DNA from: Hydrogenophaga sp.
Lineage (GTDB): Bacteria; Pseudomonadota; Gammaproteobacteria; Burkholderiales; Burkholderiaceae_C
Assembly (NCBI RefSeq): GCF_018780075.1
Contig: NZ_JADMKB010000003.1
Coordinates: 248,001 to 312,000, forward strand
DNA length: 64,000 nt
Direction of reading: 5' to 3'
The notes beneath the pieces are model-generated. The model saw nothing but the letters and a program-made list of their open reading frames with translations, did no database searches and was not told the origin of the DNA. A program made the translations under genes and the position numbers. Shown here piece after piece: positions 1 through 64,000 of this stretch (its first letter is position 1; each line of letters begins with the position of its first letter).

Positions 1-1059
1 GATCCCGGCGATGACTTTGGAGGGGGTGTCGAAGCGGGCGTTGGCCACCTCATCCAGCACGGTGTTATCCCGTTCATGGCCGATGCCAGTGAGCACGGGA
101 ATACCCAGTTCGCAGACACAACGCACCAGCCCGTAGTCGTTGAGCCAGGCGAGGTCATTGACTGCGCCACCACCGCGGATGATCACAACCGCGTCGGGGT
201 GCCAGGGGTGGTTCAGCTCAATCTGTTGCAGGGCGGAAAGCAGTGCCGTGCGGATGTCAGCGGCGGCACCATCGCCTTGAAAACGGCTGTAGGCATAGAT
301 GAAGTGGCAGATGCCGTGCGCCTCCAGCCGTGTGGCTTCCGCCTCAAAATCCCCCAGGCCGGCGCCCCCTTCGGGTGCCACCACCAGCACATGGTTGTAG
401 TCCCATGGTCGAGGCAATAGGCGGTTCAAGTCGAAAAGCCCCTCGCGCTGAAGCCGTTCACGGATTTCCCGTTTGCGTGCCTCCAAGTCGCCGAGCGTGT
501 AGTCCGGGTCGATCGCATCGAATTCAAGGCTGAAGCCGAACTGCGGCTTGAACACGGGACGGGCACGGACCAGCAGTTTGATGCCGGGACCCAACTGGGC
601 GCCGGTGGCTTGCTGGAATTCAGGGAGGATGCGATTGGCCTGGCTGGCCCAGATTACAGCCGTCGCTTTGGCGGTGATGGCGCCGTTGCCGTCACGCTCC
701 GAAACCTCCATGTAGACATGGCCATTGCGGACACGGGTATCAACCACTTCGACCAAAGTCCAGACACCCGCCTTGAAGGCTTCGCTGATGGCTTGCGTCA
801 CACCGGCCAGCAGACGGGAAAGCGCAATGCCCTTCTGGGGAACCGTCAGTTCGGTGCTTGCAGGTGTTGACGGTGTCGCGGGAGCAAGTGCCTCCCCGGC
901 AGCAGGTGCCGCAGCACCCTCGGGCAACCAGCTTGTGAAAGGAGCCATGTCCCGCCCCGCCGGCACATACCACTGGCGACGTGCAGGATCCCAACGGGCG
1001 CCAAGGGCTTTGACCTGGTCCTTGTCAGCGTAGGCCGTAACGAGGTAAGTGCCGTTCAT
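1..1059 (-). CDS. DUF5710-XseA fusion (exonuclease VII large subunit), 3' end outside window
   Basis: The frame is open from the ATG at 1059 to the window edge (353 codons). Residues 1 to about 46 read as a DUF5710 module (YADKDQVKALGARWD, then WYVPAGRD). From about residue 75 the protein resembles the exonuclease VII large subunit: an OB-fold-like part, then the family signature IIRGGGAVNDLAWLND and PVLTGIGHERDNTVLDEVA. Exonuclease VII degrades single-stranded DNA and needs many copies of a small XseB subunit, which is not seen here. The start overlaps the stop of the upstream zinc-ribbon gene (ATGA), implying translational coupling in a leftward operon. The DUF5710 fusion is unusual compared with housekeeping XseA; its role is unknown. 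Confidence 0.82.
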   Translation of the reverse strand, partial: MNGTYLVTAYADKDQVKALGARWDPARRQWYVPAGRDMAPFTSWLPEGAAAPAAGEALAPATPSTPASTELTVPQKGIALSRLLAGVTQAISEAFKAGVWTLVEVVDTRVRNGHVYMEVSERDGNGAITAKATAVIWASQANRILPEFQQATGAQLGPGIKLLVRARPVFKPQFGFSLEFDAIDPDYTLGDLEARKREIRERLQREGLFDLNRLLPRPWDYNHVLVVAPEGGAGLGDFEAEATRLEAHGICHFIYAYSRFQGDGAAADIRTALLSALQQIELNHPWHPDAVVIIRGGGAVNDLAWLNDYGLVRCVCELGIPVLTGIGHERDNTVLDEVANARFDTPSKVIAGI

Positions 1060-1256
1060 GCACCCTGCTCTTGGGCCATGGTGGGCACGCCGTCTCGCCA
1101 GGTTCTGACATCAGGAAAAGACCGGCCGCAGCCATCGCAGACCAGGGTCGGTGTCGAACGAAGCTCAGAGTGTTCATTGCGCGCCACCAGATGGTGGTAG
1201 CTGGTACCGCCACACACATGGCAGCGATTGACGGGCTTGGGATGTGACAGCTGCAT
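1056..1256 (-). CDS. small zinc-ribbon protein
   Basis: This 66-residue protein has two cysteine pairs (CHVC and CDGC) about 25 residues apart, the pattern of a four-cysteine zinc ribbon, and little else. Its stop overlaps the start of the DUF5710-XseA gene by four bases, so the two are probably translated together. The start is uncertain: in-frame ATGs also lie at 1292 and 1340, and none has a good ribosome binding site. The ATG at 1256 is chosen because the sequence after it looks most protein-like. Function unknown; it may be a DNA-binding partner of the neighbouring nuclease. Confidence 0.55.
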   Translation of the reverse strand: MQLSHPKPVNRCHVCGGTSYHHLVARNEHSELRSTPTLVCDGCGRSFPDVRTWRDGVPTMAQEQGA

Positions 1257-1443
1257 GGGAAGAATTATCGGGCGATCAATGAGCCCACGCATGACAAGGA
1301 ACCAACACCGTTCCACGGCAACCCAATCATCTAGGAACATGGTTCCATCGCTCGAACAACGGCTCAGTCAGGTGCCAAGGCAGCGCACTCAATCGGGCGC
1401 AGGACCTGTACGAAAATCTTCTGAGAACAGGTTTTTCTGCCGG

Positions 1444-3630
1444 CTACCGCTCGCTGCCAATATGGCACTTCTTGTACTTCAGGCCGCTCCCACACGGACA
1501 GGGATCGTTCCGACCGATCTTGGCGCGTGGCCATTTCTGGACTGGACCTTGGGTGCTCCTGCCGAACCGGTTCTGCATGGTCTGCGTCAAGAGGTCCATG
1601 TCGTCCGAAGGCTGCCAGGGATAGTCCAATGTCAGTCCGAAACGGATGCTTTCGTCGGTGTGCAGGCAAAGGCCAAACCACTTGCGCGCCTTCAGCGCGT
1701 ACTTCCGTTTGTGACAGTGGGCTTCCAATCGATCCCTGGCCTGCCCCACGGGTCCAGGATTGCAATGAAGGCAGATCCCCTCCTCGGCTTCACCGATTGA
1801 AACGGTGAAGTCGTGTGGTTTCCCGTCGGCTCTCGCCCGACGCGTCAGCTCCTGAATGCCATGCGCGAGGTGGCGGCACGTGTCTTCCCCGAGGGTCAGT
1901 AGCAGGAACCCAAGGTCGAGGGTCGCAGGATCGCTTTTCTGTTCGATCTGTTGGATCAGCCGTTCAAATGCGGTTCCTGCGAAACGGGTCAGGATGCCGT
2001 CGGGTGTCCTGTCGCCCGACACACCGTCTCTGCGCACCATCATTGCGAGATCCAGATCGGCACTGATGTCATCGCCAAGGATCACCAGGTCGTGTTCTGG
2101 AGAGAGCCAAAGGTTCTCCTTCAGATGGAAGGACAGCGCCACCAGTTCGTGGGACAGTTGCAAGCGGTCGGCATGGAGCGCCCGCTGATGGATGTAGCCC
2201 AGCAACCGAAGCGGTGACTCCAGCATCTCCGTCAGGGCATCCAGCAGGAACACATCCATCACGAAGGGCGGCCGGATGCCCACGGTCGCTTCATGCTTGA
2301 GGAACTGGCTCACTTGGAAGCTGAGCGCCGGATAGTGGTCGGCGACCACGTTGAGCAGAAACACCTCCTTGGGTTTCCACTGAAGCACGACTTCGTTGCC
2401 GAGGGCATCGCGCAACACACAGTCCCCGGCGAGGATGTGCCGGGCACACACCATGCCCTGCTCATAGGCCTCGACAACGGCTTTCTGGAAATCCGCCCTG
2501 ATCTGCCCGTCGTTGCCCCGTCGGGCTTCCAGCGTCAGCCGCTTGGACTTGGCTTGGACAACGATCGCGCGGTCGCCGAAAGTCACGAGGACATCGATCT
2601 CACCGGTCTTTTGCTTGCCGCAATACACATCGATGTTGCTGCGGACATTGGCCGCCCCGAACACTTTGGCAAGACAGCGAACCGCCATCGCCTCTGTGAA
2701 CTCACCACGGTGCCTGGACGCCTTGTTCCTATAGCTATCGTCCTGCAGCATCCAGTAAAAAGGGGATTCATACAGGGCTTCCACGAGGCTGTAGTACTGG
2801 TACAGCAAGACACGACCATCGGGCAGCGGAATCAGCGGCGTGGCCGAGATCGCGTTGAAGGCACTGGCATCGGTAAAACCGGTGTTGTGGCCTTGATGGG
2901 TGAACGCCCGTAGGACGGCTTGGACTTCCTCCAGGGCGACGCCACTGGTCGCAACCAGCTCTTCGGCGGAAAGAAAGAAGCCCGGGAGAATGGTCCAGCT
3001 GGCCGTATCGTCCGGCCGCATGGCTTGGTGTGCCGCCATGACGTTTTCATTCTGACGTTCACCGATGGCGCGGACCACTGCGGTGGCGGCCTGGATGCTG
3101 AAACCTTTAGTGCGTTGCAGCCACTCGTCATCCTTGCCGTACTTCTCGGGCGAGAAGTCTCGGTACTGGAACGAGTAAGCCGACTCGCCACCATAGAAGA
3201 TCGGTTCACGCAGAAATGCGCCTCGACCGGTAGCCGCATCAATCGCCTGGCCTGTGACCGCTGCACTCATGTTCGCGAACATCGGCGAGCCGATGGCTGC
3301 ATGGAGTTCGTCCATCAAGGCGTCGGTTCGCTCGATGTACGACTGCATGAGCACCGGCTCAGGCAGCGACGGATCAATGTCCTTTTGAACCATCAGTCCG
3401 ATGAGGGTGGTGATCTCGGTCCGAATCAGTCGCCCGCGCGTGAAGAGCTTCGCCATGTCCGGCGACTTCATTCTGGTGTCGTATGCAATGAAGTTGTCCC
3501 TATGGCAGATGTAGGCCAAGGCATGGACGTAGCCTGGACTGCAGCACAACTCAGCGAGATCACTGAAGACCACGGACTCTGCTCTTTTGGCTCTGTGTGG
3601 ACCGGGCCTGGTGGCACTGTTGTTGGACAT
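1444..3630 (-). CDS. large protein with PD-(D/E)xK-like nuclease core and C-terminal SEC-C motif
   Basis: A 728-residue protein of no family I can name. In the middle, GEIDVLVTF followed by IVVQAKSK matches the core of Mrr/NERD-like restriction nucleases: E344, D346, then Q359-x-K361. The last 25 residues hold a SEC-C zinc motif, with C711, C713, C722 and H723 in the C-x-C-x8-C-H arrangement. The rest is mostly helical with no membrane segment. It is transcribed leftward, downstream of the LexA box at 4060 and upstream of the zinc-ribbon and XseA genes. A role in cleaving or repairing DNA, possibly defensive, is an inference from the motif and the neighbours. The start has no strong ribosome binding site and could lie further in. 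Confidence 0.7.
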
Positions 3631-3714
3631 GGCAAAGGGGGTTCTGTTGAAACTGCACGGTTGCTCACATGACCTGCACGGAGACCGATAGTTGGGGCGA
3701 TGGATCGGTCAGGA

Positions 3715-3921
3715 TCACCCGTCGGAAAACTCAGCGGAAGCCGAATGCGTTTTTCCGACCCGGCTGCCATTGACGAACACTTCATTGCCCACAACCTCAA
3801 TCAGGATCTCGCCGTAGCGACTCTTCCAGACATAGCGCAACACACCGGCGATGGCCAGGGGCAGTTCGTCGCCGGGGGAATTGATCCGCAGCAGCACCTC
3901 CTGGAACACGGGGGCGTTCAT
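3715..3921 (-). CDS. small hypothetical protein behind a LexA box
   Basis: A 68-residue soluble protein that I do not recognise; it has a beta-rich stretch (GEILIEVVGNEVFVNG). The ATG at 3921 is preceded by GAGG at good spacing. An in-frame ATG at 3948 would add nine residues but lacks a ribosome binding site. It lies between the 27-residue ORF next to the LexA box and the large SEC-C protein (85 bp gap), so all could be one SOS-induced transcript. Function unknown. Confidence 0.5.
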   Translation of the reverse strand: MNAPVFQEVLLRINSPGDELPLAIAGVLRYVWKSRYGEILIEVVGNEVFVNGSRVGKTHSASAEFSDG

Positions 3922-3955
3922 GCGCGAACCTCGTGGGGTGCTAGGCATGAGTTGT

Positions 3956-4039
3956 TCAGAACCAGCGCCAGACGCGGCGCAGCCATTCCGAACGGCGCTG
4001 GAAGCGAGGCTGGTACAGCTGACGAAATTCATGGTGCAT
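3956..4039 (-). CDS. 27-residue basic, aromatic-rich small protein (possible SOS-induced leader)
   Basis: This is the first ATG after the LexA box. It has an excellent ribosome binding site (AAGGAG, six bases before the start), better than any other start here. The product is strongly basic and aromatic (FRQLYQPRFQRR, then EWLRRVWRWF), so it could be an amphipathic helix that binds membrane, nucleic acid or another protein. Its stop lies eight bases before the alternative start of the next gene, so it might instead act as a leader controlling downstream translation. Too short for homology to be decisive. Confidence 0.5.
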   Translation of the reverse strand: MHHEFRQLYQPRFQRRSEWLRRVWRWF

Positions 4040-4059
4040 GGGCTTCTCCTTTGCGGTGG

Positions 4060-4075
4060 CTGTAATTTTATACAG
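4060..4075 (-). promoter_or_regulatory. LexA (SOS) box
   Basis: On the minus strand the sequence is TACTGTATAAAATTACAG, a perfect CTGT-N8-ACAG LexA operator. It contains a TATAAA that could be the -10 element. It sits 21 bp before the ATG at 4039 of the leftward block, so LexA would repress that block until DNA damage. Confidence 0.8.
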
Positions 4076-4294
4076 TATTTTGAACTGAAGGACGTTTTGT
4101 CGGCCCAGGGATTCGAGCGTCACGGCTCGCGCCGTCGGGCTCCCCGGGCACTGCCCCGAGCCAGGCGGAGCCCGTCTCGGCCGTTCGGCGGGAATCCCTG
4201 ACGCCTCCGGCAGCCTGCGCTGCCTGCGCGCTGTGCTTGCCCTGGTACGCGCGAAGTGTGTGGGTGGGGCGTCTTGCTGTTCCCTTCACCGTAG

Positions 4295-4422
4295 CACGCC
4301 GTTCTCGGCGTCAAGGTCGGCGCGCCCTGCCCTGCGGTGGTGCGCTGGCGTCCTGCGGCCGTCTACGAACCCTGACCCCTGCGCTGCGCCGTGCAGGTGC
4401 CGGTCTCGGGCAATCCCGCCCG
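4295..4422. repeat. GC-rich leader repeat, copy 1 (before radC)
   Basis: This non-coding stretch closely resembles 11742-11863. Shared blocks include CACGCCGTTCTC, GTCAAGGTCGGCGCG, GCGGCCGTCTACGAACC, CTGCGCTGCGCCGTG and GGGCAATCCCGCCCG, in the same order. Each copy ends a few tens of bases before the start of a backbone gene (radC here, a DUF2958 gene there). It may be a shared 5' leader or simply the trace of a segmental duplication. Confidence 0.65.
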
Positions 4423-4438
4423 ATTCACGGAGCCGGCC

Positions 4439-4948
4439 ATGGCACACGATCTCTTCTCCTTTGATCCTTCCGTTCTTCTGGTTCGCGACACAGCGGGTGA
4501 CTACCGCCCGGCGCAGACCGACGAAGTGCTGCAGGCGGCGCAACGCATCCTGCGGCAGCACCTGATCGAGCGAGTGCTGTTCGACTCACCCCAGGCGGTG
4601 CGGGAGTTCCTGAAGGTGAAGCTGGGTTTGCTGGAGCACGAGGTGTTCGCGGTGCTGATGTTGGACTCGCAGAACCGCCTGATCGAGTACCTCGAACTGT
4701 TCCGGGGCTCGGTAAGCCAGACCTCGGTCTATCCGCGGGAGGTGGTCAAGGAGTGTCTGTCGCGGAATGCCGCCGCCCTGGTTCTGGTGCACAACCACCC
4801 CTCGGGGGTGGCGGAGCCGTCCCGGGCCGACGAGCACCTGACGCAGACGCTGAAATCGGCTTTGTCGCTGGTGGACGTGCGGGTGCTGGACCACATGATC
4901 GTGGCAGGCGACCAGGTTCTTTCGATGGCCGAAAGGGGCCTTTTGTGA
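4439..4948 (+). CDS. radC: RadC-family JAB/MPN domain protein
   Basis: A 169-residue protein with the RadC-type JAB1/MPN metal-binding fold: an upstream Glu region ([14 protein letters not shown]), then [18 protein letters not shown], the HxH-P-SG-x-S-D metalloprotease motif, then DHMIVAGD. It lacks the N-terminal helix-hairpin-helix part of chromosomal RadC, as is usual for RadC copies on ICEs and plasmids. The ATG at 4439 follows the repeated leader and gives the conserved N-terminus. RadC is no longer thought to be a general repair protein; on mobile elements it may act in anti-defence or DNA metabolism, but that is unproven. Confidence 0.85.
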
Positions 4949-5166
4949 ACCCGGGGCGCAGCCCCCCTTTTTTGGTCCACCGAAGTATCGGAGTGGAGTT
5001 GGATTTGACTTGGTTCCGTGAAAACGGAGTTCTTTGTGTTCAAGAAGTCGCCAGTTCATGCGCCGCTGGTCAAGCGTCTCTTGACGCTCTTCGCAGGCAA
5101 CGGCTGGAACGCTACGATAGATTCCAACTAGACACTAGCGCCCGAGGGAGCACGAGGGCCCAAGAT

Positions 5167-7305
5167 ATGCACATCTCCAAACTTACGCTGGTCAATTACA
5201 GAAATTTCAAGAACACCAGTTTGACGTTCCAGCGCGGCGTCAACACCATCATCGGGGAGAACGGCGCAGGCAAGTCCAACATCCTCCGCGCCATCCGGCT
5301 GCTCCTGGACGACAACATGGTCCGCGCAGCTCATCGGCTGGAAGAGTCCGATTTCAGCCGCGCGCTGGATCAGTGGAAGGGCCACTGGATCATCATCAGC
5401 ATGGAGTTCGAGGATCTCAGCCCCGATGAGGCGGTCCAGGCGCTGTTCCTGCACGGCACAGCCGGAATCCACGCCGGGCCGATTTCAAAGGCGACCTACA
5501 ACCTCATCTTCCGCCCTAAGAAGGAAATTCGGCTGAAGCTGTCGGCCCTCAATGACTTTGACGGTGCGGAGTTGAAGGCAATCCGAGATGGCATAACCAT
5601 CGACGACTACGAGAGCATTTTCACCGGTCGAAGCAACGCTGACTTTAGTGATCCGGCCACGTATCAACGGATCGTCGGAGACTTCGAGTCCTGTTCCTTT
5701 TCTAGCGAAACCGAGTTTCCTGAACTTGGGGCAAAGGTACCCGGGTTCCTGTCGGTCACCAAAGAGGTGTCACTCACCTTCATCCAGGCGCTTCGCGACG
5801 TCGTGGCCGAGTTTCACAACAACCGCACCAATCCGCTGCTTACCCTACTCAAAAGCAAGAGCGGCGAGATCGACGCGGCGGCCCTGGTCCCCATCATGGA
5901 CAAGGTACGAGGTCTCAATGGCGCCATCGAAGGGCTTGAGGATGTGCAAGCGGTACGCAAGCACATTCGCCAGACGATCAAGGACACAGCCGGCGAGACC
6001 TACTCTCCGACTTCGTTGTCAATCCGGTCAGACCTGCCCGAGGACGCTGAGCAGCTTTTTCAGTCGCTTCGGCTGTTCGTCGGGGAAGCGGAGGATGAGT
6101 ATGAAGGGACGATTAACGAACTCAGCCTTGGCGGCGCCAACCTGATCTACCTGACCCTCAAATTGCTGGAGTTCAAGTACCAGCGCGAGAAGATGGCGAT
6201 TGCGAACTTCCTGCTCATCGAAGAGCCCGAAGCACATATCCACACCCATATCCAGAAGACGCTGTTCGATCGCATCGCATACGAGGATGCACAAGTCATC
6301 TACACGACGCACTCCACGCACATCTCCGAGGTGAGCAATGTGAGCAACGTCAACATCCTGGGTCGATGCGGCGCGTTCTGTGAGGCCTACCAGCCGGCGA
6401 CCGGACTGGATCCTGCACAGGTGACGAGCATCCAGAGATACCTGGACGCGGTGAGGAGCAACCTGCTGTTTGCCAAGAGCGTGATCCTGGTGGAGGGGGA
6501 CGCGGAAGAGATCTTGATCCCTGCGCTTGTGAAGCAGGTCTTGGGCCTGAGCGTGGACGAGTTGGGGCTTAGCGTCATCAACATCCGCAGCACCGGATTC
6601 AAGAACGTCGCGGTCCTGTTCCACGACATCCGGATCCGCAAGCGGTGCGCAATCGTCACGGACATGGACACGATCTTCTTCGACACTACGCCGAACCCGG
6701 CGGACGGTGACGCCTGGGCTGCCAAGAAGCGCAAGGCGATCGGCTCACAAACGGCCGGGGCGCAGCGGAAGATCGACTTAGACGCATTTGGCGCGGACAA
6801 CGGCTGGGTGCGGAGTTTCTATGCCACGCATACCTTCGAGGTGGATTTTGTCGGGGCGGGCAACCACGAAGCGATCGTGCGCAGCGTCGACAAGGTCTAC
6901 AAGGCGCAAGCGACAATCGCGCAGGCAACGACCGAGCTTCGGTCGGGCCTCCTTCATCAGAGTGGCTTCCGCACCCTGACGATGGCCGAGCAGGAAGGCA
7001 AGGGATGGTTCGCGATCTTGCTCGCCCAAACTCTGGATCACCAAGTCGTGGTGCCGCCCTACATCCGAGAGGCGGTGCTATTTGCGCATGGAGCGTTCTC
7101 GCGCCCGCTGATCATTCGAGTCCTTCAGCATCGGATGAGATGCCTGTGGCGCATTGATGTCGCCTCGCGTGCTCGTCTGAACGCGTTTGCCCTGGAACTG
7201 GAGCAGTTCCGTGACCGGAAGATCGATCTGACTACACTTCGCGCGGCGGCCGAAACGGCGTTGCCGGGAGACGTGGTCCATGCGTTCCTAGCCGGGATGA
7301 CCTGA
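5167..7305 (+). CDS. gajA: Gabija-type OLD-family endonuclease (GajA)
   Basis: A 712-residue OLD-family protein. The N-terminal SMC/RecF-like ATPase has a Walker A at residues 30-37 (GENGAGKS), an ABC signature region (NELSLGGANLIYLTLK), a Walker B (LLIEEPEAHIH, about 349-359) and a His switch (TTHSTHISE). The C-terminal TOPRIM domain has VILVEGDAEE (Glu near 443) and TDMD (Asp 499 and 501), the metal-binding residues of DNA cleavage. The stop overlaps the next start (TGATG), and the partner is a UvrD-like helicase: the class 2 OLD arrangement now known as the Gabija anti-phage system. GajA nicks DNA when nucleotides are depleted. The protein is longer than the roughly 580-residue Bacillus prototype. 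The ATG at 5167 has GAGGG eight bases upstream. Confidence 0.88.
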   Translation: MHISKLTLVNYRNFKNTSLTFQRGVNTIIGENGAGKSNILRAIRLLLDDNMVRAAHRLEESDFSRALDQWKGHWIIISMEFEDLSPDEAVQALFLHGTAGIHAGPISKATYNLIFRPKKEIRLKLSALNDFDGAELKAIRDGITIDDYESIFTGRSNADFSDPATYQRIVGDFESCSFSSETEFPELGAKVPGFLSVTKEVSLTFIQALRDVVAEFHNNRTNPLLTLLKSKSGEIDAAALVPIMDKVRGLNGAIEGLEDVQAVRKHIRQTIKDTAGETYSPTSLSIRSDLPEDAEQLFQSLRLFVGEAEDEYEGTINELSLGGANLIYLTLKLLEFKYQREKMAIANFLLIEEPEAHIHTHIQKTLFDRIAYEDAQVIYTTHSTHISEVSNVSNVNILGRCGAFCEAYQPATGLDPAQVTSIQRYLDAVRSNLLFAKSVILVEGDAEEILIPALVKQVLGLSVDELGLSVINIRSTGFKNVAVLFHDIRIRKRCAIVTDMDTIFFDTTPNPADGDAWAAKKRKAIGSQTAGAQRKIDLDAFGADNGWVRSFYATHTFEVDFVGAGNHEAIVRSVDKVYKAQATIAQATTELRSGLLHQSGFRTLTMAEQEGKGWFAILLAQTLDHQVVVPPYIREAVLFAHGAFSRPLIIRVLQHRMRCLWRIDVASRARLNAFALELEQFRDRKIDLTTLRAAAETALPGDVVHAFLAGMT

Positions 7306-9083
7306 TGTTTGCCTGGGATGCTACAGAGCTCAATCCCGAGCAAGCGGCCGCCGTCGAAGAGCCATCGAGCGTTTTCCTGGTCGCCTGCCCGGGTAGCGGA
7401 AAAACGCGCACACTGACCTACAAGATCGCGTATGAGCTGTCCCAGCGCACGGACAAGCGCATCGTCGTGGCCATCACCTACACCCACCGGGCCGCTGACG
7501 AGATTCAGGAGCGAGTCGAAGCCCTTGGAGTCGACACCTCCGCCTTGTGGATCGGAACCATTCACTCGTTCTGTCTCGAATGGATCATCAAGCCCTACGG
7601 AATCTACGTCCCGGAGCTGGCTCGCGGGTACACGGTCTTGGACCGGCACGACCGCGAAAAGATGCTCGAGCGACTGTGCGCACCGTACCGCGGCGTAACC
7701 TTGTGGGACTGCGACTATTACTTCGAAGGAGATGAGTGCCGACTGGGATGCGCCGACACGCGAAAGCACGACAGGATCCATCAGGTCCTGGCAGCCTACT
7801 TTCGAGAACTCGTGGACACGAGACGCATCGATTTCGAGTTGATCCTCTGGTACTCCCAGGTGCTGATCCGGAATCAGCCGCATATCGCAGCGCTGCTCTC
7901 GCAGGTCTTTTCCTATGTCCTCGTCGATGAGTACCAGGATACGAAGCAGATCCAGTACAACCTGGTGGGGGCCATCCTTCGGGCGGGCGCCGGCAGGACC
8001 AAGACGTTCATCGTGGGTGATCCCAACCAGGCAATCTATGGCTCGCTTGGCGGTTATGCCATTTCGGTGACGGATTTTCGCGCGCTCACGGGCATCCCCA
8101 TTCGTGAGATGGAGCTTCGATTGAACTACCGTTCAAGCGCGCGGATCATCGGGCACTTCTCCAACTTCAACGTGCACGCTACCGACATCGAGGGAGCGGG
8201 CGAGATGGTCGGCTTTCCCAGCCACGTCTCCTACAACCGACTCGTTGCACATGACGACCTTCATGATGAACTCGTCAGGCTCATTCAAGAGAGCCTAGCC
8301 GAAGGGCATGCCCCCGAAGAGATCTGTGTGTTGGCGCCGTGGTGGATTTTGCTGGCGTCCACCACCCGAAAGCTGGTGGCACTGCTCCCCGACCAGCAGT
8401 TCGACGGTCCGGGATTGGTGCCGTTCAGCAATGATCCCGACAACTTTTGGTTCAAGCTCTCCAAGATCTTGCTGACGGAATCGTCGCCCCAAATGCTGGT
8501 GCGACGCATGCGATGGGCCAGGGACGTCATTGCTGACCTGCGAGATTTCGGCGTCGATACGTCCAAGATCACGCAGCGATCGTTACTGCGGGAGTCCAAC
8601 TCCCTCGCCATTACCGAGACAGACGGCTTGGCGTATCTGGACCAAGCGTTCGTCGCGTTACTCGATCGCCTGGGGATCGAGCTGGGTGCTTTCCCCTCGC
8701 TGGTGGAGCATCGCGAAGCATTCTTTGCGAGTTCTCAGGCACGGCTAGAGAAGCTACAGAAGTCCGGTGCCGACTACATCACCGATCTGTCGTTCTTCAA
8801 GAAGGTGTTCCGTGAACGGACTGGGATCACGGTATCGACGATTCACGGGGTCAAGGGCGCGGAGTTTGATGTAGTCATAGCATTCGGACTTCTCCAGGGC
8901 ATGGTGCCCCACTTCAGCGATTCAGACGGTGATGCCGCAGCCAGAAAGCTGCTGTACGTCCTGGCCTCGCGCGCTCGAAAGCACTTGCACCTCATCTCGG
9001 AGGCCGGTCGTTCACGCGGAAGCTACGGGAGCTATGAGCCCACCGATGTTCTGGCCCGCTGTGTGTTCGATTACGACGAGTAG
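7305..9083 (+). CDS. gajB: Gabija-type UvrD-like helicase (GajB)
   Basis: A 592-residue superfamily 1A helicase. Visible motifs are a Q-motif (LNPEQAAAV), Walker A at residues 27-34 (ACPGSGKT), motif Ia (ITYTHRAADEI), GTIHSFC, Walker B (VDEYQD, near 206), motif III (VGDPNQAIYGS), LNYRSS, and near the C-terminus VSTIHGVKGAEFDVVI and LLYVLASRAR. It starts inside the stop of gajA (TGATG), so the two are translationally coupled and are the only clear genes of the operon. In Gabija, GajB binds the GajA tetramer and is activated by DNA ends. No frameshift or missing motif is evident, so the system appears intact. Confidence 0.88.
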   Translation: MFAWDATELNPEQAAAVEEPSSVFLVACPGSGKTRTLTYKIAYELSQRTDKRIVVAITYTHRAADEIQERVEALGVDTSALWIGTIHSFCLEWIIKPYGIYVPELARGYTVLDRHDREKMLERLCAPYRGVTLWDCDYYFEGDECRLGCADTRKHDRIHQVLAAYFRELVDTRRIDFELILWYSQVLIRNQPHIAALLSQVFSYVLVDEYQDTKQIQYNLVGAILRAGAGRTKTFIVGDPNQAIYGSLGGYAISVTDFRALTGIPIREMELRLNYRSSARIIGHFSNFNVHATDIEGAGEMVGFPSHVSYNRLVAHDDLHDELVRLIQESLAEGHAPEEICVLAPWWILLASTTRKLVALLPDQQFDGPGLVPFSNDPDNFWFKLSKILLTESSPQMLVRRMRWARDVIADLRDFGVDTSKITQRSLLRESNSLAITETDGLAYLDQAFVALLDRLGIELGAFPSLVEHREAFFASSQARLEKLQKSGADYITDLSFFKKVFRERTGITVSTIHGVKGAEFDVVIAFGLLQGMVPHFSDSDGDAAARKLLYVLASRARKHLHLISEAGRSRGSYGSYEPTDVLARCVFDYDE

Positions 9084-9313
9084 TGAGTATCCGCGAAGCC
9101 GGTGGCGGAGGTGTAGCCGTGCGCCTCGCACCCGACCTGTCATTCGCCAGGGAGTTGCAACCACAAAACATCGAGCTCACGGGCTTTGGATGCGTTGCGG
9201 TCATAGGAACGACGGTCGTCGAATGTCCGGTAACGAATGTCGCAACCTATCGGGACGGGCGCTTCGAACGACTCTGTCCAGCCGAAAACGAGCGTCATCG
9301 AGGCCGGTTCTAA
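9083..9313 (+). CDS. possible short ORF overlapping the gajB stop
   Basis: A GTG overlapping the gajB stop (TAGTG) opens 76 codons. The product has no recognisable domain and is compositionally ordinary. The tight overlap is the only argument for a third operon member; a chance ORF or the remnant of a deleted gene is at least as likely. Nothing else convincing is seen between gajB and the convergent gene that ends at 9398. Confidence 0.22.
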   Translation: MSIREAGGGGVAVRLAPDLSFARELQPQNIELTGFGCVAVIGTTVVECPVTNVATYRDGRFERLCPAENERHRGRF

Positions 9314-9397
9314 GGCGGCTGCAGACACGACGTTCAGCCGGGTGGCTGTCCCGCTCGCTGCTATAGATTCGAGGGCCGATGGGGCTCGCTTCGAGGT

Positions 9398-10627
9398 TCA
9401 GGGTGCAGCAAGTCTTGTGCTGCTCGGATCAAGGCTGGCGGCAACGCCGAGAACCCATTCACGCCAAACATCAAAGTCATCACTGGCCTTGCCGGATGCG
9501 TCTCGAAGCCCCTCCAAGTGCGCCACATAGCTCAGGAGCAGCTGTGACGACTGCCAGCTCTGTGCCTCACGCAGCAGCGCATCTCGCCGGGCCTTCTCTG
9601 CAGCATCTCTCTGCTGAGCATCTTCCCTGACCCGTTGCTCCTCAGCCCGGCGGCGAGCCGCTTCTTCTTGTTGCTCGCGCTGCCTCCCCCATCTGGCCAC
9701 AGCTTCCAGAGAGCCACGGTGGCGGAATTCGGCGGCAGAAAGAATCTCGGGCCACCTGGTCTCCAAAGTCGTCGTGGACGTGTCATTCAAAGTCGTCTCT
9801 CCAAGGCCCATCTGCTCGATGCTGAGGCTAAGGCGTCCTGTCGGAGCCAACGTCTTCACGTATTCCTTTTCACGCGTGTACGAGTTGATCCTGTCAAAAC
9901 GGGTACCGGCGTCAAGTTTCTCGGTCAACCTGATGCTGATGTGTGCCTCGCCTCGCTTGGCGATCAAGCGCTCCATTTGATCGGCGAACGTGAGCTGAAA
10001 GCGGGATTTTTCAAGCTCTTCGACCAGCGAGCTCATCAAACGCAGTGCCCGCTTATAGGTCATGAGCGAGACCCGGATCGCTGTCTTTCTGTGGGTCGCA
10101 GCAAGGATCTGACCGCGGTCACAGAAGTGTTTCCAGCTATAGAAGGGCGGTGCGACACCTCGATACTGTCGTCCTGGATACGCATCTTCCCAATCGTGCT
10201 TCGCTTTTCGCTGAAGTGCTTCCGCTGCCTCTTTTTCGTATTTGGGAAGCAAGGCTCGGATCAGAGGGTGAAGTGCCAACGGCTGCATCGCATCAGATCG
10301 CTCAGGTGATGGCAGCGGCATTTCACTTCGATCTGTTTCTGGATTCTGTTCAAACGATGTCTCCCTGGAACGCTTCGTGCCCTTCAGATGCCGACGCTCA
10401 ACAACCTCGTTTGCAACAACGGTGGCGACGGGAGGAAGAGAAGGTTTGGGGACATTGTGGCCAGCAGCAAGCCTGGCCCAGTGGCCTCTCGCCGGTATCG
10501 GGATGCCCAGCTTTACGCACACCTGTCGAAGTCCCGGACCTGACAGGCCGTAGCGCTTGCCGAGATGAATCATGGGAACAGACCAAACCTCGGTGTAGAG
10601 CTGTTCCCGTTCAGGTATCGAACTCAT
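9398..10627 (-). CDS. uncharacterised 409-residue protein with N-terminal HTH-like segment and C-terminal charged helix
   Basis: I recognise this as a type of hypothetical protein recurrent in proteobacterial accessory regions, but with no assigned function. It opens with EREQLYTEVWSVPMIHLGKRYGLSGPGLRQ followed by CVKLGIPIPARGHW; split by its Trp/Gly positions this looks like a helix-turn-helix reading head (residues about 5-45). The middle part is basic. Residues about 315-370 are an Arg/Glu/Ala/Gln-rich coiled-coil helix. The ATG at 10627 has GGAG five bases upstream. It converges on the Gabija genes and lies in the same accessory region, so a defence-related or regulatory role is possible but not shown. 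Confidence 0.68.
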   Translation of the reverse strand: MSSIPEREQLYTEVWSVPMIHLGKRYGLSGPGLRQVCVKLGIPIPARGHWARLAAGHNVPKPSLPPVATVVANEVVERRHLKGTKRSRETSFEQNPETDRSEMPLPSPERSDAMQPLALHPLIRALLPKYEKEAAEALQRKAKHDWEDAYPGRQYRGVAPPFYSWKHFCDRGQILAATHRKTAIRVSLMTYKRALRLMSSLVEELEKSRFQLTFADQMERLIAKRGEAHISIRLTEKLDAGTRFDRINSYTREKEYVKTLAPTGRLSLSIEQMGLGETTLNDTSTTTLETRWPEILSAAEFRHRGSLEAVARWGRQREQQEEAARRRAEEQRVREDAQQRDAAEKARRDALLREAQSWQSSQLLLSYVAHLEGLRDASGKASDDFDVWREWVLGVAASLDPSSTRLAAP

Positions 10628-10844
10628 CGCGCGCTCCAAGGGGTTCCATGCTTTCGCCAGCGTCGAACTTCATGATGCCATGTGCTTCCACCTGTCGAGT
10701 TTTCGCTGGGGCTCCGGGAGCTGGGCACGGCCGAACGTCAGCACCCAGCCCTGTTACGAGATCAGCCGCTCCATACATGGATTCGCAACGCTCAACGACT
10801 GTCGAGACGTGATCACGAATGACGTGCCAAATTTGGCGCTTCAC
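10611..10844 (-). CDS. possible small protein upstream of the 409-residue gene
   Basis: A GTG-initiated ORF of 77 codons overlapping the start of the next leftward gene by 17 bases. The N-terminus (IWHVIRDHVSTVVERCESM) could form an amphipathic helix; the rest is Gly/Pro-rich. The overlap would suit translational coupling, but there is no recognisable domain and no ATG start, so the gene is doubtful. Confidence 0.33.
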   Translation of the reverse strand: MKRQIWHVIRDHVSTVVERCESMYGAADLVTGLGADVRPCPAPGAPAKTRQVEAHGIMKFDAGESMEPLGARDEFDT

Positions 10845-11089
10845 GTTCGAAAAACGATTGGAGTTGAGAGGAACGGAAGTCCTGCGCGGCAGCGGTCATG
10901 GACATGAGACAACCAATGCCGGCCACTGAAGTTCCATGTGACGAAAAGCTGCGGTGGGCCGTAGCCGGCAGATGGCCTTTTGAAGGATGGGAGTGTTTGT
11001 CGCGGGCATCAACTCACCTACGCTGGAAAACGCCTGACTGGGTTGAAGACGCGATGCATCCGAACGAGGATCGAACGCTGTTCCTGTCA

Positions 11090-11110
11090 CCCCGCTTTAA
11101 CGCGGGGTTT
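11090..11110 (+). terminator. probable intrinsic terminator
   Basis: CCCCGC-TTTAAC-GCGGGG followed by TTT forms a 6-bp GC stem and short U run reading rightward. No convincing rightward gene lies just upstream (10845-11089 holds only a weak ORF from 10898 to 11152 that runs through the hairpin). It may end an RNA, or shield the thioesterase gene that begins 39 bp downstream. Confidence 0.45.
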
Positions 11111-11148
11111 CGGAGCGAATGCGCGTCATCAACCCATTTCCCCATCCC

Positions 11149-11673
11149 ATGAACCACCAAGGCATCAGCGAAATCTCCTTTGAAGAAACCTACAGCGTGC
11201 CGCCCGAGCAGACGGCCCGGGCGCTGTTCTCCCGGCTCCCGCATGGAGGTGACTACGCACAGCGGCTGATCGAATGCTTGGCGACCGGGTATCTGGTCGC
11301 CGTCGTCGAATCCATCTGCATCCGCGAAATGCAGCGGCACGTGGATGCCGACTCGGAGGTCGTGGTGGGCCGGACGATCGAGTTGGAGCACAAGGGACCG
11401 ATCCCGCCGGGATCAACCCTGAAGCTGAGGGGATGGGTCGAACGGCTGGGGGAGCGGAGCGCGAAATTCCGCGTGCAGGCATCAGACGACCACGAAGTGG
11501 TTTGCGACGGCTGCGTCATTCTGGTGGTGGCTCCGCGAACATCAATGGAATCGCGCATTGCTGCAAAAGTGGGCGCGCTGGGGACGAAGTCCGATGGAGA
11601 CCTGGTTGAGGACGCGCGCGGCAAGTGTGCCTCGCCTGATTCGTTGAGCCGCCTGGAACCGCAGACTCCCTGA
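11149..11673 (+). CDS. FlK-like hot-dog thioesterase
   Basis: A 174-residue protein. Its first 125 or so residues fit the fluoroacetyl-CoA thioesterase (FlK) family of single hot-dog enzymes. The three FlK catalytic positions appear conserved: Thr46 (LATGYLV), Glu54 (VVES) and His81 (IELEHKGPIPPG). The family pattern continues with VERLGERSAKFRVQASDD. The C-terminal 45 residues look unstructured. FlK hydrolyses toxic fluoroacetyl-CoA in Streptomyces cattleya; most relatives have unknown acyl-CoA substrates. It is a lone gene between a terminator and the second copy of the leader repeat. An in-frame ATG at 11119 would add ten residues; the 11149 start fits the family better. Confidence 0.65.
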   Translation: MNHQGISEISFEETYSVPPEQTARALFSRLPHGGDYAQRLIECLATGYLVAVVESICIREMQRHVDADSEVVVGRTIELEHKGPIPPGSTLKLRGWVERLGERSAKFRVQASDDHEVVCDGCVILVVAPRTSMESRIAAKVGALGTKSDGDLVEDARGKCASPDSLSRLEPQTP

Positions 11674-11741
11674 ACGCACACTGCCCTTCCAGGGGATCAA
11701 GTAAGTGAGGTTTGGCTGGCTTGCTATTGCACCCAGCGTGC

Positions 11742-11863
11742 CACGCCGTTCTCGCCGTCAAGGTCGGCGCGCATCTGCGATGCGCTGGCGGCCTGGGCGG
11801 CCGTCTACGAACCTTGACCGCTGCGCTGCGCCGTGACCCGGAGGCTGCGGGCAATCCCGCCCG
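11742..11863. repeat. GC-rich leader repeat, copy 2 (before DUF2958 gene)
   Basis: Second copy of the non-coding element at 4295-4422, with the same blocks in the same order and scattered differences. It ends 21 bp before the DUF2958 start. A run of the form CCTGCGCxCTGCGCTTGC-like words also recurs in the gaps near 4230, 13125 and 17610, suggesting that backbone leaders share an older sequence. Confidence 0.65.
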
Positions 11864-11884
11864 GCATTCCTTCTGGAGTTCACC

Positions 11885-12232
11885 ATGAACGTACTCATCA
11901 CCGACGAGCAGCGCGTGCTGCTGCTGGCCAACGGCCGCGAGACGCTGCGAAACCCTGACTTCGACCCGGCACCCGTGGTCAAGTTGTTCACGCCCGACGC
12001 TGGCGCGACCTGGCTGCTCACTGAGATCGACCCGGACGATCATGACCATGCTTTCGGCCTGTGCGATCTCGGCCTTGGGGCGCCCGAACTGGGCTGGATC
12101 AGTATGCGGGAGCTGGCGACGGTGCGCGGCAGGCTCGGGTTGCCGGTTGAGCGCGACCTGCACTTTCGAGCCGAGAAGCGCCTGAGCACTTACACACGGG
12201 ATGCACGGCTGGCCGGACGCATCGTCGTCTGA
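11885..12232 (+). CDS. DUF2958 protein, copy 1
   Basis: A 115-residue protein of the DUF2958 family, small proteins common on ICEs and plasmids and of unknown function. Typical features are ITDEQRVLLLANG at the N-terminus, VVKLFTPDAGATWLLTEIDP, and FGLCDLGLGAPELGWIS followed by ERDLHF. Preceded by TCTGGAG. A clearly homologous second copy lies at 19199-19552, so the element carries two paralogues, one on each side of the parB region. Confidence 0.88.
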   Translation: MNVLITDEQRVLLLANGRETLRNPDFDPAPVVKLFTPDAGATWLLTEIDPDDHDHAFGLCDLGLGAPELGWISMRELATVRGRLGLPVERDLHFRAEKRLSTYTRDARLAGRIVV

Positions 12233-12265
12233 CCAGCCACCAGGGCGTAGCGAACGCCCTGGTTT

Positions 12266-12937
12266 TCAGGGTTTCAGCAGATCCGGCAGGCAATCGGCGA
12301 ACACCGGCTGGATCTTGCTCATCGGCTGGACGATGGATTCGTCGCCAGTGAGCACGGCCATCGTCATGCCGGTCATGGTGCTCAGACCATTGGAGTTGCG
12401 CAGCACCTGCAGGGCCAGGTGCACGGGGAAACCATCGGCGCTGCGTCGCAGCGGGTGGATGCCGCCGTGCACGAAGGAGTTCATGGCGTTCCAGGACATG
12501 TCCTTGAACTGGGTCAGCATCCCGTGGGCCGCAGCGGGCACGCCCTGCCCGACCCGCTTGCCGATCTGATCGATCATTTCCTTTGCACTGGGCAGGTTCT
12601 TGGCGGCCTGTTCGGTTTCGATGGTAAGCGGCGCCGACAGCTTCTCGATGGCCGTATCGCTGGCGGCATAGATCAGCCACATGGCCCGGGTCAGTGCCTC
12701 GAACTGCAGGCGCATCAGGCTAACCGCCGAGGTCGGCAGGCCCAGGGCCATCAGGGCGCGCAGCGCTGTCGCGTGCTCCATGGCCACCACGCACATGCCC
12801 AGGGCTGCTTCGCCTCGCGGAGAACCATCGAAATCGGCGTCGTCGAGCAGCTCGGTCAGTCGCTCCATCAGCGCATCGGAGCGGGTGAGCATCTGATCCA
12901 GTGGGTCGTCGGAGTGGGCGGTGTCTTTCTCGGCCAT
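12266..12937 (-). CDS. uncharacterised helical protein (DUF6988/DUF5677-like)
   Basis: A 223-residue, mostly alpha-helical protein without a signal peptide. The block EHATALRALMALGLPTSAVS then MRLQFEALTRAMWLIYAAS resembles the core of DUF6988/DUF5677-type proteins, a recall-based match I hold with moderate confidence. Some relatives lie near abortive-infection genes. Here it is transcribed against its neighbours, between a DUF2958 and the DUF932 gene, and is probably a backbone accessory gene of unknown role. Confidence 0.62.
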   Translation of the reverse strand: MAEKDTAHSDDPLDQMLTRSDALMERLTELLDDADFDGSPRGEAALGMCVVAMEHATALRALMALGLPTSAVSLMRLQFEALTRAMWLIYAASDTAIEKLSAPLTIETEQAAKNLPSAKEMIDQIGKRVGQGVPAAAHGMLTQFKDMSWNAMNSFVHGGIHPLRRSADGFPVHLALQVLRNSNGLSTMTGMTMAVLTGDESIVQPMSKIQPVFADCLPDLLKP

Positions 12938-13471
12938 GCCGTCATCGTAGAGCCATCGCGGTCACTGGGCGTCTCCGGCCATTGGGGGTTGGCCGGCCGC
13001 GCTGTCGTGCTGCGCATCGAGCCCACAGGCCCTGCGGTCCCGCCGTCTCGCCCCTGGCGGGCTTCCATCGTTTCCTTCCCTCCGGTCGGCTGACGCCTTC
13101 GGCCCGGCCTTGCGTCCGGGCCTGCGCACTGCGCTTGCGTGGGGTCGGCGCCACCAGCGGCCGAGGGCCATTGGCGCCCTCTTCCCTCGTCCATCACCAC
13201 TTGCGCGACCGTAGCCCGCCGCCCGGTGCCGTCAAGGCGCGCCAGGCCGTGTCCTCGGCTGCGCCTGCGGGCCGCACCAGACCTGGCGCTTGCCTCCTTG
13301 ACGGCACCGGGTGGCGCGCTCCTTTGGTCGCGGGCGATGAACTCAGGAAAGACGGTGGCGAAGGGGCCGGCCCAGGTCTCTGCGCCGACCCCACCGGAAG
13401 ACCCGAAGAGGGCTCCGAATCTAGGAATCCGGTGGGGGTTTTCAACAGCCAGCTTCATTTGGAGAAAGATC
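12938..13471. other. 534-bp GC-rich gap before the DUF932 gene
   Basis: No convincing gene is seen on either strand; the open frames here are GC-driven shadows. The gap holds the 16-bp inverted repeat at 13222/13296 and the recurring CCTGCGCACTGCGCTTGC word near 13120. It probably contains the promoter and a structured leader of the DUF932-parB genes. Confidence 0.5.
13222..13311. repeat. 16-bp perfect inverted repeat with 58-nt spacer
   Basis: CCCGGTGCCGTCAAGG at 13222-13237 is repeated as its exact complement CCTTGACGGCACCGGG at 13296-13311. The spacer is itself GC-rich with smaller palindromes, so the transcript would form a long stem. It lies 160 bp before the DUF932 start. It could be a structured leader, a replication or partition site, or the ends of a tiny mobile repeat. 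Confidence 0.75.
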
Positions 13472-14299
13472 ATGCAACTTGCTTCCCGCTTTGCACCACG
13501 TTCGCCGGTGCTGCGTTCCGAAACTCCGCTGTCGGATGAACAGATCCGCGCCGTGGCGCCATCCATCTTTGCCGAGGCGCCGCACGGCAGCCGCTCCGAG
13601 CGCTACAGCTACATCCCCACCGCCACCGTGCTGCAGGAACTGCGCGGCGAGGGCTTCCAGCCTTTCATGGTGTGCCAGACCCGCGTGCGCCAGGACGACC
13701 GGCGCGAGTTCACCAAGCACCTGATCCGGCTTCGCCACGCCAGCCAGATCAACGGTCGCGAGGCCAACGAAATCATCCTGCTGAACTCGCACGACGGCAC
13801 CAGCAGCTACCAGATGCTGGCCGGCATGTTCCGTTTCGTGTGCCAGAACGGTCTGGTGTGCGGCGACACCGTGGCCGACGTGCGCGTGCCGCACAAGGGC
13901 GACGTGGCCGCGCAGGTGATCGAAGGCGCCTACACGGTGCTGCAGGGCTTCGGGCAGGCGCAAGAGTCGCGCGAGGCCATGCAGGCCGTGGCGCCGGACA
14001 CGGGCGAATCCGAGGTGTTCGCGCGCGCCGCGCTGGCTCTCAAGTACGACGACGCCGACAAGGCACCGCCCGTCACCGAATCGCAAATCCTGATGCCACG
14101 TCGCCACGACGACGACCGGCGCGACCTGTGGAGCGTGTTCAACCGCACCCAGGAAAACCTGATCAAAGGCGGACTGACCGGCCGAAGCGCCAACGGGCGC
14201 CGCCAGAGCACCCGCCCCGTGCAGGGCATCGACCAGAACCTGCGACTGAACCGCGCCCTGTGGCTGCTGGCCGATGGCCTGCGCCAGCTCAAGGGCTGA
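13472..14299 (+). CDS. DUF932 family protein
   Basis: A 275-residue protein of the DUF932 family (plasmid YubP/YfjQ type). The pattern is recognisable in the N-terminal RYSYIPTATVLQELRGEGF, then LIRLRHA, ANEIILLNSHDGTSSYQM, and FRFVCQNGLVCG. The function is unknown; these proteins are widespread on conjugative elements. The ATG at 13472 follows GGAGAAAGATC. It is the first gene of a probable unit with parB, separated by 92 bp that include a GC hairpin. Confidence 0.85.
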   Translation: MQLASRFAPRSPVLRSETPLSDEQIRAVAPSIFAEAPHGSRSERYSYIPTATVLQELRGEGFQPFMVCQTRVRQDDRREFTKHLIRLRHASQINGREANEIILLNSHDGTSSYQMLAGMFRFVCQNGLVCGDTVADVRVPHKGDVAAQVIEGAYTVLQGFGQAQESREAMQAVAPDTGESEVFARAALALKYDDADKAPPVTESQILMPRRHDDDRRDLWSVFNRTQENLIKGGLTGRSANGRRQSTRPVQGIDQNLRLNRALWLLADGLRQLKG

Positions 14300-14312
14300 T
14301 CCCTTTTCATCC

Positions 14313-14333
14313 CCCCGCGCGCGGCGCGCGGGG
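14313..14333. repeat. short GC hairpin between DUF932 gene and parB
   Basis: CCCCGCGCGC and its complement GCGCGCGGGG are separated by a single base, giving an almost perfect 21-bp palindrome. There is no U tract, so it is a poor terminator; attenuation, RNA stabilisation or a DNA-binding site are all possible. Confidence 0.55.
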
Positions 14334-14391
14334 CTTGGCCCTACCGCCGCGCACCGTCTCGCTTTCCTCATGCACCCACAGGAGTTTCACC

Positions 14392-16401
14392 ATGAACGCA
14401 CTCACCCATCCCGAAGTCCAGGCCCTGCACGCCACCCCCGCACCGCAGGTGCCCGCCCAGCCCTCGCAGCAAATGCTGCTCGTGCCGCTGTCGCGGCTGC
14501 GCCCGTCGCGCCGCAACGTGCGCAAGACGGCGGGCCCATCCATCGAGGCGCTGGCCGCCAGCATCGAGCGCGTGGGCCTGCTGCAGAACCTCACCGTCAC
14601 CCTGGCATCGGACGGAGAGCACTACGAGGTGGTGGCCGGAGGCCGCCGCTGCGCCGCCCTCAAGCTGCTGGCCAAGAAGCGCCGCATCGCCAAGGATTGG
14701 GAGGTGCCTTGCCTTCTGGTGGCCGACAGCAGCGCTCGCACCGCCAGCCTGACCGAGAACGTGCAGCGCGAGGCCATGCAGCCGGCCGACCAGTTCGAAG
14801 CCTTCGCTGCCCTGGTGGCCGAGGGGCGCCCGGTGGAAGACATCGCGGCCGACTTCGGCGTCACGCCCCTGGTGGTGCAGCGCCGCCTCAAGCTCGCCAA
14901 TGTCTCGCCCCGCCTGATGGCCGACTACCGCGCCGACGCCCTCAGCCTGGAGCAGCTGATGGCGCTGGCTGTGACCGACGACCACGTCGCCCAGGAGGCC
15001 GCGTTCTATGAAGCACCCGAATGGCAGCGCAGCCCGGCAGCGCTGCGCCAGCGCCTGACTGAGCGGGAAATCGGCGCCGACCATGCCCTGGTGCACTTCG
15101 TCGGCCTGAATGCCTACACCGCCGCCGGGGGTGGCATTCGCCGCGACCTGTTCGCCGACGACGAGGACACCGGAACCACCCTGACCGATGCCGCGCTGCT
15201 GGAACGGCTGGTGCGCGAGAAGCTGGAGGCGCTGGCCGAACCTGTGCACGCCGAGGGCTGGGCCTGGGTGGAGGCGGTGCCGCACCTGAGCCCCGCCGAG
15301 CGGCAGGCGTTCCAGAACGCACCGCGCACGCGCCGCGAACCCACGGCGCGCGAGGTGCGGCGCATGGAGGTGCTGCAAGGCCGCATCACCCGCACCGATG
15401 CCGCGCTCGAAGAAGCCTACGACGCGGACGACGAGGACAAGGCCGAAACCCTGCACCAGCGCCACGAGGCCCTGGCGACCGAACTGGAAGCCGTGCAGTC
15501 CCAGTTGAGCGGCCATGCGCCCGAGGTCCGGGCCATGGCCGGGGCCATCGTCACGCTGGATCGCGAGGGGCAGCCCCTGATTCACCGGAGACTGTTGCGC
15601 GACGCCGAAGCCAAGGTGCTGCGCGCGCTGGACGCTGCGCGGCAACGCGCCGTCAGCGGCCGGACCCCTGGCGACGATGGCAGCAATTCGGACGGATCAA
15701 CCACGGGCGATGCGCCGCACGGCGCAGAACACCTGTCCGACCGGCTGGCGCAGCGCCTGAGCGCCCACCGCACCGCAGCCCTGCAGATCGAGTTCGCGCG
15801 CCAGCCGCAGGCGGCGCTGGCTGCGCTGGTGCACGCTCTGGTGCAGCAGGCCCTGCAGGGCGGCTATCGCAACGCCCTACCCCTGGGCTTGCGCATGAGC
15901 CTGCGTGATCGCCTGGAAGACCTGGCACCCGACTGGCCCGAGTCGCCCGCCGCGCTCGCGCTGCGCGAACTTCGTCAGGCATGGGCCGAACGTCTGCCGC
16001 AGGAACCGGGCGAGCTGTTAGCCGTACTGCTGGACAAGTCCCAGGATGAACTGGTGCAACTGCTGGCGCTGTGCACCGCCCCAGCGGTGGACGTGGTGAC
16101 GTCCCGCGCGACCGCCAGTCAGCCCGGCGCTGAACTGGCGCAGGCGCTGCGCCTAGACATGGCCGCTTGGTGGAAGCCCACGGCCGACAGCTATTTCCAG
16201 CACGTGCCCAAGGCAGCCATCCTGAACGCGGTGGCGCAGTTCGCGCCGAATGAGGTGCCCCGTCTGTCCAAGCTCAAGAAGGCCGAGATTGCGCTGGAGG
16301 CCGAGCGACTGGCCGAGGGCAGCGGCTGGATGCCGGCCGTGTTCGGTCGCGAGGTGCCAGAATCAGTGAAGCACACAGAGGCGGAAGCATCTGACGATTG
16401 A
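14392..16401 (+). CDS. parB: ParB/RepB/Spo0J-type partition protein
   Basis: A 669-residue ParB-family protein. The N-terminal part has the ParB/Srx CTPase fold: LSRLRPSRRNVRKTAG, then EVVAGGRRCAALKLL and SLTENVQREAM (the arginine-containing ENxQR box, near residues 123-130). A helix-turn-helix follows (EDIAADFGVTPLVVQRRLKL). The remaining 400 residues are Ala/Arg/Glu-rich and contain an acidic stretch (YDADDEDKAETL); this long C-terminal extension is normal for ICE/plasmid ParB proteins of this type. It should act with ParA (22190) in segregation or in controlling replication of the excised element. The ATG at 14392 follows CAGGAG. Confidence 0.9.
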   Translation: MNALTHPEVQALHATPAPQVPAQPSQQMLLVPLSRLRPSRRNVRKTAGPSIEALAASIERVGLLQNLTVTLASDGEHYEVVAGGRRCAALKLLAKKRRIAKDWEVPCLLVADSSARTASLTENVQREAMQPADQFEAFAALVAEGRPVEDIAADFGVTPLVVQRRLKLANVSPRLMADYRADALSLEQLMALAVTDDHVAQEAAFYEAPEWQRSPAALRQRLTEREIGADHALVHFVGLNAYTAAGGGIRRDLFADDEDTGTTLTDAALLERLVREKLEALAEPVHAEGWAWVEAVPHLSPAERQAFQNAPRTRREPTAREVRRMEVLQGRITRTDAALEEAYDADDEDKAETLHQRHEALATELEAVQSQLSGHAPEVRAMAGAIVTLDREGQPLIHRRLLRDAEAKVLRALDAARQRAVSGRTPGDDGSNSDGSTTGDAPHGAEHLSDRLAQRLSAHRTAALQIEFARQPQAALAALVHALVQQALQGGYRNALPLGLRMSLRDRLEDLAPDWPESPAALALRELRQAWAERLPQEPGELLAVLLDKSQDELVQLLALCTAPAVDVVTSRATASQPGAELAQALRLDMAAWWKPTADSYFQHVPKAAILNAVAQFAPNEVPRLSKLKKAEIALEAERLAEGSGWMPAVFGREVPESVKHTEAEASDD

Positions 16402-16425
16402 CGCAGGCAGGTCCGCAAAGCCCTG

Positions 16426-16457
16426 CAAGGCCCCGGCGCTTGCCGCCCGGGGCCTTG
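16426..16457 (+). terminator. strong hairpin after parB
   Basis: CAAGGCCCCGG (16426-16436) pairs perfectly with CCGGGGCCTTG (16447-16457) around a 10-nt loop. It begins 25 bp after the parB stop. No long U run follows, so it may protect the mRNA end rather than terminate fully. A second hairpin (CGCCGCCT/AGGCGGCG) lies near 16518-16540. Confidence 0.5.
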
Positions 16458-16744
16458 TAGCTTCCGACTTGGGTGCGCGCCGCATGGGCTGAACGGGGTC
16501 TCAGAAAAACGCCACACCGCCGCCTTCGATCAGGCGGCGGCGTGGCGGCGCGCAAGTGCTTGCACGAGCACTGGTGCCCACGCGATTGGCATCAGCGCAT
16601 AGAATGCCGAGACAGCCGCGTCACGCTGAACCTGCTGCCGGGTTAAACGACGTTTCTCGCTTCCCTTCTCTGATCGCAGACCGTGTCCATTCCTCCGGTC
16701 GGTGCGTAATCGGCAGTCATCGACCATGCACAAAGGAATTTGGC

Positions 16745-17497
16745 ATGTCTGATTCGACATTCTTCGTCTCCGCTGCGGCCGTGCGCAATCTCAAGCACAG
16801 TGCCCAGCACCGCGTCAGCGGTGTCTCGTCCGCTCATCTCAGTGAAGCCCTTGCGTCGGCGCTCGGCTTCAAGACGCATGCGGCGCTACGCGCTGCTCTC
16901 GCCGGTCGAACGACCGTCGAGGTGCCCAAGCCCAGCAATGCGCGCATGGTGCGGCGACTCCAGGAGCTGGGCTACAACGCCACAGGGGATCTGCGTCTGG
17001 TCCCCGAGTTCGAGCACTCGTACTCGCCGTTCCGCAACTTCCCCCTGAGCAAAAAGCGAAGTGCACGGTGGACGGGCTGGCGCAACCTGATGGTCGCTGC
17101 CATCAATGCGGGGCTGGAGCAGCGACTGTTCGGCCTGGAGCCCAGCGACAACTGGTGGCCCGGCGGCAATCCGCACAGCCAGCTTTGCAAGCGGCACATC
17201 TACCGCTTCGACCTTGAGGGTGGCCATATGGCCGTGGCCAGTGTGGATGCCATAAGCGGCGATGAACTGTCGATCAACGTGGTGCTCGATCCGCGGCATG
17301 AGGGCATTGAGCCCGACCGATTCAATGGTTTACGCGATGGCGACGCCCATGCTCACGCGTGGGTGGAGCGCCGTCTCGGCGCCTGGATTCAGGACGGCGG
17401 TGAGGACTTTTCCTGCAAGCGAGCGGTCCAGCCCTGGCTGGCTCAACTGGAGATCGACCCTATGGGCTATTCGGACCAGGGTAGCTTCTTCATGTGA
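16745..17497 (+). CDS. ICE-associated hypothetical protein, 250 residues
   Basis: A 250-residue soluble protein. Its N-terminal 60 residues (SSAHLSEALASALGFKTHAAL) resemble a short helical module found at the start of many ICE and plasmid hypothetical proteins. The middle is rich in Trp, Asn and Gly (DNWWPGGNPHSQLCKRHIY). I do not recognise an enzymatic motif. The ATG at 16745 follows AAAGGAATTTGGC. It stands alone between parB and the DUF736 gene. Confidence 0.65.
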   Translation: MSDSTFFVSAAAVRNLKHSAQHRVSGVSSAHLSEALASALGFKTHAALRAALAGRTTVEVPKPSNARMVRRLQELGYNATGDLRLVPEFEHSYSPFRNFPLSKKRSARWTGWRNLMVAAINAGLEQRLFGLEPSDNWWPGGNPHSQLCKRHIYRFDLEGGHMAVASVDAISGDELSINVVLDPRHEGIEPDRFNGLRDGDAHAHAWVERRLGAWIQDGGEDFSCKRAVQPWLAQLEIDPMGYSDQGSFFM

Positions 17498-18225
17498 CCT
17501 GGGCTGTGGTGCGTCTGGGTGGGCGTGTCGGCGCCCAGCGCCGCCAGGCTCTCGGGCTGCGCCCCGTGCCGTCATAGCCGTCACCGCCCTTCGGCTTCGA
17601 TCCTTCACGCCTGCGCGCTGCGCTTGCCTGAGCGGGCCGGATGCGTTCGTGCTTCGACTCCGGCCCTGCATCACCCCGCCGTGCGAGCCGGGTACTACGC
17701 CTCAGCTCGCTGCGCTGGGTTGCCTGGTGTGCCCTCTTCCCCCACGCTGGCGGGCAGATCGGTGGGGGGTGTCGAAGACCGCAAGGTGTGGGCACTGCCC
17801 TGGTTGACCTGGCAGGCGGCGCACGGTGCGAGGCGCCGGGTGGATGCCGCAAGGGCTTCTAACGTTGTTGCGACTCTGACTGATGACGCAATGGTGGTGG
17901 CCGCTGAGGTCTCAACGCAAGCATGGTGAACGTGCTCGGCCATGAGGCCTTTCGGGAAAGGTGCGTCCCAGGCGTCCTTGTCTTGTCGTGAATCCTGGCG
18001 GGGTCACGGCTGCGCCTCGGGCTTGATGGCCGCAACCGTACGGCCCAAGAAATTTCCCCTCCGCTGCGCGGATTCCTCGCGAGGCAAATTTCCCGTGCCT
18101 GCCGGTCCTCCACGCCGTTGCGGCCCCTTCGCTTCGCTGCAGGGTGCGGCCCGCCCGTCCCCCGCCTGACGGATCACAACAAGGACGCGATGGGCGCGAC
18201 CTTGGCAACCCGAAAGGAAATCATC
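17498..18225. other. 728-bp GC-rich gap without a convincing gene
   Basis: No open frame here has credible protein character; those present overlap each other and have GC-driven composition. The gap shares words with other backbone leaders (CCTGCGCGCTGCGCTTGCC near 17608) and contains a direct repeat AAATTTCCC (near 18050 and 18085). It likely carries the promoter and leader of the DUF736 gene. Confidence 0.45.
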
Positions 18226-18537
18226 ATGGCCAACATCGGCACCTTCACCGCTCAGAACGACGGCTTCATCGGCACCGTTCGCACCCTCACGCTCAACGTC
18301 AAGGTCAAGTTCGTTCGCAACGACAAGGGCAGCGAGAACGCCCCCGACTACCGCATCCAGGCCGGCACCGGTTACGACATCGGCGCCGCCTGGAAGAAGG
18401 TCAGCCAGTCCGAACGCCCCTACCTCTCGGTGACGCTGGACGACCCCTCGTTCCCGGCGACCATCTACGCCCGCCTGATCGAAGAAGAAGACGGCACGCA
18501 CAACCTGATCTGGTCGCGCAGCAAGCCCACGGCCTGA
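18226..18537 (+). CDS. DUF736 family protein
   Basis: A 103-residue DUF736 protein, typical of ICEs and plasmids in Proteobacteria: MANIGTFTAQNDGFIGTV, then APDYRIQAG, IGAAWKKVSQ, YLSVTLDDPSFPATIYARL and LIWSRSK. A small beta-rich fold of unknown function, possibly a single-strand DNA or protein binder. The ATG at 18226 follows AAAGGAAATCATC. It is convergent with the HTH regulator downstream. Confidence 0.9.
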   Translation: MANIGTFTAQNDGFIGTVRTLTLNVKVKFVRNDKGSENAPDYRIQAGTGYDIGAAWKKVSQSERPYLSVTLDDPSFPATIYARLIEEEDGTHNLIWSRSKPTA

Positions 18538-18595
18538 CGGCAGGTTCGATCCCGTCGTCCAGGCGGGATCGATGCTGCAGGCCAAGCCTGCAGCA

Positions 18596-18886
18596 TCAGG
18601 CCGCGGTCGAACCCAGTTGGGCTTCGGTCGCGGCCATCAGGTCGGTCGCGCCGCATTCCAGCGCTGCCGCGATCTTGAAGATCAGCGGCAGCGAGGGGAT
18701 GTGCTCGCCACGCTCAATCTTGCCCATGTGCGAGCGCTCGATGCCTGCCCGGTGCGCCAGCGCCTCCTGGGCCATGCCCTGCCCCGAGCGCAGCGCACGC
18801 ACCGCTGCGCCGAAGGCTTGCGCCAGTTCGGCATCGAAGGTGGTGGCGCCGGCCGGACGGCCAGCCTGAATGGGGCGCTTCTGCAT
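18596..18886 (-). CDS. XRE-family helix-turn-helix regulator
   Basis: A 96-residue protein whose residues about 22-82 form a Cro/C1-type HTH: AFGAAVRALRSGQGMAQEAL, then AHRAGIERSHMGKIERGEH and PSLPLIFKIAAAL. Such regulators control ICE backbone expression in this family. It is divergent from the second DUF2958 gene; the 312-bp AT-richer gap between them contains a possible operator (18924-18935). Confidence 0.88.
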   Translation of the reverse strand: MQKRPIQAGRPAGATTFDAELAQAFGAAVRALRSGQGMAQEALAHRAGIERSHMGKIERGEHIPSLPLIFKIAAALECGATDLMAATEAQLGSTAA

Positions 18887-18923
18887 GGACAGAAGCGTTC
18901 CGTTTGGAGAGAATTAAAACCAC

Positions 18924-18935
18924 GTTATCTTTAAC
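18924..18935. promoter_or_regulatory. candidate operator of the XRE regulator
   Basis: GTTA-TCTT-TAAC is a short palindrome 38 bp upstream of the regulator start, in an AT-rich patch that would hold its promoter. The rest of the 18887-19198 gap contains no gene; it is a divergent promoter region. Confidence 0.35.
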
Positions 18936-19198
18936 TCATGAGCGGTTTGCGCGGCCGATTCGGTGAATCCACTCATGGGTGCTTCCGTGCTTTTGCGTAA
19001 CAATCGTGTATCCACGTAAAAACTCAAAGCCACATTGGCTCATTCGAGCATTCACGCCATGCCGACTTTCAGCCTTCGTGCAAGCGTGTTTTTCTGCAAA
19101 GGCGGCTGTGCGCCTTTACGGGCAGACACGAAAGCGGCTTCGCGACTCCGTGCTTCTGATGCAACGCGTGTTTCCGCACAGCGCCACGCACTCTGACC

Positions 19199-19552
19199 AT
19201 GCCGGCTGAACCTCTCATCACCGACGAGCAGCGTGCGCAGTTGCTGGCCAACGGCCATGCCCGCGCCGCTGACGCGCAGGCCGACCTGTGGCCTGTGGTG
19301 CGCCTGTTCACGCCAGACGCACACGCGACCTGGCTGCTCGCCGCCCTGAATCCTGCCGACGGCGACACCGCCTGGGGTCTGTGCGACGTGGGCATCGGTA
19401 TGCCCGAGCTGGGCACCATCAGGCTGTCGGACCTCGCAGCCATCGTCGGTCCCGACCAGCTACCAGTGCGACGCGACCTGCACTTTCATGCCATGCGGCC
19501 GATGTCAGAGTACCTGCGGCTGGCACAGGACAACGGCTCGATCACGGACTGA
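19199..19552 (+). CDS. DUF2958 protein, copy 2
   Basis: A 117-residue DUF2958 protein, clearly related to the one at 11885: LITDEQRAQLLANGHARA, PVVRLFTPDAHATWLLAALN, WGLCDVGIGMPELGTI and VRRDLHFHAM. Function unknown. It begins the rightward group leading to repA. The 294 bp after it (19553-19846) hold no convincing gene. Confidence 0.88.
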   Translation: MPAEPLITDEQRAQLLANGHARAADAQADLWPVVRLFTPDAHATWLLAALNPADGDTAWGLCDVGIGMPELGTIRLSDLAAIVGPDQLPVRRDLHFHAMRPMSEYLRLAQDNGSITD

Positions 19553-19846
19553 GTGCTCAGCGCCTCCACACGTCAGACCGGGACGGTCTGAATGTCGCCA
19601 CCACGCTTTCGCCGTCTTCATTCAGACCCAAACGGTCATGACGAATCCGCTGCGCCACGCCATGGTCGGCCTCGCCACGATGGCATTGAGGCCACGTCGC
19701 CGTCGCCTCGTACGCGCTCACCAGGAGTCCGGCAACCTTCGGATGCCATGTCGCCGCCCTGCCCCCAACCGGATGGCTGACCGACGGCCCTGGTAGCCGC
19801 CGCCGACCGATGCGACGTTCCTGCACAAGAACAGGGGATTCGCACC

Positions 19847-20677
19847 ATGGCAGACCATGCCGACGGCCAGCCACAGGCCGCACAACCGCCGCCCTGGCAC
19901 GCCAGCGCGGCCTACCTCTACGCGCTTCATCTCGACGCAGCGGCACTGGCCTGGGAGTACCTGCGACGCCACCCCGGCTACCGGTTGGCCTGGCGCATGC
20001 AGGCAACTGACGCCGGCGCAGCGCGGCCCTGGGGCCTGCGCACGCTGGAGGACCCCACGCTGGATGCGCGTGAGGCGCTGCCCCACTGGCTCAACACCCG
20101 GGCTCACGCCATCCGCGTGGTGCCCGACGACAACGCTGGGCCTGATGACTGCCCCTTCGAGTTCTGGCGCCTGCCCGGCCGCAAGGCCTTGCAGCACGAT
20201 GGCCAAGGCCTCGTGCTCGCCGCGCGCTGGCCGGGTTGCTGCGCACGCATGGTGCTGGCGCCCGACCTGCAAGACGGCATGCCGCACGCCTTTGCAGTGC
20301 GCGCCTGCCGCGCCCCAGGCTCACGCTACCGCGACATGGCAGCCGAACTTGACCAACTGACTGCCGCCTGCCAGGCTGAACCGCTGGCCACGACGCAGCC
20401 GCGCCCCTGTCCTGCTGCACTTCAAACGCTACACACCCTACAGGCCCTCGATGCCAGCCAGGACGGCGCCTCGCTGCGCGAGATCGCAGAGGGCCTGTTC
20501 GGCGCTACGGATGTCGCGGCCGACTGGCACGCCGACAGCGCCTTGCGCGCCCGCGTGCGCCGCCTGGTGCAGCGTGGCCGCGCGCTGGTGAATGGTGGCT
20601 ACCGCGAGCTGGCCGGGCTCGGCCCGCTGTCCGCAACCCAGCAGGGACGAAACCGCCCCACCCCAGATCGTCCCTGA
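19847..20677 (+). CDS. DUF6499/DUF2285 family protein
   Basis: A 276-residue protein with two modules recurrent on Tn4371-type ICEs. The first is an N-terminal DUF6499-like region (AAYLYALHLDAAALAWEYL, then RRHPGYRLAW). The second is a C-terminal DUF2285 domain (LQTLHTLQALDASQDGASLR followed by EIAEGLFGATDVAADWHADS), which looks like a DNA-binding winged helix. It is often annotated as a transcriptional regulator, but its function is not established. It lies upstream of the excisionase-like HTH and repA genes. Confidence 0.82.
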   Translation: MADHADGQPQAAQPPPWHASAAYLYALHLDAAALAWEYLRRHPGYRLAWRMQATDAGAARPWGLRTLEDPTLDAREALPHWLNTRAHAIRVVPDDNAGPDDCPFEFWRLPGRKALQHDGQGLVLAARWPGCCARMVLAPDLQDGMPHAFAVRACRAPGSRYRDMAAELDQLTAACQAEPLATTQPRPCPAALQTLHTLQALDASQDGASLREIAEGLFGATDVAADWHADSALRARVRRLVQRGRALVNGGYRELAGLGPLSATQQGRNRPTPDRP

Positions 20678-20761
20678 GCAGAACGCCCGCATTTCCTGAG
20701 ACTGCCTCCACCCGGCTGCAACCCCGCAGCCGGCCCTTCCTGACCGATGGAGGCGCCTCTC

Positions 20762-21070
20762 ATGCGACCCGCTCCCCTGCGGCCTGCTGCCGCACCCGCT
20801 CACCCGCCGCAAGGCACCGCACAGGCGGCTGCCAAGCCACAGCCGCCGCGCTACCTCACCAACGACGAGGCCGCCGACTACCTGCGCCTGTCTCCCCGCA
20901 CCCTGGAAAAACAACGCGTCATCGGCGGCGGCCCGCGTTTCCGGAAGTTCGGCCGGCGCGTCATGTACGCCGTCACCGACCTCGACACCTGGGCCGACCA
21001 GCGCAGCTTCGAAGCGACGTCCGACCCAGAGTACGCCGAGCACCACTCGGCCGACAGCCGTGCGCGCTGA
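20762..21070 (+). CDS. excisionase/MerR-like helix-turn-helix protein
   Basis: A 102-residue protein with a Pro/Ala-rich N-terminus and a short winged helix: YLTNDEAADYLRLSPRTLEK, then FRKFGRRVMYAVTDLDTWAD, the pattern of AlpA/Xis-like HTH proteins. The start at 20762 is preferred over the ATG at 20747 because GGAGG lies eight bases before it. Proteins of this type sit just before repA on many ICEs and may regulate replication or excision. Confidence 0.85.
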   Translation: MRPAPLRPAAAPAHPPQGTAQAAAKPQPPRYLTNDEAADYLRLSPRTLEKQRVIGGGPRFRKFGRRVMYAVTDLDTWADQRSFEATSDPEYAEHHSADSRAR

Positions 21071-21105
21071 GGGGCGCTTCGCGCCCTCTTCGCCGCCTGT
21101 TGCTG

Positions 21106-21945
21106 ATGTCCTCACCTGCGCCACAGCGCCCTGCGGAACAGCTCGACCTGTTCCGAGCGCTGCCGGGCGACATGGCACCGCGCGACAGCCAGGACCTGAT
21201 GGCCTACCCCTTCTTCTCGCTGGCCAAATCGAGGCGAACCAAACCCATCGACTTTCGCAGCGGCAACGTCGCCATCCGGGTGGAAGGCACGCAGGAACAT
21301 GGCCTCGCCACCATCTGGGATGCCGACATCCTCATATGGGCGGCCAGCCAGATCGTGGAGGCGCGCGATGCGGGCATCACGACCTCGCGGCTGATGCGCG
21401 CGCGGCCCTACGAGATCCTGCGCTTCATCGGACGCGGTGTGTCACTGCGCGACTACCAGCGCCTCAAGGCCGCGCTGGATCGCCTGCAGTCCACCACCGT
21501 GGCCACCTCCATCCGCGAAACGACCGGGCGGCGACTGCACCGCTTTTCCTGGATCAACGAATGGAAGGAGCTGGCCGATGCCCGCGGCACGCCGCTGGGC
21601 ATCGAGCTGATCCTGCCGGACTGGTTCTATGCGGGTGTGCTGGACGCGGCCCTGGTGCTCACCATCGACCCGGCCTATTTCGACCTCACCGGCGGCATCG
21701 AGCGCTGGCTCTACCGCCTGGTGCGCAAACACGGCGGCCACCAGCCCGGTGGCTGGCAGTTCGACTTCAAGCACCTGCACCGCAAGTCCGGCAGCACCGC
21801 CAAGCCGCACGACTTTGCCTGCGACCTGCGCGCCCTGGTGGCTCGGCAGTCCATGCCCGGCTACCGCCTGGGCATCGTGCGCATGCCTGGCACGGGTGCC
21901 GAGGTGCTGACCTTCCGGCCGGTGTCATCCACGGCACGGGGATAA
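21106..21945 (+). CDS. repA: replication initiator protein RepA
   Basis: A 279-residue protein of the RPA/RepA replication-initiator family. Characteristic parts are LMAYPFFSLAKSRRTKPIDF near the N-terminus, IWDADILIWAASQIVEARD, RPYEILRFIGRGVSLRDYQ and IERWLYRLVRKHGGHQPGGW. It probably starts replication of the excised circular ICE, keeping it stable before or during transfer. The ATG at 21106 is the first ATG in frame (a TTG lies two codons upstream). The three direct repeats at 21971-22035, just after the stop, are good candidates for its iterons or for a partition site. Confidence 0.88.
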   Translation: MSSPAPQRPAEQLDLFRALPGDMAPRDSQDLMAYPFFSLAKSRRTKPIDFRSGNVAIRVEGTQEHGLATIWDADILIWAASQIVEARDAGITTSRLMRARPYEILRFIGRGVSLRDYQRLKAALDRLQSTTVATSIRETTGRRLHRFSWINEWKELADARGTPLGIELILPDWFYAGVLDAALVLTIDPAYFDLTGGIERWLYRLVRKHGGHQPGGWQFDFKHLHRKSGSTAKPHDFACDLRALVARQSMPGYRLGIVRMPGTGAEVLTFRPVSSTARG

Positions 21946-21970
21946 GCGGTTCATGGCCTGTGGACGGGCT

Positions 21971-22035
21971 CGTGCCATCGGGCGTGTCCCGCCTCGTGCT
22001 ATCCGGCGTGCCTCCATCGTGCCATCAGGCGTGCC
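21971..22035. repeat. three 18-bp direct repeats (iteron- or parS-like)
   Basis: CGTGCCATCGGGCGTGTC (21971), CGTGCTATCCGGCGTGCC (21995) and CGTGCCATCAGGCGTGCC (22018) repeat with periods of 24 and 23 bp, about two helical turns, so a protein could bind one face of the DNA. They lie in the non-coding gap between repA and parA. Confidence 0.8.
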
Positions 22036-22189
22036 GATCAGCCGCCAGCCCAACGGCGGCGCGGGTTGTCGTCTGCCGTAACGTACCTAACCCAATTCAT
22101 CTAACTGGTGGTGAGAGCGCGCCGTTTCGGTGGACAAGTACCGACCGGCAGGCTGTCGCCGCCACGCTTCGAGCGGAAGGGACCACGCC

Positions 22190-22828
22190 GTGATCCTTGC
22201 CCTGCTCAACCAGAAAGGTGGCGTGGGCAAGACCACGCTGGCCACCCACATCGCGGGCGAACTCGCTTTGCGCGGTCATCAGGTGGTGCTGCTCGATGCG
22301 GACCCGCAGGGCTCTGCCCTCGACTGGACCCAACGCCGCAGCCAGCAGGGCCTGCCCCGGCTGTTCAGCGCCGTGGGCCTGGCCCGCGAGACCCTGCACC
22401 AGGAAGCGCCCGAGCTGGCCCGGCGGGTTGATCACGTCGTCATCGACGGCCCGCCGCGCATCGCGGCGCTGGCGCGCTCCGCGTTGCTGGCGGCCGACCG
22501 TGTGGTCATCCCGGTGCAGCCCAGCCCCTACGACCTGTGGGCCAGCGCCGAGATGGTGGCGCTGATCCGCGAAGCCCAGGTGTTTCGCCCGGCGCTGCGC
22601 GCGGCGTTTGTCATCAACCGCCGCGTCAGCACCACCGTCATCGGCCGCGAAGCGCGCCAGGCGCTGGCCGATCAGCCACTGCCAGCACTGCGCTCGGAGA
22701 TTCACCAACGCATCGTATTCGCCGACAGCGTGGCCGCTGGCCGGCTGGCCTGCGAAACCGCACCCGACAGCGCTGCCGCACGCGAGGTAGCCGCCCTGGT
22801 CGATGAACTGCTGAGGTGGCCGTCATGA
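22190..22828 (+). CDS. parA: ParA-family partition ATPase
   Basis: A 212-residue ParA/MinD ATPase. The deviant Walker A (KGGVGKTT) is at residues 9-16, with VVLLDADPQGSALDW and DHVVIDGPPRI (Walker B). It drives segregation of the element with a centromere-binding partner. The GTG at 22190 is chosen because the conserved strand (ILALLNQKGG) starts directly after it; upstream in-frame sequence is not family-like. The stop overlaps the start of the 90-residue gene (ATGA), which may be the small centromere-binding partner. Confidence 0.92.
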   Translation: MILALLNQKGGVGKTTLATHIAGELALRGHQVVLLDADPQGSALDWTQRRSQQGLPRLFSAVGLARETLHQEAPELARRVDHVVIDGPPRIAALARSALLAADRVVIPVQPSPYDLWASAEMVALIREAQVFRPALRAAFVINRRVSTTVIGREARQALADQPLPALRSEIHQRIVFADSVAAGRLACETAPDSAAAREVAALVDELLRWPS

Positions 22829-23097
22829 CGGAAGAACGCGCGCCGCGCGGCAAACGCATCGCCATCGGCGTGCGCCCGCCCGCCAACCCGCAGGCCGAGG
22901 CCTGGGTTCGCCAGGGTGATGTCGAAACCCTGCAGAAAAGCGATCTGTTCACCGCCCGCCTGACGCTGGACATCACACCCGCCATGCGCGCGCGCATCAA
23001 GGTCTCGGCGTTCACCCAGGGCACCACCGTGGCCGATCTGCTGCGCGCCCTGCTGGAGCGCGAATTCCCGGAATCCCGTTCGGAGACATCCCCATGA
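22825..23097 (+). CDS. small partition-associated protein (possible ribbon-helix-helix)
   Basis: A 90-residue protein translationally coupled to parA (ATGA). The C-terminal half (FTARLTLDITPAMRARIKVS then GTTVADLLRALLERE) reads as a strand followed by two helices, the form of ribbon-helix-helix proteins that act as ParB-type centromere binders beside short ParA proteins. The position supports this; the repeats upstream of parA would be the natural target. Its stop overlaps the next start (ATGA). Confidence 0.78.
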   Translation: MTEERAPRGKRIAIGVRPPANPQAEAWVRQGDVETLQKSDLFTARLTLDITPAMRARIKVSAFTQGTTVADLLRALLEREFPESRSETSP

Positions 23098-23675
23098 ACA
23101 TGCACACCACGCCCGATGGCACGGTTTCGCCCAGCGCAGCGCATTCGCCGCTGCCGCGCCCTCTTGCGCTGCAACACAGCCCGGCTGGAACTCCGCCGCT
23201 GACACGTGTCTCGCTGGCCTATGTCCACCAGCGGTTCAACCTCTTTCTGCGCTTTGGGCAGCCCGAACGCACCTTGCAACTCGACCACTGGCGTCGCTGC
23301 GCAATCTTCAATCCGTCTGCCATCTTCTGCCGCGTGCGCTGGCAGGCCAACGACCACGGCACAACGCTGTGGCAGTTGATGGTGCTTCAGGCCGGCACCC
23401 CACTGGAAACCTTGCAGCGCCTGCCCGGCGTTCGCCCCGGGGCGCGCCTATTGCTGAACGTTGAAGGCGAACTCAAGGTACGCGCCGTGTTGCAACAGAT
23501 AGACGTCATCGAGGCACAAGGCGTCGATGTCTGCACCGTCGCCACCGCGTACTGGGGCACGCTTGGCAACCGTCTTGCGGCCTGGACCTCTGGCCCTTCG
23601 GTCGCTCCACTTCAACTGCCCGCATACAGCGCCGACCGCCATGCCGCCACGCGGGCCGCGAGGGACTTGCCATGA
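23094..23675 (+). CDS. DUF2840 protein
   Basis: A 193-residue DUF2840 protein, always found next to traF in Tn4371-type ICEs. Recognisable parts are TRVSLAYVHQRFNLFLRFG, RRCAIFNPSAIFCRVRWQAN and PGVRPGARLLLNVEGE. Function unknown; the fixed position suggests a role in transfer. It overlaps both neighbours by four bases. Confidence 0.85.
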   Translation: MNMHTTPDGTVSPSAAHSPLPRPLALQHSPAGTPPLTRVSLAYVHQRFNLFLRFGQPERTLQLDHWRRCAIFNPSAIFCRVRWQANDHGTTLWQLMVLQAGTPLETLQRLPGVRPGARLLLNVEGELKVRAVLQQIDVIEAQGVDVCTVATAYWGTLGNRLAAWTSGPSVAPLQLPAYSADRHAATRAARDLP

Positions 23676-24235
23676 GCAGCTCGCGAGCTTCCGTCCTTGT
23701 CCTCGGCAGCGCAGCGACCGTCGCATTGGCTGCCCTAGCCTGGGCCTCGTTCGCCAAGCCCTTGCCACGCCTGGTCTACAACCCGTCGGACAGCGTGCCG
23801 GTAGGCTGGTACCGCGTCGATCTGACGGTGCAACAGCCAACGTCGGGCACCACACCTGAGCCAGCACCGCTGCAGATCGGCAGCATCGTGCTTGTGCGCC
23901 TACCTGCCCACACCGCTGCGCTGGCCGCGCAGCGCGGCTACCTGCCGCTGAAGTTGCCGCTGCTCAAACGCGTGGGCGCCGTGGCACCACAGCGCGTGTG
24001 CATCATTGGTCAGACCTTGCGCATCGACGGCAACTTCGTGACCACCACGTTGCGCGCGGACCGCCTGGGTCGCCCTCTGCACGGCTGGCCGCAGTGCCGC
24101 CGCTTGCGGTCTGGCGAAGTGTTCCTGCTCAGCGCAACAAATCCGGCGTCGTTCGACAGTCGCTATTTCGGGCCGGTGCTCAGCACCGATGTCATCGGCA
24201 CTGCGCACCCGCTGTGGCTGGAGTCCCAGCCATGA
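23672..24235 (+). CDS. traF: TraF-type conjugal signal peptidase (S26 family)
   Basis: A 187-residue S26-family peptidase like RP4 TraF, which processes and cyclises the pilin TrbC. An N-terminal membrane anchor (about residues 7-27) precedes the catalytic serine in NPSDSVPVGWY (Ser41) and the general-base lysine in LPLLKRVGAV (Lys99). The C-terminal FLLSATNPASFDSRYFGP is the family's last block. It acts on the periplasmic face of the inner membrane. It overlaps the DUF2840 gene and the following 92-codon gene by four bases each, so it belongs to the transfer operon. Confidence 0.9.
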   Translation: MSSSRASVLVLGSAATVALAALAWASFAKPLPRLVYNPSDSVPVGWYRVDLTVQQPTSGTTPEPAPLQIGSIVLVRLPAHTAALAAQRGYLPLKLPLLKRVGAVAPQRVCIIGQTLRIDGNFVTTTLRADRLGRPLHGWPQCRRLRSGEVFLLSATNPASFDSRYFGPVLSTDVIGTAHPLWLESQP

Positions 24236-24510
24236 CGGCTGCGCGACGGCTGTCGCCGCAGCCGCCGGTGCATCGCCTCACCGTGCCCGCCGGCCCGGTG
24301 GACGGCACAGGTGCACTGAGAAAGATGCAGGGCAAGATAAAAGGTCGCGGCACCCGGCCGCTTGAAAACCCTGTCTGCACGTGGGGTTGGCGCGGCACGC
24401 GCCTGGGAGCGGGAGCGTGCCGCGACAGCGCGCAATGCCGCGGCGGCATTGGCGAAGACGCGTGCTTCGTTCGCCCGGCTGCGCTGCTCTTGGATGGAGA
24501 CACAGCATGA
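24232..24510 (+). CDS. small protein between traF and relaxase
   Basis: A 92-codon ORF joined to both neighbours by ATGA overlaps: its start overlaps the traF stop and its stop overlaps the relaxase start. The product is Gly/Arg/Cys-rich and resembles nothing I know. The double overlap argues for translation, at least to couple the relaxase to traF. The DNA also holds the inverted repeat at 24391-24424, so the region could mainly be a cis site such as oriT. Confidence 0.4.
   Translation: MTAARRLSPQPPVHRLTVPAGPVDGTGALRKMQGKIKGRGTRPLENPVCTWGWRGTRLGAGACRDSAQCRGGIGEDACFVRPAALLLDGDTA
24391..24424. repeat. 9-bp inverted repeat upstream of relaxase, oriT candidate
   Basis: CGCGGCACG at 24391-24399 and CGTGCCGCG at 24416-24424 form a perfect 9-bp stem with a 16-nt loop, 83 bp before the relaxase start. 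Relaxase genes often lie close to their oriT, whose hallmark is such an inverted repeat near the nick site. No nick consensus is recognised, so this is only a candidate. Confidence 0.4.
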
Positions 24511-26462
24511 GCAATCCAGACGATGTCCGCTTCAGAGTGCGGCCCGGTGCTCCGAAACAGCGAGGCGCAGCCTTCATCAACAAGGTGCTGCGCGAGACCA
24601 ACAAGGCCGGCGCAAAGCTCGGCAAGACGATTGGGAAAGCCAGCCAGCGGCCCGGCTCCAGGTTGGGGCGCGGCCACGTCGCAGCCCGTTTTGCCGGAGC
24701 TTCGCTCATGCCCAATGCCCGGCGCGTGACGATCAAGGCTCGGCTGGTCAATCTGTCCAAGGCTGGGCTGCGGTCGACCGCCGCGCACCTGCGCTACATC
24801 GAACGCGAAGGGGTGGATCGCCAAGGCGGTCCGGGCCACGCCTATGGTACGACCACCGACGCGGCGGATACCGCTGCTTTCGAGGAGCGCGGGCGCGAGG
24901 ATCGGCACCAATTTCGCTTCATCGTTTCACCGGAAGATGCCGAACAACTCGACGATCTGCGCACCTATACCCGGCACCTGATGGCGCGCATTGAGTCCGA
25001 CATGGGCACCCGGTTGGAATGGGTGGCAGTAGATCACTGGAACACCGACAACCCACACACGCACGTCGTCCTGCGCGGCAAGGACGACACTGGCAAAGAC
25101 CTCATCATTTCCCGCGACTACATCGCCGAGGGGATGCGCCGTCGGGCCGCTGAACTGGCAACCGAGTGGCTGGGGCCGCGCACCGAGCTGGAAATCCAGC
25201 GTGCTATGCAGTGTGAAGTCGACCAGGAGCGATGGACGGGGTTGGACCGCACCTTGCAGCGCGAGGTCAAGGACGGCCTGGTGCTGCCGGAGACACTGGC
25301 CGCACCCCGGCTGCTACGCCAGCGACAGATGCTGATCGGCCGCCTGCAGCACTTGCAGCGCATGGGCCTGGCGACCGAAAAGCAGCCCGGCATGTGGGCC
25401 ATTCACGCCGTCGCCGAGTCCACGTTGCGAGCCATGGGCGAGCGTGGCGACATCATCCGCACTATGCAGCGTGCCATGAGCGGCCGGCAGCGCGAGCTGG
25501 CCGTGTTCCAACCCGGCGAGGATGGCCGCGCCATCGTCGGCCGCGTCGTCGGTAAGGGACTGGCCGACGAGCTGCATGACAAGGGCTACCTGATCGTCGA
25601 CGGGATCGACGGCAAGGCGCACTACGTCGCGCTGCCGTCGCTCTCGGAGCTGGAGCAATATCCAACCGGCGCCGTGGTGGAGGTGAAAGGCTCGGTCGAC
25701 GTGCGAGTCGCCGACCGGAACATCACAGCGCTGGCCGTTGATGGCGTGTACCGCACCGATCACCATCTGGCCGTCGCGCAAGGTCAGGCCACGCCCAACC
25801 GTGATCCGCGTGAGGTGGTGGCGGCGCATGTGCGCCGGCTCGAAGCCCTGCGCCGTGCCGGCATCGTGGAGCGCGAGGCTGAAGGCGTCTGGCGCGTGCC
25901 GGGCGACCTTGCTGAGCGAGGCCGTCAGTACGACGCGCAACGTCTTGGCGGTGGTGTGGCGGTGGATCTGAAATCACACCTTACGATTGAGCGGCAGGCC
26001 CGAGTGATCGGCTCCACCTGGCTTGATCAGCGGTTGATCAGCAGTGGCAGGGGGCTGGGTGACCTGGGCTTTGGTGCCGAGGTCAAGGCTGCGCTGCAGC
26101 AACGGGTTGATTTTCTGGCCGAACAGGGGCTGGCTGAGCAACGCGGGCAGCGGGTGATTTTGGCTCCCAATCTGTTGGCGACGTTACGCGGACGCGAGTT
26201 GGCAAAGGCTGCACAGGACATTGCAGCAAAGACCGGCTTGGAGCATCGCCCGGTATCCGACGGTCGGCACGTGGCTGGCATCTATCGCCGCAGCGTCGTG
26301 CTGGTCAGCGGTCGCTTTGCGGTGCTCGATGACAGCATAGGGTTCAGCCTGGTGCCTTGGAAAGGGGCAATCGAGCCTTGGCTAGGACACCATCTCGCAG
26401 CGACTGTGCGCGGCAACCAAGTCTCCTGGGAATTGGGCAGACAGTTGGGGACGGCAGTATAG
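24507..26462 (+). CDS. rlxS: DUF3363 relaxase (RlxS/VirD2-like)
   Basis: A 651-residue relaxase. The N-terminal half has the MobP/VirD2-like fold: a candidate catalytic tyrosine in HLRYIEREGV (Tyr97) and the metal-binding motif DHWNTDNPHTH (His177, His184, His186). The DUF3363 region follows, with QPGMWAIHAVAE, VFQPGEDGRAIVGRVVGKGL and the C-terminal VVLVSGRFAVLDDSIGFSLV then PWLGHHLA. It nicks oriT and leads the strand into the mating channel. The ATG at 24507 overlaps the preceding stop. The last 30 codons have a diverged duplicate at 32170-32258, beyond the terephthalate genes. Cargo begins directly after its stop. Confidence 0.93.
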   Translation: MSNPDDVRFRVRPGAPKQRGAAFINKVLRETNKAGAKLGKTIGKASQRPGSRLGRGHVAARFAGASLMPNARRVTIKARLVNLSKAGLRSTAAHLRYIEREGVDRQGGPGHAYGTTTDAADTAAFEERGREDRHQFRFIVSPEDAEQLDDLRTYTRHLMARIESDMGTRLEWVAVDHWNTDNPHTHVVLRGKDDTGKDLIISRDYIAEGMRRRAAELATEWLGPRTELEIQRAMQCEVDQERWTGLDRTLQREVKDGLVLPETLAAPRLLRQRQMLIGRLQHLQRMGLATEKQPGMWAIHAVAESTLRAMGERGDIIRTMQRAMSGRQRELAVFQPGEDGRAIVGRVVGKGLADELHDKGYLIVDGIDGKAHYVALPSLSELEQYPTGAVVEVKGSVDVRVADRNITALAVDGVYRTDHHLAVAQGQATPNRDPREVVAAHVRRLEALRRAGIVEREAEGVWRVPGDLAERGRQYDAQRLGGGVAVDLKSHLTIERQARVIGSTWLDQRLISSGRGLGDLGFGAEVKAALQQRVDFLAEQGLAEQRGQRVILAPNLLATLRGRELAKAAQDIAAKTGLEHRPVSDGRHVAGIYRRSVVLVSGRFAVLDDSIGFSLVPWKGAIEPWLGHHLAATVRGNQVSWELGRQLGTAV

Positions 26463-26507
26463 ATAGAGGATGTTCGCTTGGACAAGCCAAACTGCAGGCT
26501 GGGTTTG

Positions 26508-27290
26508 TCAACTCAGACGTGAGCGCACCCAGTTCTGACTACGAAGCATGGCCGGCAGCAATTGCTCAATCATTTCACTGGCGGTCATGCGGTCTGCGCG
26601 GCTTGAAAGGCTCAGCGCACCCACCACAGAGCCCCCGAAGTTATAGAGTGGCACAGCAATAGACCGAACACCTACTTCAATCTCTTCGTTGCTCAACGCA
26701 TAGCCGTTATCAGCGCAGGACACCAAGAGCTTACGAAGGCGCACAGGATCCGTGAGAGTGTGCGGCGTCAGCCGACACAGCGGCATGGCATTGAAAAGTG
26801 ATTCAAAGTCGGCACCCGACTTTGAACTCAATAGCACACGTCCAGTCGCTGAGCAGTGCAGCGGCAATCGTGAGCCAACGCCCAGACCCACCGTCAAACT
26901 CTTGCGTGCGGTAGAGCGAGCCGCAACCATTGCTTCCATTCCATGGAGCACGACCACCGAAGCCGATTCTCGGGTTCGCTCGCTCAAGGCATCCAGCGTG
27001 GGCTGCAACAAGCGAGGCAATCGGGTCGAAGTCGAATACGCATAGGCCAAGCGCAGAACCCCGTGATCAAGCCAGAAGCGTTTGCCATCGGTCCGCGCGT
27101 AACCCCCTTGACACAGTGTCAGCAGACAACGTCGCGCGGCCGCCGGGCTAATACCGACCCGACGAGCTGCCTCAGACGAGGTCAGCCGCGCATGCTCATC
27201 GTCGAAAGCTTCGATCAGGCTCAGCCCCTTGGCGAGGCCGGCGATCAAGTCTTTCTCATGGTTTGGCGGGGGGAAAGAAATCGCATTCAT
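26508..27290 (-). CDS. tphR: IclR-family regulator of terephthalate genes (TphR-like)
   Basis: A 260-residue IclR regulator: winged helix (LTSSEAARRVGISPAAARRC) at about residues 35-75, then the effector-binding domain (SASVVVLHGMEAMVAARS, VGSRLPLHCSATGRVLL, IAVPLYNFGGSVVGALSLS). It is of the PcaR/PobR type. It is divergent from tphC, as in Comamonas sp. E6, where TphR activates the operon with terephthalate. The ATG at 27290 begins the conserved part; an in-frame ATG at 27350 would add 20 residues and overlap the promoter region. Confidence 0.85.
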   Translation of the reverse strand: MNAISFPPPNHEKDLIAGLAKGLSLIEAFDDEHARLTSSEAARRVGISPAAARRCLLTLCQGGYARTDGKRFWLDHGVLRLAYAYSTSTRLPRLLQPTLDALSERTRESASVVVLHGMEAMVAARSTARKSLTVGLGVGSRLPLHCSATGRVLLSSKSGADFESLFNAMPLCRLTPHTLTDPVRLRKLLVSCADNGYALSNEEIEVGVRSIAVPLYNFGGSVVGALSLSSRADRMTASEMIEQLLPAMLRSQNWVRSRLS

Positions 27291-27304
27291 GGGACCGGCA
27301 TCAC

Positions 27305-27357
27305 TTTGACAAGCGTCAAAGATATTTTGACGTTTTTGCGATATGCGCAATTTTGAC
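27305..27357. promoter_or_regulatory. palindrome-rich tphR-tphC control region
   Basis: The gap contains TTTGACAAGCGTCAAA (27305-27320), a perfect 6-bp inverted repeat, and TTGCGATATGCGCAA (27336-27350), and TTTTGAC occurs twice more. These are plausible TphR operators and -35 elements for the divergent genes. The exact binding site cannot be told by eye. Confidence 0.5.
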
Positions 27358-27448
27358 TATATCAACCTCGGGCGACAAACGCACACTACGCCCCGTTTTG
27401 ACGACATGTCTGGCTTGGCCGGACTTCCACCACCCGAGGAGAAAACTT

Positions 27449-28414
27449 TTGAAAAAAATCACGATCTGGATCTGCTCGCTAGCCGCCTCTCTCACCTGGA
27501 CCTGCGCGCAAGCCAACGAATTCCCCAGCAAGTTGCTACGTCTAGTTGTTCCGTTCCCGGCAGGTGGCACGGCCGATGTTCTACCGCGCATCCTGAGTGA
27601 AAAGCTGCGCACCCGTTTCCCGGCTGGCGTGATCGTGGAGAACAAACCTGGTGCAGGCGGAAACATTGGTGCCGAGTTTGTGGCCCGCTCCGAGCCAGAT
27701 GGGCACACATTGCTGGTGTCCCCACCGGGACCCATCGCCATTAATCGCAGCCTGTACGCAAAGCTGACCTACGATGCGAGCCAGTGGGTTCCTGTCACGG
27801 TACTGGCAGCCGTGCCCAACGTCTTGGCGGTCAGCAACCGGCTACCGGTCAAAAATGTGGCCGAGCTCATCACCTACCTCAAGGCCAATCCCGGCACTGT
27901 TTCTTATGCATCGCAGGGCAATGGCTCAACCTCGCACCTGACTGCCAACTTGTTCCAGTCCCTGACCGGAACACAGATGGTCCATGTTCCCTACAAAGGC
28001 ACGGCACCCGCACTGACCGATCTCGCTGGTGGCCAGGTGGATGTCTTCTTTGACAACCTCGGCTCCGCAAGCACGCTGTACAAAGCCGGCAAGATTCGCA
28101 TCCTGGCCGTCGCGGACAGCAAGCGCGCATCTATCGTCAAAGAAGTACCAACCTTTGCTGAAGTCGGCGTCACCGGCATGCAAGCCGTGACTTGGTTCGC
28201 CGTTGTCGCACCACCCGGCACCCCAGCTGTCGTCGTCACGAAACTCAACAGCGCACTGGTCGACATTCTCAAGCAGCCTGAAGTGCAGCAACGCTTTGCC
28301 GAGCAAGGCGCCGAAGCCGTGGGCAACACCTCAGAACAGATGAGCCAATTCGTTCGCGGAGAAGCTGCACGCTGGGCCAAGGTTATCAAGGATTCCAACG
28401 TCACGGTTGACTGA
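27449..28414 (+). CDS. tphC: Bug/TctC-type terephthalate-binding receptor (TphC-like)
   Basis: A 321-residue periplasmic receptor of the tripartite tricarboxylate transporter (Bug) family: a signal peptide (cleaved near CAQA), then [50 protein letters not shown] and [19 protein letters not shown]. The start is a TTG at 27449 after GAGGAGAAAAC; no ATG or GTG suits. The likely partner is the TpiBA membrane pair at 37546-39564. In Comamonas sp. E6, TphC delivers terephthalate to TpiA-TpiB. It is the first gene of the tph operon. Confidence 0.88.
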
Positions 28415-28452
28415 CCGGCGACACATCAACCAGCAAACTCAAGGAAGCGACC

Positions 28453-29691
28453 ATGAAACAGACTCACCCCATCACATGGGAGCGGGGGCTACAAACCCGC
28501 GTACCGTATGCCGTCTACCAACGCCAAGACATTCTTGAACAGGAACAGAAACGCGTCTACGAAGGTCCTGCCTGGAACTACCTCTGCCTGGAAGCTGAGA
28601 TTCCCGAGCCAGGCAGCTATCGCACGACATTTGTCGGCCAAACACCCGTTGTTGTGGCACGCGACATAGACGGCGACATCTACGCCTTCGAAAACCGTTG
28701 CTCCCACCGCGGCGCGTTGATCTGTCTAGAGAAATCCGGTACGGCCAAGGACTTCCAGTGCGTCTATCACGCTTGGACCTACAACCTGCAGGGCACACTC
28801 AAGGGTGTGGCCTTTGAAGCGGGTCTCGACGGTGCCGGCGGCATGCCGCCCTCCTTCTGCAAGGACAAGCACTCCCCGCGCAAACTGCGTATCGCTGTTT
28901 TCTGCGGCCTCGTGTTCGGCAGCTTCAGCGACGAGGTGGACAGCATTGAGGACTACCTAGGCCCAGAAATCTGCTCGCGCATTGAACGTGTGCTGAACAA
29001 GCCGGTGGAGGTTATCGGTCGCTTCACGCAGGCGCTGCCGAACAACTGGAAGCTCTACTTTGAGAACGTCAAGGACAGCTACCACGCCAGCCTGCTGCAT
29101 CTTTTCTTCACCACCTTTCGCCTCAACCGCCTGTCGCAACGCGGCGCGGTGATCGTGAGCGAATCGGGTGGCCATCACGTGAGCTATTCGATGGTGGACG
29201 CGCCGCAGGCCGAAGCAGGCAAGCAATACCAGGAGCAGGGTCTGCGCTCCGACCAAGAGGGTTACAAGCTCGCCGACCCGACCTTGCTGGCCGGCTTCAA
29301 GGAATTCGAGGATGGCATCACGCTTCAGATCCTCTCGGTTTTCCCAGGCTTTGTGCTGCAGCAGATCCAGAACTGCCTTGCCATCCGCCAGGTGCTCCCG
29401 CGCGGGGTGGAAGAAACCGACCTGAACTGGACCTACCTCGGTTATGCCGACGACACGCCCGCTCAGCGTGAAGTGCGCCTCAAGCAGGCCAATCTGATCG
29501 GGCCAGCCGGTTTTGTCTCAATGGAAGACGGTGCCGTCGGTGGCTTTGTTCAACGCGGCATAGCGACCGCTGGCGACGACGAAGCAGTTATCGAGATGGG
29601 CGGTGACAGCACCTCTTCGAGCCCGTCGCGGGTGACCGAGGCCTCGGTGCGCGGTTTTTGGAAGCTGTATCGCCGCCTCATGGATATCTAG
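28453..29691 (+). CDS. tphA2: terephthalate 1,2-dioxygenase, large oxygenase subunit
   Basis: A 412-residue Rieske oxygenase alpha subunit. The Rieske centre is C83-x-H85 (RCSHRGAL) and C103-x2-H106 (CVYHAW). The catalytic iron site is D208, H211 and H216 ([10 protein letters not shown]). The sequence closely follows TphA2 of Comamonas as I recall it, for example [20 protein letters not shown] and [11 protein letters not shown]. With TphA3 and the TphA1 reductase it dihydroxylates terephthalate to 1,2-dihydroxy-3,5-cyclohexadiene-1,4-dicarboxylate. The gene order tphC-A2-A3-B-A1 matches the E6 operon exactly. Confidence 0.93.
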
Positions 29692-29702
29692 GAGCATCTG
29701 AC

Positions 29703-30179
29703 ATGAACAACACTCTTTCACTGCGCGAGCGGATCGCGGCATTTCAGGCGGCCTACATCCGCTGCATCGACACCAACCAACTGGAAAGCTGGCCAGAGTT
29801 CTTTCTGCCTCAATGCCAATACACCGTGACCACGGCCGACAACCAGCGCGACGGCTTGGCCGCCGGCCTGATCTGGGCCAACAACCGCGCCATGTTGCAG
29901 GACAGAATTTCGGCACTGCGCAACGCCAACGTCTACGAACGGCACAGCTACCGCCACCTCGTCGGCCTGCCCTTCATCACTGGCGAGCAGCCTGCAACAG
30001 CCAGTTGCGAAACGCCCTTCATGGTGGCCCGCATCATGCACGATGGGCACACCGACCTCTACTTCACCGGCGTCTATCACGACGAGTTCGACGCTTCGGG
30101 CGATGCCCTGCTCCTGCGCAGCCGTGTTGTGGTGTGCGACAGCAGCCGCGTCGATACCCTGCTGGCCGTCCCGCTGTGA
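29703..30179 (+). CDS. tphA3: terephthalate 1,2-dioxygenase, small oxygenase subunit
   Basis: A 158-residue aromatic-dioxygenase beta subunit (NTF2-like fold): RIAAFQAAYIRCIDTNQLES, DRISALRNANVYERHSYRHL, and a C-terminal VVVCDSSRVDTLLAVPL typical of TphA3. It supports assembly of the alpha3-beta3 hexamer. The ATG at 29703 follows TAGGAGCATCTG, 11 bp after tphA2. The stop overlaps the GTG of tphB. Confidence 0.92.
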   Translation: MNNTLSLRERIAAFQAAYIRCIDTNQLESWPEFFLPQCQYTVTTADNQRDGLAAGLIWANNRAMLQDRISALRNANVYERHSYRHLVGLPFITGEQPATASCETPFMVARIMHDGHTDLYFTGVYHDEFDASGDALLLRSRVVVCDSSRVDTLLAVPL

Positions 30180-31132
30180 TCTCACAGGCTGTTCGAATTG
30201 CATTGCCGCTGGGTGACCCCAACGGCATCGGACCGGAAATTGCGCTCAAGACAGCCGCAGCCTATGCGGGACGTCCCGACGTTTTCCTGACGCTGTTCGG
30301 GCCACAGGTTGTACTTCAGCAGACGGCGCAGTGCCTTGGGCTGACTGACCTGTTGGCCGCCACGCCAGTGGTATTCACAGCGGCCATGCCGACCGGGACC
30401 TTCCAGCCTGGACGGGTGTGCGCAGAGGCTGGATCGGCCATGATCTCGGCTGCCAGCTCTGCCATCACCGCCACCCGGCGTGGCGATTTCGATGCGGTGG
30501 TGGCCGGCCCGCACCACGAAACCGCCGTGCATCTGGCAGGCATCCCTTTTTCGGGCTACCCCTCGCTGGTGGCAAGTGTCTGCGGCCAGCCCGAGGACAG
30601 CGTATTTTTGTTACTGGTGGGCGGCGGCCTGCATATCGTGCATGCGACGCTGCACGAGAGCGTGCAGCACGCTCTCGACCGCCTGACGTCTGAACTGGTC
30701 GTGCAGGCTGCTCTGGCCGGCATGCGCGCCATGCAGCGCCTGGGCATGAACGCGCCGACCATCGGTCTGTTCGGCATCAATCCGCATGCAGGTGAAAACG
30801 GCCTGTTCGGAGATGCGGACGAGCGCATCACCAAGCCGGCCGCCGAACGCCTGCGCGCCGTCGGCCTACAGGTAGATGGCCCTATTGGGGCAGACACTCT
30901 GCTGGCGGAGCGCCGCCACGACTTGTATGTCGCCATGCTGCATGACCAGGGCCATATCCCGATCAAGCTGTTGAGTCCCAAACAGGCCAGCGCCTTGTCA
31001 ATCGGTGCCGACGTGATTCTGTCCAGCGTGGGTCACGGCAGCGCTATGGATATCGCTGGCCAGTGCATTGCCGATGCCAGGGCCATGATCAATACCGTCG
31101 CTCGGCTTGCTGCCGTGCCGGTCCCAACCTGA
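30176..31132 (+). CDS. tphB: terephthalate dihydrodiol dehydrogenase, PdxA family
   Basis: A 318-residue PdxA-family dehydrogenase. Family blocks are LPLGDPNGIGPEIALK, VAGPHHETAVHLAGIPFSGY, GINPHAGENGLFG and MLHDQGHIPIKLL, which hold the metal-binding histidines. TphB oxidises and decarboxylates the terephthalate dihydrodiol to protocatechuate, using NAD and zinc. A PdxA homologue inside a Rieske operon is the hallmark of terephthalate loci. The GTG at 30176 overlaps the tphA3 stop and gives the expected length (the Comamonas protein is about 315 residues). True pyridoxal synthesis is unlikely in this context. Confidence 0.9.
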   Translation: MISQAVRIALPLGDPNGIGPEIALKTAAAYAGRPDVFLTLFGPQVVLQQTAQCLGLTDLLAATPVVFTAAMPTGTFQPGRVCAEAGSAMISAASSAITATRRGDFDAVVAGPHHETAVHLAGIPFSGYPSLVASVCGQPEDSVFLLLVGGGLHIVHATLHESVQHALDRLTSELVVQAALAGMRAMQRLGMNAPTIGLFGINPHAGENGLFGDADERITKPAAERLRAVGLQVDGPIGADTLLAERRHDLYVAMLHDQGHIPIKLLSPKQASALSIGADVILSSVGHGSAMDIAGQCIADARAMINTVARLAAVPVPT

Positions 31133-31140
31133 ACCATTCA

Positions 31141-32169
31141 ATGACGAATCAGATCAAGATCGAAGGCAGCGAAGTCGCCTTCTCCTGCGAGCACGGCGAG
31201 ACTGTTCTCGATGCCGCCACACGAAACGGTATTGAACTGCCTTATTCGTGTCGCAAGGGCGTATGCGGCAATTGCCGCGGTCTGGTGCTCGAAGGCCAAC
31301 TGGTGCCAAGCACCGCAGGCGGAAGTGCCGAGGCCGGCATTCACGCGCCCAACGAGCATCTGTTCTGCCATGCACAGGCTGCCAGCGACTTGCTGATCCG
31401 GCCGCGTAGTTGGCAGCGCATCGACCCGGATGCGCGCAAGACCCTGCAAGCCAAGGTATTCCGCGTGACGCAGGCGGCCAGCGACGTGACCGTGCTGCAA
31501 CTGCGCTTTGCCGCCGGCATGCGTGCGAAGTTCCTGGCCGGTCAGTACCTGCAGGTAGTCCTGCCCGATGGCCAGCGCCGCTCTTACTCCATGGCCAATG
31601 CGCCGCATGAGAGTGATGGCGTGCAGTTGCATATCCGTCATGTGCCCGGTGGCCACTTCAGCATGGACGTCTTGCCCGGCCTCAAACCTGGCGACTTCTT
31701 GCAGCTCGAATTGCCACATGGCGATTTCTGGCTGCGCGAGGACAGCGAGCGCCCCTTGGTCATGGTGGCGGGCGGTACCGGATTTGCCCCGCTCAAATCG
31801 ATCATTGACCACATGGTGCGCCGCAAGATCTGGCGCCCACTGACGCTGTACTGGGGGTCGCGCCTGCCCGAAGGCCTCTATGCCCAAGAGACTATCGCCC
31901 GGTGGCAGCAGGGCCAGCTACGCGATCTGCGCTACGTACCGGTCGTCAGCGAAGTCGGCAATGACGTATTGTGGCGAGGCCGTACCGGCCTTGTTCACGA
32001 AGCTGTACTCTCGGATGAGGCCGACCTGAGCGGTCATGACGTTTACGCCTGCGGTGCTCCGGCCATGGTGGCAGCACTACGGCGCGCCTGTATCGAGCAG
32101 CGGGGCTTGCCGGAACAACGATTTTTCAGTGACGCCTTCGTAAGCCAGGCACTCCATGGAACTCGGTAG
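31141..32169 (+). CDS. tphA1: terephthalate dioxygenase reductase
   Basis: A 342-residue reductase with an N-terminal plant-type [2Fe-2S] domain (YSCRKGVCGNCRGL), an FAD domain (RRSYSMANAP) and an NAD domain (VMVAGGTGFAPLKSIIDHM). It passes electrons from NADH to the TphA2A3 oxygenase. The domain order matches Comamonas TphA1. It lies 8 bp after tphB. Immediately after its stop begins a diverged fragment of a relaxase 3' end, so the operon ends at a recombination junction. Confidence 0.92.
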   Translation: MTNQIKIEGSEVAFSCEHGETVLDAATRNGIELPYSCRKGVCGNCRGLVLEGQLVPSTAGGSAEAGIHAPNEHLFCHAQAASDLLIRPRSWQRIDPDARKTLQAKVFRVTQAASDVTVLQLRFAAGMRAKFLAGQYLQVVLPDGQRRSYSMANAPHESDGVQLHIRHVPGGHFSMDVLPGLKPGDFLQLELPHGDFWLREDSERPLVMVAGGTGFAPLKSIIDHMVRRKIWRPLTLYWGSRLPEGLYAQETIARWQQGQLRDLRYVPVVSEVGNDVLWRGRTGLVHEAVLSDEADLSGHDVYACGAPAMVAALRRACIEQRGLPEQRFFSDAFVSQALHGTR

Positions 32170-32258
32170 TCGAGCCTTGGCTAGGGAAGAAGCTCGCAGC
32201 ATCGGCGCGCGGCAGTCAGGTCTCCCTGAAATTGGACCGTCAGTTGGGAACAGCGGTA
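32170..32258 (+). pseudogene. diverged fragment of the relaxase (rlxS) 3' end
   Basis: Read in one frame this stretch gives EPWLGKKLAASARG, then QVSLKLDRQLGTAV, matching the last 30 residues of the intact relaxase (EPWLGHHLAATVRG, then QVSWELGRQLGTAV) with several substitutions and no gap. The frame continues past the homologous stop for about 12 codons. The rest of the gene is absent. It marks where a second relaxase copy was once followed by the isophthalate genes. No other gene is seen between 32259 and 32361. Confidence 0.85.
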
Positions 32259-32361
32259 TTGATCAAGGTTGATTGGCGGTTACGACCCCATTGAGCATCG
32301 TGCTTTCGCATCGAAACATTGGGTGTTATCCACCACACGAACCGGCGCCACTATGGCAAAT

Positions 32362-33141
32362 TCAACTGGTCACCGCACCAGCTTTCGCCGAGAGTTCGCG
32401 TGAAGCATCAAGCAACAACGCCACGATCTGCCGCACGCGCACGTCATCCAAGCGCGCGCTCGGGCCATAGACTGCAAGGGACCCAATCACCTTGCCTGCG
32501 GCGGTACTAAACGGCACTGCCATGGCCACCGCGCCCTTGATAAGCTCGTCTCGACTGATGGCGTAGCCAGCCTCTCGGATACGAACCAGTCCTTCAAGGT
32601 ATGCCGGCTGCTGATCGGGCGGCACTTTACCGTCGAGGTAGCTGGCCGCGTCCTTTACAAAGGCTAGGATCGCTCGCCCGCTCGCACCCAGGATCACACT
32701 CTCACTGTGTCCCACTCCACGCTTGAAGCTTAGCGGCTGCGGACTGGGAATTTCCGCCACGCAGACCCGCTCCCGGCCATGGTGAACCAGCAGCGCAACG
32801 GTCTCGCCAGTCTGCTCCCACAGGCGGCGCATCATGGGCTGCGACAACTCCGCCAAGTCTAAGCCTGAGGTCCAGACGTGGGCTAGGTGTGCCACCGAGG
32901 GTCCGAGTTGGAAGCGCTGCGGCTCGCCCGCAGCCACTATGAAGCCACGCAACTCCAGGGTCTTCAGCAGACGATAAAGGGTGGGCCGGCTCAAGTCGAC
33001 ACGCCGCAAAAGTTCGCTTGCGCTCAGTTGCCGGTCGCCCGCCCGAAAGGCCAGCAGGATGTCAAGCGCGCGATCCACCGAGCGCACCCCCTCCCCCGAT
33101 TTCTCTGCTGGAGCCCAACTGACGGTGCTTTCGTTACTCAT
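32362..33141 (-). CDS. iphR: IclR-family regulator of the isophthalate genes (IphR-like)
   Basis: A 259-residue IclR regulator: helix-turn-helix (RQLSASELLRRVDLSRPTLY, residues about 33-70), then the ligand domain (VALLVHHGRERVCVAEIPS, SVILGASGRAILAF, AVPFSTAAGKVIGSLAVYG). It is divergent from iphA, with a palindrome and a clear promoter in the gap. In Comamonas sp. E6 an IclR-type repressor IphR controls iphACBD. The ATG at 33141 gives the family-length protein; an ATG at 33234 would extend into the promoter. Confidence 0.8.
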   Translation of the reverse strand: MSNESTVSWAPAEKSGEGVRSVDRALDILLAFRAGDRQLSASELLRRVDLSRPTLYRLLKTLELRGFIVAAGEPQRFQLGPSVAHLAHVWTSGLDLAELSQPMMRRLWEQTGETVALLVHHGRERVCVAEIPSPQPLSFKRGVGHSESVILGASGRAILAFVKDAASYLDGKVPPDQQPAYLEGLVRIREAGYAISRDELIKGAVAMAVPFSTAAGKVIGSLAVYGPSARLDDVRVRQIVALLLDASRELSAKAGAVTS

Positions 33142-33199
33142 GATCGTCCCGACTACTTTGTGCTGGTAGGTGGTGATTGTACGAAATACGTCCATCAGG

Positions 33200-33214
33200 C
33201 GGACATCTTGTCCG
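33200..33214. promoter_or_regulatory. candidate IphR operator
   Basis: CGGACA-TCT-TGTCCG is a perfect 6-bp inverted repeat, six bases upstream of the -35 of the iphA promoter and upstream of the regulator start, a suitable place for an IclR protein to control both directions. Confidence 0.5.
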
Positions 33215-33220
33215 TTTTCT

Positions 33221-33248
33221 TTGACATGAATCAAACGATCCAGATAAT
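33221..33248 (+). promoter_or_regulatory. sigma-70 promoter of the iph operon
   Basis: TTGACA at 33221-33226, 16 bp, then GATAAT at 33243-33248, close to consensus. The predicted start of transcription is about 35 bp before the iphA ATG. Confidence 0.65.
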
Positions 33249-33290
33249 GGACAGGCGTCTCATCTGACGTACACCAATAGGAGACCCCAA

Positions 33291-34565
33291 ATGAACAAGG
33301 AAATGTCTGAAACGCTTACCCGCGTCGGTCCCGGCACGCGCATGGGCAACCTGCTGCGCCGCTACTGGGTGCCAGCGCTGATGTCGAACGAGATCGCCGA
33401 GTCGGATAGCCCGCAGGTACGCGTGCAACTGCTGGGCGAAAAGCTGCTCGCGTTCCGCAACTCCGACGGCAAGGCCTGCTTGATCAGCGAGTTCTGCTCC
33501 CACCGCGGTGTGTCGCTGTACTTCGGCCGCAACGAGGAAAACGGCATTCGCTGCGCCTATCACGGCGTCAAGTTCGATGGCATGGGCCAGTGCGTGGACG
33601 TGCCGTCATCGCCCCAGGCTTGCGCCCGGATGCACATCAAGGGCTACCCCTGCATTGAGCGCGGCGGCATCGTTTGGACCTACATGGGTCCGGCCGACCA
33701 ACAGCCTGCAGCGCCTGAACTTGAGTGGTGCACGTTGCCACCCGAGCATGTGTTTGTGTCCAAACGGCTGCAGTATTCGAACTATCTCCAAGCTATGGAA
33801 GGCGGCATCGACACCGCGCACGTGTCATATGTGCACAGCTTCGAGGTGGACGGCGACCCCATGCACCAGGGCGTCAAGGCGCTGGACTACATCAAGGCCG
33901 ACGGCAATGTGAGCTTCGAGATCGAAAAGCAGCCCTTCGGACTGAGCCTGTTCGGCCGTCGGCTGGGCGAGCCCGACTCCTACTACTGGCGCATCACGCA
34001 GTGGTTGTTCCCCTGGTTCACACTGATCGCGCCATTTGGCAACCACGCGCTGGGAGGCCATGTTTGGGTGCCGATCGACGACCACAACTGCTGGGCCTGG
34101 AGCATCAACTGGCAGCCTGATCGACCGCTCACGGCCGAGGAGCGCACCGCGATGGAGGCCGGCAAAGGCATCCACGTCGAATACGAGGCACCGGGCAGCT
34201 ATATCCCGAAATTCAGCCGCGACAACGACTACGGCATGGATCGCCAGGCCCAAAAGGACAAACGTTCCTATAGCGGCATCTTCGGCTTCGCGGCCCAGGA
34301 CTACTCGTTACAGGAAAGCATGGGCCCCATCCAGGACCATGAAGCGGAAATGCTGTTGCCAACCGACAAGGCCATCGTGATGGCGCGGCGCATGCTGCAC
34401 GAAGCCGCATTGGGCTTAGAGCAAGGCGACACACCGCCAGCGCTGAACGCCAGCGAGCAACACGTGCGTCCTGCCGGCGTGCTCCTGCCCCGAAACCAGG
34501 ACCCCGTCGAATGGGCTCGCCAGAACCTAGCCGATGCCACTAGCAAGCCGGTCTTCAGCCTTTGA
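33291..34565 (+). CDS. iphA: isophthalate dioxygenase-like Rieske oxygenase
   Basis: A 424-residue Rieske oxygenase of the phthalate-dioxygenase type, which has no beta subunit. Rieske ligands are C69-x-H71 (FCSHRGVSL) and C88-x2-H91 (CAYHGVKF). The iron site is D174, H177 and H182 (GIDTAHVSYVH). The order regulator, oxygenase, Bug receptor, SDR dehydrogenase, FMN reductase matches the iphACBD operon of Comamonas sp. E6, so isophthalate is the likely substrate. A phthalate or substituted benzoate cannot be excluded from sequence alone. The ATG at 33291 follows AGGAGACCCCAA. Confidence 0.75.
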   Translation: MNKEMSETLTRVGPGTRMGNLLRRYWVPALMSNEIAESDSPQVRVQLLGEKLLAFRNSDGKACLISEFCSHRGVSLYFGRNEENGIRCAYHGVKFDGMGQCVDVPSSPQACARMHIKGYPCIERGGIVWTYMGPADQQPAAPELEWCTLPPEHVFVSKRLQYSNYLQAMEGGIDTAHVSYVHSFEVDGDPMHQGVKALDYIKADGNVSFEIEKQPFGLSLFGRRLGEPDSYYWRITQWLFPWFTLIAPFGNHALGGHVWVPIDDHNCWAWSINWQPDRPLTAEERTAMEAGKGIHVEYEAPGSYIPKFSRDNDYGMDRQAQKDKRSYSGIFGFAAQDYSLQESMGPIQDHEAEMLLPTDKAIVMARRMLHEAALGLEQGDTPPALNASEQHVRPAGVLLPRNQDPVEWARQNLADATSKPVFSL

Positions 34566-34606
34566 AGACATCTATTGCCATCCCTACGACAACAAGGAGA
34601 CAACCC

Positions 34607-35587
34607 ATGACATTCATCCGCAGGATGCTCGCCGCAACACTGATCGCCACTGCGACGACCTCTTCCGCCTGGGCTCAGGGCACGCCAAACTGGCGTCCCA
34701 GCAAGCCTGTACGCATCGTCGTACCCATCGTCGGTAGCACCAACGACGTGTTGGCCCGTCTGATCGCCCCGGAGTTGCAGAAGGCTTTCGGTCAACCCTT
34801 CGTGGTGGAGAACAAACCCGGCGCGGGCGGCAACATCGGTGCCCTAGAAGTCTCGCGCGCTGCGCCAGATGGCCATACGCTGCTGGTGGGCTACAACGGA
34901 CCACTGGCGATCAACGTGACGCTGTTTGACAAGATGCCTTACGACCCGACCAAGGACTTGGCACCTATCACGCTGGCAGTCAAATCGCCTCAGTACCTGG
35001 TGGCAAATCCTGCGGCAGGCTTCACCAACGTGAAAGACTTCATCGCCAAGGTCAAGGCTGAACCTGCCCGGTTTTCCTACGGCTCCGTGGCCATGGGCAG
35101 TGCTTCGCACCTGACCATGGAGATGATGAAGTCTGCGGCCGGCTTCCACATGACGCACATTCCCTATCGCGGCGCTGGTCCTGCTGTCACCGATCTGATC
35201 GCAGGCAACGTACAGGCGGGCTTTTTCGTACCCGGCAACGTGCAGGGGTTCGTGAAGGAAGGCCGTCTCAAGCTGCTGGCCTCCACTGGCCAAAAGCGAT
35301 TCCCGAGCACGCCGGATGTTCCAACGCTCGCCGAGTCGGGACTCAAGGACTTCGAGGCCACTTCATGGATCGGCTTCCTCGCGCCGCCGGCCACGCCACC
35401 GGGAATCATCAATCGTTACAACGAAGAGATAGTTCGCATCCTGAAGTCACCCGAAACACAGAAGCGGTTGCATGAGATGGAGTTCGAGATCGTCGCCAGC
35501 AGCCCCAAGGAGTTCAGTGACTGGATTGGCACTGAGATTGGGCGCTGGGGCAAAATCATCAAGAGCACGGGCGCCAAAGCGGAGTGA
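34607..35587 (+). CDS. iphC: Bug/TctC-type isophthalate-binding receptor (IphC-like)
   Basis: A 326-residue periplasmic Bug receptor with a signal peptide (ending SSAWA). Family blocks are [56 protein letters not shown] and MTHIPYRGAGPAVTDLIAGN. It probably hands isophthalate to the TpiBA membrane subunits encoded just downstream of the operon. The ATG at 34607 follows AAGGAGACAACC, 41 bp after iphA. Confidence 0.85.
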   Translation: MTFIRRMLAATLIATATTSSAWAQGTPNWRPSKPVRIVVPIVGSTNDVLARLIAPELQKAFGQPFVVENKPGAGGNIGALEVSRAAPDGHTLLVGYNGPLAINVTLFDKMPYDPTKDLAPITLAVKSPQYLVANPAAGFTNVKDFIAKVKAEPARFSYGSVAMGSASHLTMEMMKSAAGFHMTHIPYRGAGPAVTDLIAGNVQAGFFVPGNVQGFVKEGRLKLLASTGQKRFPSTPDVPTLAESGLKDFEATSWIGFLAPPATPPGIINRYNEEIVRILKSPETQKRLHEMEFEIVASSPKEFSDWIGTEIGRWGKIIKSTGAKAE

Positions 35588-35593
35588 GCTGAG

Positions 35594-36373
35594 ATGAACA
35601 CTTCCCGACTGGCGGGGCGCACCGCACTGATCACCGGCGCTGGCGCTGGCATCGGTGCGGCCGCCGCCGCGATTTTCAGCCGCGAAGGTGCGGCTGTACT
35701 GATGGTGGATGCGAACACGCAAGCGCTGGAGAGCACGCGCGCATTGATCGAAAAAACGCAGCCCGACGCACGACTAGCGTGCGTGGCGGCCGATGTGGCA
35801 GACGAGGCCGCAGCCCTCGCGGCGGTAGCTCAGTGCATCGCGCTCTGGGGCGGGCTGGACATCCTGGTCAACAACGCCGCTATGCGCAATTACAGCGCAG
35901 CCGCAGATGCCACTCCCGCCGAATGGCAGGCCATGGTCAATGTCAACTTGGTGGGTATGTCCAACTACTGCCGCGCTGCGTTGCCAGCGCTGCGGCACTC
36001 CGGCATCGGCAGCATCGTCAACGTCTCCTCGTGCTATGCAGTCACTGGCCGCAAGGGCATGGCGCTGTACGACGCGACCAAGGCAGCGCAGTTGGCCTAT
36101 ACGCGCACGCTGGCCTTCGAAGAGGCACCGTGCGGAGTCCGCGCCAATGCCATCTGCCCCGGTTCGACGTTGACTGACTTCCACCTTGGCCGAGCGAGCA
36201 GTGCCGGCAAGAGTGCCGATCAGCTCAGGACCGAGCGCAAAGACACCTCACTGGTCGGCCGCTGGGCCGACCCCGCCGAGATCGCTTGGCCCATCCTCTG
36301 GCTCGCGTCCGGCGAGGCCTCGTTCATCACCGGCACCACGCTGATGGTGGATGGCGGCCTGCACATCATGTAA
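35594..36373 (+). CDS. iphB: SDR-family dihydrodiol dehydrogenase (IphB-like)
   Basis: A 259-residue classical short-chain dehydrogenase: the cofactor loop TGAGAGIGAAAA near residues 14-25, LVNNAAM, the catalytic Ser in VNVSSCYAV (about 145) and Tyr159-x3-Lys163 (YDATKAA). By position it should oxidise the isophthalate dihydrodiol made by IphA, with decarboxylation to protocatechuate. It starts 6 bp after iphC and ends 3 bp before iphD. Function is inferred from context; SDR sequences alone do not fix the substrate. Confidence 0.78.
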   Translation: MNTSRLAGRTALITGAGAGIGAAAAAIFSREGAAVLMVDANTQALESTRALIEKTQPDARLACVAADVADEAAALAAVAQCIALWGGLDILVNNAAMRNYSAAADATPAEWQAMVNVNLVGMSNYCRAALPALRHSGIGSIVNVSSCYAVTGRKGMALYDATKAAQLAYTRTLAFEEAPCGVRANAICPGSTLTDFHLGRASSAGKSADQLRTERKDTSLVGRWADPAEIAWPILWLASGEASFITGTTLMVDGGLHIM

Positions 36374-36376
36374 GTC

Positions 36377-37351
36377 ATGGCCACAACTACTCTGCAGGCG
36401 CTCGTCTTCCAGATGCGCCACGAAGCCTCGGGCATTATCAGTGTCGAACTACGACCCACCACGCCAGCATCTGCATTTCCCGTTGCCGCCGCCGGCGCGC
36501 ATGTGGACCTGCACCTAGGCAACGGTCTGATTCGCAGCTATTCCTTAATCAACCCGGGGGACACACATCGCTACGTTGTGGCGGTGCTCAACGACAGACG
36601 CAGCCGGGGCGGGTCACGCTTCGTGCACGAACAGCTTCGCGTTGGGCAGGTGATCACCCTCGGCGGGCCGCGCAACCACTTCCGACTGGACGAGGACGCG
36701 CGACACAGCGTGCTACTGGCCGGTGGCATTGGCATTACACCGATCTACGCCATGCTGCAACGCCTCGCGACGCTAGGGCGCGAGGCGCACCTCGTCTATT
36801 GCGCGCGAAGCCGTTCCGAGGCGGCCTTTCTGGCCGAAATCGAGGCAATTGCCAGTGCAAGTGACACCCGGCTTTCGCTGCGATGCCATTTCGACGGCGA
36901 GCAAGGCGGACCGCCAGACCTTGAACGCTTGCTCGCCGGCCATCCACCGGACGCACACTTTTATTGCTGCGGCCCCGGGCCCATGCTCGATGCCTACGAA
37001 CGCGCTTGCGAGCGTTTGGGACAGCACAACGTCCACCTAGAGCGCTTTGCTGCTACCACGACGGCCCCCCCAGCGACACCTGCAAGTGGCTACACGGTAG
37101 AACTGCGCAGGAGTGGCCGCACGGTCCAGGTGCCACCCGGCATACCTCTGCTCGACGCGCTCATCGAGGCCGGACTCAACCCCGACCACAGTTGCCGCGA
37201 AGGCGTGTGCGGAGCGTGCGAAACCAGGGTTATCTCTGGTGATGTCGATCACCGCGACCAACTGTTGTCCAAACAGGAACGCGCGGCCAACAAGTCCATG
37301 ATGATCTGTGTCTCATCTTGCCGCTCGGGCTGCCTGGTACTTGACGCCTGA
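36377..37351 (+). CDS. iphD: phthalate-dioxygenase-type reductase (IphD-like)
   Basis: A 324-residue reductase in the order FMN domain (RSYSLINPGD), NAD domain (VLLAGGIGITPIYAM), then a C-terminal plant-type [2Fe-2S] domain (HSCREGVCGACETRV, then SSCRSGCLVLDA). This is the phthalate dioxygenase reductase/VanB layout, which pairs with alpha-only oxygenases such as IphA. It is the last gene of the iph operon. The 194 bp after it contain the tpi promoter. Confidence 0.85.
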   Translation: MATTTLQALVFQMRHEASGIISVELRPTTPASAFPVAAAGAHVDLHLGNGLIRSYSLINPGDTHRYVVAVLNDRRSRGGSRFVHEQLRVGQVITLGGPRNHFRLDEDARHSVLLAGGIGITPIYAMLQRLATLGREAHLVYCARSRSEAAFLAEIEAIASASDTRLSLRCHFDGEQGGPPDLERLLAGHPPDAHFYCCGPGPMLDAYERACERLGQHNVHLERFAATTTAPPATPASGYTVELRRSGRTVQVPPGIPLLDALIEAGLNPDHSCREGVCGACETRVISGDVDHRDQLLSKQERAANKSMMICVSSCRSGCLVLDA

Positions 37352-37486
37352 AGTCCAGCACCTCGTTCACAGCAATTTCTCAGTCTTCAGCTGGTGACGC
37401 AATGTCGCTCGCGTGAGGCTCAACCACGCCTTTCCATCAGGTGACTTTGCAAGCCACTCCACGGAGGTCTTTACTGGAAATTCAAC

Positions 37487-37515
37487 TCGACAAGTCACTC
37501 CCAAAACAATATTAT
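37487..37515 (+). promoter_or_regulatory. predicted promoter of tpiBA
   Basis: TCGACA at 37487-37492, 17 bp, then TATTAT at 37510-37515. A TATAAT-like hexamer also lies closer to the gene (near 37527). A separate promoter fits the constitutive expression reported for tpiBA in Comamonas. Confidence 0.5.
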
Positions 37516-37545
37516 TAGCAATCTAACTATAATTGGAGACGTACT

Positions 37546-38034
37546 GTGGCGTTCGCCAGCCAGAAAGATTTTGTGTCCGGACTCATGTTCATGGCCGTGG
37601 GCGGCTCGTTCGCCTGGGGTGCTGTGGACTATGAAATCGGCAATGCCGCCCGCATGGGCCCCGGCTACTTTCCCTTCATGCTCGGCCTGATCCTGGTCTT
37701 GCTCGGGGTTCTGGTCACCTTCAACGCGTTCAAATCCGGCCCGCCCGGTGGCGACAAGATCGGCGCGCTCGCTTGGCGTCCGCTGGTGTTCATCCTCGGA
37801 GCCAACCTGCTGTTCGGTGCACTGCTGGTGGGCATTCCCGCCTTCGGCCTGCCGGCCTTCGGCCTGATCGTGGCGATCTTCGGCCTGGTCATCATGGCCG
37901 GCTACGCCCGCGAAGGCGCGAAGTTCAAGGAGTCGCTGATCCTGGCCGCCATCCTGGCCGCGGGCAGCTACCTCGCTTTCGTGAAACTGCTGAACCTGCA
38001 GTTTCCGGTCCTGCCCTGGTTCCTCGCGAACTGA
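37546..38034 (+). CDS. tpiB: TctB-type small membrane subunit, phthalate-isomer transporter (TpiB-like)
   Basis: A 162-residue membrane protein with four hydrophobic segments, typical of TctB: FVSGLMFMAVGGSFAWGAVD, then GPGYFPFMLGLILVLLGVLV, LLVGIPAFGLPAFGLIVAIF and SLILAAILAAGSYLAFVKLL. It is the small subunit of a proton-driven tripartite tricarboxylate transporter. In Comamonas sp. E6 tpiBA are shared by receptors for terephthalate and isophthalate and also help phthalate uptake, which fits the three receptors of this region. Start GTG at 37546 after TTGGAG. Confidence 0.83.
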   Translation: MAFASQKDFVSGLMFMAVGGSFAWGAVDYEIGNAARMGPGYFPFMLGLILVLLGVLVTFNAFKSGPPGGDKIGALAWRPLVFILGANLLFGALLVGIPAFGLPAFGLIVAIFGLVIMAGYAREGAKFKESLILAAILAAGSYLAFVKLLNLQFPVLPWFLAN

Positions 38035-38052
38035 ACACGAGGAGACAAGCAC

Positions 38053-39564
38053 ATGGATCTGATCAACAACCTCGCGCTCGGCTTCGGCGTTGCCTTCACC
38101 CTGCAGAACCTCGTCTACGCCTTCATCGGCTGCTTGCTGGGCACGCTGATCGGGGTGCTGCCCGGCATCGGCCCGCTGGCCACCATCGCCATGCTGCTGC
38201 CGGCCACCTACGGCCTGCCGCCCGTGGCTGCGCTCATCATGCTGGCCGGCATTTACTACGGGGCCCAGTACGGCGGCTCCACCACCGCCATCCTCGTCAA
38301 CCTGCCGGGAGAATCCTCGTCGGTCGTGACGGTGATCGACGGCTACCAGATGGCACGCAAGGGCAGGGCAGGCCCCGCCCTGGCTGCCGCTGGTCTGGGT
38401 TCGTTCTTCGCGGGTTGCGTCGGCACGCTGATCCTCGCGGGCTTCGCGGCGCCGCTGACCGAACTCGCACTGGAGTTTGGTCCAGCCGAATACTTCTCGT
38501 TGATGATTGTCGGCCTGATCGGTGCCGTGGTGTTGGCTTCCGGCTCACTGCTCAAGGCCCTGGCCATGATCGTTCTGGGCCTGCTGCTCGGCCTGGTCGG
38601 CACCGACGTGAACTCCGGCGTCGCGCGCTACAGCTTCGACATCCCGGAACTGACCGACGGCATCAGCTTCCTGGCCATCGCCATGGGGGTGTTCGGCTAC
38701 GGTGAAATCATCCAGAACCTGTCGCACCCGGACGAGAAGCGCGAAGTGTTCACCGGCAAGGTCAACGGCATCATGCCCACCGCTGAAGACTTCAAGAACA
38801 TGATTCCCGCCGTGCTGCGCGGCACCGCGCTGGGTTCGGCGCTTGGCATCCTGCCCGGCGGCGGTGCGCTGCTGTCAGCCTTCACGGCCTACACCATCGA
38901 GAAAAAGACCAAACTCAAGCCGGGCGAAGTGCCCTTCGGTCAGGGCAACATCCGTGGCGTGGCAGCCCCCGAGTCGGCCAACAACGCTGGTTCGCAAACA
39001 TCCTTCATCCCGCTGCTGACGCTGGGCATCCCGCCCAACGCCGTGATGGCGCTGATGGTCGGTGCCATGACCATCCACAACATCCAGCCCGGTCCGCAGG
39101 TCATGACCAGCAACCCCGAGCTGTTCTGGGGCCTGATCGCCTCGATGTGGATCGGCAATGCGATGCTGATCATGCTGAACCTGCCGCTGATCGGCATCTG
39201 GATCAAGCTGCTGACCGTGCCCTACAAGTGGCTGTTCCCGGCCATCGTGCTGTTCTGTGCGATCGGCGTGTACTCGACCAACAACAACAGCTTCGACATC
39301 TGGATGGTGGCGCTGTTCGGCCTGATCGGTTATGGCTTCATCAAGCTCGGTTGTGAACCTGCGCCGCTGCTGCTGGGCCTGATCCTGGGTCCGATGATGG
39401 AAGAGTACCTGCGCCGTGCACTGTTGATCTCGCGTGGCGACTGGTCGGTGTTCGTCACCCGTCCGCTGTCCGCCAGCCTGCTGGTCGTCGCGGCGATCCT
39501 GTTGGCGGTGGTGCTGATGCCCTCGGTCAAGAAAAAGCGCGAAGAGGCTTTTGTTGAGGACTGA
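38053..39564 (+). CDS. tpiA: TctA-type large membrane subunit, phthalate-isomer transporter (TpiA-like)
   Basis: A 503-residue integral membrane protein with about 11-12 hydrophobic segments and the TctA signatures VLPGIGPLATIAMLLPATYG and YYGAQYGGSTTAILVNLPGE, the latter half repeated as GILPGGGALLSAF and AAPESANNAGSQTSFIP. It forms the translocation path and binds loaded Bug receptors. It starts 18 bp after tpiB behind GAGGAGAC. No receptor gene is in the operon itself, so it depends on TphC, IphC and perhaps the receptors encoded at 48068 and 55632. Confidence 0.88.
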   Translation: MDLINNLALGFGVAFTLQNLVYAFIGCLLGTLIGVLPGIGPLATIAMLLPATYGLPPVAALIMLAGIYYGAQYGGSTTAILVNLPGESSSVVTVIDGYQMARKGRAGPALAAAGLGSFFAGCVGTLILAGFAAPLTELALEFGPAEYFSLMIVGLIGAVVLASGSLLKALAMIVLGLLLGLVGTDVNSGVARYSFDIPELTDGISFLAIAMGVFGYGEIIQNLSHPDEKREVFTGKVNGIMPTAEDFKNMIPAVLRGTALGSALGILPGGGALLSAFTAYTIEKKTKLKPGEVPFGQGNIRGVAAPESANNAGSQTSFIPLLTLGIPPNAVMALMVGAMTIHNIQPGPQVMTSNPELFWGLIASMWIGNAMLIMLNLPLIGIWIKLLTVPYKWLFPAIVLFCAIGVYSTNNNSFDIWMVALFGLIGYGFIKLGCEPAPLLLGLILGPMMEEYLRRALLISRGDWSVFVTRPLSASLLVVAAILLAVVLMPSVKKKREEAFVED

Positions 39565-39626
39565 AAGTGCCGTAGTACTAGAGGCAATATTTGCGTTTCC
39601 CGCAATGACTACATGAGGCTATCAAT

Positions 39627-40178
39627 ATGACCGAAATCATAAAATCGAACAACGATTCACCCCTTGACAATTTTTCCAACTGTCATGAAGGAATTATTTC
39701 ACATCTTAATGAATTTGGACAAATCACTGACCTTGTTAAAGCTGCAACAAGTGCTCGCAAGATTGCCGACGATACCGTCACATTTTTCAGAGTCGCTGTA
39801 TTTGATCATCACGCAGAAGAAGAAAGAGATCTATTTCCTGCAGTCCTTGCCAATGCAAAGCCTGGCGAGGAGCAGTCCGTCGTGCAGATGATGATCGACG
39901 GACTTATAGCAGAGCACCGCGAGATCGAATCCCAGTGGAGTCGTATAGAACCGAAGCTTGTGAAACTTGCCAAAGGGCACCTCATCGAAATCGATGACAC
40001 GGCTGTTCAACGGCTCGTGACTCAATACACGGCACATGCTAGACTGGAAGAGCGCGAATTCTTACCTCTAGCAGAAAAGATCCTTGGTCGGAAAGATCCC
40101 GAATTGGCGACGCTTGGACTCGCTCTACACACACGCCACGTCATTCGTGCAGCTCGTCGCGGCTTACGGGGCTCCTGA
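39627..40178 (+). CDS. hemerythrin HHE-domain protein
   Basis: A 183-residue hemerythrin-like four-helix protein with di-iron ligands in the expected places: NCHEGIISHL, FDHHAEEERDLFP, LIAEHREIESQW and YTAHARLEEREFLP, plus HTRHVIRAARR near the end. Such proteins bind O2 or NO or protect iron enzymes; the ligand is unknown here. The gene is clearly more AT-rich than its neighbours, suggesting a separate origin. It lies 62 bp after tpiA and is followed by the palindromic repeat at 40232. Confidence 0.8.
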   Translation: MTEIIKSNNDSPLDNFSNCHEGIISHLNEFGQITDLVKAATSARKIADDTVTFFRVAVFDHHAEEERDLFPAVLANAKPGEEQSVVQMMIDGLIAEHREIESQWSRIEPKLVKLAKGHLIEIDDTAVQRLVTQYTAHARLEEREFLPLAEKILGRKDPELATLGLALHTRHVIRAARRGLRGS

Positions 40179-40231
40179 ATGCAGAATGACGAGACCCAAA
40201 AACCACGAGGATGGAAAATGCAACAAGCATG

Positions 40232-40329
40232 TGAAGTCCCCTTGAAAACCTGAACCACCCGGAGGTAGAGAATTCCCTCAGTCCCCCAACCTCTACTTCT
40301 GATTGACTCGGGGATTCAAGGGGACTTCA
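40232..40329. repeat. 98-bp palindromic repeat with 15-bp inverted ends
   Basis: TGAAGTCCCCTTGAA (40232-40246) is repeated as its exact complement TTCAAGGGGACTTCA (40315-40329). Inside, GGTAGAG and CTCTAC form a nested stem. No ORF is present. The structure could be a miniature inverted-repeat element or a bulky transcription end after the hemerythrin gene. Confidence 0.65.
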
Positions 40330-40788
40330 AGCTCCACTCTAGTTGTCCGTGGCTATTGCCGTAAGCTCTGCTGCGCCGGTTTCATTACCTTTTCGTATAA
40401 CTATTTTCGAAGCCGCCGAGCTCGAACAAACCAGTAGCTCGGATAATTCAGCGAAGCGATTTCGATGCCTATTGCAGCCTGTTTCGCCCATTCCGGGCGC
40501 ATGTACCCCACGGCTTATGCATGATGCGCGTCCCACCAGCCGCCTATGCTGCCCATGCGCATCGGGTTGTAGGTTGCAAAGCACAGCAATGCCTGGTCCG
40601 TGAGCTTGGCCTGACCAATGACTTTGGTCTTTGCTTCAGCTTTATTTGCGCCTGTGCATGGTGGCGGGCGTGTCGCCGAACTGGCAAAACGGGTTGGGTA
40701 CTTTGCTCACTCGCGCACTCGCCGGCTCAGTCCAGCGCCCTGTCGGCGCTCGGTTCTGAATAAGTCAGGGGCGACCATGTAAGGTTCC
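40330..40788. other. 459-bp gap without an intact gene
   Basis: Several short frames exist on both strands but none looks like an intact gene. On the minus strand one frame ends in MRMGSIGGWWDAHHA (stop at 40515) and another in NPFCQFGDTPATMHRRK (stop near 40651). These look like gene ends, so the stretch may be decayed DNA at the junction between the phthalate-isomer block and the homogentisate-type block. Confidence 0.4.
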
Positions 40789-41253
40789 CTAGAGGAGGAA
40801 TACGCCCTTGCCTCCTACGCCTCGGTCGAACAACCGAAATGCCTCTTCGGCTTGGTCAGGCGACCACCGATGCGTATAGACCTGACCGACGTCAATCCCT
40901 TTGGAAGCAACAAAACAGGCACACTCTGATTGCCCCGTGATCGAGAAGGTCCAGGAGCCAATGACGGTCATCTGCTTGCGCAGCAGCTCCGGGCTGACGT
41001 TGATCTTCACCTCGCCGCCCTCGCCAACGAAACAGGCAGTACCCCAGGTCTTTGTGGCGCGAATGGCAGCGCTACGCGCAGAGGCAGCTCCCGAAGTCTC
41101 AAGGCAGCAGTCCACACCAACTCCGGCAATGAGCTCCAGGATGGCCTCCACGGGATCTATATCAGTAGGCGAAAACATAATGTCTGCACCCAGACGCTTG
41201 GCCTGCTCCAGCCGCTGGTGATTCACGTCAGCCTCCGTCTGCAGACGCATCAA
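40789..41253 (-). pseudogene. truncated zinc-type alcohol dehydrogenase (C-terminal part)
   Basis: The 154 codons match only the cofactor-binding C-terminal part of a medium-chain zinc-dependent alcohol dehydrogenase: RLGADIMFSPTDID, GVDCCLETSGAASARSAAIR and FVGEGGEVKINVSPELLRKQ. The catalytic zinc domain and the start of the Rossmann fold are missing. The frame begins right at the stop of the upstream reductase gene, so the 5' half was lost at that junction. Probably non-functional. Confidence 0.75.
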
Positions 41254-42452
41254 AGTTTATCTAGGCGCACCGAGACGTCGGCCAAGACAGACGGCGGCGG
41301 GCAGGTGCCTTGCTTCAGCCAGCGCTTGGCGACCTTGATGTCCCGGGGCGCATTCACGGCGATGACGCTGCGCAGGCCGTCCTCGGCCACCTGGAACACA
41401 GAAAACGCCCCCTGGTCTACCGAACCGCGCACGATGCCCGCGAGGTCGTTGGAGGGAATGCCCAGCACCTGCAGGTTGAGGTCGTACTGGTCGGACCAGA
41501 ACCAGGGGATCTCGTCGTAGACCACCTCCCCGCCGGCGATCGCCTTACCCACGGCGATGGCTTGGTTCTGGGCGTTGGCCCACGACTCGAAGCGCAGACG
41601 CCCCCCCGCCCAGGAATTGGGCTGGTTGGCCACGTCGCCGACCGCGTAGATGTCGGGGTCGGAGCTCCGGCCGCTCGGGTCCACGACGATGCCGTCACGG
41701 ACCTCCAGTCCGCAAGCCTCGGCCAGGCCGGTATCGAGCACCAGCCCGATCCCGACCACCACCGCATCGAACTCCTGCGCCACGCCGGACAGTTGCACGG
41801 CCAGCGCGCGCTCGCGGCCCGCACCAATCGAGGTCACGGTCGTCGAGAGCCGCACGTCTACGCCCTCCTTGCGGTGTTTCGCGAGGAGGAAATCCGACAG
41901 CTGCGGCGGCACCGACCGCGCGCACAGGCGCGGCCCTGCCTCGAGCACGGTGACATCTACTTGCTGCTTCCTCGCCGTCGCCGCGATCTCCAGCCCGATC
42001 CAGCCGCCCCCGATGACCAGCAGCCGATGGCCGGGCACCAGCTTGCTGGCAATGGCCCGGGAATCTTCGATCGTGCGCAAGACATGGACGCCGGGCAGGT
42101 CCACGCCGGGGCACGACAGCATCCGCGGGCGCCCGCCCGTGGCCAGCACGAGCTTGCCGTAGGCAGCCACCGAGCCATCCGCGCACCGGACCTGGCGGCC
42201 GGCGCGGTCGATGCCCGTCACCTCGACACCGGGCCGGAAGTCCACGCGCAGCGCTTCGCATTGCTGCGGGGTCAGCAGCACCGGTGGGTGCGCTTCCGCC
42301 CCACTAAGCACCCCTTTGGACAAAGGGGGCCGCTCGTACGGCGCGTGTGGCTCCCGGCCCAGGAGCGTGATGCGCCCTTCATGCCCCTCCTGCCGCAGCG
42401 ACCGCGCGACCCAAGCGCCGGCCTGGCCGGCTCCCACGATGACGACATCCAT
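41250..42452 (-). CDS. FAD-dependent ferredoxin reductase of a Rieske system
   Basis: A 400-residue pyridine-nucleotide disulphide-type oxidoreductase: FAD loop VIVGAGQAGAWVARSL, PYERPPLSKGVL, NAD loop LLVIGGGWIGLEIAATARK and FAD motif DIYAVGDVANQ. This is the toluene/biphenyl-type ferredoxin reductase that passes electrons from NADH to a Rieske ferredoxin, here the gene 23 bp upstream. The ATG at 42452 has CGGAG nine bases before it; an in-frame ATG at 42473 would add seven residues. With the two upstream genes it forms a three-component oxygenase of unknown substrate. Confidence 0.85.
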   Translation of the reverse strand: MDVVIVGAGQAGAWVARSLRQEGHEGRITLLGREPHAPYERPPLSKGVLSGAEAHPPVLLTPQQCEALRVDFRPGVEVTGIDRAGRQVRCADGSVAAYGKLVLATGGRPRMLSCPGVDLPGVHVLRTIEDSRAIASKLVPGHRLLVIGGGWIGLEIAATARKQQVDVTVLEAGPRLCARSVPPQLSDFLLAKHRKEGVDVRLSTTVTSIGAGRERALAVQLSGVAQEFDAVVVGIGLVLDTGLAEACGLEVRDGIVVDPSGRSSDPDIYAVGDVANQPNSWAGGRLRFESWANAQNQAIAVGKAIAGGEVVYDEIPWFWSDQYDLNLQVLGIPSNDLAGIVRGSVDQGAFSVFQVAEDGLRSVIAVNAPRDIKVAKRWLKQGTCPPPSVLADVSVRLDKL

Positions 42453-42475
42453 CACTGTGTTCTCCGTGCCCATGC

Positions 42476-42796
42476 TCAGTGGACGGGGCGCAGGAAGATA
42501 ACCCCCTGCTCGACCTTGACCGGATAGCAATGCAGCGGCTCGGTGCAGGGCGCGTCCACCGCACGGCCGCTGCGGATGTCGAACGTCCCCTCGTGCAAAG
42601 GGCACTCGATGAGGCAGGAATCGACCACCATGCCCAGCGAAAGGTCAGCGTCTCCGTGCGTGCAGGTTCCATCCGTGGCGAAGATCTCCCCGCCAAGGTT
42701 GTAAAGGCACACCTGCTTGCCGTCGATCTCGACCGAATGTGTGTCGTCTTCGTCGATATCGGCGACGTTGCCGACCTTGATCCATTCGTGTTCCAT
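42476..42796 (-). CDS. Rieske-type [2Fe-2S] ferredoxin
   Basis: A 106-residue Rieske ferredoxin with C45-x-H47 (DGTCTHGDADLS) and C65-x2-H68 (IECPLHEGTFDI) binding the cluster. It carries electrons between the reductase (41250) and the oxygenase (42820). The start at 42796 gives the family's usual MEHEWIKVGN opening. A downstream-located reductase and upstream oxygenase 23 bp away make one leftward operon. Confidence 0.9.
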   Translation of the reverse strand: MEHEWIKVGNVADIDEDDTHSVEIDGKQVCLYNLGGEIFATDGTCTHGDADLSLGMVVDSCLIECPLHEGTFDIRSGRAVDAPCTEPLHCYPVKVEQGVIFLRPVH

Positions 42797-42819
42797 GGTC
42801 GCTCCAGACTTTCCTGTGC

Positions 42820-43965
42820 TCATGCCGCCTCGGACGTCATCACGTCGATGTAGTGGTTCTCCATGTGGTAGAGCGCCTCCTCCAGCGGCGACATAGGCCC
42901 GGGTTTGAAGAACTTCGAACCCGCGGTGTTCTGCATGCCCTCCACCATCACCGCGTCCTCGGCGATGATCTGGCGCACGAAGCCCACATACTTCTCCATC
43001 TCCTCGTCGTAGTTCGGAATCGAGAAGGCGCCCTCGGGGAACAGCAGGTAGCAGATGACCCGGGTCTCGGTGGGCGAGATGGGCCAGATGTGCCACATGC
43101 GCACGCTGTCGGCCCGCATCGACAGGTTCAGGTTGGGGTAGATGCCCGCCTTGCATGCAATGCCGCTGGGCTTGTCCTGCGCCCAGGGCAGCGTCGGGAA
43201 CACCTGTTCGCCGGACTTCGAGTGCGGTCGCGCTTCGTACTGGGTATGCCAGCCGCCGTTCTCCAGGAGGTTGAAGCGGACCTGTTCGCCCTTGACGAAA
43301 CCGCCAAAGGTCCCCTTGTGGATGACGCCGACGTGATAGATGTCGATCAGGTTTTCGACCAGGAATTTCCAGTTGCACTTGACGTCGATCTCGACCTTCT
43401 GCGCCAACTGGCACCGGTCGGTCTGGAACCACCAGAGCGGCTCTTCGAAAGGCTTGATGTAGTCGTCGAACGACATCGGCTCGTCGCTGAAGTTGACGAA
43501 AATCCAGCCGCGCCAGATCTTGACATGCAACTGCCGCAGGCTGCAGTTCTTCAGGTCGACCTCCGAGGCCTTCATGCCGGGCGCGACCGTCAGTTTGCCG
43601 CTCACGTCGTACAGCCAGGCGTGGTAGGGGCAGCTGAACTCCTTGGCATTGCCGCGGCCGACGGCCACCTCGACGCCTCGGTGCAGGCACTGGTTCATGT
43701 AGGCGACGACCTGATCGGGCGCCGGACGGGATACCACGATCGATTCCTTCATCACCTGGAAGGTGTAGTAGTCGCCGACATTGGGTATCTCTTCGACACG
43801 CCCCACGGAGAGCCAGTACTTCATGAAGATTTGCTGCTTCTCCATGTCGTAGATCTCGGGTGAGCTGTACACCTCGCCCGGCAGGTGCCGGGCGCTGAGC
43901 AGCTTCTTGCGGGTTTCCTTGAACTTGGGGCGCAGGTCCAGGAGTTGTTGCTCGGCGACTTCCAT
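42820..43965 (-). CDS. Rieske non-heme iron oxygenase, substrate unknown
   Basis: A 381-residue aromatic-ring-hydroxylating oxygenase with no beta subunit nearby. Rieske ligands: C93-x-H95 (QCLHRGVEV) and C112-x2-H115 (CPYHAWLY). Iron site: D208, H211 and H216 (LIDIYHVGVIH). The ATG at 43965 has AAAGG nine bases before it; an ATG at 43974 is nearly on top of that site. It heads the oxygenase-ferredoxin-reductase operon, divergent from the HTH/citrate-synthase gene. The homogentisate dioxygenase and fumarylacetoacetase genes further right suggest a substrate that ends as a hydroquinone-type acid, but this is inference. Confidence 0.85.
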   Translation of the reverse strand: MEVAEQQLLDLRPKFKETRKKLLSARHLPGEVYSSPEIYDMEKQQIFMKYWLSVGRVEEIPNVGDYYTFQVMKESIVVSRPAPDQVVAYMNQCLHRGVEVAVGRGNAKEFSCPYHAWLYDVSGKLTVAPGMKASEVDLKNCSLRQLHVKIWRGWIFVNFSDEPMSFDDYIKPFEEPLWWFQTDRCQLAQKVEIDVKCNWKFLVENLIDIYHVGVIHKGTFGGFVKGEQVRFNLLENGGWHTQYEARPHSKSGEQVFPTLPWAQDKPSGIACKAGIYPNLNLSMRADSVRMWHIWPISPTETRVICYLLFPEGAFSIPNYDEEMEKYVGFVRQIIAEDAVMVEGMQNTAGSKFFKPGPMSPLEEALYHMENHYIDVMTSEAA

Positions 43966-44027
43966 CGTGGTCATCCTTTCAAGATTGCATTGAAGATTGC
44001 GCTGAATGCGTGCCATGATGTTAGGCA

Positions 44028-44045
44028 ATACATTGATCGATGTAT
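44028..44045. promoter_or_regulatory. palindromic operator candidate in divergent gap
   Basis: ATACAT-TGATCG-ATGTAT is a perfect 6-bp inverted repeat, and ATCGATGT recurs 11 bp later (near 44047-44054). It lies between the Rieske oxygenase gene and the HTH/citrate-synthase gene, the natural place for the latter's binding site. Confidence 0.5.
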
Positions 44046-44086
44046 AGATCGATGTGAGAATCGACATATCTTCCCGGGAGAACCCT

Positions 44087-45388
44087 ATGTCAGCGCAAAA
44101 ACTCCACGATGGCGCACGCCCCCAGCGTCAGATCAACGACGTCGGCTACGTCGACAGCGCCGAAGCGATGTCGATCCTCGGCGTGCGCCGGGAAACGCTC
44201 TACACCTACGTCAGCCGCGGGCTGATCAAGACGATGCAGCGCGCCGGCGTGAAAGCCAAGCTCTATCGCAAGGCCGATGTCGAGAAACTCAGGAGCCGGT
44301 CCGTTGCGCGCTCGGGCGGGCCGAAGGTGTCACACGCCCTGCGCTACGGGGAGCCGATCGCGCAAACGTGGATCAGCGAGATCACCCCTCATGGACCGCG
44401 CTACCGGGGCGTGCTCGCGCGCGACCTGGTGCGCGATGGAAGGTCGTTCGAGTTCGCCAGCGAGCTCATCTGGACGGGCCTGCCACGCACGCGTGATGTA
44501 CCCTGGCCCATTCCGCAGGAAACCCGGCAGCCCGAATCCCTCGTCAGGCTCGCGCTGCATTCGGCCGAACACATCACGCCGCTCAGGCTCCTGTCGATGC
44601 TGACCACCTCGCTGTCGGCATTCGAACAGGCAGAAGAGGACATGCAGACCGCCGGCCCGGCAACGTGCCGGCGCCTGCTGCAGACATTGGTCGGCACCGC
44701 CGGCGTTTTCGGGCCCGGATCGCGGTATTCGGCGCCTCATGAAGGCGAGTTCCTGGCGCAGTGCATCGCACGGGGTCTCGGTCTGAAGAAAATGCCAGAT
44801 GCCGTACAGGCCATTGATGCAGCGCTCGTCATGTCCGCCGAGCACGAACTCTCGGCGCCGACATTCGCGGCTCGGATCTGCGCCTCGACGGGGGCGGACC
44901 TGCACGCCTGCGTCGCCACGGCCATACTGACCCAGTCCGGAGCGATGCAGGTCGGTGGCGCCGTGGAGGTGGAGGCCCTCATCGACGCCCTGCCATCAAG
45001 ACTGGAGCCCGAAGATGCCCTGAAGCGGGCAGCGGCCTCGGGGTTCATGAGCAACGAACTGCCTTGCTTCAACCACCCCTTGTACGAGGGAGAGGATCCC
45101 CGCTCGGTGGTGCTGCTGGACATCGTGGACCGTCTGACCGCACAGAGCCCGGACACCCCGAAGATGCGCGCACTGGTGGCTGGTGCGCGCCAGGCCGGTC
45201 AGCATCCGAACGTGTTTGCATCGCTCGTGATACTTTGCAAGGCGATGGGACTGCCCAACGGAAGCGGCGCCTTGCTGCATACCCTGGCGCGCACCACAGG
45301 CTGGATGGCCCATGCCCTGGAGCAGCGACTGACCGGCGCCATGCTGCGGCCTCGGGCCCGGTACATGGGCCAGCGCGCCCCGGGCTGA
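44087..45388 (+). CDS. helix-turn-helix/citrate-synthase-like fusion protein
   Basis: A 433-residue protein. Residues about 24-66 form an excisionase/MerR-like winged helix (YVDSAEAMSILGVRRETLYT, ending KLYRKADVEKLR). The rest is a citrate-synthase fold: the first catalytic His region is kept (SAEHELSAPTFAARICAS, His253) and so is the last (NHPLYEGEDPRS, Asp337). The usual GPLHGGA block, holding the second catalytic histidine, reads GAMQVGGA at 285-292, so that His is absent. The fold may bind a CoA ester or organic acid as a signal rather than make citrate. It is divergent from the Rieske operon across a palindromic gap. Start ATG 44087 after GGGAG. Confidence 0.75.
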   Translation: MSAQKLHDGARPQRQINDVGYVDSAEAMSILGVRRETLYTYVSRGLIKTMQRAGVKAKLYRKADVEKLRSRSVARSGGPKVSHALRYGEPIAQTWISEITPHGPRYRGVLARDLVRDGRSFEFASELIWTGLPRTRDVPWPIPQETRQPESLVRLALHSAEHITPLRLLSMLTTSLSAFEQAEEDMQTAGPATCRRLLQTLVGTAGVFGPGSRYSAPHEGEFLAQCIARGLGLKKMPDAVQAIDAALVMSAEHELSAPTFAARICASTGADLHACVATAILTQSGAMQVGGAVEVEALIDALPSRLEPEDALKRAAASGFMSNELPCFNHPLYEGEDPRSVVLLDIVDRLTAQSPDTPKMRALVAGARQAGQHPNVFASLVILCKAMGLPNGSGALLHTLARTTGWMAHALEQRLTGAMLRPRARYMGQRAPG

Positions 45389-45411
45389 AGCGGCACGCCG
45401 ACGCGCTGCGT

Positions 45412-46302
45412 CTACTCGAACACCTGTTTCGCCAGCATGGCTCGCAGCCACTGGTTCGCGGGGTTCTTGTGCGCGCGCCTGTGCCAGAACTGGCGCACGT
45501 CCGCCACGGGGATCTTCAACGGCACCGGCAACACCTGCACACCCGGTGCATTGCGGGCCGCGTTGCGCGGAACGGTCACGACCAGATTGGACCGCGCCAC
45601 AACTTCTGCCGCGACGTGGTAATGGGTCACGCTCAGGATGACCTTGCGCTTGGCGCGCATCTTCGCGAGCGCGCGCTCCACCCGTTCGTCCGCGTTGCCC
45701 GTGGCGACCGAGACGTGCTGCGCCTCCAGAAACTGTTTCAGCGTGAAGTCGCCGCCAATGAAGGGGTGCTTCTTTCTCGCCAGGCAACAGTAGGGATCGC
45801 CAAACAGGCGCTGCTGGTAGAACCCCGCCTTCAGGAATGCCAGGTTGCCAATGGCCAGGTCCGCCTCCCCGCTCTGGAGCAACTGCGCATACAGCTCATT
45901 GGGGCGCCGCAGCGTTTCGATGCGCACGTTGGGCGCATCCCTTAGCACGGCCGGTATCAGCCGAGGCAAGACGATGCCCTCGCCCGCATCGGACATGAGG
46001 ATCCTGAACGTCCGCTCGGACTCGCGCGGGTCGAAGCCGTGCGGATGCTCCAGCGACGCCTGGAGGATGGACAGCGCCTGACGGACCGGTCCGATCAGTT
46101 CTTCGGCGAGCGCCGTCGGCTCCATGCCCCCCGTGGTCCGGATGAACAGCGTATCGGAACAGGCCTTGCGCAGTCGCATCAGCGCATTGCTCATGGCCGG
46201 CTGTGAAAGGCCGATCGCATAGGCGGCCTTCGACACATTGCGCTCGGCGTAGATGGCGGCGAAGACCCGAAGCAGGTTCAGGTCGAAGGTTTTGATATTC
46301 AT
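45412..46302 (-). CDS. LysR-family regulator
   Basis: A 296-residue LysR regulator: N-terminal helix-turn-helix (NLLRVFAAIYAERNVSKAAY, then QPAMSNALMRLRKACSDTLF), then the effector-binding domain (RTFRILMSDAGEGIVLPRLI). It resembles NahR/NodD-like members with the motif LFIRTTGGMEPT. It is divergent from the flavin monooxygenase at 46405 and convergent with the HTH/citrate-synthase gene, so it probably controls the monooxygenase-Bug-hmgA-fahA genes with a pathway compound as inducer. Confidence 0.85.
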   Translation of the reverse strand: MNIKTFDLNLLRVFAAIYAERNVSKAAYAIGLSQPAMSNALMRLRKACSDTLFIRTTGGMEPTALAEELIGPVRQALSILQASLEHPHGFDPRESERTFRILMSDAGEGIVLPRLIPAVLRDAPNVRIETLRRPNELYAQLLQSGEADLAIGNLAFLKAGFYQQRLFGDPYCCLARKKHPFIGGDFTLKQFLEAQHVSVATGNADERVERALAKMRAKRKVILSVTHYHVAAEVVARSNLVVTVPRNAARNAPGVQVLPVPLKIPVADVRQFWHRRAHKNPANQWLRAMLAKQVFE

Positions 46303-46404
46303 GATTTGAATTCTAGTTCTCTCCAATATCGATTGGACAGAGATTCCACACCAAGTGATCATCTCCGGACTGAACAAGGTCAAACACAGAAAGGTAGAGA
46401 ACTC

Positions 46405-48021
46405 ATGGAGACAGTGATCAAGACGCCCGTGCTGATCGTGGGTGGAGGCCCGGTGGGCCTTTCCATGGCCATCGAGCTGGGCTGGCGGGGGATCGAATCG
46501 ATCCTCGTGGATGAGGGCGACGGGACGATCGAGCACCCGCGCACCGGCCTCATCGCGATGCGCACGATGGAGTTGTTCCGACGCTGGGGCTTGGCTCAAC
46601 GTGTGCGCGACTGCGGCTTCCCGGACGACTATGAACTATCTATGGTCTTCTGCACGTCGCTTAACGGACTCCTGCTCGACCAGGAAAAGTACCCGAGCAT
46701 GCGGGACGCGCCGACGCCGCCCGAGACACCCGAGAAAAAGCAGCGCTGCCCCCAGTTGTGGTTGCAGCCCATCCTCACCGACGCGGGACGCGCGGAATCG
46801 AAGGCCAAGCTGCTGTTCAAGCATCGCTTCGAGTCGCTGCAGCAGGATGACCAGGGCGTCACCGCGGTCGTCACCAACGTGGACACCGGTGAGCAAGTCA
46901 CCATCCGTGCGGACTATCTGCTGGGTTGCGACGGTGCCACCAGCAGCGTCCGCGAACAGGTCGGCATCAAGATGGAAGGCAAGCTGCTCAGCTACTCCGT
47001 CAATGTCCTGATCCACGCCCCTGACCTGGTGGACCAACACAAGATGGGGCCCGCCGAGCGCTATCTCTTCGTCGGCCCCGAGGGGACGTGGGGCAACCTG
47101 ACGGTCGTCGACGGAAACGAAATCTGGCGCCTGACGGTGCTGGGTTCGGAAGAGAAGATGGATCTCAAAAATTTCGATCCCGCTTTCTGGGTCCGGCGCG
47201 CGATCGGCCGCGACGACGTGGCGTTCAAGGTGGACTCCACCATCCCATGGCGGCGCAGCGAGATGCTCGCCGATCACTACTACCGGGGGCGCGTGGTGCT
47301 CGTCGGCGACTCCGCGCATACGATGTCGCCCACAGGCGGCATGGGCATGAACACCGGCGCGCAGGAGGTGCTGGACCTTGGTTGGAAGCTCGAAGGGCTC
47401 ATCAAGGGCTGGGGCGGCCCTGCCCTGCTGCGCAGCTACGAAGAAGAGCGCCGGCCGGTCGCGCGACGCAACATCGGCTTCTCCACGCAGAACTTCAGGG
47501 CATGGCAGGACACGCCCAGTCCGGCTGCGGTTTGCGATCTGACGCCCGAGGGGGAGAAGGTGCGCCAGGACCTGGGCCGTCGCCTGCGCGAATCGACCCG
47601 CGTCGAATGGGAGTCCCTGGGCCTCCAACTCGGCCACCGCTACGAGGATTCCCCCATCTGCGTACCGGACGGCACGCCGCCGACACCGGACGAGTACTCG
47701 ACGTACATCCCGACGACGCGGCCTGGCTCGCGCGCGCCGCACGTCTGGCTCGGCGATGGCCGCTCGACGCTCGATCTCTTCGGGCACGCCTTCGTGCTCG
47801 TGTGCACCGACCAGCGCCTGCAAGGCGATGCGGACACTCTCGCCCAGGCCTTCGCGGCCAGGAAGGTGCCCTTCCAGATTGAATGCATTGACGAGCCCAG
47901 TGTGGCTGCGGCCTATGAAATGCCCCTGGTTCTGGTCCGGCCAGATGGCCACGTCGCATGGCGAGGCAACCAAGTGACCTCTCCAGGTCAACTGGTAGAC
48001 ACCGTTCGCGGCGCTGGATAG
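46405..48021 (+). CDS. FAD-dependent aromatic hydroxylase (PheA/TfdB/MhpA type)
   Basis: A 538-residue flavoprotein monooxygenase: FAD dinucleotide loop PVLIVGGGPVGLSMAIELG, the DG motif LLGCDGATSSVREQVG and the GD motif VVLVGDSAHTMSPTGGMGMN. A C-terminal thioredoxin-like domain (SRAPHVWLGDGRSTLDLFG, about 425-538) follows. Enzymes of this class add one oxygen to a phenolic ring using NAD(P)H. Upstream of homogentisate dioxygenase, the likely reaction makes a 2,5-dihydroxylated aromatic acid. Start ATG 46405 after GGTAGAG. It heads a rightward operon. Confidence 0.82.
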   Translation: METVIKTPVLIVGGGPVGLSMAIELGWRGIESILVDEGDGTIEHPRTGLIAMRTMELFRRWGLAQRVRDCGFPDDYELSMVFCTSLNGLLLDQEKYPSMRDAPTPPETPEKKQRCPQLWLQPILTDAGRAESKAKLLFKHRFESLQQDDQGVTAVVTNVDTGEQVTIRADYLLGCDGATSSVREQVGIKMEGKLLSYSVNVLIHAPDLVDQHKMGPAERYLFVGPEGTWGNLTVVDGNEIWRLTVLGSEEKMDLKNFDPAFWVRRAIGRDDVAFKVDSTIPWRRSEMLADHYYRGRVVLVGDSAHTMSPTGGMGMNTGAQEVLDLGWKLEGLIKGWGGPALLRSYEEERRPVARRNIGFSTQNFRAWQDTPSPAAVCDLTPEGEKVRQDLGRRLRESTRVEWESLGLQLGHRYEDSPICVPDGTPPTPDEYSTYIPTTRPGSRAPHVWLGDGRSTLDLFGHAFVLVCTDQRLQGDADTLAQAFAARKVPFQIECIDEPSVAAAYEMPLVLVRPDGHVAWRGNQVTSPGQLVDTVRGAG

Positions 48022-48067
48022 TTCGACGCCCCCTTTCCCGTCAAAAAGTACACATGGAGACATCAGC

Positions 48068-49060
48068 ATGAACATTCTCAGATCGCTTTCCCGTGGCACC
48101 CAGGTCGCCACGCTCGCCCTCCTGGGCTTGAACTTCACTCTGCCTGCTCACGCCGACGGGTATCCCAACAAGACCGTCACGATCGTGGTGCCCTTCACCG
48201 CGGGCGGGAGCAACGACGTTCTGGCTCGAACGGTGGGCCAGAAGCTCAGCGAGTACTGGAAGCAACCCGTCATCGTCGAAAACCGACCAGGCGCCGGCGG
48301 CAACCTCGGCACGAAACTGGCCGCGAAGGCGGCGCCTGACGGCTACACGCTGCTCGTCGTCGCCAACAACTTCGTCACCAATCCACACCTCTATCCGGAT
48401 GGGCGCGCGGGCTATGACCCCGTCAAGGAATTTGTCCCGGTCACCCAATTGGGTCGTGTGCCCTTCGTCCTGGTGGTCAATCCCGGCGTAGCCGCCAAGT
48501 CCCCCCAGGAACTCGTCGCCTTGGCCAAAGCCCAGCCCGGCAAACTGTCCTATGGCTCCGCAGGCGTCGGCACACCGCATCACTTGACGGGCGAACTGTT
48601 CAAGAGCACGGCAGGCATCGACATGGTTCACGTACCGTACAAAGGCGCACTGCCGGTGGTGACGGATCTGATCGGAGGGCAAATTCAAGCGCTCTTCGGC
48701 GTTGCCAACTCGGTACTTCCCCACATCAAATCCGGGTCGCTGCGCGCGCTGGCCGTTACCGGGGATCGCCCGGCGCCCTACCTGCCAGACGTACCTACCA
48801 TGGCGAGCTCAGGGTTCAAAGACTTCAAGAGCGAAGTCTGGATTGGCCTGGTCGCACCGGCAGGCACCCCGAGTGACGTGGTAGCGAAGATCGAGGAAGC
48901 GGCTCGCCGCGCCTTGCGCGATCCAGGGGTCAAAGCCTCGCTGGACGCCCAGGGCCTCGAACCCACCCCGTCCACGCCCGCTGCGTTGAAAGCACTGATG
49001 AACGAAGACATGGCGAAGTGGTCAAAGATCATCAAAGAGACTGGAACGCGCGCGGAATAA
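48068..49060 (+). CDS. Bug/TctC-type solute receptor
   Basis: A 330-residue periplasmic Bug receptor with a signal peptide (cleaved near LPAHA). Family blocks: VTIVVPFTAGGSNDVLARTV, VIVENRPGAGGNLGTKLAAK, GTPHHLTGELFKSTAGI and [20 protein letters not shown]. It lies 46 bp after the hydroxylase gene and before hmgA, so it probably binds the substrate of that pathway. No TctAB pair is next to it; the nearest is tpiBA. Confidence 0.85.
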   Translation: MNILRSLSRGTQVATLALLGLNFTLPAHADGYPNKTVTIVVPFTAGGSNDVLARTVGQKLSEYWKQPVIVENRPGAGGNLGTKLAAKAAPDGYTLLVVANNFVTNPHLYPDGRAGYDPVKEFVPVTQLGRVPFVLVVNPGVAAKSPQELVALAKAQPGKLSYGSAGVGTPHHLTGELFKSTAGIDMVHVPYKGALPVVTDLIGGQIQALFGVANSVLPHIKSGSLRALAVTGDRPAPYLPDVPTMASSGFKDFKSEVWIGLVAPAGTPSDVVAKIEEAARRALRDPGVKASLDAQGLEPTPSTPAALKALMNEDMAKWSKIIKETGTRAE

Positions 49061-49123
49061 CGCCCACCTGGGCCGGTTGCTGCTCGTCAGATACCGGCCC
49101 TTTTGCATTCACAAGGGATCAAC

Positions 49124-50410
49124 ATGCTTGACTCGTCACTGGCATACCAAACGGGTATGTGCAACGAATTCGCGACCGAGGCCCTCCCCGGCGCCCTGCC
49201 GAAAGGTCGCAACTCGCCGCAGAAGGCTCCATACGGTCTTTACGCCGAGCAGCTCTCAGGCACGGCGTTCACGGCGCCACGCCATGCCAACCGCCGCGCC
49301 TGGCTGTACCGCATCCGGCCGTCGACGCTGCACCAGCCTTTCGCCCCCATCAGCTCCGGCAGATGGATCAACCGCTCCGAGGCAGAGCCGGCAACGCCCA
49401 ATCAACTGCGCTGGGACCCGCTGCCCTTGCCCACGCAGCCGACGGATTTCATCGATGGCATGACCACCATGGCCGTGAATTCGGCCTGTGCCGTCCACGT
49501 ATACGCCGCCAACCGGTCGATGGAAACGCGGTTCTTCTCCGATGCCGACGCAGAGTTGCTCATCGTGCCCCAGCAGGGACGCCTCGAACTGGCGACGGAA
49601 ATGGGGTGCCTGCAAATCGAACCGCAGGAGATCGCTGTGATCCCCCGGGGCGTGCGGTTCCAGGTCCGGATCATGGACCCCCAGGCTCGCGGCTACGTTT
49701 GCGAGAACTTTGGCGCCGCGTTGAAACTGCCTGACCTGGGGGTCATCGGCTCCAACGGCTTGGCCAACCCGAGAGACTTCTCCACCCCCGTTGCCGCCTA
49801 CGAGGACCGGGAGGGCGACTTCGAGCTGGTCACCCGCTTCCAGGACAGCCTGTGGAGCGCGCGCATCGGGCACAGCCCGCTGGACGTGGTCGCCTGGCAC
49901 GGCAACCATGCCCCTTACAAATACGATCTGCGACGCTTCAACACCATCGGATCGATCAGCTACGACCACCCGGACCCGTCCATCTTCCTCGTACTGCAGT
50001 CCATCAGCGACACACCCGGCGTTGACACCATCGACTTCGTGATCTTCCCGCCACGCGTCCTCGTGGCCCAGGACACCTTCAGGCCGCCCTGGTACCACCG
50101 CAACATCGCCAGTGAGTTCATGGGGCTGATCCACGGCGCCTACGATGCAAAGGCCGACGGCTTCGTGCCAGGCGGAGCATCCTTGCACAACTGCATGAGC
50201 GCGCACGGTCCGGACGCTGAAACCTTTGCCAAAGCCAGCACCGCGGACACCACGCGCCCCGACTACCTGACCGAGACCATGGCGTTCATGTTCGAGTCAA
50301 ACCAGGCGTTCAGGCCGGCCAACTTCGCTATGGAAACAGCCCAGCTGCAGCACGACTATTTCCACTGCTGGCAAGGTTTGAAGAAGCACTTCAACCCGGC
50401 ACAGGCATGA
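49124..50410 (+). CDS. hmgA: homogentisate 1,2-dioxygenase
   Basis: A 428-residue cupin-type dioxygenase of the homogentisate dioxygenase family. Blocks recognised: [56 protein letters not shown] and the iron-ligand regions [16 protein letters not shown] (His and Glu) and [15 protein letters not shown] (His). It opens the ring of 2,5-dihydroxyphenylacetate to maleylacetoacetate. The ATG at 49124 follows AAGGGATC. The stop overlaps the fahA start (ATGA). A maleylacetoacetate isomerase gene is missing between the two. Confidence 0.9.
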
Positions 50411-51726
50411 CAGCGGTGAATGAAACCCACGCACTGGGCCTTCGCAGTTGGGTGGCCTCCGCCAACGCCGAGCACACGGACTTCCCCATCCAGAACCTGC
50501 CATTCGGGGTCTTTCGTCGGCGCGGTTCCGGCGAGCGTTTCCGCGGTGGTGTGGCGATCGGCGACCAGATCCTTGACTTAGCCGCAACGGTAGCCAGCGG
50601 CGTCCTCGACGGCGCGGCCAGAGAGGCCGCCATCGCGGCATCCCGTGAGCAGCTCAACGAGTTCATGGCCATGGGGCCGTCTGCCTGGTCGGCGCTGCGC
50701 CTGGCCTTGTCGCGCATCTTGCGCGATGGCGCCGCCGAGCGCGGACGTGTGGAAGGATGTCTGGTCGGGCAACACGCAGTGGAGCATGCACTGCCCGCTG
50801 CCATTGGCGACTACACCGATTTCTACATCGGCATCCACCACGCCACCGCCGTGGGACGGCTCTTTCGGCCTGACGCACCATTGCTACCCAACTACAAATG
50901 GGTCCCGATCGGATACCACGGCCGCAGTTCCTCCGTGGTCGTCAGCGGAGAACCCATTTACCGCCCGCTCGGACAACGCAAAGGGCTCGCCGAAGTACCC
51001 GACTTCGGACCAAGCGAGCGGGTGGACTACGAACTGGAACTCGGTTTCCTGGTCGGGACGGGGAATCCTCGCGGCGAAGGCATCCCCATCGAAAACGCCG
51101 AAAGCCATCTGTTCGGGGTGGCGCTCTTCAACGACTGGTCGGCGCGCGACATCCAGCCTTGGGAGTACCAGCCGCTGGGGCCGTTCCTGTCGAAGAACTT
51201 CGGCAGCACCCTAGCCCCCTGGGTTGTGACACTGGAAGCACTCGCACCGTTTCGTTCCCCATACCGACGCCCTGCGGGCGATGTTGATCCCCTGCCCTAC
51301 CTGGACGCCGCAGAAAACAGCGCCAACGGCTTGATCGACATCCAGCTGGAAGTCTTGCTACAGACAAAAAAAATGGCTTACTCCGGTTTGGGGCCCGAAC
51401 GCCTGTCGCGCTCCAGCTTTGTGGAGGCTGCGTACTGGACCCCGGCCCAACTCGTCGCCCACCACACCATCGGAGGCTGCAATCTGGCCCCGGGCGACCT
51501 TCTCGGTTCCGGCACACTGTCCGGCCCAGCGATCACCCAGGCAGGGTCGCTCATCGAGCGCACCTTTGGCGGGCGTGACCCGATCTCACTGCCATCTGAC
51601 GAGAAGCGAACCTACTTGGAAGACGGGGACACTGTCGTCTTTCGCGCCTGGTGCGAACGCAACGAAGCACGGCGCATCGGGTTTGGGGAATGTGCCGGCA
51701 CCGTTCTCGCGCCCAAGAGGATTTGA
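50407..51726 (+). CDS. fahA: fumarylacetoacetase
   Basis: A 439-residue fumarylacetoacetase: FCxx-like N-terminal SH3-type domain, then the hydrolase domain with [53 protein letters not shown] (metal-binding acids), [20 protein letters not shown] and [12 protein letters not shown]. It splits fumarylacetoacetate to fumarate and acetoacetate, the last step of the homogentisate route. Coupled to hmgA by an ATGA overlap. The region from here to the IS element (51727-51813) is empty. Confidence 0.92.
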
Positions 51727-51813
51727 TCGCGCCCGGGCCAAGACATCTGACTCAATCGATTCAGAGGGAAGGAGGCTCTGTCACGATAAGGCCTTGCTGG
51801 GACAATAGGCTAG

Positions 51814-52984
51814 GGAAGGTCTGCACAACACCCGCCGCAGCGTGAGTTGATGCACTCGATTTCGGCTGGCGCCGGTTTCCGGCTTGCGAGGTCGGTTTGA
51901 GAGGCTATTTGGCCTCGTTTCCGGCCCTCTGGCCACCTGCAGACGCACTCATCCCCGCATTTCCTGCAGCAACGTGCGTCGCACCATCCACAGGTTGGAC
52001 AGTGCAAACAGCGTGTGCAGCTGCGCCGTGTTCTTGAGCAGCCCGCGGTAGCGAACCTTCACATGCCCGAACTGTCGTTTGACCACCCGAAACGGGTGTT
52101 CGACCTTGGCCCGGATGCGGGCCTTGGCCTGCTCCAGCTTGTCCAGGATCGCACCCATCGGCGTGCTCTTGTCCAGCACTTTGCGCTTGCCCGGTCGCAT
52201 CGCAACGTGCCAGTTGACCCCGATGTCCTGCGCTTCATCGCGCTTGCCGACACCCTGGTAGCCCGCGTCGGCAAAGACGTCTGTTTCTTCTCCATGCACC
52301 AGCGCATGCGCCTGCGTCACGTCATTGACGTTGGCCGCCGTACCCACCACCGTGTGCACCAGGCCCGAGTCCGCATCGACCCCAATGTGCGCCTTCATGC
52401 CGAAGTGCCACTGGTTGCCCTTCTTGGTCTGGTGCATCTCGGGGTCTCGTTCGCCGCTGCTGTTCTTGGTCGAACTCGGCGCTGCGATCAGCGTGGCATC
52501 GACCACTGTCCCGCTCTTCAAGAGCAGGCCTTTGGCCGCCAGCGTGGCGTTGACGGTGGCCAGGATCTGAAGGCTCAGGTTGTGGGCTTCGAGCTGGTGG
52601 CGGAACCGAAGGATGGTGCTCTCGTCGGGCAGGTTGTCTTCGCCGACATCCAGGCCTGCAAACTCGCGAAACATCGGCGTGTCGTACAGGGCTTCCTCCA
52701 TCGCCGGGTCCGAGAGGTTGAACCACTGCTGCAGAAAGTGAATGCGCAGCATGGTCTGGACGGCAAACGGCGGGCGTCCGCCCTTGGTGCCGACTGCCGG
52801 GGCGTGCGGAGAGATCAGAGAAACCAGCTCGGCCCAGGGCACCACCAGGTTCATCTCGTCGAGGAACTCGCGCTTGCGCGTCCGCTTGGTCTTGCGCTCG
52901 AATCCGCTCTCGCCCAAGCTCATTTGCTTCATACCGTCACTGTCTCACATCGAGCCAGGAGTACCGGAGTTGTGCAGACCTTCC
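51814..52984. mobile_element. IS5-family insertion sequence, complete
   Basis: The 1171-bp element has perfect 16-bp terminal inverted repeats: GGAAGGTCTGCACAAC at 51814-51829 and its complement at 52969-52984. The flanking tetramers are CTAG on the left and CTAA on the right. Both fit the IS5 target YTAR, but they are not identical, so the target duplication is either mutated or the flanks come from different copies. It contains one transposase gene on the minus strand. Confidence 0.9.
51949..52932 (-). CDS. IS5-family transposase
   Basis: A 327-residue DDE transposase of the IS5 group: MKQMSLGESGFERKTKRTRK at the start, RPPFAVQTMLRIHFLQQWF, the first Asp in VVDATLIAAPSSTKNSSGER, the second in VFADAGYQGV and the Glu region KARIRAKVEHPFRVVKRQFG. 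Length and motifs look intact, so the element may still be active. Confidence 0.93.
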   Translation of the reverse strand: MKQMSLGESGFERKTKRTRKREFLDEMNLVVPWAELVSLISPHAPAVGTKGGRPPFAVQTMLRIHFLQQWFNLSDPAMEEALYDTPMFREFAGLDVGEDNLPDESTILRFRHQLEAHNLSLQILATVNATLAAKGLLLKSGTVVDATLIAAPSSTKNSSGERDPEMHQTKKGNQWHFGMKAHIGVDADSGLVHTVVGTAANVNDVTQAHALVHGEETDVFADAGYQGVGKRDEAQDIGVNWHVAMRPGKRKVLDKSTPMGAILDKLEQAKARIRAKVEHPFRVVKRQFGHVKVRYRGLLKNTAQLHTLFALSNLWMVRRTLLQEMRG

Positions 52985-53044
52985 CTAACTCACCCGACCA
53001 TTTCAGAAAAAGGCAGCCTACGGGTAAAGAGATCGAAGATGAAA

Positions 53045-53353
53045 TCAAGACCTATGATCACTTGCCTGCAAACCCACTTGCAGCGCAAAATTCCGCTCAA
53101 CCTCTGTGACGCCATCGACCAACCTATGAACCTGAGAGAAAAGCCTGCTTCCATGATTGGTCAGAAAAACCCCCCTCGCGCTACGCGTCATAAGCTCAGC
53201 CCCGATTCGAAGCTCCAATCTCTTAAGACGTCTGCTCAAAGCCGGTTGTGCAATCTCAAGGTACTCGGCCGCCTTGGAAAGGCTGCCAAGTTTTGCTGCC
53301 ACAACAAAAACCCGAAGATCATCGAACACCAAAACAGTTTTCATTCCAGCCAT
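53045..53353 (-). pseudogene. truncated LysR-family regulator (N-terminal part)
   Basis: The 102 codons encode only a LysR DNA-binding domain and linker (LRVFVVAAKLGSLSKAAEYL, then QPALSRRLKRLELRIGAELM); the roughly 200-residue ligand domain is absent. The frame stops at 53045, 61 bp from the IS5 element. The gene was probably cut by the rearrangement that brought the IS here. It may once have controlled the nadC-like or oph genes. The gap 53354-53493 is AT-rich and holds no gene. Confidence 0.7.
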
Positions 53354-53493
53354 ATCGATGGAAGCTCTTACGAAGAAGACTCGACTACAATTAAATTAAT
53401 TACCAAATGGTCTTTTTCAGCACTCAAAATCCGTCAATCACGAAAAGCCGCCAAACATGCCAATAGAAAATCAAAAATGGAACCACAATAAAA

Positions 53494-54342
53494 TCACTCG
53501 ACAGGCCTCTCTTGAAATCTCATTGAAAAATCAACGGCCTTAACATCCTTAATCAATGCTCCAACAGAAATCCGGTCCACGCCTGTTTCAGCATAATCAC
53601 GCAAATTTTCATACGTGACCCCTCCTGAAACTTCAAGGCTGCAACGACCTCCGGCCACCTTCACCGCCGCCCTGATATCAGGCAGGGACATGTTGTCCAA
53701 CAACACCATCGTCACTCCTGCGGCCAGAGCCTCCTCCAATTGACGGATGGTCTCCACCTCGACCTGGATGAATGCGATAGGGGACTTTGTTTCCTGTGCG
53801 GCCTTGAAGGCAGCGGTCAGGCTTCCTGCTGCTGCAATATGGTTTTCCTTGATCAAGATCGCATCAAAGAGGCCCATCCTGTGGTTTTTTCCTCCGCCAC
53901 AGCGCACGGCGTACTTTTCCGCGGCACGCAGACCAGGAATGGTTTTCCTCGTATCCAGAACGCACGCTGCAGTTCCCTCGACCGCCTTGACATAGGCCGC
54001 TGTCTTCGTCGCCACAGCGCTGAGTGTTTGCATCCAGTTGAGGCATGTGCGCTCAGCCGTCAGCAACTCGCGCGCCTTACCTTCGATTTCGACAATTTTC
54101 TGGCCAGCCTCACAGCGATCACCGTCGCTCAGGAACCACGTCGCCCGTGAATCTGGCGCAATCTGTCTCAAGACCTCGGTAACCCAAGGGCGCCCGCAGA
54201 TCACAGCGGACTCTCGGCAAATGATGGTGGCTTGGGCGTGGCGATCTGCGGGCACCAAAGCGGCCGTCAGGTCACCCGTACCCACGTCTTCCCTCAATGC
54301 GCGCTCGACATCTTCGCGAACTTGTTCTTCAAAGGTATTCAT
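53494..54342 (-). CDS. nadC: quinolinate phosphoribosyltransferase (NadC family) in phthalate cluster
   Basis: A 282-residue NadC-type enzyme: EDVGTGDLTAALVP, ERTCLNWMQTLSAVAT, DTRKTIPGLRAAEKYAV, CGGGKNHRMGLFDAILIKEN and LLDNMSLPDIRAAV, all typical of active quinolinate phosphoribosyltransferases. It makes nicotinate mononucleotide from quinolinate (pyridine-2,3-dicarboxylate) and PRPP. A copy in phthalate operons is known in Burkholderia; phthalate mimics quinolinate and inhibits the enzyme, so a second copy may keep NAD synthesis going. It is the last complete gene of the leftward Bug-TSUP-hemerythrin-nadC group and is more AT-rich than the ICE backbone. Confidence 0.9.
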   Translation of the reverse strand: MNTFEEQVREDVERALREDVGTGDLTAALVPADRHAQATIICRESAVICGRPWVTEVLRQIAPDSRATWFLSDGDRCEAGQKIVEIEGKARELLTAERTCLNWMQTLSAVATKTAAYVKAVEGTAACVLDTRKTIPGLRAAEKYAVRCGGGKNHRMGLFDAILIKENHIAAAGSLTAAFKAAQETKSPIAFIQVEVETIRQLEEALAAGVTMVLLDNMSLPDIRAAVKVAGGRCSLEVSGGVTYENLRDYAETGVDRISVGALIKDVKAVDFSMRFQERPVE

Positions 54343-54363
54343 CAGAAAATAAATCCAGTTAAC

Positions 54364-54819
54364 TCAAACAGAATCGATGGGAAGCTCGGTGCTTTTGATG
54401 TTGCGCCGCAAGATGACGGGTTTTCCACCCAAGGTTCGCTTGCACATCCAATGCGCCAAGGCGGAGTCCAGGTAATCTGCGTGCCCTGGAAACCATGCAG
54501 CAAGCTCATTCCCCAATTGCCGACAAACGGCCACATTGCCGATGGCCAACTGCTGCTTGACCTCATGAATGGACTTCAGGACGGCTGCATGTTCGTTAAT
54601 ATGGCACTCACTGGCAGGAAAATCGCTTTCAAGCATCCAGCGATCTTCCTGTTCAAAGTGCGCCTGGCAGTGTTGAAGCAAAACCCCCAACACTCTCTCC
54701 AAGTCAGAATCTGCGGCTTGCTGCAAAGCGGCCACAAATTCAACAAACTCTTGGTGTACTTGGTCCATCGGATTGAATCCGAGAAGATAGCCATCACTCC
54801 AACTGATTGATGCATCCAT
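54364..54819 (-). CDS. bacteriohemerythrin
   Basis: A 151-residue single-domain hemerythrin with the complete di-iron ligand set: WSDGYLLGFNPMDQVHQEFV, HCQAHFEQEDRWM, CHINEHAAVLKSIH and PGHADYLDSALAHWM. It reversibly binds O2 as a carrier, store or sensor. The ATG at 54819 has AGGAGAG in front. It sits in the phthalate gene group between a permease and nadC, and could supply or buffer O2 for the dioxygenases; that role is inferred. Confidence 0.9.
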   Translation of the reverse strand: MDASISWSDGYLLGFNPMDQVHQEFVEFVAALQQAADSDLERVLGVLLQHCQAHFEQEDRWMLESDFPASECHINEHAAVLKSIHEVKQQLAIGNVAVCRQLGNELAAWFPGHADYLDSALAHWMCKRTLGGKPVILRRNIKSTELPIDSV

Positions 54820-54882
54820 TGAGCTCTCCTGTCGCCTGGTTTCTTCTTCAGCCTTACGTGGTACTGCCGCACACATTGCGGC

Positions 54883-55632
54883 TTATTTCATCAGGAGCAG
54901 CAAAGACAGCGCCACCAACAAACTCAGCAATAGATGCCGAAATACTTTGTCGCTCAGTCGATGACGGATCGTCCTACCGATTTGCAAACCGACAAACATG
55001 GGGATCAACGCAAGACAAGACAGTCCGACCTCCGAAAAACCGAACCGCCCATACAACAGCATGGCGCCATACATTGGTACTGCACCAATCAGGTAGATGA
55101 TGCTGATGGAACCAACAAACTCTTCCCGACGAAGCCTGAGAGCCAGGAGATAAGTGATCAGTATCGGACCGGTGAGGGAGGAAACGCCGGCCATCGCGCC
55201 GGCAATCACACCTACCAACGGCCCCATCCAGCGCTCCTTCTGACGATCAATGTTGAATGATGTCCCGAGCAGCATCATTCCCACCGCCGCCATCACGACC
55301 AGCGCCAACAACATGTTGAAACCCTGCACAGAGAGGTTCCTGGTGAAGTGGATCGCAGCAATCGTCGCGACAAACTGACCAACCAGCAACCCACCGAAGC
55401 GCTGAAATCCCTCACGCAGTTTCTGTCCCTCTATGGACTGCCATAGGTTGGAGAGCAGAACTGGCATGACGAGCAGCCCCATCGCTTTGGGCGCTGGCAG
55501 AAGTAGCGACAGCAAGGGAACCACGACGAGCGGCAAACCCACCCCAAGGGTTCCCTTGACCACGCCCCCGAGCACCACGGCGCCAAAGCAAGCGATCCAA
55601 AGTGCCATAGAAGGCATGGCATCTTGAAACAT
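54883..55632 (-). CDS. TSUP (TauE/SafE) family permease
   Basis: A 249-residue membrane protein with about eight hydrophobic helices and the TSUP/TauE-SafE pattern (GVVKGTLGVGLPLVVVPLLS near the start; GAMAGVSSLTGPILITYLLA in the second half). TSUP proteins move sulphur-containing or other organic anions. The start overlaps the stop of the Bug receptor gene (TGATG), so receptor and permease are made together. Possible roles are phthalate uptake or export of an acidic product. Confidence 0.82.
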   Translation of the reverse strand: MFQDAMPSMALWIACFGAVVLGGVVKGTLGVGLPLVVVPLLSLLLPAPKAMGLLVMPVLLSNLWQSIEGQKLREGFQRFGGLLVGQFVATIAAIHFTRNLSVQGFNMLLALVVMAAVGMMLLGTSFNIDRQKERWMGPLVGVIAGAMAGVSSLTGPILITYLLALRLRREEFVGSISIIYLIGAVPMYGAMLLYGRFGFSEVGLSCLALIPMFVGLQIGRTIRHRLSDKVFRHLLLSLLVALSLLLLMK

Positions 55633-56603
55633 CACTCGGCTTTGAGTTCCGCGTGTTTGCCCGCCTTTGCCATGGCTTGGTTCTCCAGCTCAATGACTTT
55701 GCGGTAGGCGTCGCCATTGGCACCGACGGACTCGATACCGGCGGTCTGGAACTTCTCGACGACGTCCGGCAATTTCACGATCTGAGCGATTTCATCGGAG
55801 ATCCTCTTGGAAATCTCTGACGGCGTGCCGGTGCGGGCAAGCACCCCTACGCTGACCGAAAAGTCAAAGCCTGGGATCGTTTCATTGATCGATGGCACAT
55901 CGGGCACGGACGCCGAGCGCTTGGCCGCGTTGCTGGCCAGCAAAACAACTTGACCGCTTTTCACAAAGCCCTGCATGGACGGCAACGCGGCAAACAAGAC
56001 GTCCACCTGTCCACCGACCAATGCCGGCACAGACTGACTCGAACCGCGGAAGGGGACGTGAACCAGAGACAAACCGAGATCCGCCTTCATAGCTTCCATC
56101 GTGAGGTGGTGCGTGCTTCCGATCCCCGACGACCCATAGGTGAAGGCACCAGGCTCCTTTTTAACGCGCGCGACGAACTCCTGGAAAGTCTTGACGCCGG
56201 TCTTGGGGTGCGCCACCAGGAACAAGGGCGAGCGTGCAATCAGCGATACGGCCTGAAGGTCCTGTCCGACCGCGTACTTGGCGGCCTTGTTGATCTGCGG
56301 TGTGATCGAAAGCATGGAGCCATCGGAAACGATGAAGCTGTAACCATCGGCAGGCAACGCGTTCAGGGTCTGAACCGAGACGATACCGTTGCCCCCCGGC
56401 TTGTTCTCGACCACGAAGCCCTGCTTCATGCGCTCGGAAAGCTTTTGGGCAATGACACGCGCCACCGTGTCTGGCAGGCCGCCCGGTGCATAAGGCACGA
56501 TGAACTTGACTGGACGGTTGGGGTAATCGCCAGCCTGTGCCAGCACGGCACCAGATGCAAGGAGCGCGCTCATGGCAAGTGCTGCAAGGATTCGTCGTTT
56601 CAT
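55632..56603 (-). CDS. Bug/TctC-type receptor, probably for phthalate
   Basis: A 323-residue periplasmic Bug receptor: signal peptide ending AVLAQA, then VKFIVPYAPGGLPDTVARVI, FVVENKPGGNGIVSVQTLN, GIGSTHHLTMEAMKADLGL and LVHVPFRGSSQSVPALVGGQ. It is divergent from the phthalate reductase gene with a shared MarR-type palindrome between them, so phthalate is the probable ligand. Its stop overlaps the start of a TSUP permease rather than a TctAB pair, an unusual pairing. Confidence 0.85.
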   Translation of the reverse strand: MKRRILAALAMSALLASGAVLAQAGDYPNRPVKFIVPYAPGGLPDTVARVIAQKLSERMKQGFVVENKPGGNGIVSVQTLNALPADGYSFIVSDGSMLSITPQINKAAKYAVGQDLQAVSLIARSPLFLVAHPKTGVKTFQEFVARVKKEPGAFTYGSSGIGSTHHLTMEAMKADLGLSLVHVPFRGSSQSVPALVGGQVDVLFAALPSMQGFVKSGQVVLLASNAAKRSASVPDVPSINETIPGFDFSVSVGVLARTGTPSEISKRISDEIAQIVKLPDVVEKFQTAGIESVGANGDAYRKVIELENQAMAKAGKHAELKAE

Positions 56604-56697
56604 GGTTTGTCTCCGTAAGTGAGGTTGATGAGATGAAGAAAGCAGAACAGCATCTGTGCACCCCTTTTTAGGGGAGATGCGCGACTGCTTGTTTTTT

Positions 56698-56711
56698 CTT
56701 AGAAATCTAAG
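56698..56711. promoter_or_regulatory. predicted MarR-type operator, site 1
   Basis: CTTAGAAATCTAAG is a perfect 6-bp inverted repeat in the divergent gap between the Bug receptor and ophA1. Its near twin (CTTCGATATCTAAG) lies upstream of ophA2 at 61912. Both are likely targets of the MarR-family regulator encoded at 58976. Confidence 0.65.
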
Positions 56712-56790
56712 ATAATTGATTTTTCCCACTTGCTTGATCTTTGTCAAGAGTAGGTACCCATCAACTTCGCTGCGTAGAAACACTTACACC

Positions 56791-57753
56791 ATGACTGCAA
56801 ACGAGACAATGCACCCCCTCCTCATCACTCGAAAGGAGGTCATCGCCAAGGACGTCTTTCTCTTCGAGTTGAAGTCTCTGGACGCGTCACCGCTGCCCAG
56901 CTTCACGGCCGGGGCTCACATCGCGGTCCAGGTGCCCAATGGCTCTATGCGCCACTACTCGCTGTGCAGCGACCCTGGCCGAACAGACCTCTATCAACTC
57001 GCGGTCAAACGCGAAGATGACGGCAGGGGGGGATCCAAGAGCTTGATCGACGGGGCGAACGTCGGCGACACGCTTTTGACCGGCACCCCTAGCAATCTGT
57101 TCGAGCTCAGCGAAAAGGCCAAGAGCTTCATCCTCGTGGCCGGTGGCATCGGCATCACACCCATGCGAGCGATGATTCACACCCTCGAAGCCGAAGGCAT
57201 AAGGAGCTTCAAGCTCTACTACCTTGCACGCACGCCAGAATCGGCCGCCTTCCTGGACGAACTGAGTGCCCCCGAAATGAAGGGGAAGGTCGCCATCCAC
57301 CACACTTACGGCGACCCGTCGAAAACCTTCGATCTCTGGTCTGTCTTCGAGAAACCCGTCGCTGGCACGCATGTCTATTGCTGCGGCTCCAAGCGACTGA
57401 TGGATGAAGTCAAGGATATGACGGGTCACTGGGCCAGCAGTGCCGTGCACTTCGAGAGCTTCGGAGCTGATACGAAACCGCACCCCGACGACAAACCCTT
57501 CGAAGTCGAATTGGCCAGAACGGGCATGAAGGTCGTCGTGCCAGCCAACCGAAGCATCCTGGATACCCTGCGCGAGCATTCCATTCGAGTGCCCAGTTCT
57601 TGTGAGAGCGGAACGTGCGGCTCTTGCAAGGTGCGGCTGCTCAAAGGCGAAGCTGACCATCGGGACCTGGCCCTGCTCCCTGAGGAGCAGGAGGACCACA
57701 TCATGGTGTGCGTCTCCAGAGCGAAGTCGAACACCTTGGTGCTTGACCTGTGA
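56791..57753 (+). CDS. ophA1: phthalate dioxygenase reductase
   Basis: A 320-residue reductase in the order FMN (RHYSLCSDPGR), NAD (FILVAGGIGITPMRAM) and C-terminal plant-type [2Fe-2S] (SSCESGTCGSCKVRLLKGEA). This is the phthalate 4,5-dioxygenase reductase layout and matches the length of Burkholderia OphA1 (about 320). It carries electrons from NADH to the OphA2 oxygenase encoded at 60539. The GTG of ophB overlaps its stop. Related to IphD at 36377 but clearly distinct. Confidence 0.87.
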   Translation: MTANETMHPLLITRKEVIAKDVFLFELKSLDASPLPSFTAGAHIAVQVPNGSMRHYSLCSDPGRTDLYQLAVKREDDGRGGSKSLIDGANVGDTLLTGTPSNLFELSEKAKSFILVAGGIGITPMRAMIHTLEAEGIRSFKLYYLARTPESAAFLDELSAPEMKGKVAIHHTYGDPSKTFDLWSVFEKPVAGTHVYCCGSKRLMDEVKDMTGHWASSAVHFESFGADTKPHPDDKPFEVELARTGMKVVVPANRSILDTLREHSIRVPSSCESGTCGSCKVRLLKGEADHRDLALLPEEQEDHIMVCVSRAKSNTLVLDL

Positions 57754-58967
57754 GCCCCTCAGTGAATCCCCACAAGCAGCCCATCAGGCTCGGTGTCCTG
57801 GGTCTTGGCCGTGCCTTCACCCTGATGATCCCGACGCTCAGCAAGGATCCGCGCGTCGCGCTGGCCGCCTGCTTCGATCCGAATGCTGGCGCCACCGCAG
57901 CCTTTGCCAAAGCGTTCGGCGGAGTGGCGCACACATCGGCCGAAGCGCTTTGCGCCGATCCGAACGTTGAATGGATCTACGTCGCCACACCGCATCAGTT
58001 GCATGAGGAGCATGTGCGACTCGCGGCGAGCCAAGGCAAGCACGTGCTGGTCGAGAAGCCCATGGCTTTGTCGCTTGCAGCATGCGCCCGCATGCAGGCG
58101 GCTTGCGAACAGGCGGGCACGCAAATGATTGTTGGCCACAGCCACAGCTTCAACGCGCCCGTATCGCATGCCAAGGCACTCATCGAGTCAGGTCAATGGG
58201 GCCGTGTCTGCATGATTCACGCCATGAACTTCACGGATTTTCTCTACCGTCCCAGGCGTCCGGAAGAATTGGATACAGCGAAGGGCGGTGGCGTCGTCTT
58301 CAGTCAGGCCGCGCACCAAGTCGATATTGTCCGGCTGCTGGCGGGCGGTGACGTCAGTTCCGTTTATGCAAGAACCGGATCATGGGACCCGACACGGCCC
58401 ACCGAAGGTGCGTACACCGCGATACTGAACTTCCGCTCAGGCGCGTTTGCCAACGTGACCTACAACGGCTACGGCTTCTTTGACAGTGACCCGTGGATGG
58501 CGGGCATCGGGGAAATGGGCTGGCCCAAAGACGTCAACACCCATCGGCTAACCCGGGAAAAGCACCTGGCGACGAAGGACGAGGCGGCCGAGGCCCGCCG
58601 GAAGGCGAATCGGAATTTTGGTGGTCAGGACTATGTGCCGGACGTTCGGCCATCGCCCGCCGCCTTTCAACACTTCGGCCCGGTCATCGTCAGCTGCGAG
58701 CATGCCGATCTGCGTTTGACTCCTTACGGCGTGGAGATTCACGACACGCATGGCGTGTGCCTGGAGGCCCCGCAGCGCGGACCGGTGCCTCGCTTTGAGG
58801 TTGTGGACGAGTTGTGGTCGGTGGCCCGAGATGGGACCCCTCCAGTCCACTCAGGGGCGTGGTCCGCAGCAACGATGGAGGTCTGTCTGGCGATTCTCGA
58901 ATCGGGCAAGAAAAGAGAAGCTATCATTCTGGAGCATCAAGTCCCAGTCCCGCCGCTTCGGCTTTGA
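57750..58967 (+). CDS. ophB: phthalate dihydrodiol dehydrogenase, Gfo/Idh/MocA family
   Basis: A 405-residue Gfo/Idh/MocA oxidoreductase: N-terminal Rossmann fold (RLGVLGLGRAFTLMIPTLSK), HVLVEKPMALSLAACARMQ (the family EKP lysine) and QAAHQVDIVRLLAGGDVSSV (the catalytic His/Asp region). Enzymes of this family (Pht4/OphB) oxidise cis-4,5-dihydrodiol-phthalate to 4,5-dihydroxyphthalate with NAD. The start is a GTG at 57750 overlapping the ophA1 stop, giving a reductase-dehydrogenase pair. Confidence 0.87.
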   Translation: MSPSVNPHKQPIRLGVLGLGRAFTLMIPTLSKDPRVALAACFDPNAGATAAFAKAFGGVAHTSAEALCADPNVEWIYVATPHQLHEEHVRLAASQGKHVLVEKPMALSLAACARMQAACEQAGTQMIVGHSHSFNAPVSHAKALIESGQWGRVCMIHAMNFTDFLYRPRRPEELDTAKGGGVVFSQAAHQVDIVRLLAGGDVSSVYARTGSWDPTRPTEGAYTAILNFRSGAFANVTYNGYGFFDSDPWMAGIGEMGWPKDVNTHRLTREKHLATKDEAAEARRKANRNFGGQDYVPDVRPSPAAFQHFGPVIVSCEHADLRLTPYGVEIHDTHGVCLEAPQRGPVPRFEVVDELWSVARDGTPPVHSGAWSAATMEVCLAILESGKKREAIILEHQVPVPPLRL

Positions 58968-58975
58968 CGCCTCCA

Positions 58976-59488
58976 ATGAGCGAAAAATCCATAGACACCC
59001 GGAAACTACTTAGCCACTGGCGAGAATCCGTCCCCAATGATCGCCTTGCCCATTTGGTGCGAGACGTCGCACGTGCGCAGATGCGAGCGCTCCAGCATCG
59101 ATTGACCCCGTTTGGCGTCTCATTCGGTCACTGGTCGTTTCTGAGGATTCTGTGGAGCCGTGACGGGCTCACCCAGAAGGAGTTGAGCGACCTGGCGGGT
59201 GTGATGGAACCCACGACGTTCACGGCCGTCAAGGCCATGGAGAAGATGGGCTTCATTGAGCGAAGGCATTTGCCTGGCAACAGGAAGAACATGCATGTGT
59301 ACCTGACAGAATCAGGCCGCTCATTGGAAAAGGTACTTGTCCCCTTGGCCGAGGAAGTCAACCATATCAGCGCGAAGGGGCTACCGGATCGCACGATTTC
59401 AGTTGTTAGAAATGCACTCGTCCAGATGATCGAGAATCTTGCCCAAGAAGAAGCCCGCGTCGATGCGAGCATCAACGCGGGCTGTTAG
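58976..59488 (+). CDS. MarR-family regulator of the phthalate genes
   Basis: A 170-residue MarR protein: winged helix FGHWSFLRILWSRDGLTQKE, then DLAGVMEPTTFTAVKAMEKM and wing RRHLPGNRKNMHVYLTESG. It lies 8 bp after ophB on the same strand and is convergent with ophC, so it is in the middle of the phthalate cluster. MarR proteins sense aromatic acids and release palindromic operators; the two CTTmGAwATCTAAG sites at 56698 and 61912 are the natural targets. Confidence 0.85.
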   Translation: MSEKSIDTRKLLSHWRESVPNDRLAHLVRDVARAQMRALQHRLTPFGVSFGHWSFLRILWSRDGLTQKELSDLAGVMEPTTFTAVKAMEKMGFIERRHLPGNRKNMHVYLTESGRSLEKVLVPLAEEVNHISAKGLPDRTISVVRNALVQMIENLAQEEARVDASINAGC

Positions 59489-59539
59489 TAGGCGCCTTCC
59501 AAACCGATCTCCGGCAGGGTTTGCCGGAGGAAAGCAACC

Positions 59540-60532
59540 TCAAATACTGTAGCTTTCGTAGGTCGACGGGTCGAAGAGCTCGTCTAACCCCACCCTCCTG
59601 CATGACAGCCCCTGCGCATGATGGTGATGCAGGAACGCCTCGAGAGTCTTTCGATTCGGCCCTACGCCATAGGACCAGAAGTCCTGTCCCAGCGTTTCAC
59701 GCGCTGCCTTGAGCTGTTCCTCCACAAACGGCAGGGTCACCTTGGTGGCCGAGGTGTCCGCCAGCAGCTCCAGGGCTTTCGCCTTGGATTCGCTGAATGC
59801 CTTGAACACAGCGCCCGGCAGCCAGCGGTTCTGTTCTGCCAACTCCTTGCGGATACCCACCACGTGCATGATCGGAAAGATGCCCGTCCGCTTGTAGTAG
59901 TCCTTGGCCACCGCCGTCGGGTCGTCGAAAAGCCAGGCCACATCCGGGTTGGTCAGCGCAGCACCACTGGGTGGCCTTGGCGCAATGAATGCGTCAATTT
60001 CGCCCGTGTTCAGCATGTCCGAGATGGTCCGCATCTCCGGGGCCGCTTCAACCTTCACACCTGCAGGCAACTCCAGCTTGATCTTCTCCGGGCGCCCGGG
60101 CGTGTCAATCCCGCCCCTGACCCAGGTCACATCCTCCGGTCGTATCCCGTAGTCATCCTGCAGGATCGAGCGCGCCCACACGATCGCCGTCAGCTGGTAC
60201 TCCGGCACCCCGATTCGGCAACCCTTGAGGTCCTCCGGCTTGCTGATGCGATCTTTTCGCACATAGATGGAAGTGTGGCGAAAAGCACGCGAAAGGAAAA
60301 CGGGAACCGCGATGTAAGGGCTTTCACCCTGGGCGTGTTTAACCAGGTAGCTGGAGAAGGAAAGCTCCGTGATGTCGAAGTCCCGGCTTCGCATGGCGCG
60401 AAAGAACATCTCCTCAGGGTTCAACAGCATGTATACCGGGTCGCATCCATCAATTTGGACGCGCCCGTCGTACAAGGCCCGATTGCGGTCGTAGTCGCCC
60501 ATGGCGACTGATAGTCGTAGCTTGGTCATCAA
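59540..60532 (-). CDS. ophC: 4,5-dihydroxyphthalate decarboxylase
   Basis: A 330-residue protein with a substrate-binding-protein fold, typical of Pht5/OphC decarboxylases: LRLSVAMGDYDRNRALYDGR, LNPEEMFFRAMRSRDFDITE, HTSIYVRKDRISKPEDLKGC, RIGVPEYQLTAIVWARSIL and a His-rich C-terminal EAFLHHHHAQGL. It has no signal peptide, so it is a cytoplasmic enzyme. It removes one carboxyl from 4,5-dihydroxyphthalate to give protocatechuate. It begins 6 bp after the ophA2 stop, making an ophA2-ophC operon. Confidence 0.9.
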   Translation of the reverse strand: MMTKLRLSVAMGDYDRNRALYDGRVQIDGCDPVYMLLNPEEMFFRAMRSRDFDITELSFSSYLVKHAQGESPYIAVPVFLSRAFRHTSIYVRKDRISKPEDLKGCRIGVPEYQLTAIVWARSILQDDYGIRPEDVTWVRGGIDTPGRPEKIKLELPAGVKVEAAPEMRTISDMLNTGEIDAFIAPRPPSGAALTNPDVAWLFDDPTAVAKDYYKRTGIFPIMHVVGIRKELAEQNRWLPGAVFKAFSESKAKALELLADTSATKVTLPFVEEQLKAARETLGQDFWSYGVGPNRKTLEAFLHHHHAQGLSCRRVGLDELFDPSTYESYSI

Positions 60533-60538
60533 GTCAGC

Positions 60539-61858
60539 TCAGGCAGTGACAACATAAGAACGGTCCATCTCTGGATTGTCCTGACCCTCAAGCCAGACAT
60601 AGCTCGTCTCGAAAGCGCGCCAGTCCACGGTCTTTGGAATGACACCCTGGAACGAGCACACTTCATTCGGTATACGGTTCACACCACCACCGATGACTTC
60701 GCCGGTTTTCTGGAAGGCCTGAACTGCCTCGACCATCTGCTTGCGGAACTCGACGATGGCCATGTCGCTGGCGCCCAGGCGGTCGTGACTTCTGTCCGCG
60801 ATCTTGCCCATGGTGATCCACATGGCCATGTCCTGATTCGGAATGCCGGAAATACCGGTGAAGTTGCCACTCTTCATCGCTTGGCGGTCCTGCCAGTACC
60901 TGTTCTCGTAGTTGCGCAGCGGGCGATATTGCTCATCCAGATCGACGCCAACCGTCTGGCCCAAGAACTTGCGCCAAGTGGCTGTTTCCGGGGTCTGCGA
61001 GGGATGCCCCCAGCCGATGAAGTAGAAGCACGTGTTGGTGTCGTCTACCGGCACGTTCACGTTCGCCACGTTGTAAAGGTTGTTCGGTGGAATCAGCACC
61101 GTCCAGGGCGCAACGAAAACCGTCGTGCGAACGTAGTCGTGCGTCTGGGCATTGAAGATGGGGCGCCGCACGGCGGCGTAACGGAAGCCGAACTTCGCGC
61201 GCTGCACTTGCATCCTCGGTGCCTTGTCGGTGGACGGACGCAGCCAGTTCTTGTCGGTGGCTTTCGCACCGTCGACGCGTGCAGGAACCATGTCCGAACT
61301 GTGCAGGCTCGAGCTGTGCGCGGAATCAATAGCACCTTCAAGAATCTGCGCCCAGTTCACGGGGATGATCACCTTGGCGACGCTCACCCGTGTTTCCGCA
61401 GTGGGCGCCCACCGGGGTGGCTCAAACTCCGGCATGGTTTCAGCCGCACCCATGTAGGCCCAGACAAAGCCACCCCATTCCTTGGTGGGGTATGCCTTGT
61501 GTTTGACTTTTTCCAGCATGCCACTGGCTTCCGGCTCGGAGGACATCTCGGTGACATTGCCCGCCACGTCCATCTTCCAGCCGTGATAGAGGCAGCGCAA
61601 CCCACCCTCCTCGTTCCGGCCGAACACAAGGGATGCTCTACGGTGCGGGCAGTACTCGTCCATAACGCCCACTTGCCCTTCGGTGTTTCTGAACACCACG
61701 AGGTCTTCACCGAGGATGCGTGCTTTGACAGGGGTTCCGTCAGGCTCCGACACCTCTTCAATCAGACAGATCGGAACCCAGTGTCGACGCATCAGTTGCC
61801 CCATCGGGGCACCGTTTTCAACGCGGCACAGCAGATCGTTTTCTTCATGCGTAATCAT
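60539..61858 (-). CDS. ophA2: phthalate 4,5-dioxygenase oxygenase component
   Basis: A 439-residue Rieske oxygenase of the phthalate dioxygenase type. Rieske ligands are C70-x-H72 (EYCPHRRAS) and C89-x2-H92 (CLYHGWKM). The iron site is D178, H181 and H186 (AIDSAHSSSLH). The length equals that of Pht3/OphA2 proteins, and the partners OphA1 (56791), OphB (57750) and OphC (next gene) complete the 4,5-pathway. The ATG at 61858 follows CAGGAGAGTTCC. A predicted MarR operator lies 54 bp upstream. Confidence 0.9.
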   Translation of the reverse strand: MITHEENDLLCRVENGAPMGQLMRRHWVPICLIEEVSEPDGTPVKARILGEDLVVFRNTEGQVGVMDEYCPHRRASLVFGRNEEGGLRCLYHGWKMDVAGNVTEMSSEPEASGMLEKVKHKAYPTKEWGGFVWAYMGAAETMPEFEPPRWAPTAETRVSVAKVIIPVNWAQILEGAIDSAHSSSLHSSDMVPARVDGAKATDKNWLRPSTDKAPRMQVQRAKFGFRYAAVRRPIFNAQTHDYVRTTVFVAPWTVLIPPNNLYNVANVNVPVDDTNTCFYFIGWGHPSQTPETATWRKFLGQTVGVDLDEQYRPLRNYENRYWQDRQAMKSGNFTGISGIPNQDMAMWITMGKIADRSHDRLGASDMAIVEFRKQMVEAVQAFQKTGEVIGGGVNRIPNEVCSFQGVIPKTVDWRAFETSYVWLEGQDNPEMDRSYVVTA

Positions 61859-61911
61859 GGAACTCTCCTGTAAGGATGGGTAAGTGCAAGAAGGCACTGC
61901 GCCGCAGTATA

Positions 61912-61925
61912 CTTCGATATCTAAG
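61912..61925. promoter_or_regulatory. predicted MarR-type operator, site 2
   Basis: CTTCGATATCTAAG differs at only two positions from the CTTAGAAATCTAAG palindrome at 56698. It lies in the promoter region of the leftward ophA2-ophC operon. Confidence 0.6.
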
Positions 61926-62010
61926 TATTTTTTTAAGGGTTATCCCTTGCCACCTCCTCTGCACTGTCTCTTCGTCTCGCAAACCACCTAGGGTGAAGGC
62001 CCTCTACAGC

Positions 62011-62256
62011 ATGAGAAAGCTTCCATACAAATTTAGTTCTCTCGCATTTGCGTTCTACATGGCAACCATCATCGCCTTCATGATGTGTCTGCTCCTGACG
62101 GCAATCAACACCGGAATCGACGCTCGGTTCATTCAACGGGTACTGGGAACCTATGTGATAGCAATGCCAGTGGCCTTCGCATGCGTCATCTTGGTACGTC
62201 CGCTTGTCCTCTATCTCGTATCAAAGACCGTGGCCACGAAAACAGGTGACATCTGA
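62011..62256 (+). CDS. DUF2798-like small membrane protein
   Basis: An 81-residue protein with two hydrophobic helices (SLAFAFYMATIIAFMMCLLL and VIAMPVAFACVILVRPLVLY) separated by a short polar loop, the DUF2798 pattern. Function unknown. It is divergent from ophA2. The 255 bp after it (62257-62511) hold no recognisable gene and contain the right edge of the cargo. Confidence 0.65.
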   Translation: MRKLPYKFSSLAFAFYMATIIAFMMCLLLTAINTGIDARFIQRVLGTYVIAMPVAFACVILVRPLVLYLVSKTVATKTGDI

Positions 62257-62511
62257 TAGGACTCGGACATCATCTGAACACTGCAAAATTCAGACGCAGT
62301 CACCATCAGAAGGTACAGCCGGCAACAGCGATGACTGCGCGTTCAGTGCTGTTGTAGTCCGCTCAGCTTGGCCAAAGGACTCCAAGATCGCGGTCTTCCG
62401 CGAGGCTACTGCGTACTCAAACCTGAGGTGTTTGGTGTAGTGCTTTGATTGGCCACATCACTGTCGGTGCAACTGAAATTTGAGAAAAAATGAAAACAAT
62501 CAGGGAAAACC

Positions 62512-63444
62512 ATGGAATTGAGGCACCTTCGGTGCTTTTTGGCGGTCGCTCAGGAACTGCACTTCGCTAGAGCCGCTGAGAAGCTTCACATTGAGCAGTC
62601 GCCACTTTCGAGGGCGATAAAGGAACTGGAAGGAGAACTGGGGGTCCGCCTCTTCGACCGCAACACGCGCAGCACGCGTCTGACCCGTGCGGGTCAGGTC
62701 TTCATGGATCACGTGCCACGTGTGTTCGCCGCTCTGACCAAGGCGCGCGACAGTGTTCGGGCCGTGTCGGCCGGGTTTCAGGGGCAGTTGCGGATCGCGT
62801 TGTCCGAAGGTATCTCGCAGGCCCGGCTCACGGCATTGCTATCGTGTTGCCGTGTGGAAGAACCAGATACGGAAATCCGGCTTTACGAGGTTCCACTGTC
62901 ACAGCAGATCAGAGGCCTCGAAGCCGATTTGTACGACGCTGGGTTCTCCCACTCATCGGAAGTTGGTGAAACGCTGCTAGCCGTATCAGCGTGGAACGAC
63001 CCGATGGTCGTTGCCGTGCCATCGCGCCACCCGTTGTTGGCCCACAAAAAGCTGCCACTGGATGAAGTGCTGCGCTATCCCTTGGTGCTTTCCGACCCCG
63101 AGATGTGCGAGGGATGCAGCCGCCAGGTGGCGCGCGTACTGCGCTCAACGGATCGCGAACCTATCGTGGCCGAACAGGTGGCCAGCCAAGATCTGATGGT
63201 GACATTGGTTGCAGCGGGCTACGGTCTGGGCTTCTCAACAGAGGCACACGTTTCGACCTGCGGCCATCCCGAGATCGTCACAAGGCCGCTGGCTGGCCTC
63301 ACGCCGGTGCTGACCACCTACCTGATCCGCCGCATCGGTGACCCGTCGGAAACCTTGCAACGATTCATGAAAAGAGCCCTTGTCGCTGCGCCAAGTCGAG
63401 CAACTGACGAAGCGTTGGACACATCACCAGGGAGTAGCACATGA
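62512..63444 (+). CDS. traR: LysR-family regulator of ICE transfer (TraR position)
   Basis: A 310-residue LysR regulator: HTH (LRHLRCFLAVAQELHFARAA, then QSPLSRAIKELEGELGVRLF), linker, then the effector domain (GQLRIALSEGISQARLTALL). In Tn4371-type ICEs a LysR gene named traR lies just before the exclusion lipoprotein and traG, as here. Its stop overlaps the eexN-like start (ATGA). It marks the resumption of the backbone after the cargo. The symbol follows position; regulation of transfer is inferred. Confidence 0.82.
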   Translation: MELRHLRCFLAVAQELHFARAAEKLHIEQSPLSRAIKELEGELGVRLFDRNTRSTRLTRAGQVFMDHVPRVFAALTKARDSVRAVSAGFQGQLRIALSEGISQARLTALLSCCRVEEPDTEIRLYEVPLSQQIRGLEADLYDAGFSHSSEVGETLLAVSAWNDPMVVAVPSRHPLLAHKKLPLDEVLRYPLVLSDPEMCEGCSRQVARVLRSTDREPIVAEQVASQDLMVTLVAAGYGLGFSTEAHVSTCGHPEIVTRPLAGLTPVLTTYLIRRIGDPSETLQRFMKRALVAAPSRATDEALDTSPGSST

Positions 63445-63710
63445 GAAAGCTTCAAAACTTGGCTGCGGCGTTGGCGGTCACCTCCGCAGCCTTGCTGCTG
63501 TCGTCCTGCGGCAAACCACAGTCAGCTGAAACTGTGGAATCGCTGATGGCCGATCCTGGACGGTTGAAACACTTGCGAGAGCAGTGCAAGACCGACCGCG
63601 CCAAGCTGGGCGACGAACTTTGTGACCGCATGGCCGAGGCCACAAAGCGGCGATTTTTCGGGGACGGCAAGGTACCGTACAACCCACCCAAAGAATCACC
63701 CAAATTCTGA
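63441..63710 (+). CDS. eexN: EexN-family entry-exclusion lipoprotein
   Basis: An 89-residue lipoprotein: a signal peptide with lipobox LLLSSC (Cys23), then the EexN-like core QSAETVESLMADPGRLKHLR, EQCKTDRAKLGDELCDRMAE. EexN proteins on related ICEs and IncP-like plasmids block entry of a second copy of the element. Translationally coupled to the LysR gene. Confidence 0.85.
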   Translation: MRKLQNLAAALAVTSAALLLSSCGKPQSAETVESLMADPGRLKHLREQCKTDRAKLGDELCDRMAEATKRRFFGDGKVPYNPPKESPKF

Positions 63711-63955
63711 ACGTGCGCTCGTCGCCACACTAGGTGACGCCTGTTTTCTACATGGGAGCTGTACTACTTAAAGCGCTGCAAGGTGCCATGACACGCGCTA
63801 GCACGCTATCACTTGCATTCTTGCAGGCCGAGCTGCGAGCCTGCCGATTTCGGACTTTGACCCACCGATAGCCAGCCTTGATCCTCATGCGTGCGACACA
63901 CCTTCGTGCCGCACGCACGGCCCCCGCGTGACGGGCCACTGGATCGGAGGTCAAG

Positions 63956-64000
63956 GTGCAGGCTCAGGGCGCAAGCCACCAGGGGATTCTCTACGGGCAG
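63956..64000 (+). CDS. traG: probable start of the TraG-type coupling protein, cut by window end
   Basis: A GTG preceded by GGAGGTCAAG opens a frame of 15 codons to the edge (reading VQAQGASHQGILYGQ). TraG proteins of these elements begin in a similar way (a short polar stretch ending LFGQ or alike) and their gene follows eexN. The call rests on position, ribosome binding site and this short match only. The 245 bp between eexN and this start show no gene. Confidence 0.5.
   Translation, partial: MQAQGASHQGILYGQ

Follow-up and report, generated by a model that had tools for sequence, protein, structure and literature searches.

Predicted routes for terephthalate, isophthalate and o-phthalate on a probable ICE with a Tn4371-like backbone at the icd gene of Hydrogenophaga

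Tn4371, ICEKKS102-4677, ICEbphKF708/KF712 and ICETn4371-6054 share a RepA-ParA-ParB-TraF-RlxS module and a LysR-traG-trb module, and carry catabolic cargo in variable slots. In the available part of the paper that defined the family (Ryan et al. 2009, PMC2789088), members are recognised by >70% protein homology of their integrase to intTn4371, by comparable sets of maintenance and transfer genes arranged alike, and by 8-bp TTTTTCAT-type direct repeats at their ends; several of the members listed there are without the repeats. The degradative members tabulated in the accessible part of a 2023 review are listed for biphenyl and toluene only (PMC9960961).

The element described here lies partly within a 64,000-nucleotide stretch of a Hydrogenophaga chromosome (the window; position 1 of all feature coordinates is its first letter). 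It contains both modules and, like the Tn4371 relatives, holds catabolic genes in a variable slot, but the predicted substrates are phthalates rather than biphenyl or toluene. The content and order of the maintenance and transfer genes agree with the Tn4371 family definition. In contrast, the integrase displays 26% identity over 399 amino acids to the Tn4371-type integrase of pPNAP01 (a stand-in for intTn4371), and the terminal repeat is located at icd instead of being of the TTTTTCAT type. As neither the integrase nor the attachment site is that of Tn4371, the element falls outside the published definition, and the term 'Tn4371-type ICE', used in a preliminary description of this DNA, holds for the maintenance and transfer genes only.

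Extent, ends and backbone of the element

We consider it likely, with a probability of roughly 0.8, that the window is part of a ∼94.4-kb integrative conjugative element (ICE) at the 3' end of icd, whose three-isomer cargo was assembled stepwise. The integrated element corresponds to G000:C38:231594-325979 (window -16406 to 77979), about 94.4 kb, and overruns the window by about 16.4 kb on the left and 14 kb on the right. A 16-bp stretch of the icd 3' end is repeated at its two borders; this repeat, revealed by a mismatch-tolerant search, has a single mismatch at position 8, and both ends carry ACATGTTRTCGATCAT. An exact 14-mer search of C38:208001-344035 returned no direct repeat of the icd junction, and two inverted matches located away from the ends. 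In 236,035 bp of C38 the right-end 16-mer occurs once exactly, once with one mismatch, not at all with two and once with three. The attL core, picked as the best near-match, is weaker than attR, and aligning the two ends locally over a longer span gave a score of 30, no higher than the 95th percentile in a control of 200 random stretches. The left 16-bp copy is identical to the icd end of a related genome, G047, the chromosome of which is colinear with that of the host either side of the extra DNA. A further 74.6 kb of extra DNA lies to the left of attL, and the left junction is thus unreadable against an empty chromosome.

A tyrosine integrase gene adjoins attR. Homologues of the integrase (E <= 1e-120) are present in 4 of 66 genomes of the genus, in every case beside icd, and the trb-integrase-icd junction recurs in G038 and G050, which are separate assemblies. 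The Tn4371 attachment site was ruled out at the element ends, as TTTTTCAT is absent from the + strand of C38:150000-327000 and its reverse complement, found at three places, is at neither end. A separate sequence, GATTTTTAAG, which resembles the ICEKKS102 att site given in the accessible part of PMC9960961, is present as a single copy at C38:157147. ARAGORN detected no tRNA gene, either in the window itself or in the seven loci scanned in relatives.

The backbone and defence genes within the window are:

4753-7305, + strand: gajA, Gabija-type defence (PADLOC GajA, 1021 bits)
7305-9083, + strand: gajB, Gabija-type defence (PADLOC GajB, 830 bits)
13672-16401, + strand: ParB-type partition gene (Pfam ParB_N, 26.6 bits, just above the cut-off of 26.3)
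21100-21945, + strand: RepA replication initiator (Pfam RPA, 295 bits)
22130-22828, + strand: ParA partition ATPase (NF041546, 269 bits, cut-off 180)
23672-24235, + strand: TraF-type pilin-processing signal peptidase (TIGR02771, 74.6 bits, under the cut-off of 100)
24381-26462, + strand: RlxS-type relaxase (DUF3363, 477 bits; NF041267, 653 bits, under the cut-off of 850)
62512-63444, + strand: LysR regulator in the TraR position, before traG/trb

Beyond the right edge of the window lie traG, the trb genes, the integrase gene and icd. Family matches run in the order ParB, RepA, ParA, TraF, RlxS, LysR, TraG, TrbB, C, D, E, L, F, G and I, while TrbJ was assigned from its position alone. The element encodes a relaxase, a coupling protein and a type IV secretion set. 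A ParB is annotated at the corresponding position of the pPNAP01 element, RlxS matches the pPNAP01 relaxase at 67.9%, and a LysR occupies a like position in five relatives (G004, G006, G014, G038 and G039). Three anti-phage systems are located within the element. The cargo had been placed between the relaxase and LysR/EexN genes; RlxS and LysR do flank it, but EexN was not recovered, the four small open reading frames at 62-64 kb (61876-63954) comprising one DUF2798 protein and three without a Pfam match.

Predicted catabolic cargo

At 26505-61897, in the slot that separates rlxS from the LysR/traG genes, are gene sets predicted to mediate the breakdown of all three phthalic acids to protocatechuate. 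Substrate assignments derive from homology, with many NCBIfam matches under their curated cut-offs. The features are:

26505-32145: tph cassette, 5.64 kb
26508-27350, - strand: tphR, IclR-family regulator, PcaR/PcaU/PobR-like (TIGR02431, 270 bits, under the cut-off of 285)
27263-28414, + strand: tphC, TctC-type predicted terephthalate-binding protein (TctC; best PDB match 8hka)
28453-29691, + strand: tphA2, terephthalate dioxygenase large subunit (72% to 7vju)
29658-30179, + strand: tphA3, dioxygenase small subunit (NF041685, 138 bits, under the cut-off of 230)
29813-31132, + strand: tphB, PdxA-like dihydrodiol dehydrogenase (TIGR00557, 211 bits, residues 128-430; Pfam PdxA)
31063-32169, + strand: tphA1, ferredoxin-reductase (BenC/AntC-type matches, under cut-offs)
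32362-33234, - strand: iphR, IclR-family regulator
33291-34565, + strand: iphA, isophthalate dioxygenase oxygenase (89% to 9ina)
34562-35587, + strand: iphC, TctC-type binding protein (TctC, 247 bits)
35594-36373, + strand: iphB, SDR-type dihydrodiol dehydrogenase
36377-37351, + strand: iphD, ferredoxin-reductase
37546-38034, + strand: tctB, TpiB-like membrane protein (PF07331, 65 bits)
38053-39564, + strand: tctA, TpiA-like membrane protein (PF01970, 518 bits)
40789-51726: homogentisate-type block, between iph and oph
51810-52972, - strand: IS5-family insertion sequence with inverted ends (NF033581, 354 bits)
53494-54342, - strand: nadC-type quinolinate phosphoribosyltransferase of the oph cluster (TIGR00078, 309 bits)
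55632-56783, - strand: TctC-type binding protein of the oph cluster
56716-57753, + strand: ophA1, phthalate dioxygenase reductase
57750-58967, + strand: ophB, Gfo/Idh-type dihydrodiol dehydrogenase
59540-60532, - strand: ophC, 4,5-dihydroxyphthalate decarboxylase (PDB 9jp7)
60539-61897, - strand: ophA2, phthalate 4,5-dioxygenase oxygenase (78% to 7fjl; LigXa_C, 546 bits)

The genes named in the preliminary description were recovered as open reading frames at the positions it gave, although its cargo list, correct for tph, iph, tct and oph, had left out the middle block and the IS5-family element. Counted on the alignments, the three oxygenases share 289 of 403 (TphA2 and 7vju), 378 of 424 (IphA and 9ina) and 339 of 437 residues (OphA2 and 7fjl) with solved structures, all bearing only the PDB name 'Rieske (2Fe-2S) domain protein'. 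We take 9ina to be an isophthalate enzyme. The second PDB match of TphA2, 7q04, is a named terephthalate dioxygenase, and all eight residues compared with that enzyme class (H210, H215, D356, R309, I290, N224, S243 and R390) are kept at the aligned places. In the available text of PMC9060491, H210, H215 and D356 are iron ligands, R309 and I290 are substrate contacts, and N224, S243 and R390 form a further set tied to specificity. The best PDB match of TphC, 8hka, is a periplasmic terephthalate binding protein. The PdxA-like domain of TphB starts near 30190 and the TphA1 domain near 31150; the real start of tphA3 is probably inside the called reading frame.

The close kinship of IphA to a solved homologue and the gene order iphACBD, presumably that of Comamonas sp. 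E6, are consistent with an isophthalate dioxygenase system. For o-phthalate, an oxygenase, a reductase, a dehydrogenase and a decarboxylase occur together, as a phthalate 4,5-dioxygenase route requires. OphC displayed no Pfam or NCBIfam match above cut-off and was assigned through 9jp7, a named 4,5-dihydroxyphthalate decarboxylase (E 1.1e-168). A TauE-type gene, nadC and a third TctC gene accompany oph; nadC and TctC adjoin oph on pPNAP04 as well, where a PDR/VanB oxidoreductase is the counterpart of OphA1.

The catabolic region of the window encodes four binding proteins and a single pair of tripartite-transporter membrane proteins. TctBA (37546-39564) is the only such pair among the window proteins scanned and would correspond to the shared TpiBA-type transporter proposed earlier. 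An apparent interruption of tctA in G014 was discounted, since a 497-codon open frame is present. The middle block contains genes for a ferredoxin reductase, a Rieske oxygenase, a citrate-synthase-like protein, a LysR, an FAD monooxygenase, a TctC, HmgA (642 bits, cut-off 511) and a fumarylacetoacetase (499 bits, cut-off 375); PDB searches with the FAD monooxygenase or the citrate-synthase-like protein did not give its substrate.

In the model suggested by these families, a dedicated TctC protein would capture each isomer, and the shared TctBA pair would import all three. A separate Rieske dioxygenase for each isomer (TphA1A2A3, IphAD or OphA1A2) would then carry out the dihydroxylation, and protocatechuate would be formed via TphB, IphB or OphB plus OphC. 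Ring opening of protocatechuate would fall to an enzyme whose gene lies in another part of the genome; a LigB-type ring-cleavage candidate is located off the element, on other contigs. From their families, the integrase beside attR would be expected to excise the element, RlxS and the TraG/Trb system to transfer it, and RepA, ParA and ParB to assist its maintenance.

Relatives, stepwise assembly and alternative explanations

The preliminary description had proposed a search for the rlxS-tph-iph-tpi-oph order with ICE ends. G038 displays the order rlxS-tph-iph-tct-oph-trb-int-icd, including the icd junction, but its contig begins within the element and its left end is therefore not seen. At the nucleotide level 24 of 25 two-kb bins of the window element are 87.6-99.7% identical in G038, whereas the chromosome past icd is at 71-77%. 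G038 lacks the middle block, and one edge of the missing stretch is the left end of the IS5-family element. The recurrence of the gene order in other assemblies means that chance grouping is not at issue.

In Hydrogenophaga pseudoflava CZa25-1 a related element brings the three routes together; it spans three contigs (their order is inferred), uses a different attachment site, at a glyoxalase-family gene, and carries tph, 96.0% identical at the nucleotide level to the window unit, in a different slot. This element was bounded against four empty sites, in four genomes picked from 13. Two further genomes contain iph and oph, with tph not found there; Hydrogenophaga sp. NFH-34 is a named carrier in which tph has not been found so far. 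Left of about window position 9500 the element finds no match in any of the ten stretches compared from relatives. In the protein searches of these loci, matches were listed from a query coverage of 25% or 40% upwards; a separate search kept the 80 best among 113 confirmed loci and may lack the window's own record. The iph-tct-oph core is present in five genomes, of which three have the homogentisate-type block and three the 5.64-kb tph cassette, the latter in two different slots. The cargo may thus have been built in steps from this core, the block and the cassette. With the att-like pair at icd, the close copy in G038 and the three additional related genomes, the earlier proposal that all three routes reside on one integrative conjugative element is supported.

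Identities of cargo and backbone vary bin by bin, one backbone bin in G038 being at only 82.7%, which indicates parts with different histories. In addition, the 3' end of rlxS (26355-26472) is repeated beyond tph at 32154-32271 (74% over 118 bp), suggesting recombination between elements, and related relaxases occur in 15 of 66 genus genomes. These features would suit a scenario with genuine cargo on an element that has lost self-transmissibility and is spread chiefly through homologous recombination of ICE backbones with one another or by helper elements. We view this as unlikely, if by no means far-fetched, given that the relaxase, TraG, trb and integrase genes are all open and the integrase-icd junction is common to G038 and G050.

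Such backbones are frequent on plasmids and the source genome is in 191 contigs, so that a plasmid or binning error could have been fused to the chromosome in assembly; the presence of the trb-int-icd junction in two separate assemblies, and an icd-end repeat that agrees with site-specific integration, make this highly improbable. Clustering of oph, tph and iph in G025 without an ICE backbone match (80 kb read), and the common occurrence of iph without this backbone in a survey using per-gene identity thresholds, might point to an old chromosomal phthalate region with ICE genes adjacent by happenstance. That view is barely tenable: rlxS and traG enclose the cargo within att-like repeats, the G047 chromosome is uninterrupted without the element, the rlxS-LysR/traG slot of G004 is filled by different genes, and G038, G039, G014 and G006 contradict it. 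A fixed chromosomal relic, the case that was to have refuted the preliminary description, is contradicted by the near-copy in G038 amid diverged chromosome and by partial or rearranged cargo in three further genomes.

Beyond the ICE at icd with its stepwise-assembled cargo, a wider proposal can be made only tentatively, at somewhat under even odds. This Hydrogenophaga ICE lineage may represent a dedicated phthalic-acid element, with one backbone, two or more integration modules (for icd and for a glyoxalase-family gene), a co-carried importer and the 5.64-kb terephthalate cassette in two slots, that is still assembling under plastic-monomer exposure.

Comparison with known catabolic systems

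PET plastic and plasticisers contain the phthalic acids, and the use of all three calls for a separate gene set each, in addition to an importer. Transport was a limiting step when a terephthalate pathway was moved by hand, according to the available part of PMC13040137. With the enzymes and a likely importer on one natural element, a recipient able to open protocatechuate could gain three substrates at once. Related blocks in other species indicate that the three-acid ability can probably spread as one package, and the variants in five genomes provide a testable record of how it was assembled.

No earlier report of a three-isomer ICE was found in the accessible open-licence literature. Within Hydrogenophaga, contig C71 of G025 has nadC, oph, tph and iph adjacent, resembling the window cargo (tphA2 72%, iphA 84% and ophA2 77% identical), but differs in having no matching ICE backbone in the first 80 kb of its 196 kb, and the G025 genome has no RlxS homologue at E <= 1e-60. 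Comamonas sp. E6, by description, possesses tph, iph, oph and a TpiBA-type transporter as in the window element; in the passages available these are in separate operons (PMC9060491) with tpiBA elsewhere (PMC13040137), whereas here all are on one element. The pad/pat/tpa islands of Rhodococcus jostii RHA1 also bring phthalate and terephthalate genes together, although these are actinobacterial, on linear plasmids, and the passage available mentions those two acids only (PMC13343209). The phn island of Delftia acidovorans Cs1-4 similarly places an oph cluster on a mobile island, but the passage available lists phn, oph and pmd clusters without a terephthalate or isophthalate set, and states that the island has no core in common with known ICE families (PMC9960961). 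The backbone itself has parallels in Ralstonia solanacearum MolK2 and the second element of Diaphorobacter sp. TPSY, which, from their description in the accessible part of PMC2789088, likewise combine Tn4371-like stability and transfer genes with an unrelated integrase. The window element would be a modular catabolic ICE, a kind already known.

Gene content and predicted routes

The tph, iph and oph genes, predicted to convert terephthalate, isophthalate and o-phthalate to protocatechuate, lie where the preliminary description placed them, as judged from window open reading frames and family matches. TphA2, IphA and OphA2 are 72% (289/403), 89% (378/424) and 78% (339/437) identical, counted on the alignments, to PDB entries 7vju, 9ina and 7fjl, respectively, whose titles are generic and name no substrate; the substrates of these three are presumed. 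A second TphA2 match, 7q04, is titled terephthalate dioxygenase, and OphC matches 9jp7, titled 4,5-dihydroxyphthalate decarboxylase. TphA2 retains eight residues that PMC9060491 names as iron-ligand or substrate-contact positions, including N224, S243 and R390, which, among the five characterised relatives treated there, only the terephthalate enzyme possesses. These likenesses point to the substrates predicted for the three routes.

Features of the element (window coordinates unless C38, the window's contig, is named)
Left of the cargo: genes for ParB, RepA, ParA, TraF and the relaxase RlxS
tph, iph, middle block and oph: one TctC binding-protein gene in each
39627-40178: hemerythrin-domain gene, after tctA
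40789-51726: middle block, encoding ferredoxin reductase, Rieske oxygenase, citrate-synthase-like protein, LysR, FAD monooxygenase, TctC, homogentisate dioxygenase and fumarylacetoacetase
51810-52972: IS5-family element, after the middle block
Right of the cargo: genes for LysR, TraG, TrbB, C, D, E, J (called by position only, its stretch lacking a convincing Pfam match), L, F, G and I, the integrase, then icd
C38:231838-242151 (left of the window) and 4753-9083: anti-phage genes

The middle block, between tctA and oph, is absent from the preliminary description. Its homogentisate dioxygenase and fumarylacetoacetase both exceed curated cut-offs, and an aromatic acid cleaved via homogentisate is the likeliest substrate. 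A similar block is carried by Acidovorax carolinensis plasmid pACP3.2 (81.9% nucleotide identity over 39% of a 24.5-kb query). The oph group resembles one on Polaromonas plasmid pPNAP04 comprising nadC, oxygenase, decarboxylase, TctC, reductase and dehydrogenase genes. In Burkholderia cepacia DBO1, a nadC homologue reportedly protects against phthalate inhibition. On both pACP3.2 and pPNAP04, hemerythrin genes likewise adjoin phthalate-oxygenase-like genes. Five IphA-like matches occur on plasmid NZ_CP044550.1 of Hydrogenophaga sp. BPS33, and five on one contig of another genus genome (G028).

Among the window proteins scanned, one TctB/TctA membrane pair stands against four TctC proteins, those of iph, the middle block and oph being 38, 39 and 28% identical to that of tph. 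The TpiBA membrane pair of Comamonas sp. E6 is encoded apart from tph and iph, and pairs of this type can serve several binding proteins (PMC13040137, accessible part); by this precedent TctBA may be the importer common to the element's binding proteins. The five LigB-family genes of the source genome (5.39 Mb, 191 contigs) all lie off C38, on C93, C168 (two), C189 and C123. One of the C168 pair is a candidate gene for protocatechuate 4,5-dioxygenase, scoring 547 bits against the NF009903 cut-off of 317. A recipient of the element would probably need its own ring cleavage.

Ends of the element

The window occupies C38:248001-312000. The chromosome of genus genome G047 is colinear with C38 in two parts, up to position 156977 and from 325963 onwards (the largest pieces having 93.6% and 92.5% nucleotide identity), and C38 therefore contains ∼169 kb of extra DNA. 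Across 236,035 of the 344,035 bp of C38, the right-end 16-mer has a single exact match (325964), one match with one mismatch (231594), none with two mismatches and one with three. In eleven 20-kb control stretches from G047, G004, G029 and G025, matches with at most two mismatches were confined to the G047 icd end. At the variant base the left copy has G, as in the G047 icd end, and the right copy A. The two copies are putative attL and attR sites, which would bound an element of 94,386 bp, its exact left end being inferred; a wider alignment of both ends scored 30, matching the 95th percentile obtained with 200 random stretches, and attL therefore rests on the short core. Integrase homologues (E ≤ 1e-120) occur in 4/66 genus genomes, beside icd in 4/4. 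The element is predicted to excise and transfer.

A further ∼74.6 kb of extra DNA (C38:156978-231593), which appears to be a second island sharing this location, separates the colinear chromosome from attL. Within the element, PADLOC models predict three anti-phage systems, AbiE (AbiEi/AbiEii), JetABCD type II (Wadjet) and Gabija GajA/GajB.

Recurrence and modularity of the cargo

The order rlxS-tph-iph-tct-oph, together with the integrase-icd end, recurs in MAG-206 (G038; rlxS-tph-iph-tct-IS5-oph-LysR-trb-int-icd); the left end falls outside its contig, which starts within the element. In two-kb bins, nucleotide identity of G038 to the window element is 95.0-99.7% over the cargo, except for the IS5 bin (91.8%), and 89.1-94.5% from traG to trbI; the bin holding int and icd reaches 87.6% and one backbone bin 82.7%. 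Chromosome pieces beyond icd are 71-77% identical. The cargo genes recur beside a more divergent chromosome. G038 lacks the middle block, and as the gap reaches to the left end of IS5, the block was likely lost through an IS-adjacent deletion.

Other relatives carry partial or rearranged cargo. MAG CROMO_BS_123_1 (G039) has iph-tct-middle block-oph, tph not being found in this 62% complete assembly. In NFH-34 (G006) the copy is rearranged and split over two contigs, each ending in IS5 pieces, and tph was not found at E ≤ 1e-120. H. pseudoflava CZa25-1 (G014) carries oph/trb on C20, oph-tct-iph-rlxS on C4 and parB...tph on C17, for which synteny suggests the order C20-C4-C17. In 4/4 genomes (G001, G013, G016 and G066, chosen from 13 searched) the sequences flanking the element on C20 and on C17 adjoin each other, both element ends carry the 14-bp direct repeat TTCGATCTTGTAGC within a glyoxalase-family gene, and the C20 end has an integrase-family gene; tph (C17:12757-18397) is therefore inside the H. 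pseudoflava element. Compared between the window and H. pseudoflava elements, the tph unit, which sits in a different slot in each, shows 96.0% nucleotide identity over 5,641 bp; iph bins show 90-95%, oph bins 70-82% and the bin from ophA2 into LysR 88%, indicating separate histories of the parts. The tph unit of the window is flanked by a 118-bp repeat of the end of rlxS (74% identity), as though it had arrived together with this part of a different element's rlxS; the cargo was probably put together stepwise. In none of the ten relative stretches compared does similarity to the element extend leftwards past roughly window position 9500. In the single-contig Hydrogenophaga genome G004, a related backbone carries ∼21.5 kb of different genes between rlxS and LysR (C1:3342263-3363798).

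IphA at ≥95% identity is encoded by 5/67 genus genomes and at ≥84% by 19/67, the source genome included in both counts; TphA2 at ≥99% occurs in 3/66, TphA2 homologues (E ≤ 1e-120) in 22/66 and RlxS homologues (E ≤ 1e-60) in 15/66. Among the best 80 of 113 IphA loci from named species genomes, a survey from which the source record was possibly left out, ICE backbone lies within 10 kb of iphA in L074, L075 and L078, and L076 corresponds to the rearranged copy of NFH-34. Three of these loci (L074, L080 and L090) have tph next to iph, and one outside Hydrogenophaga (L130) has oph there. G025:C71 groups nadC-oph-tph-iph without an ICE, no backbone match being found on the 80 kb read. The aromatic-acid region of that contig (8182-53596) is dense: besides the three phthalate sets it has additional Rieske oxygenase-like and ophC-like genes.

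Comparison with known elements

The designation of a Tn4371-type ICE holds for the backbone but not for integration. The integrase is 26% identical over 399 amino acids to that of the Tn4371-like element on pPNAP01, whereas the family definition specifies more than 70% (PMC2789088, accessible part), and TTTTTCAT was looked for at the element ends and is absent there. The element is a Tn4371-like backbone with a different integration module, a combination of which the same text describes two cases. Degradative ICEs of the family tabulated in the accessible part of a 2023 review carry biphenyl and toluene genes only (PMC9960961), and we found no report of a phthalate-carrying ICE in the open-licence literature. 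As phthalate clusters are often flanked by transposases or integrases, according to the accessible part of a 2026 review (PMC13040137), mobility itself is expected; what this analysis adds is the phthalate package with both element ends proposed.
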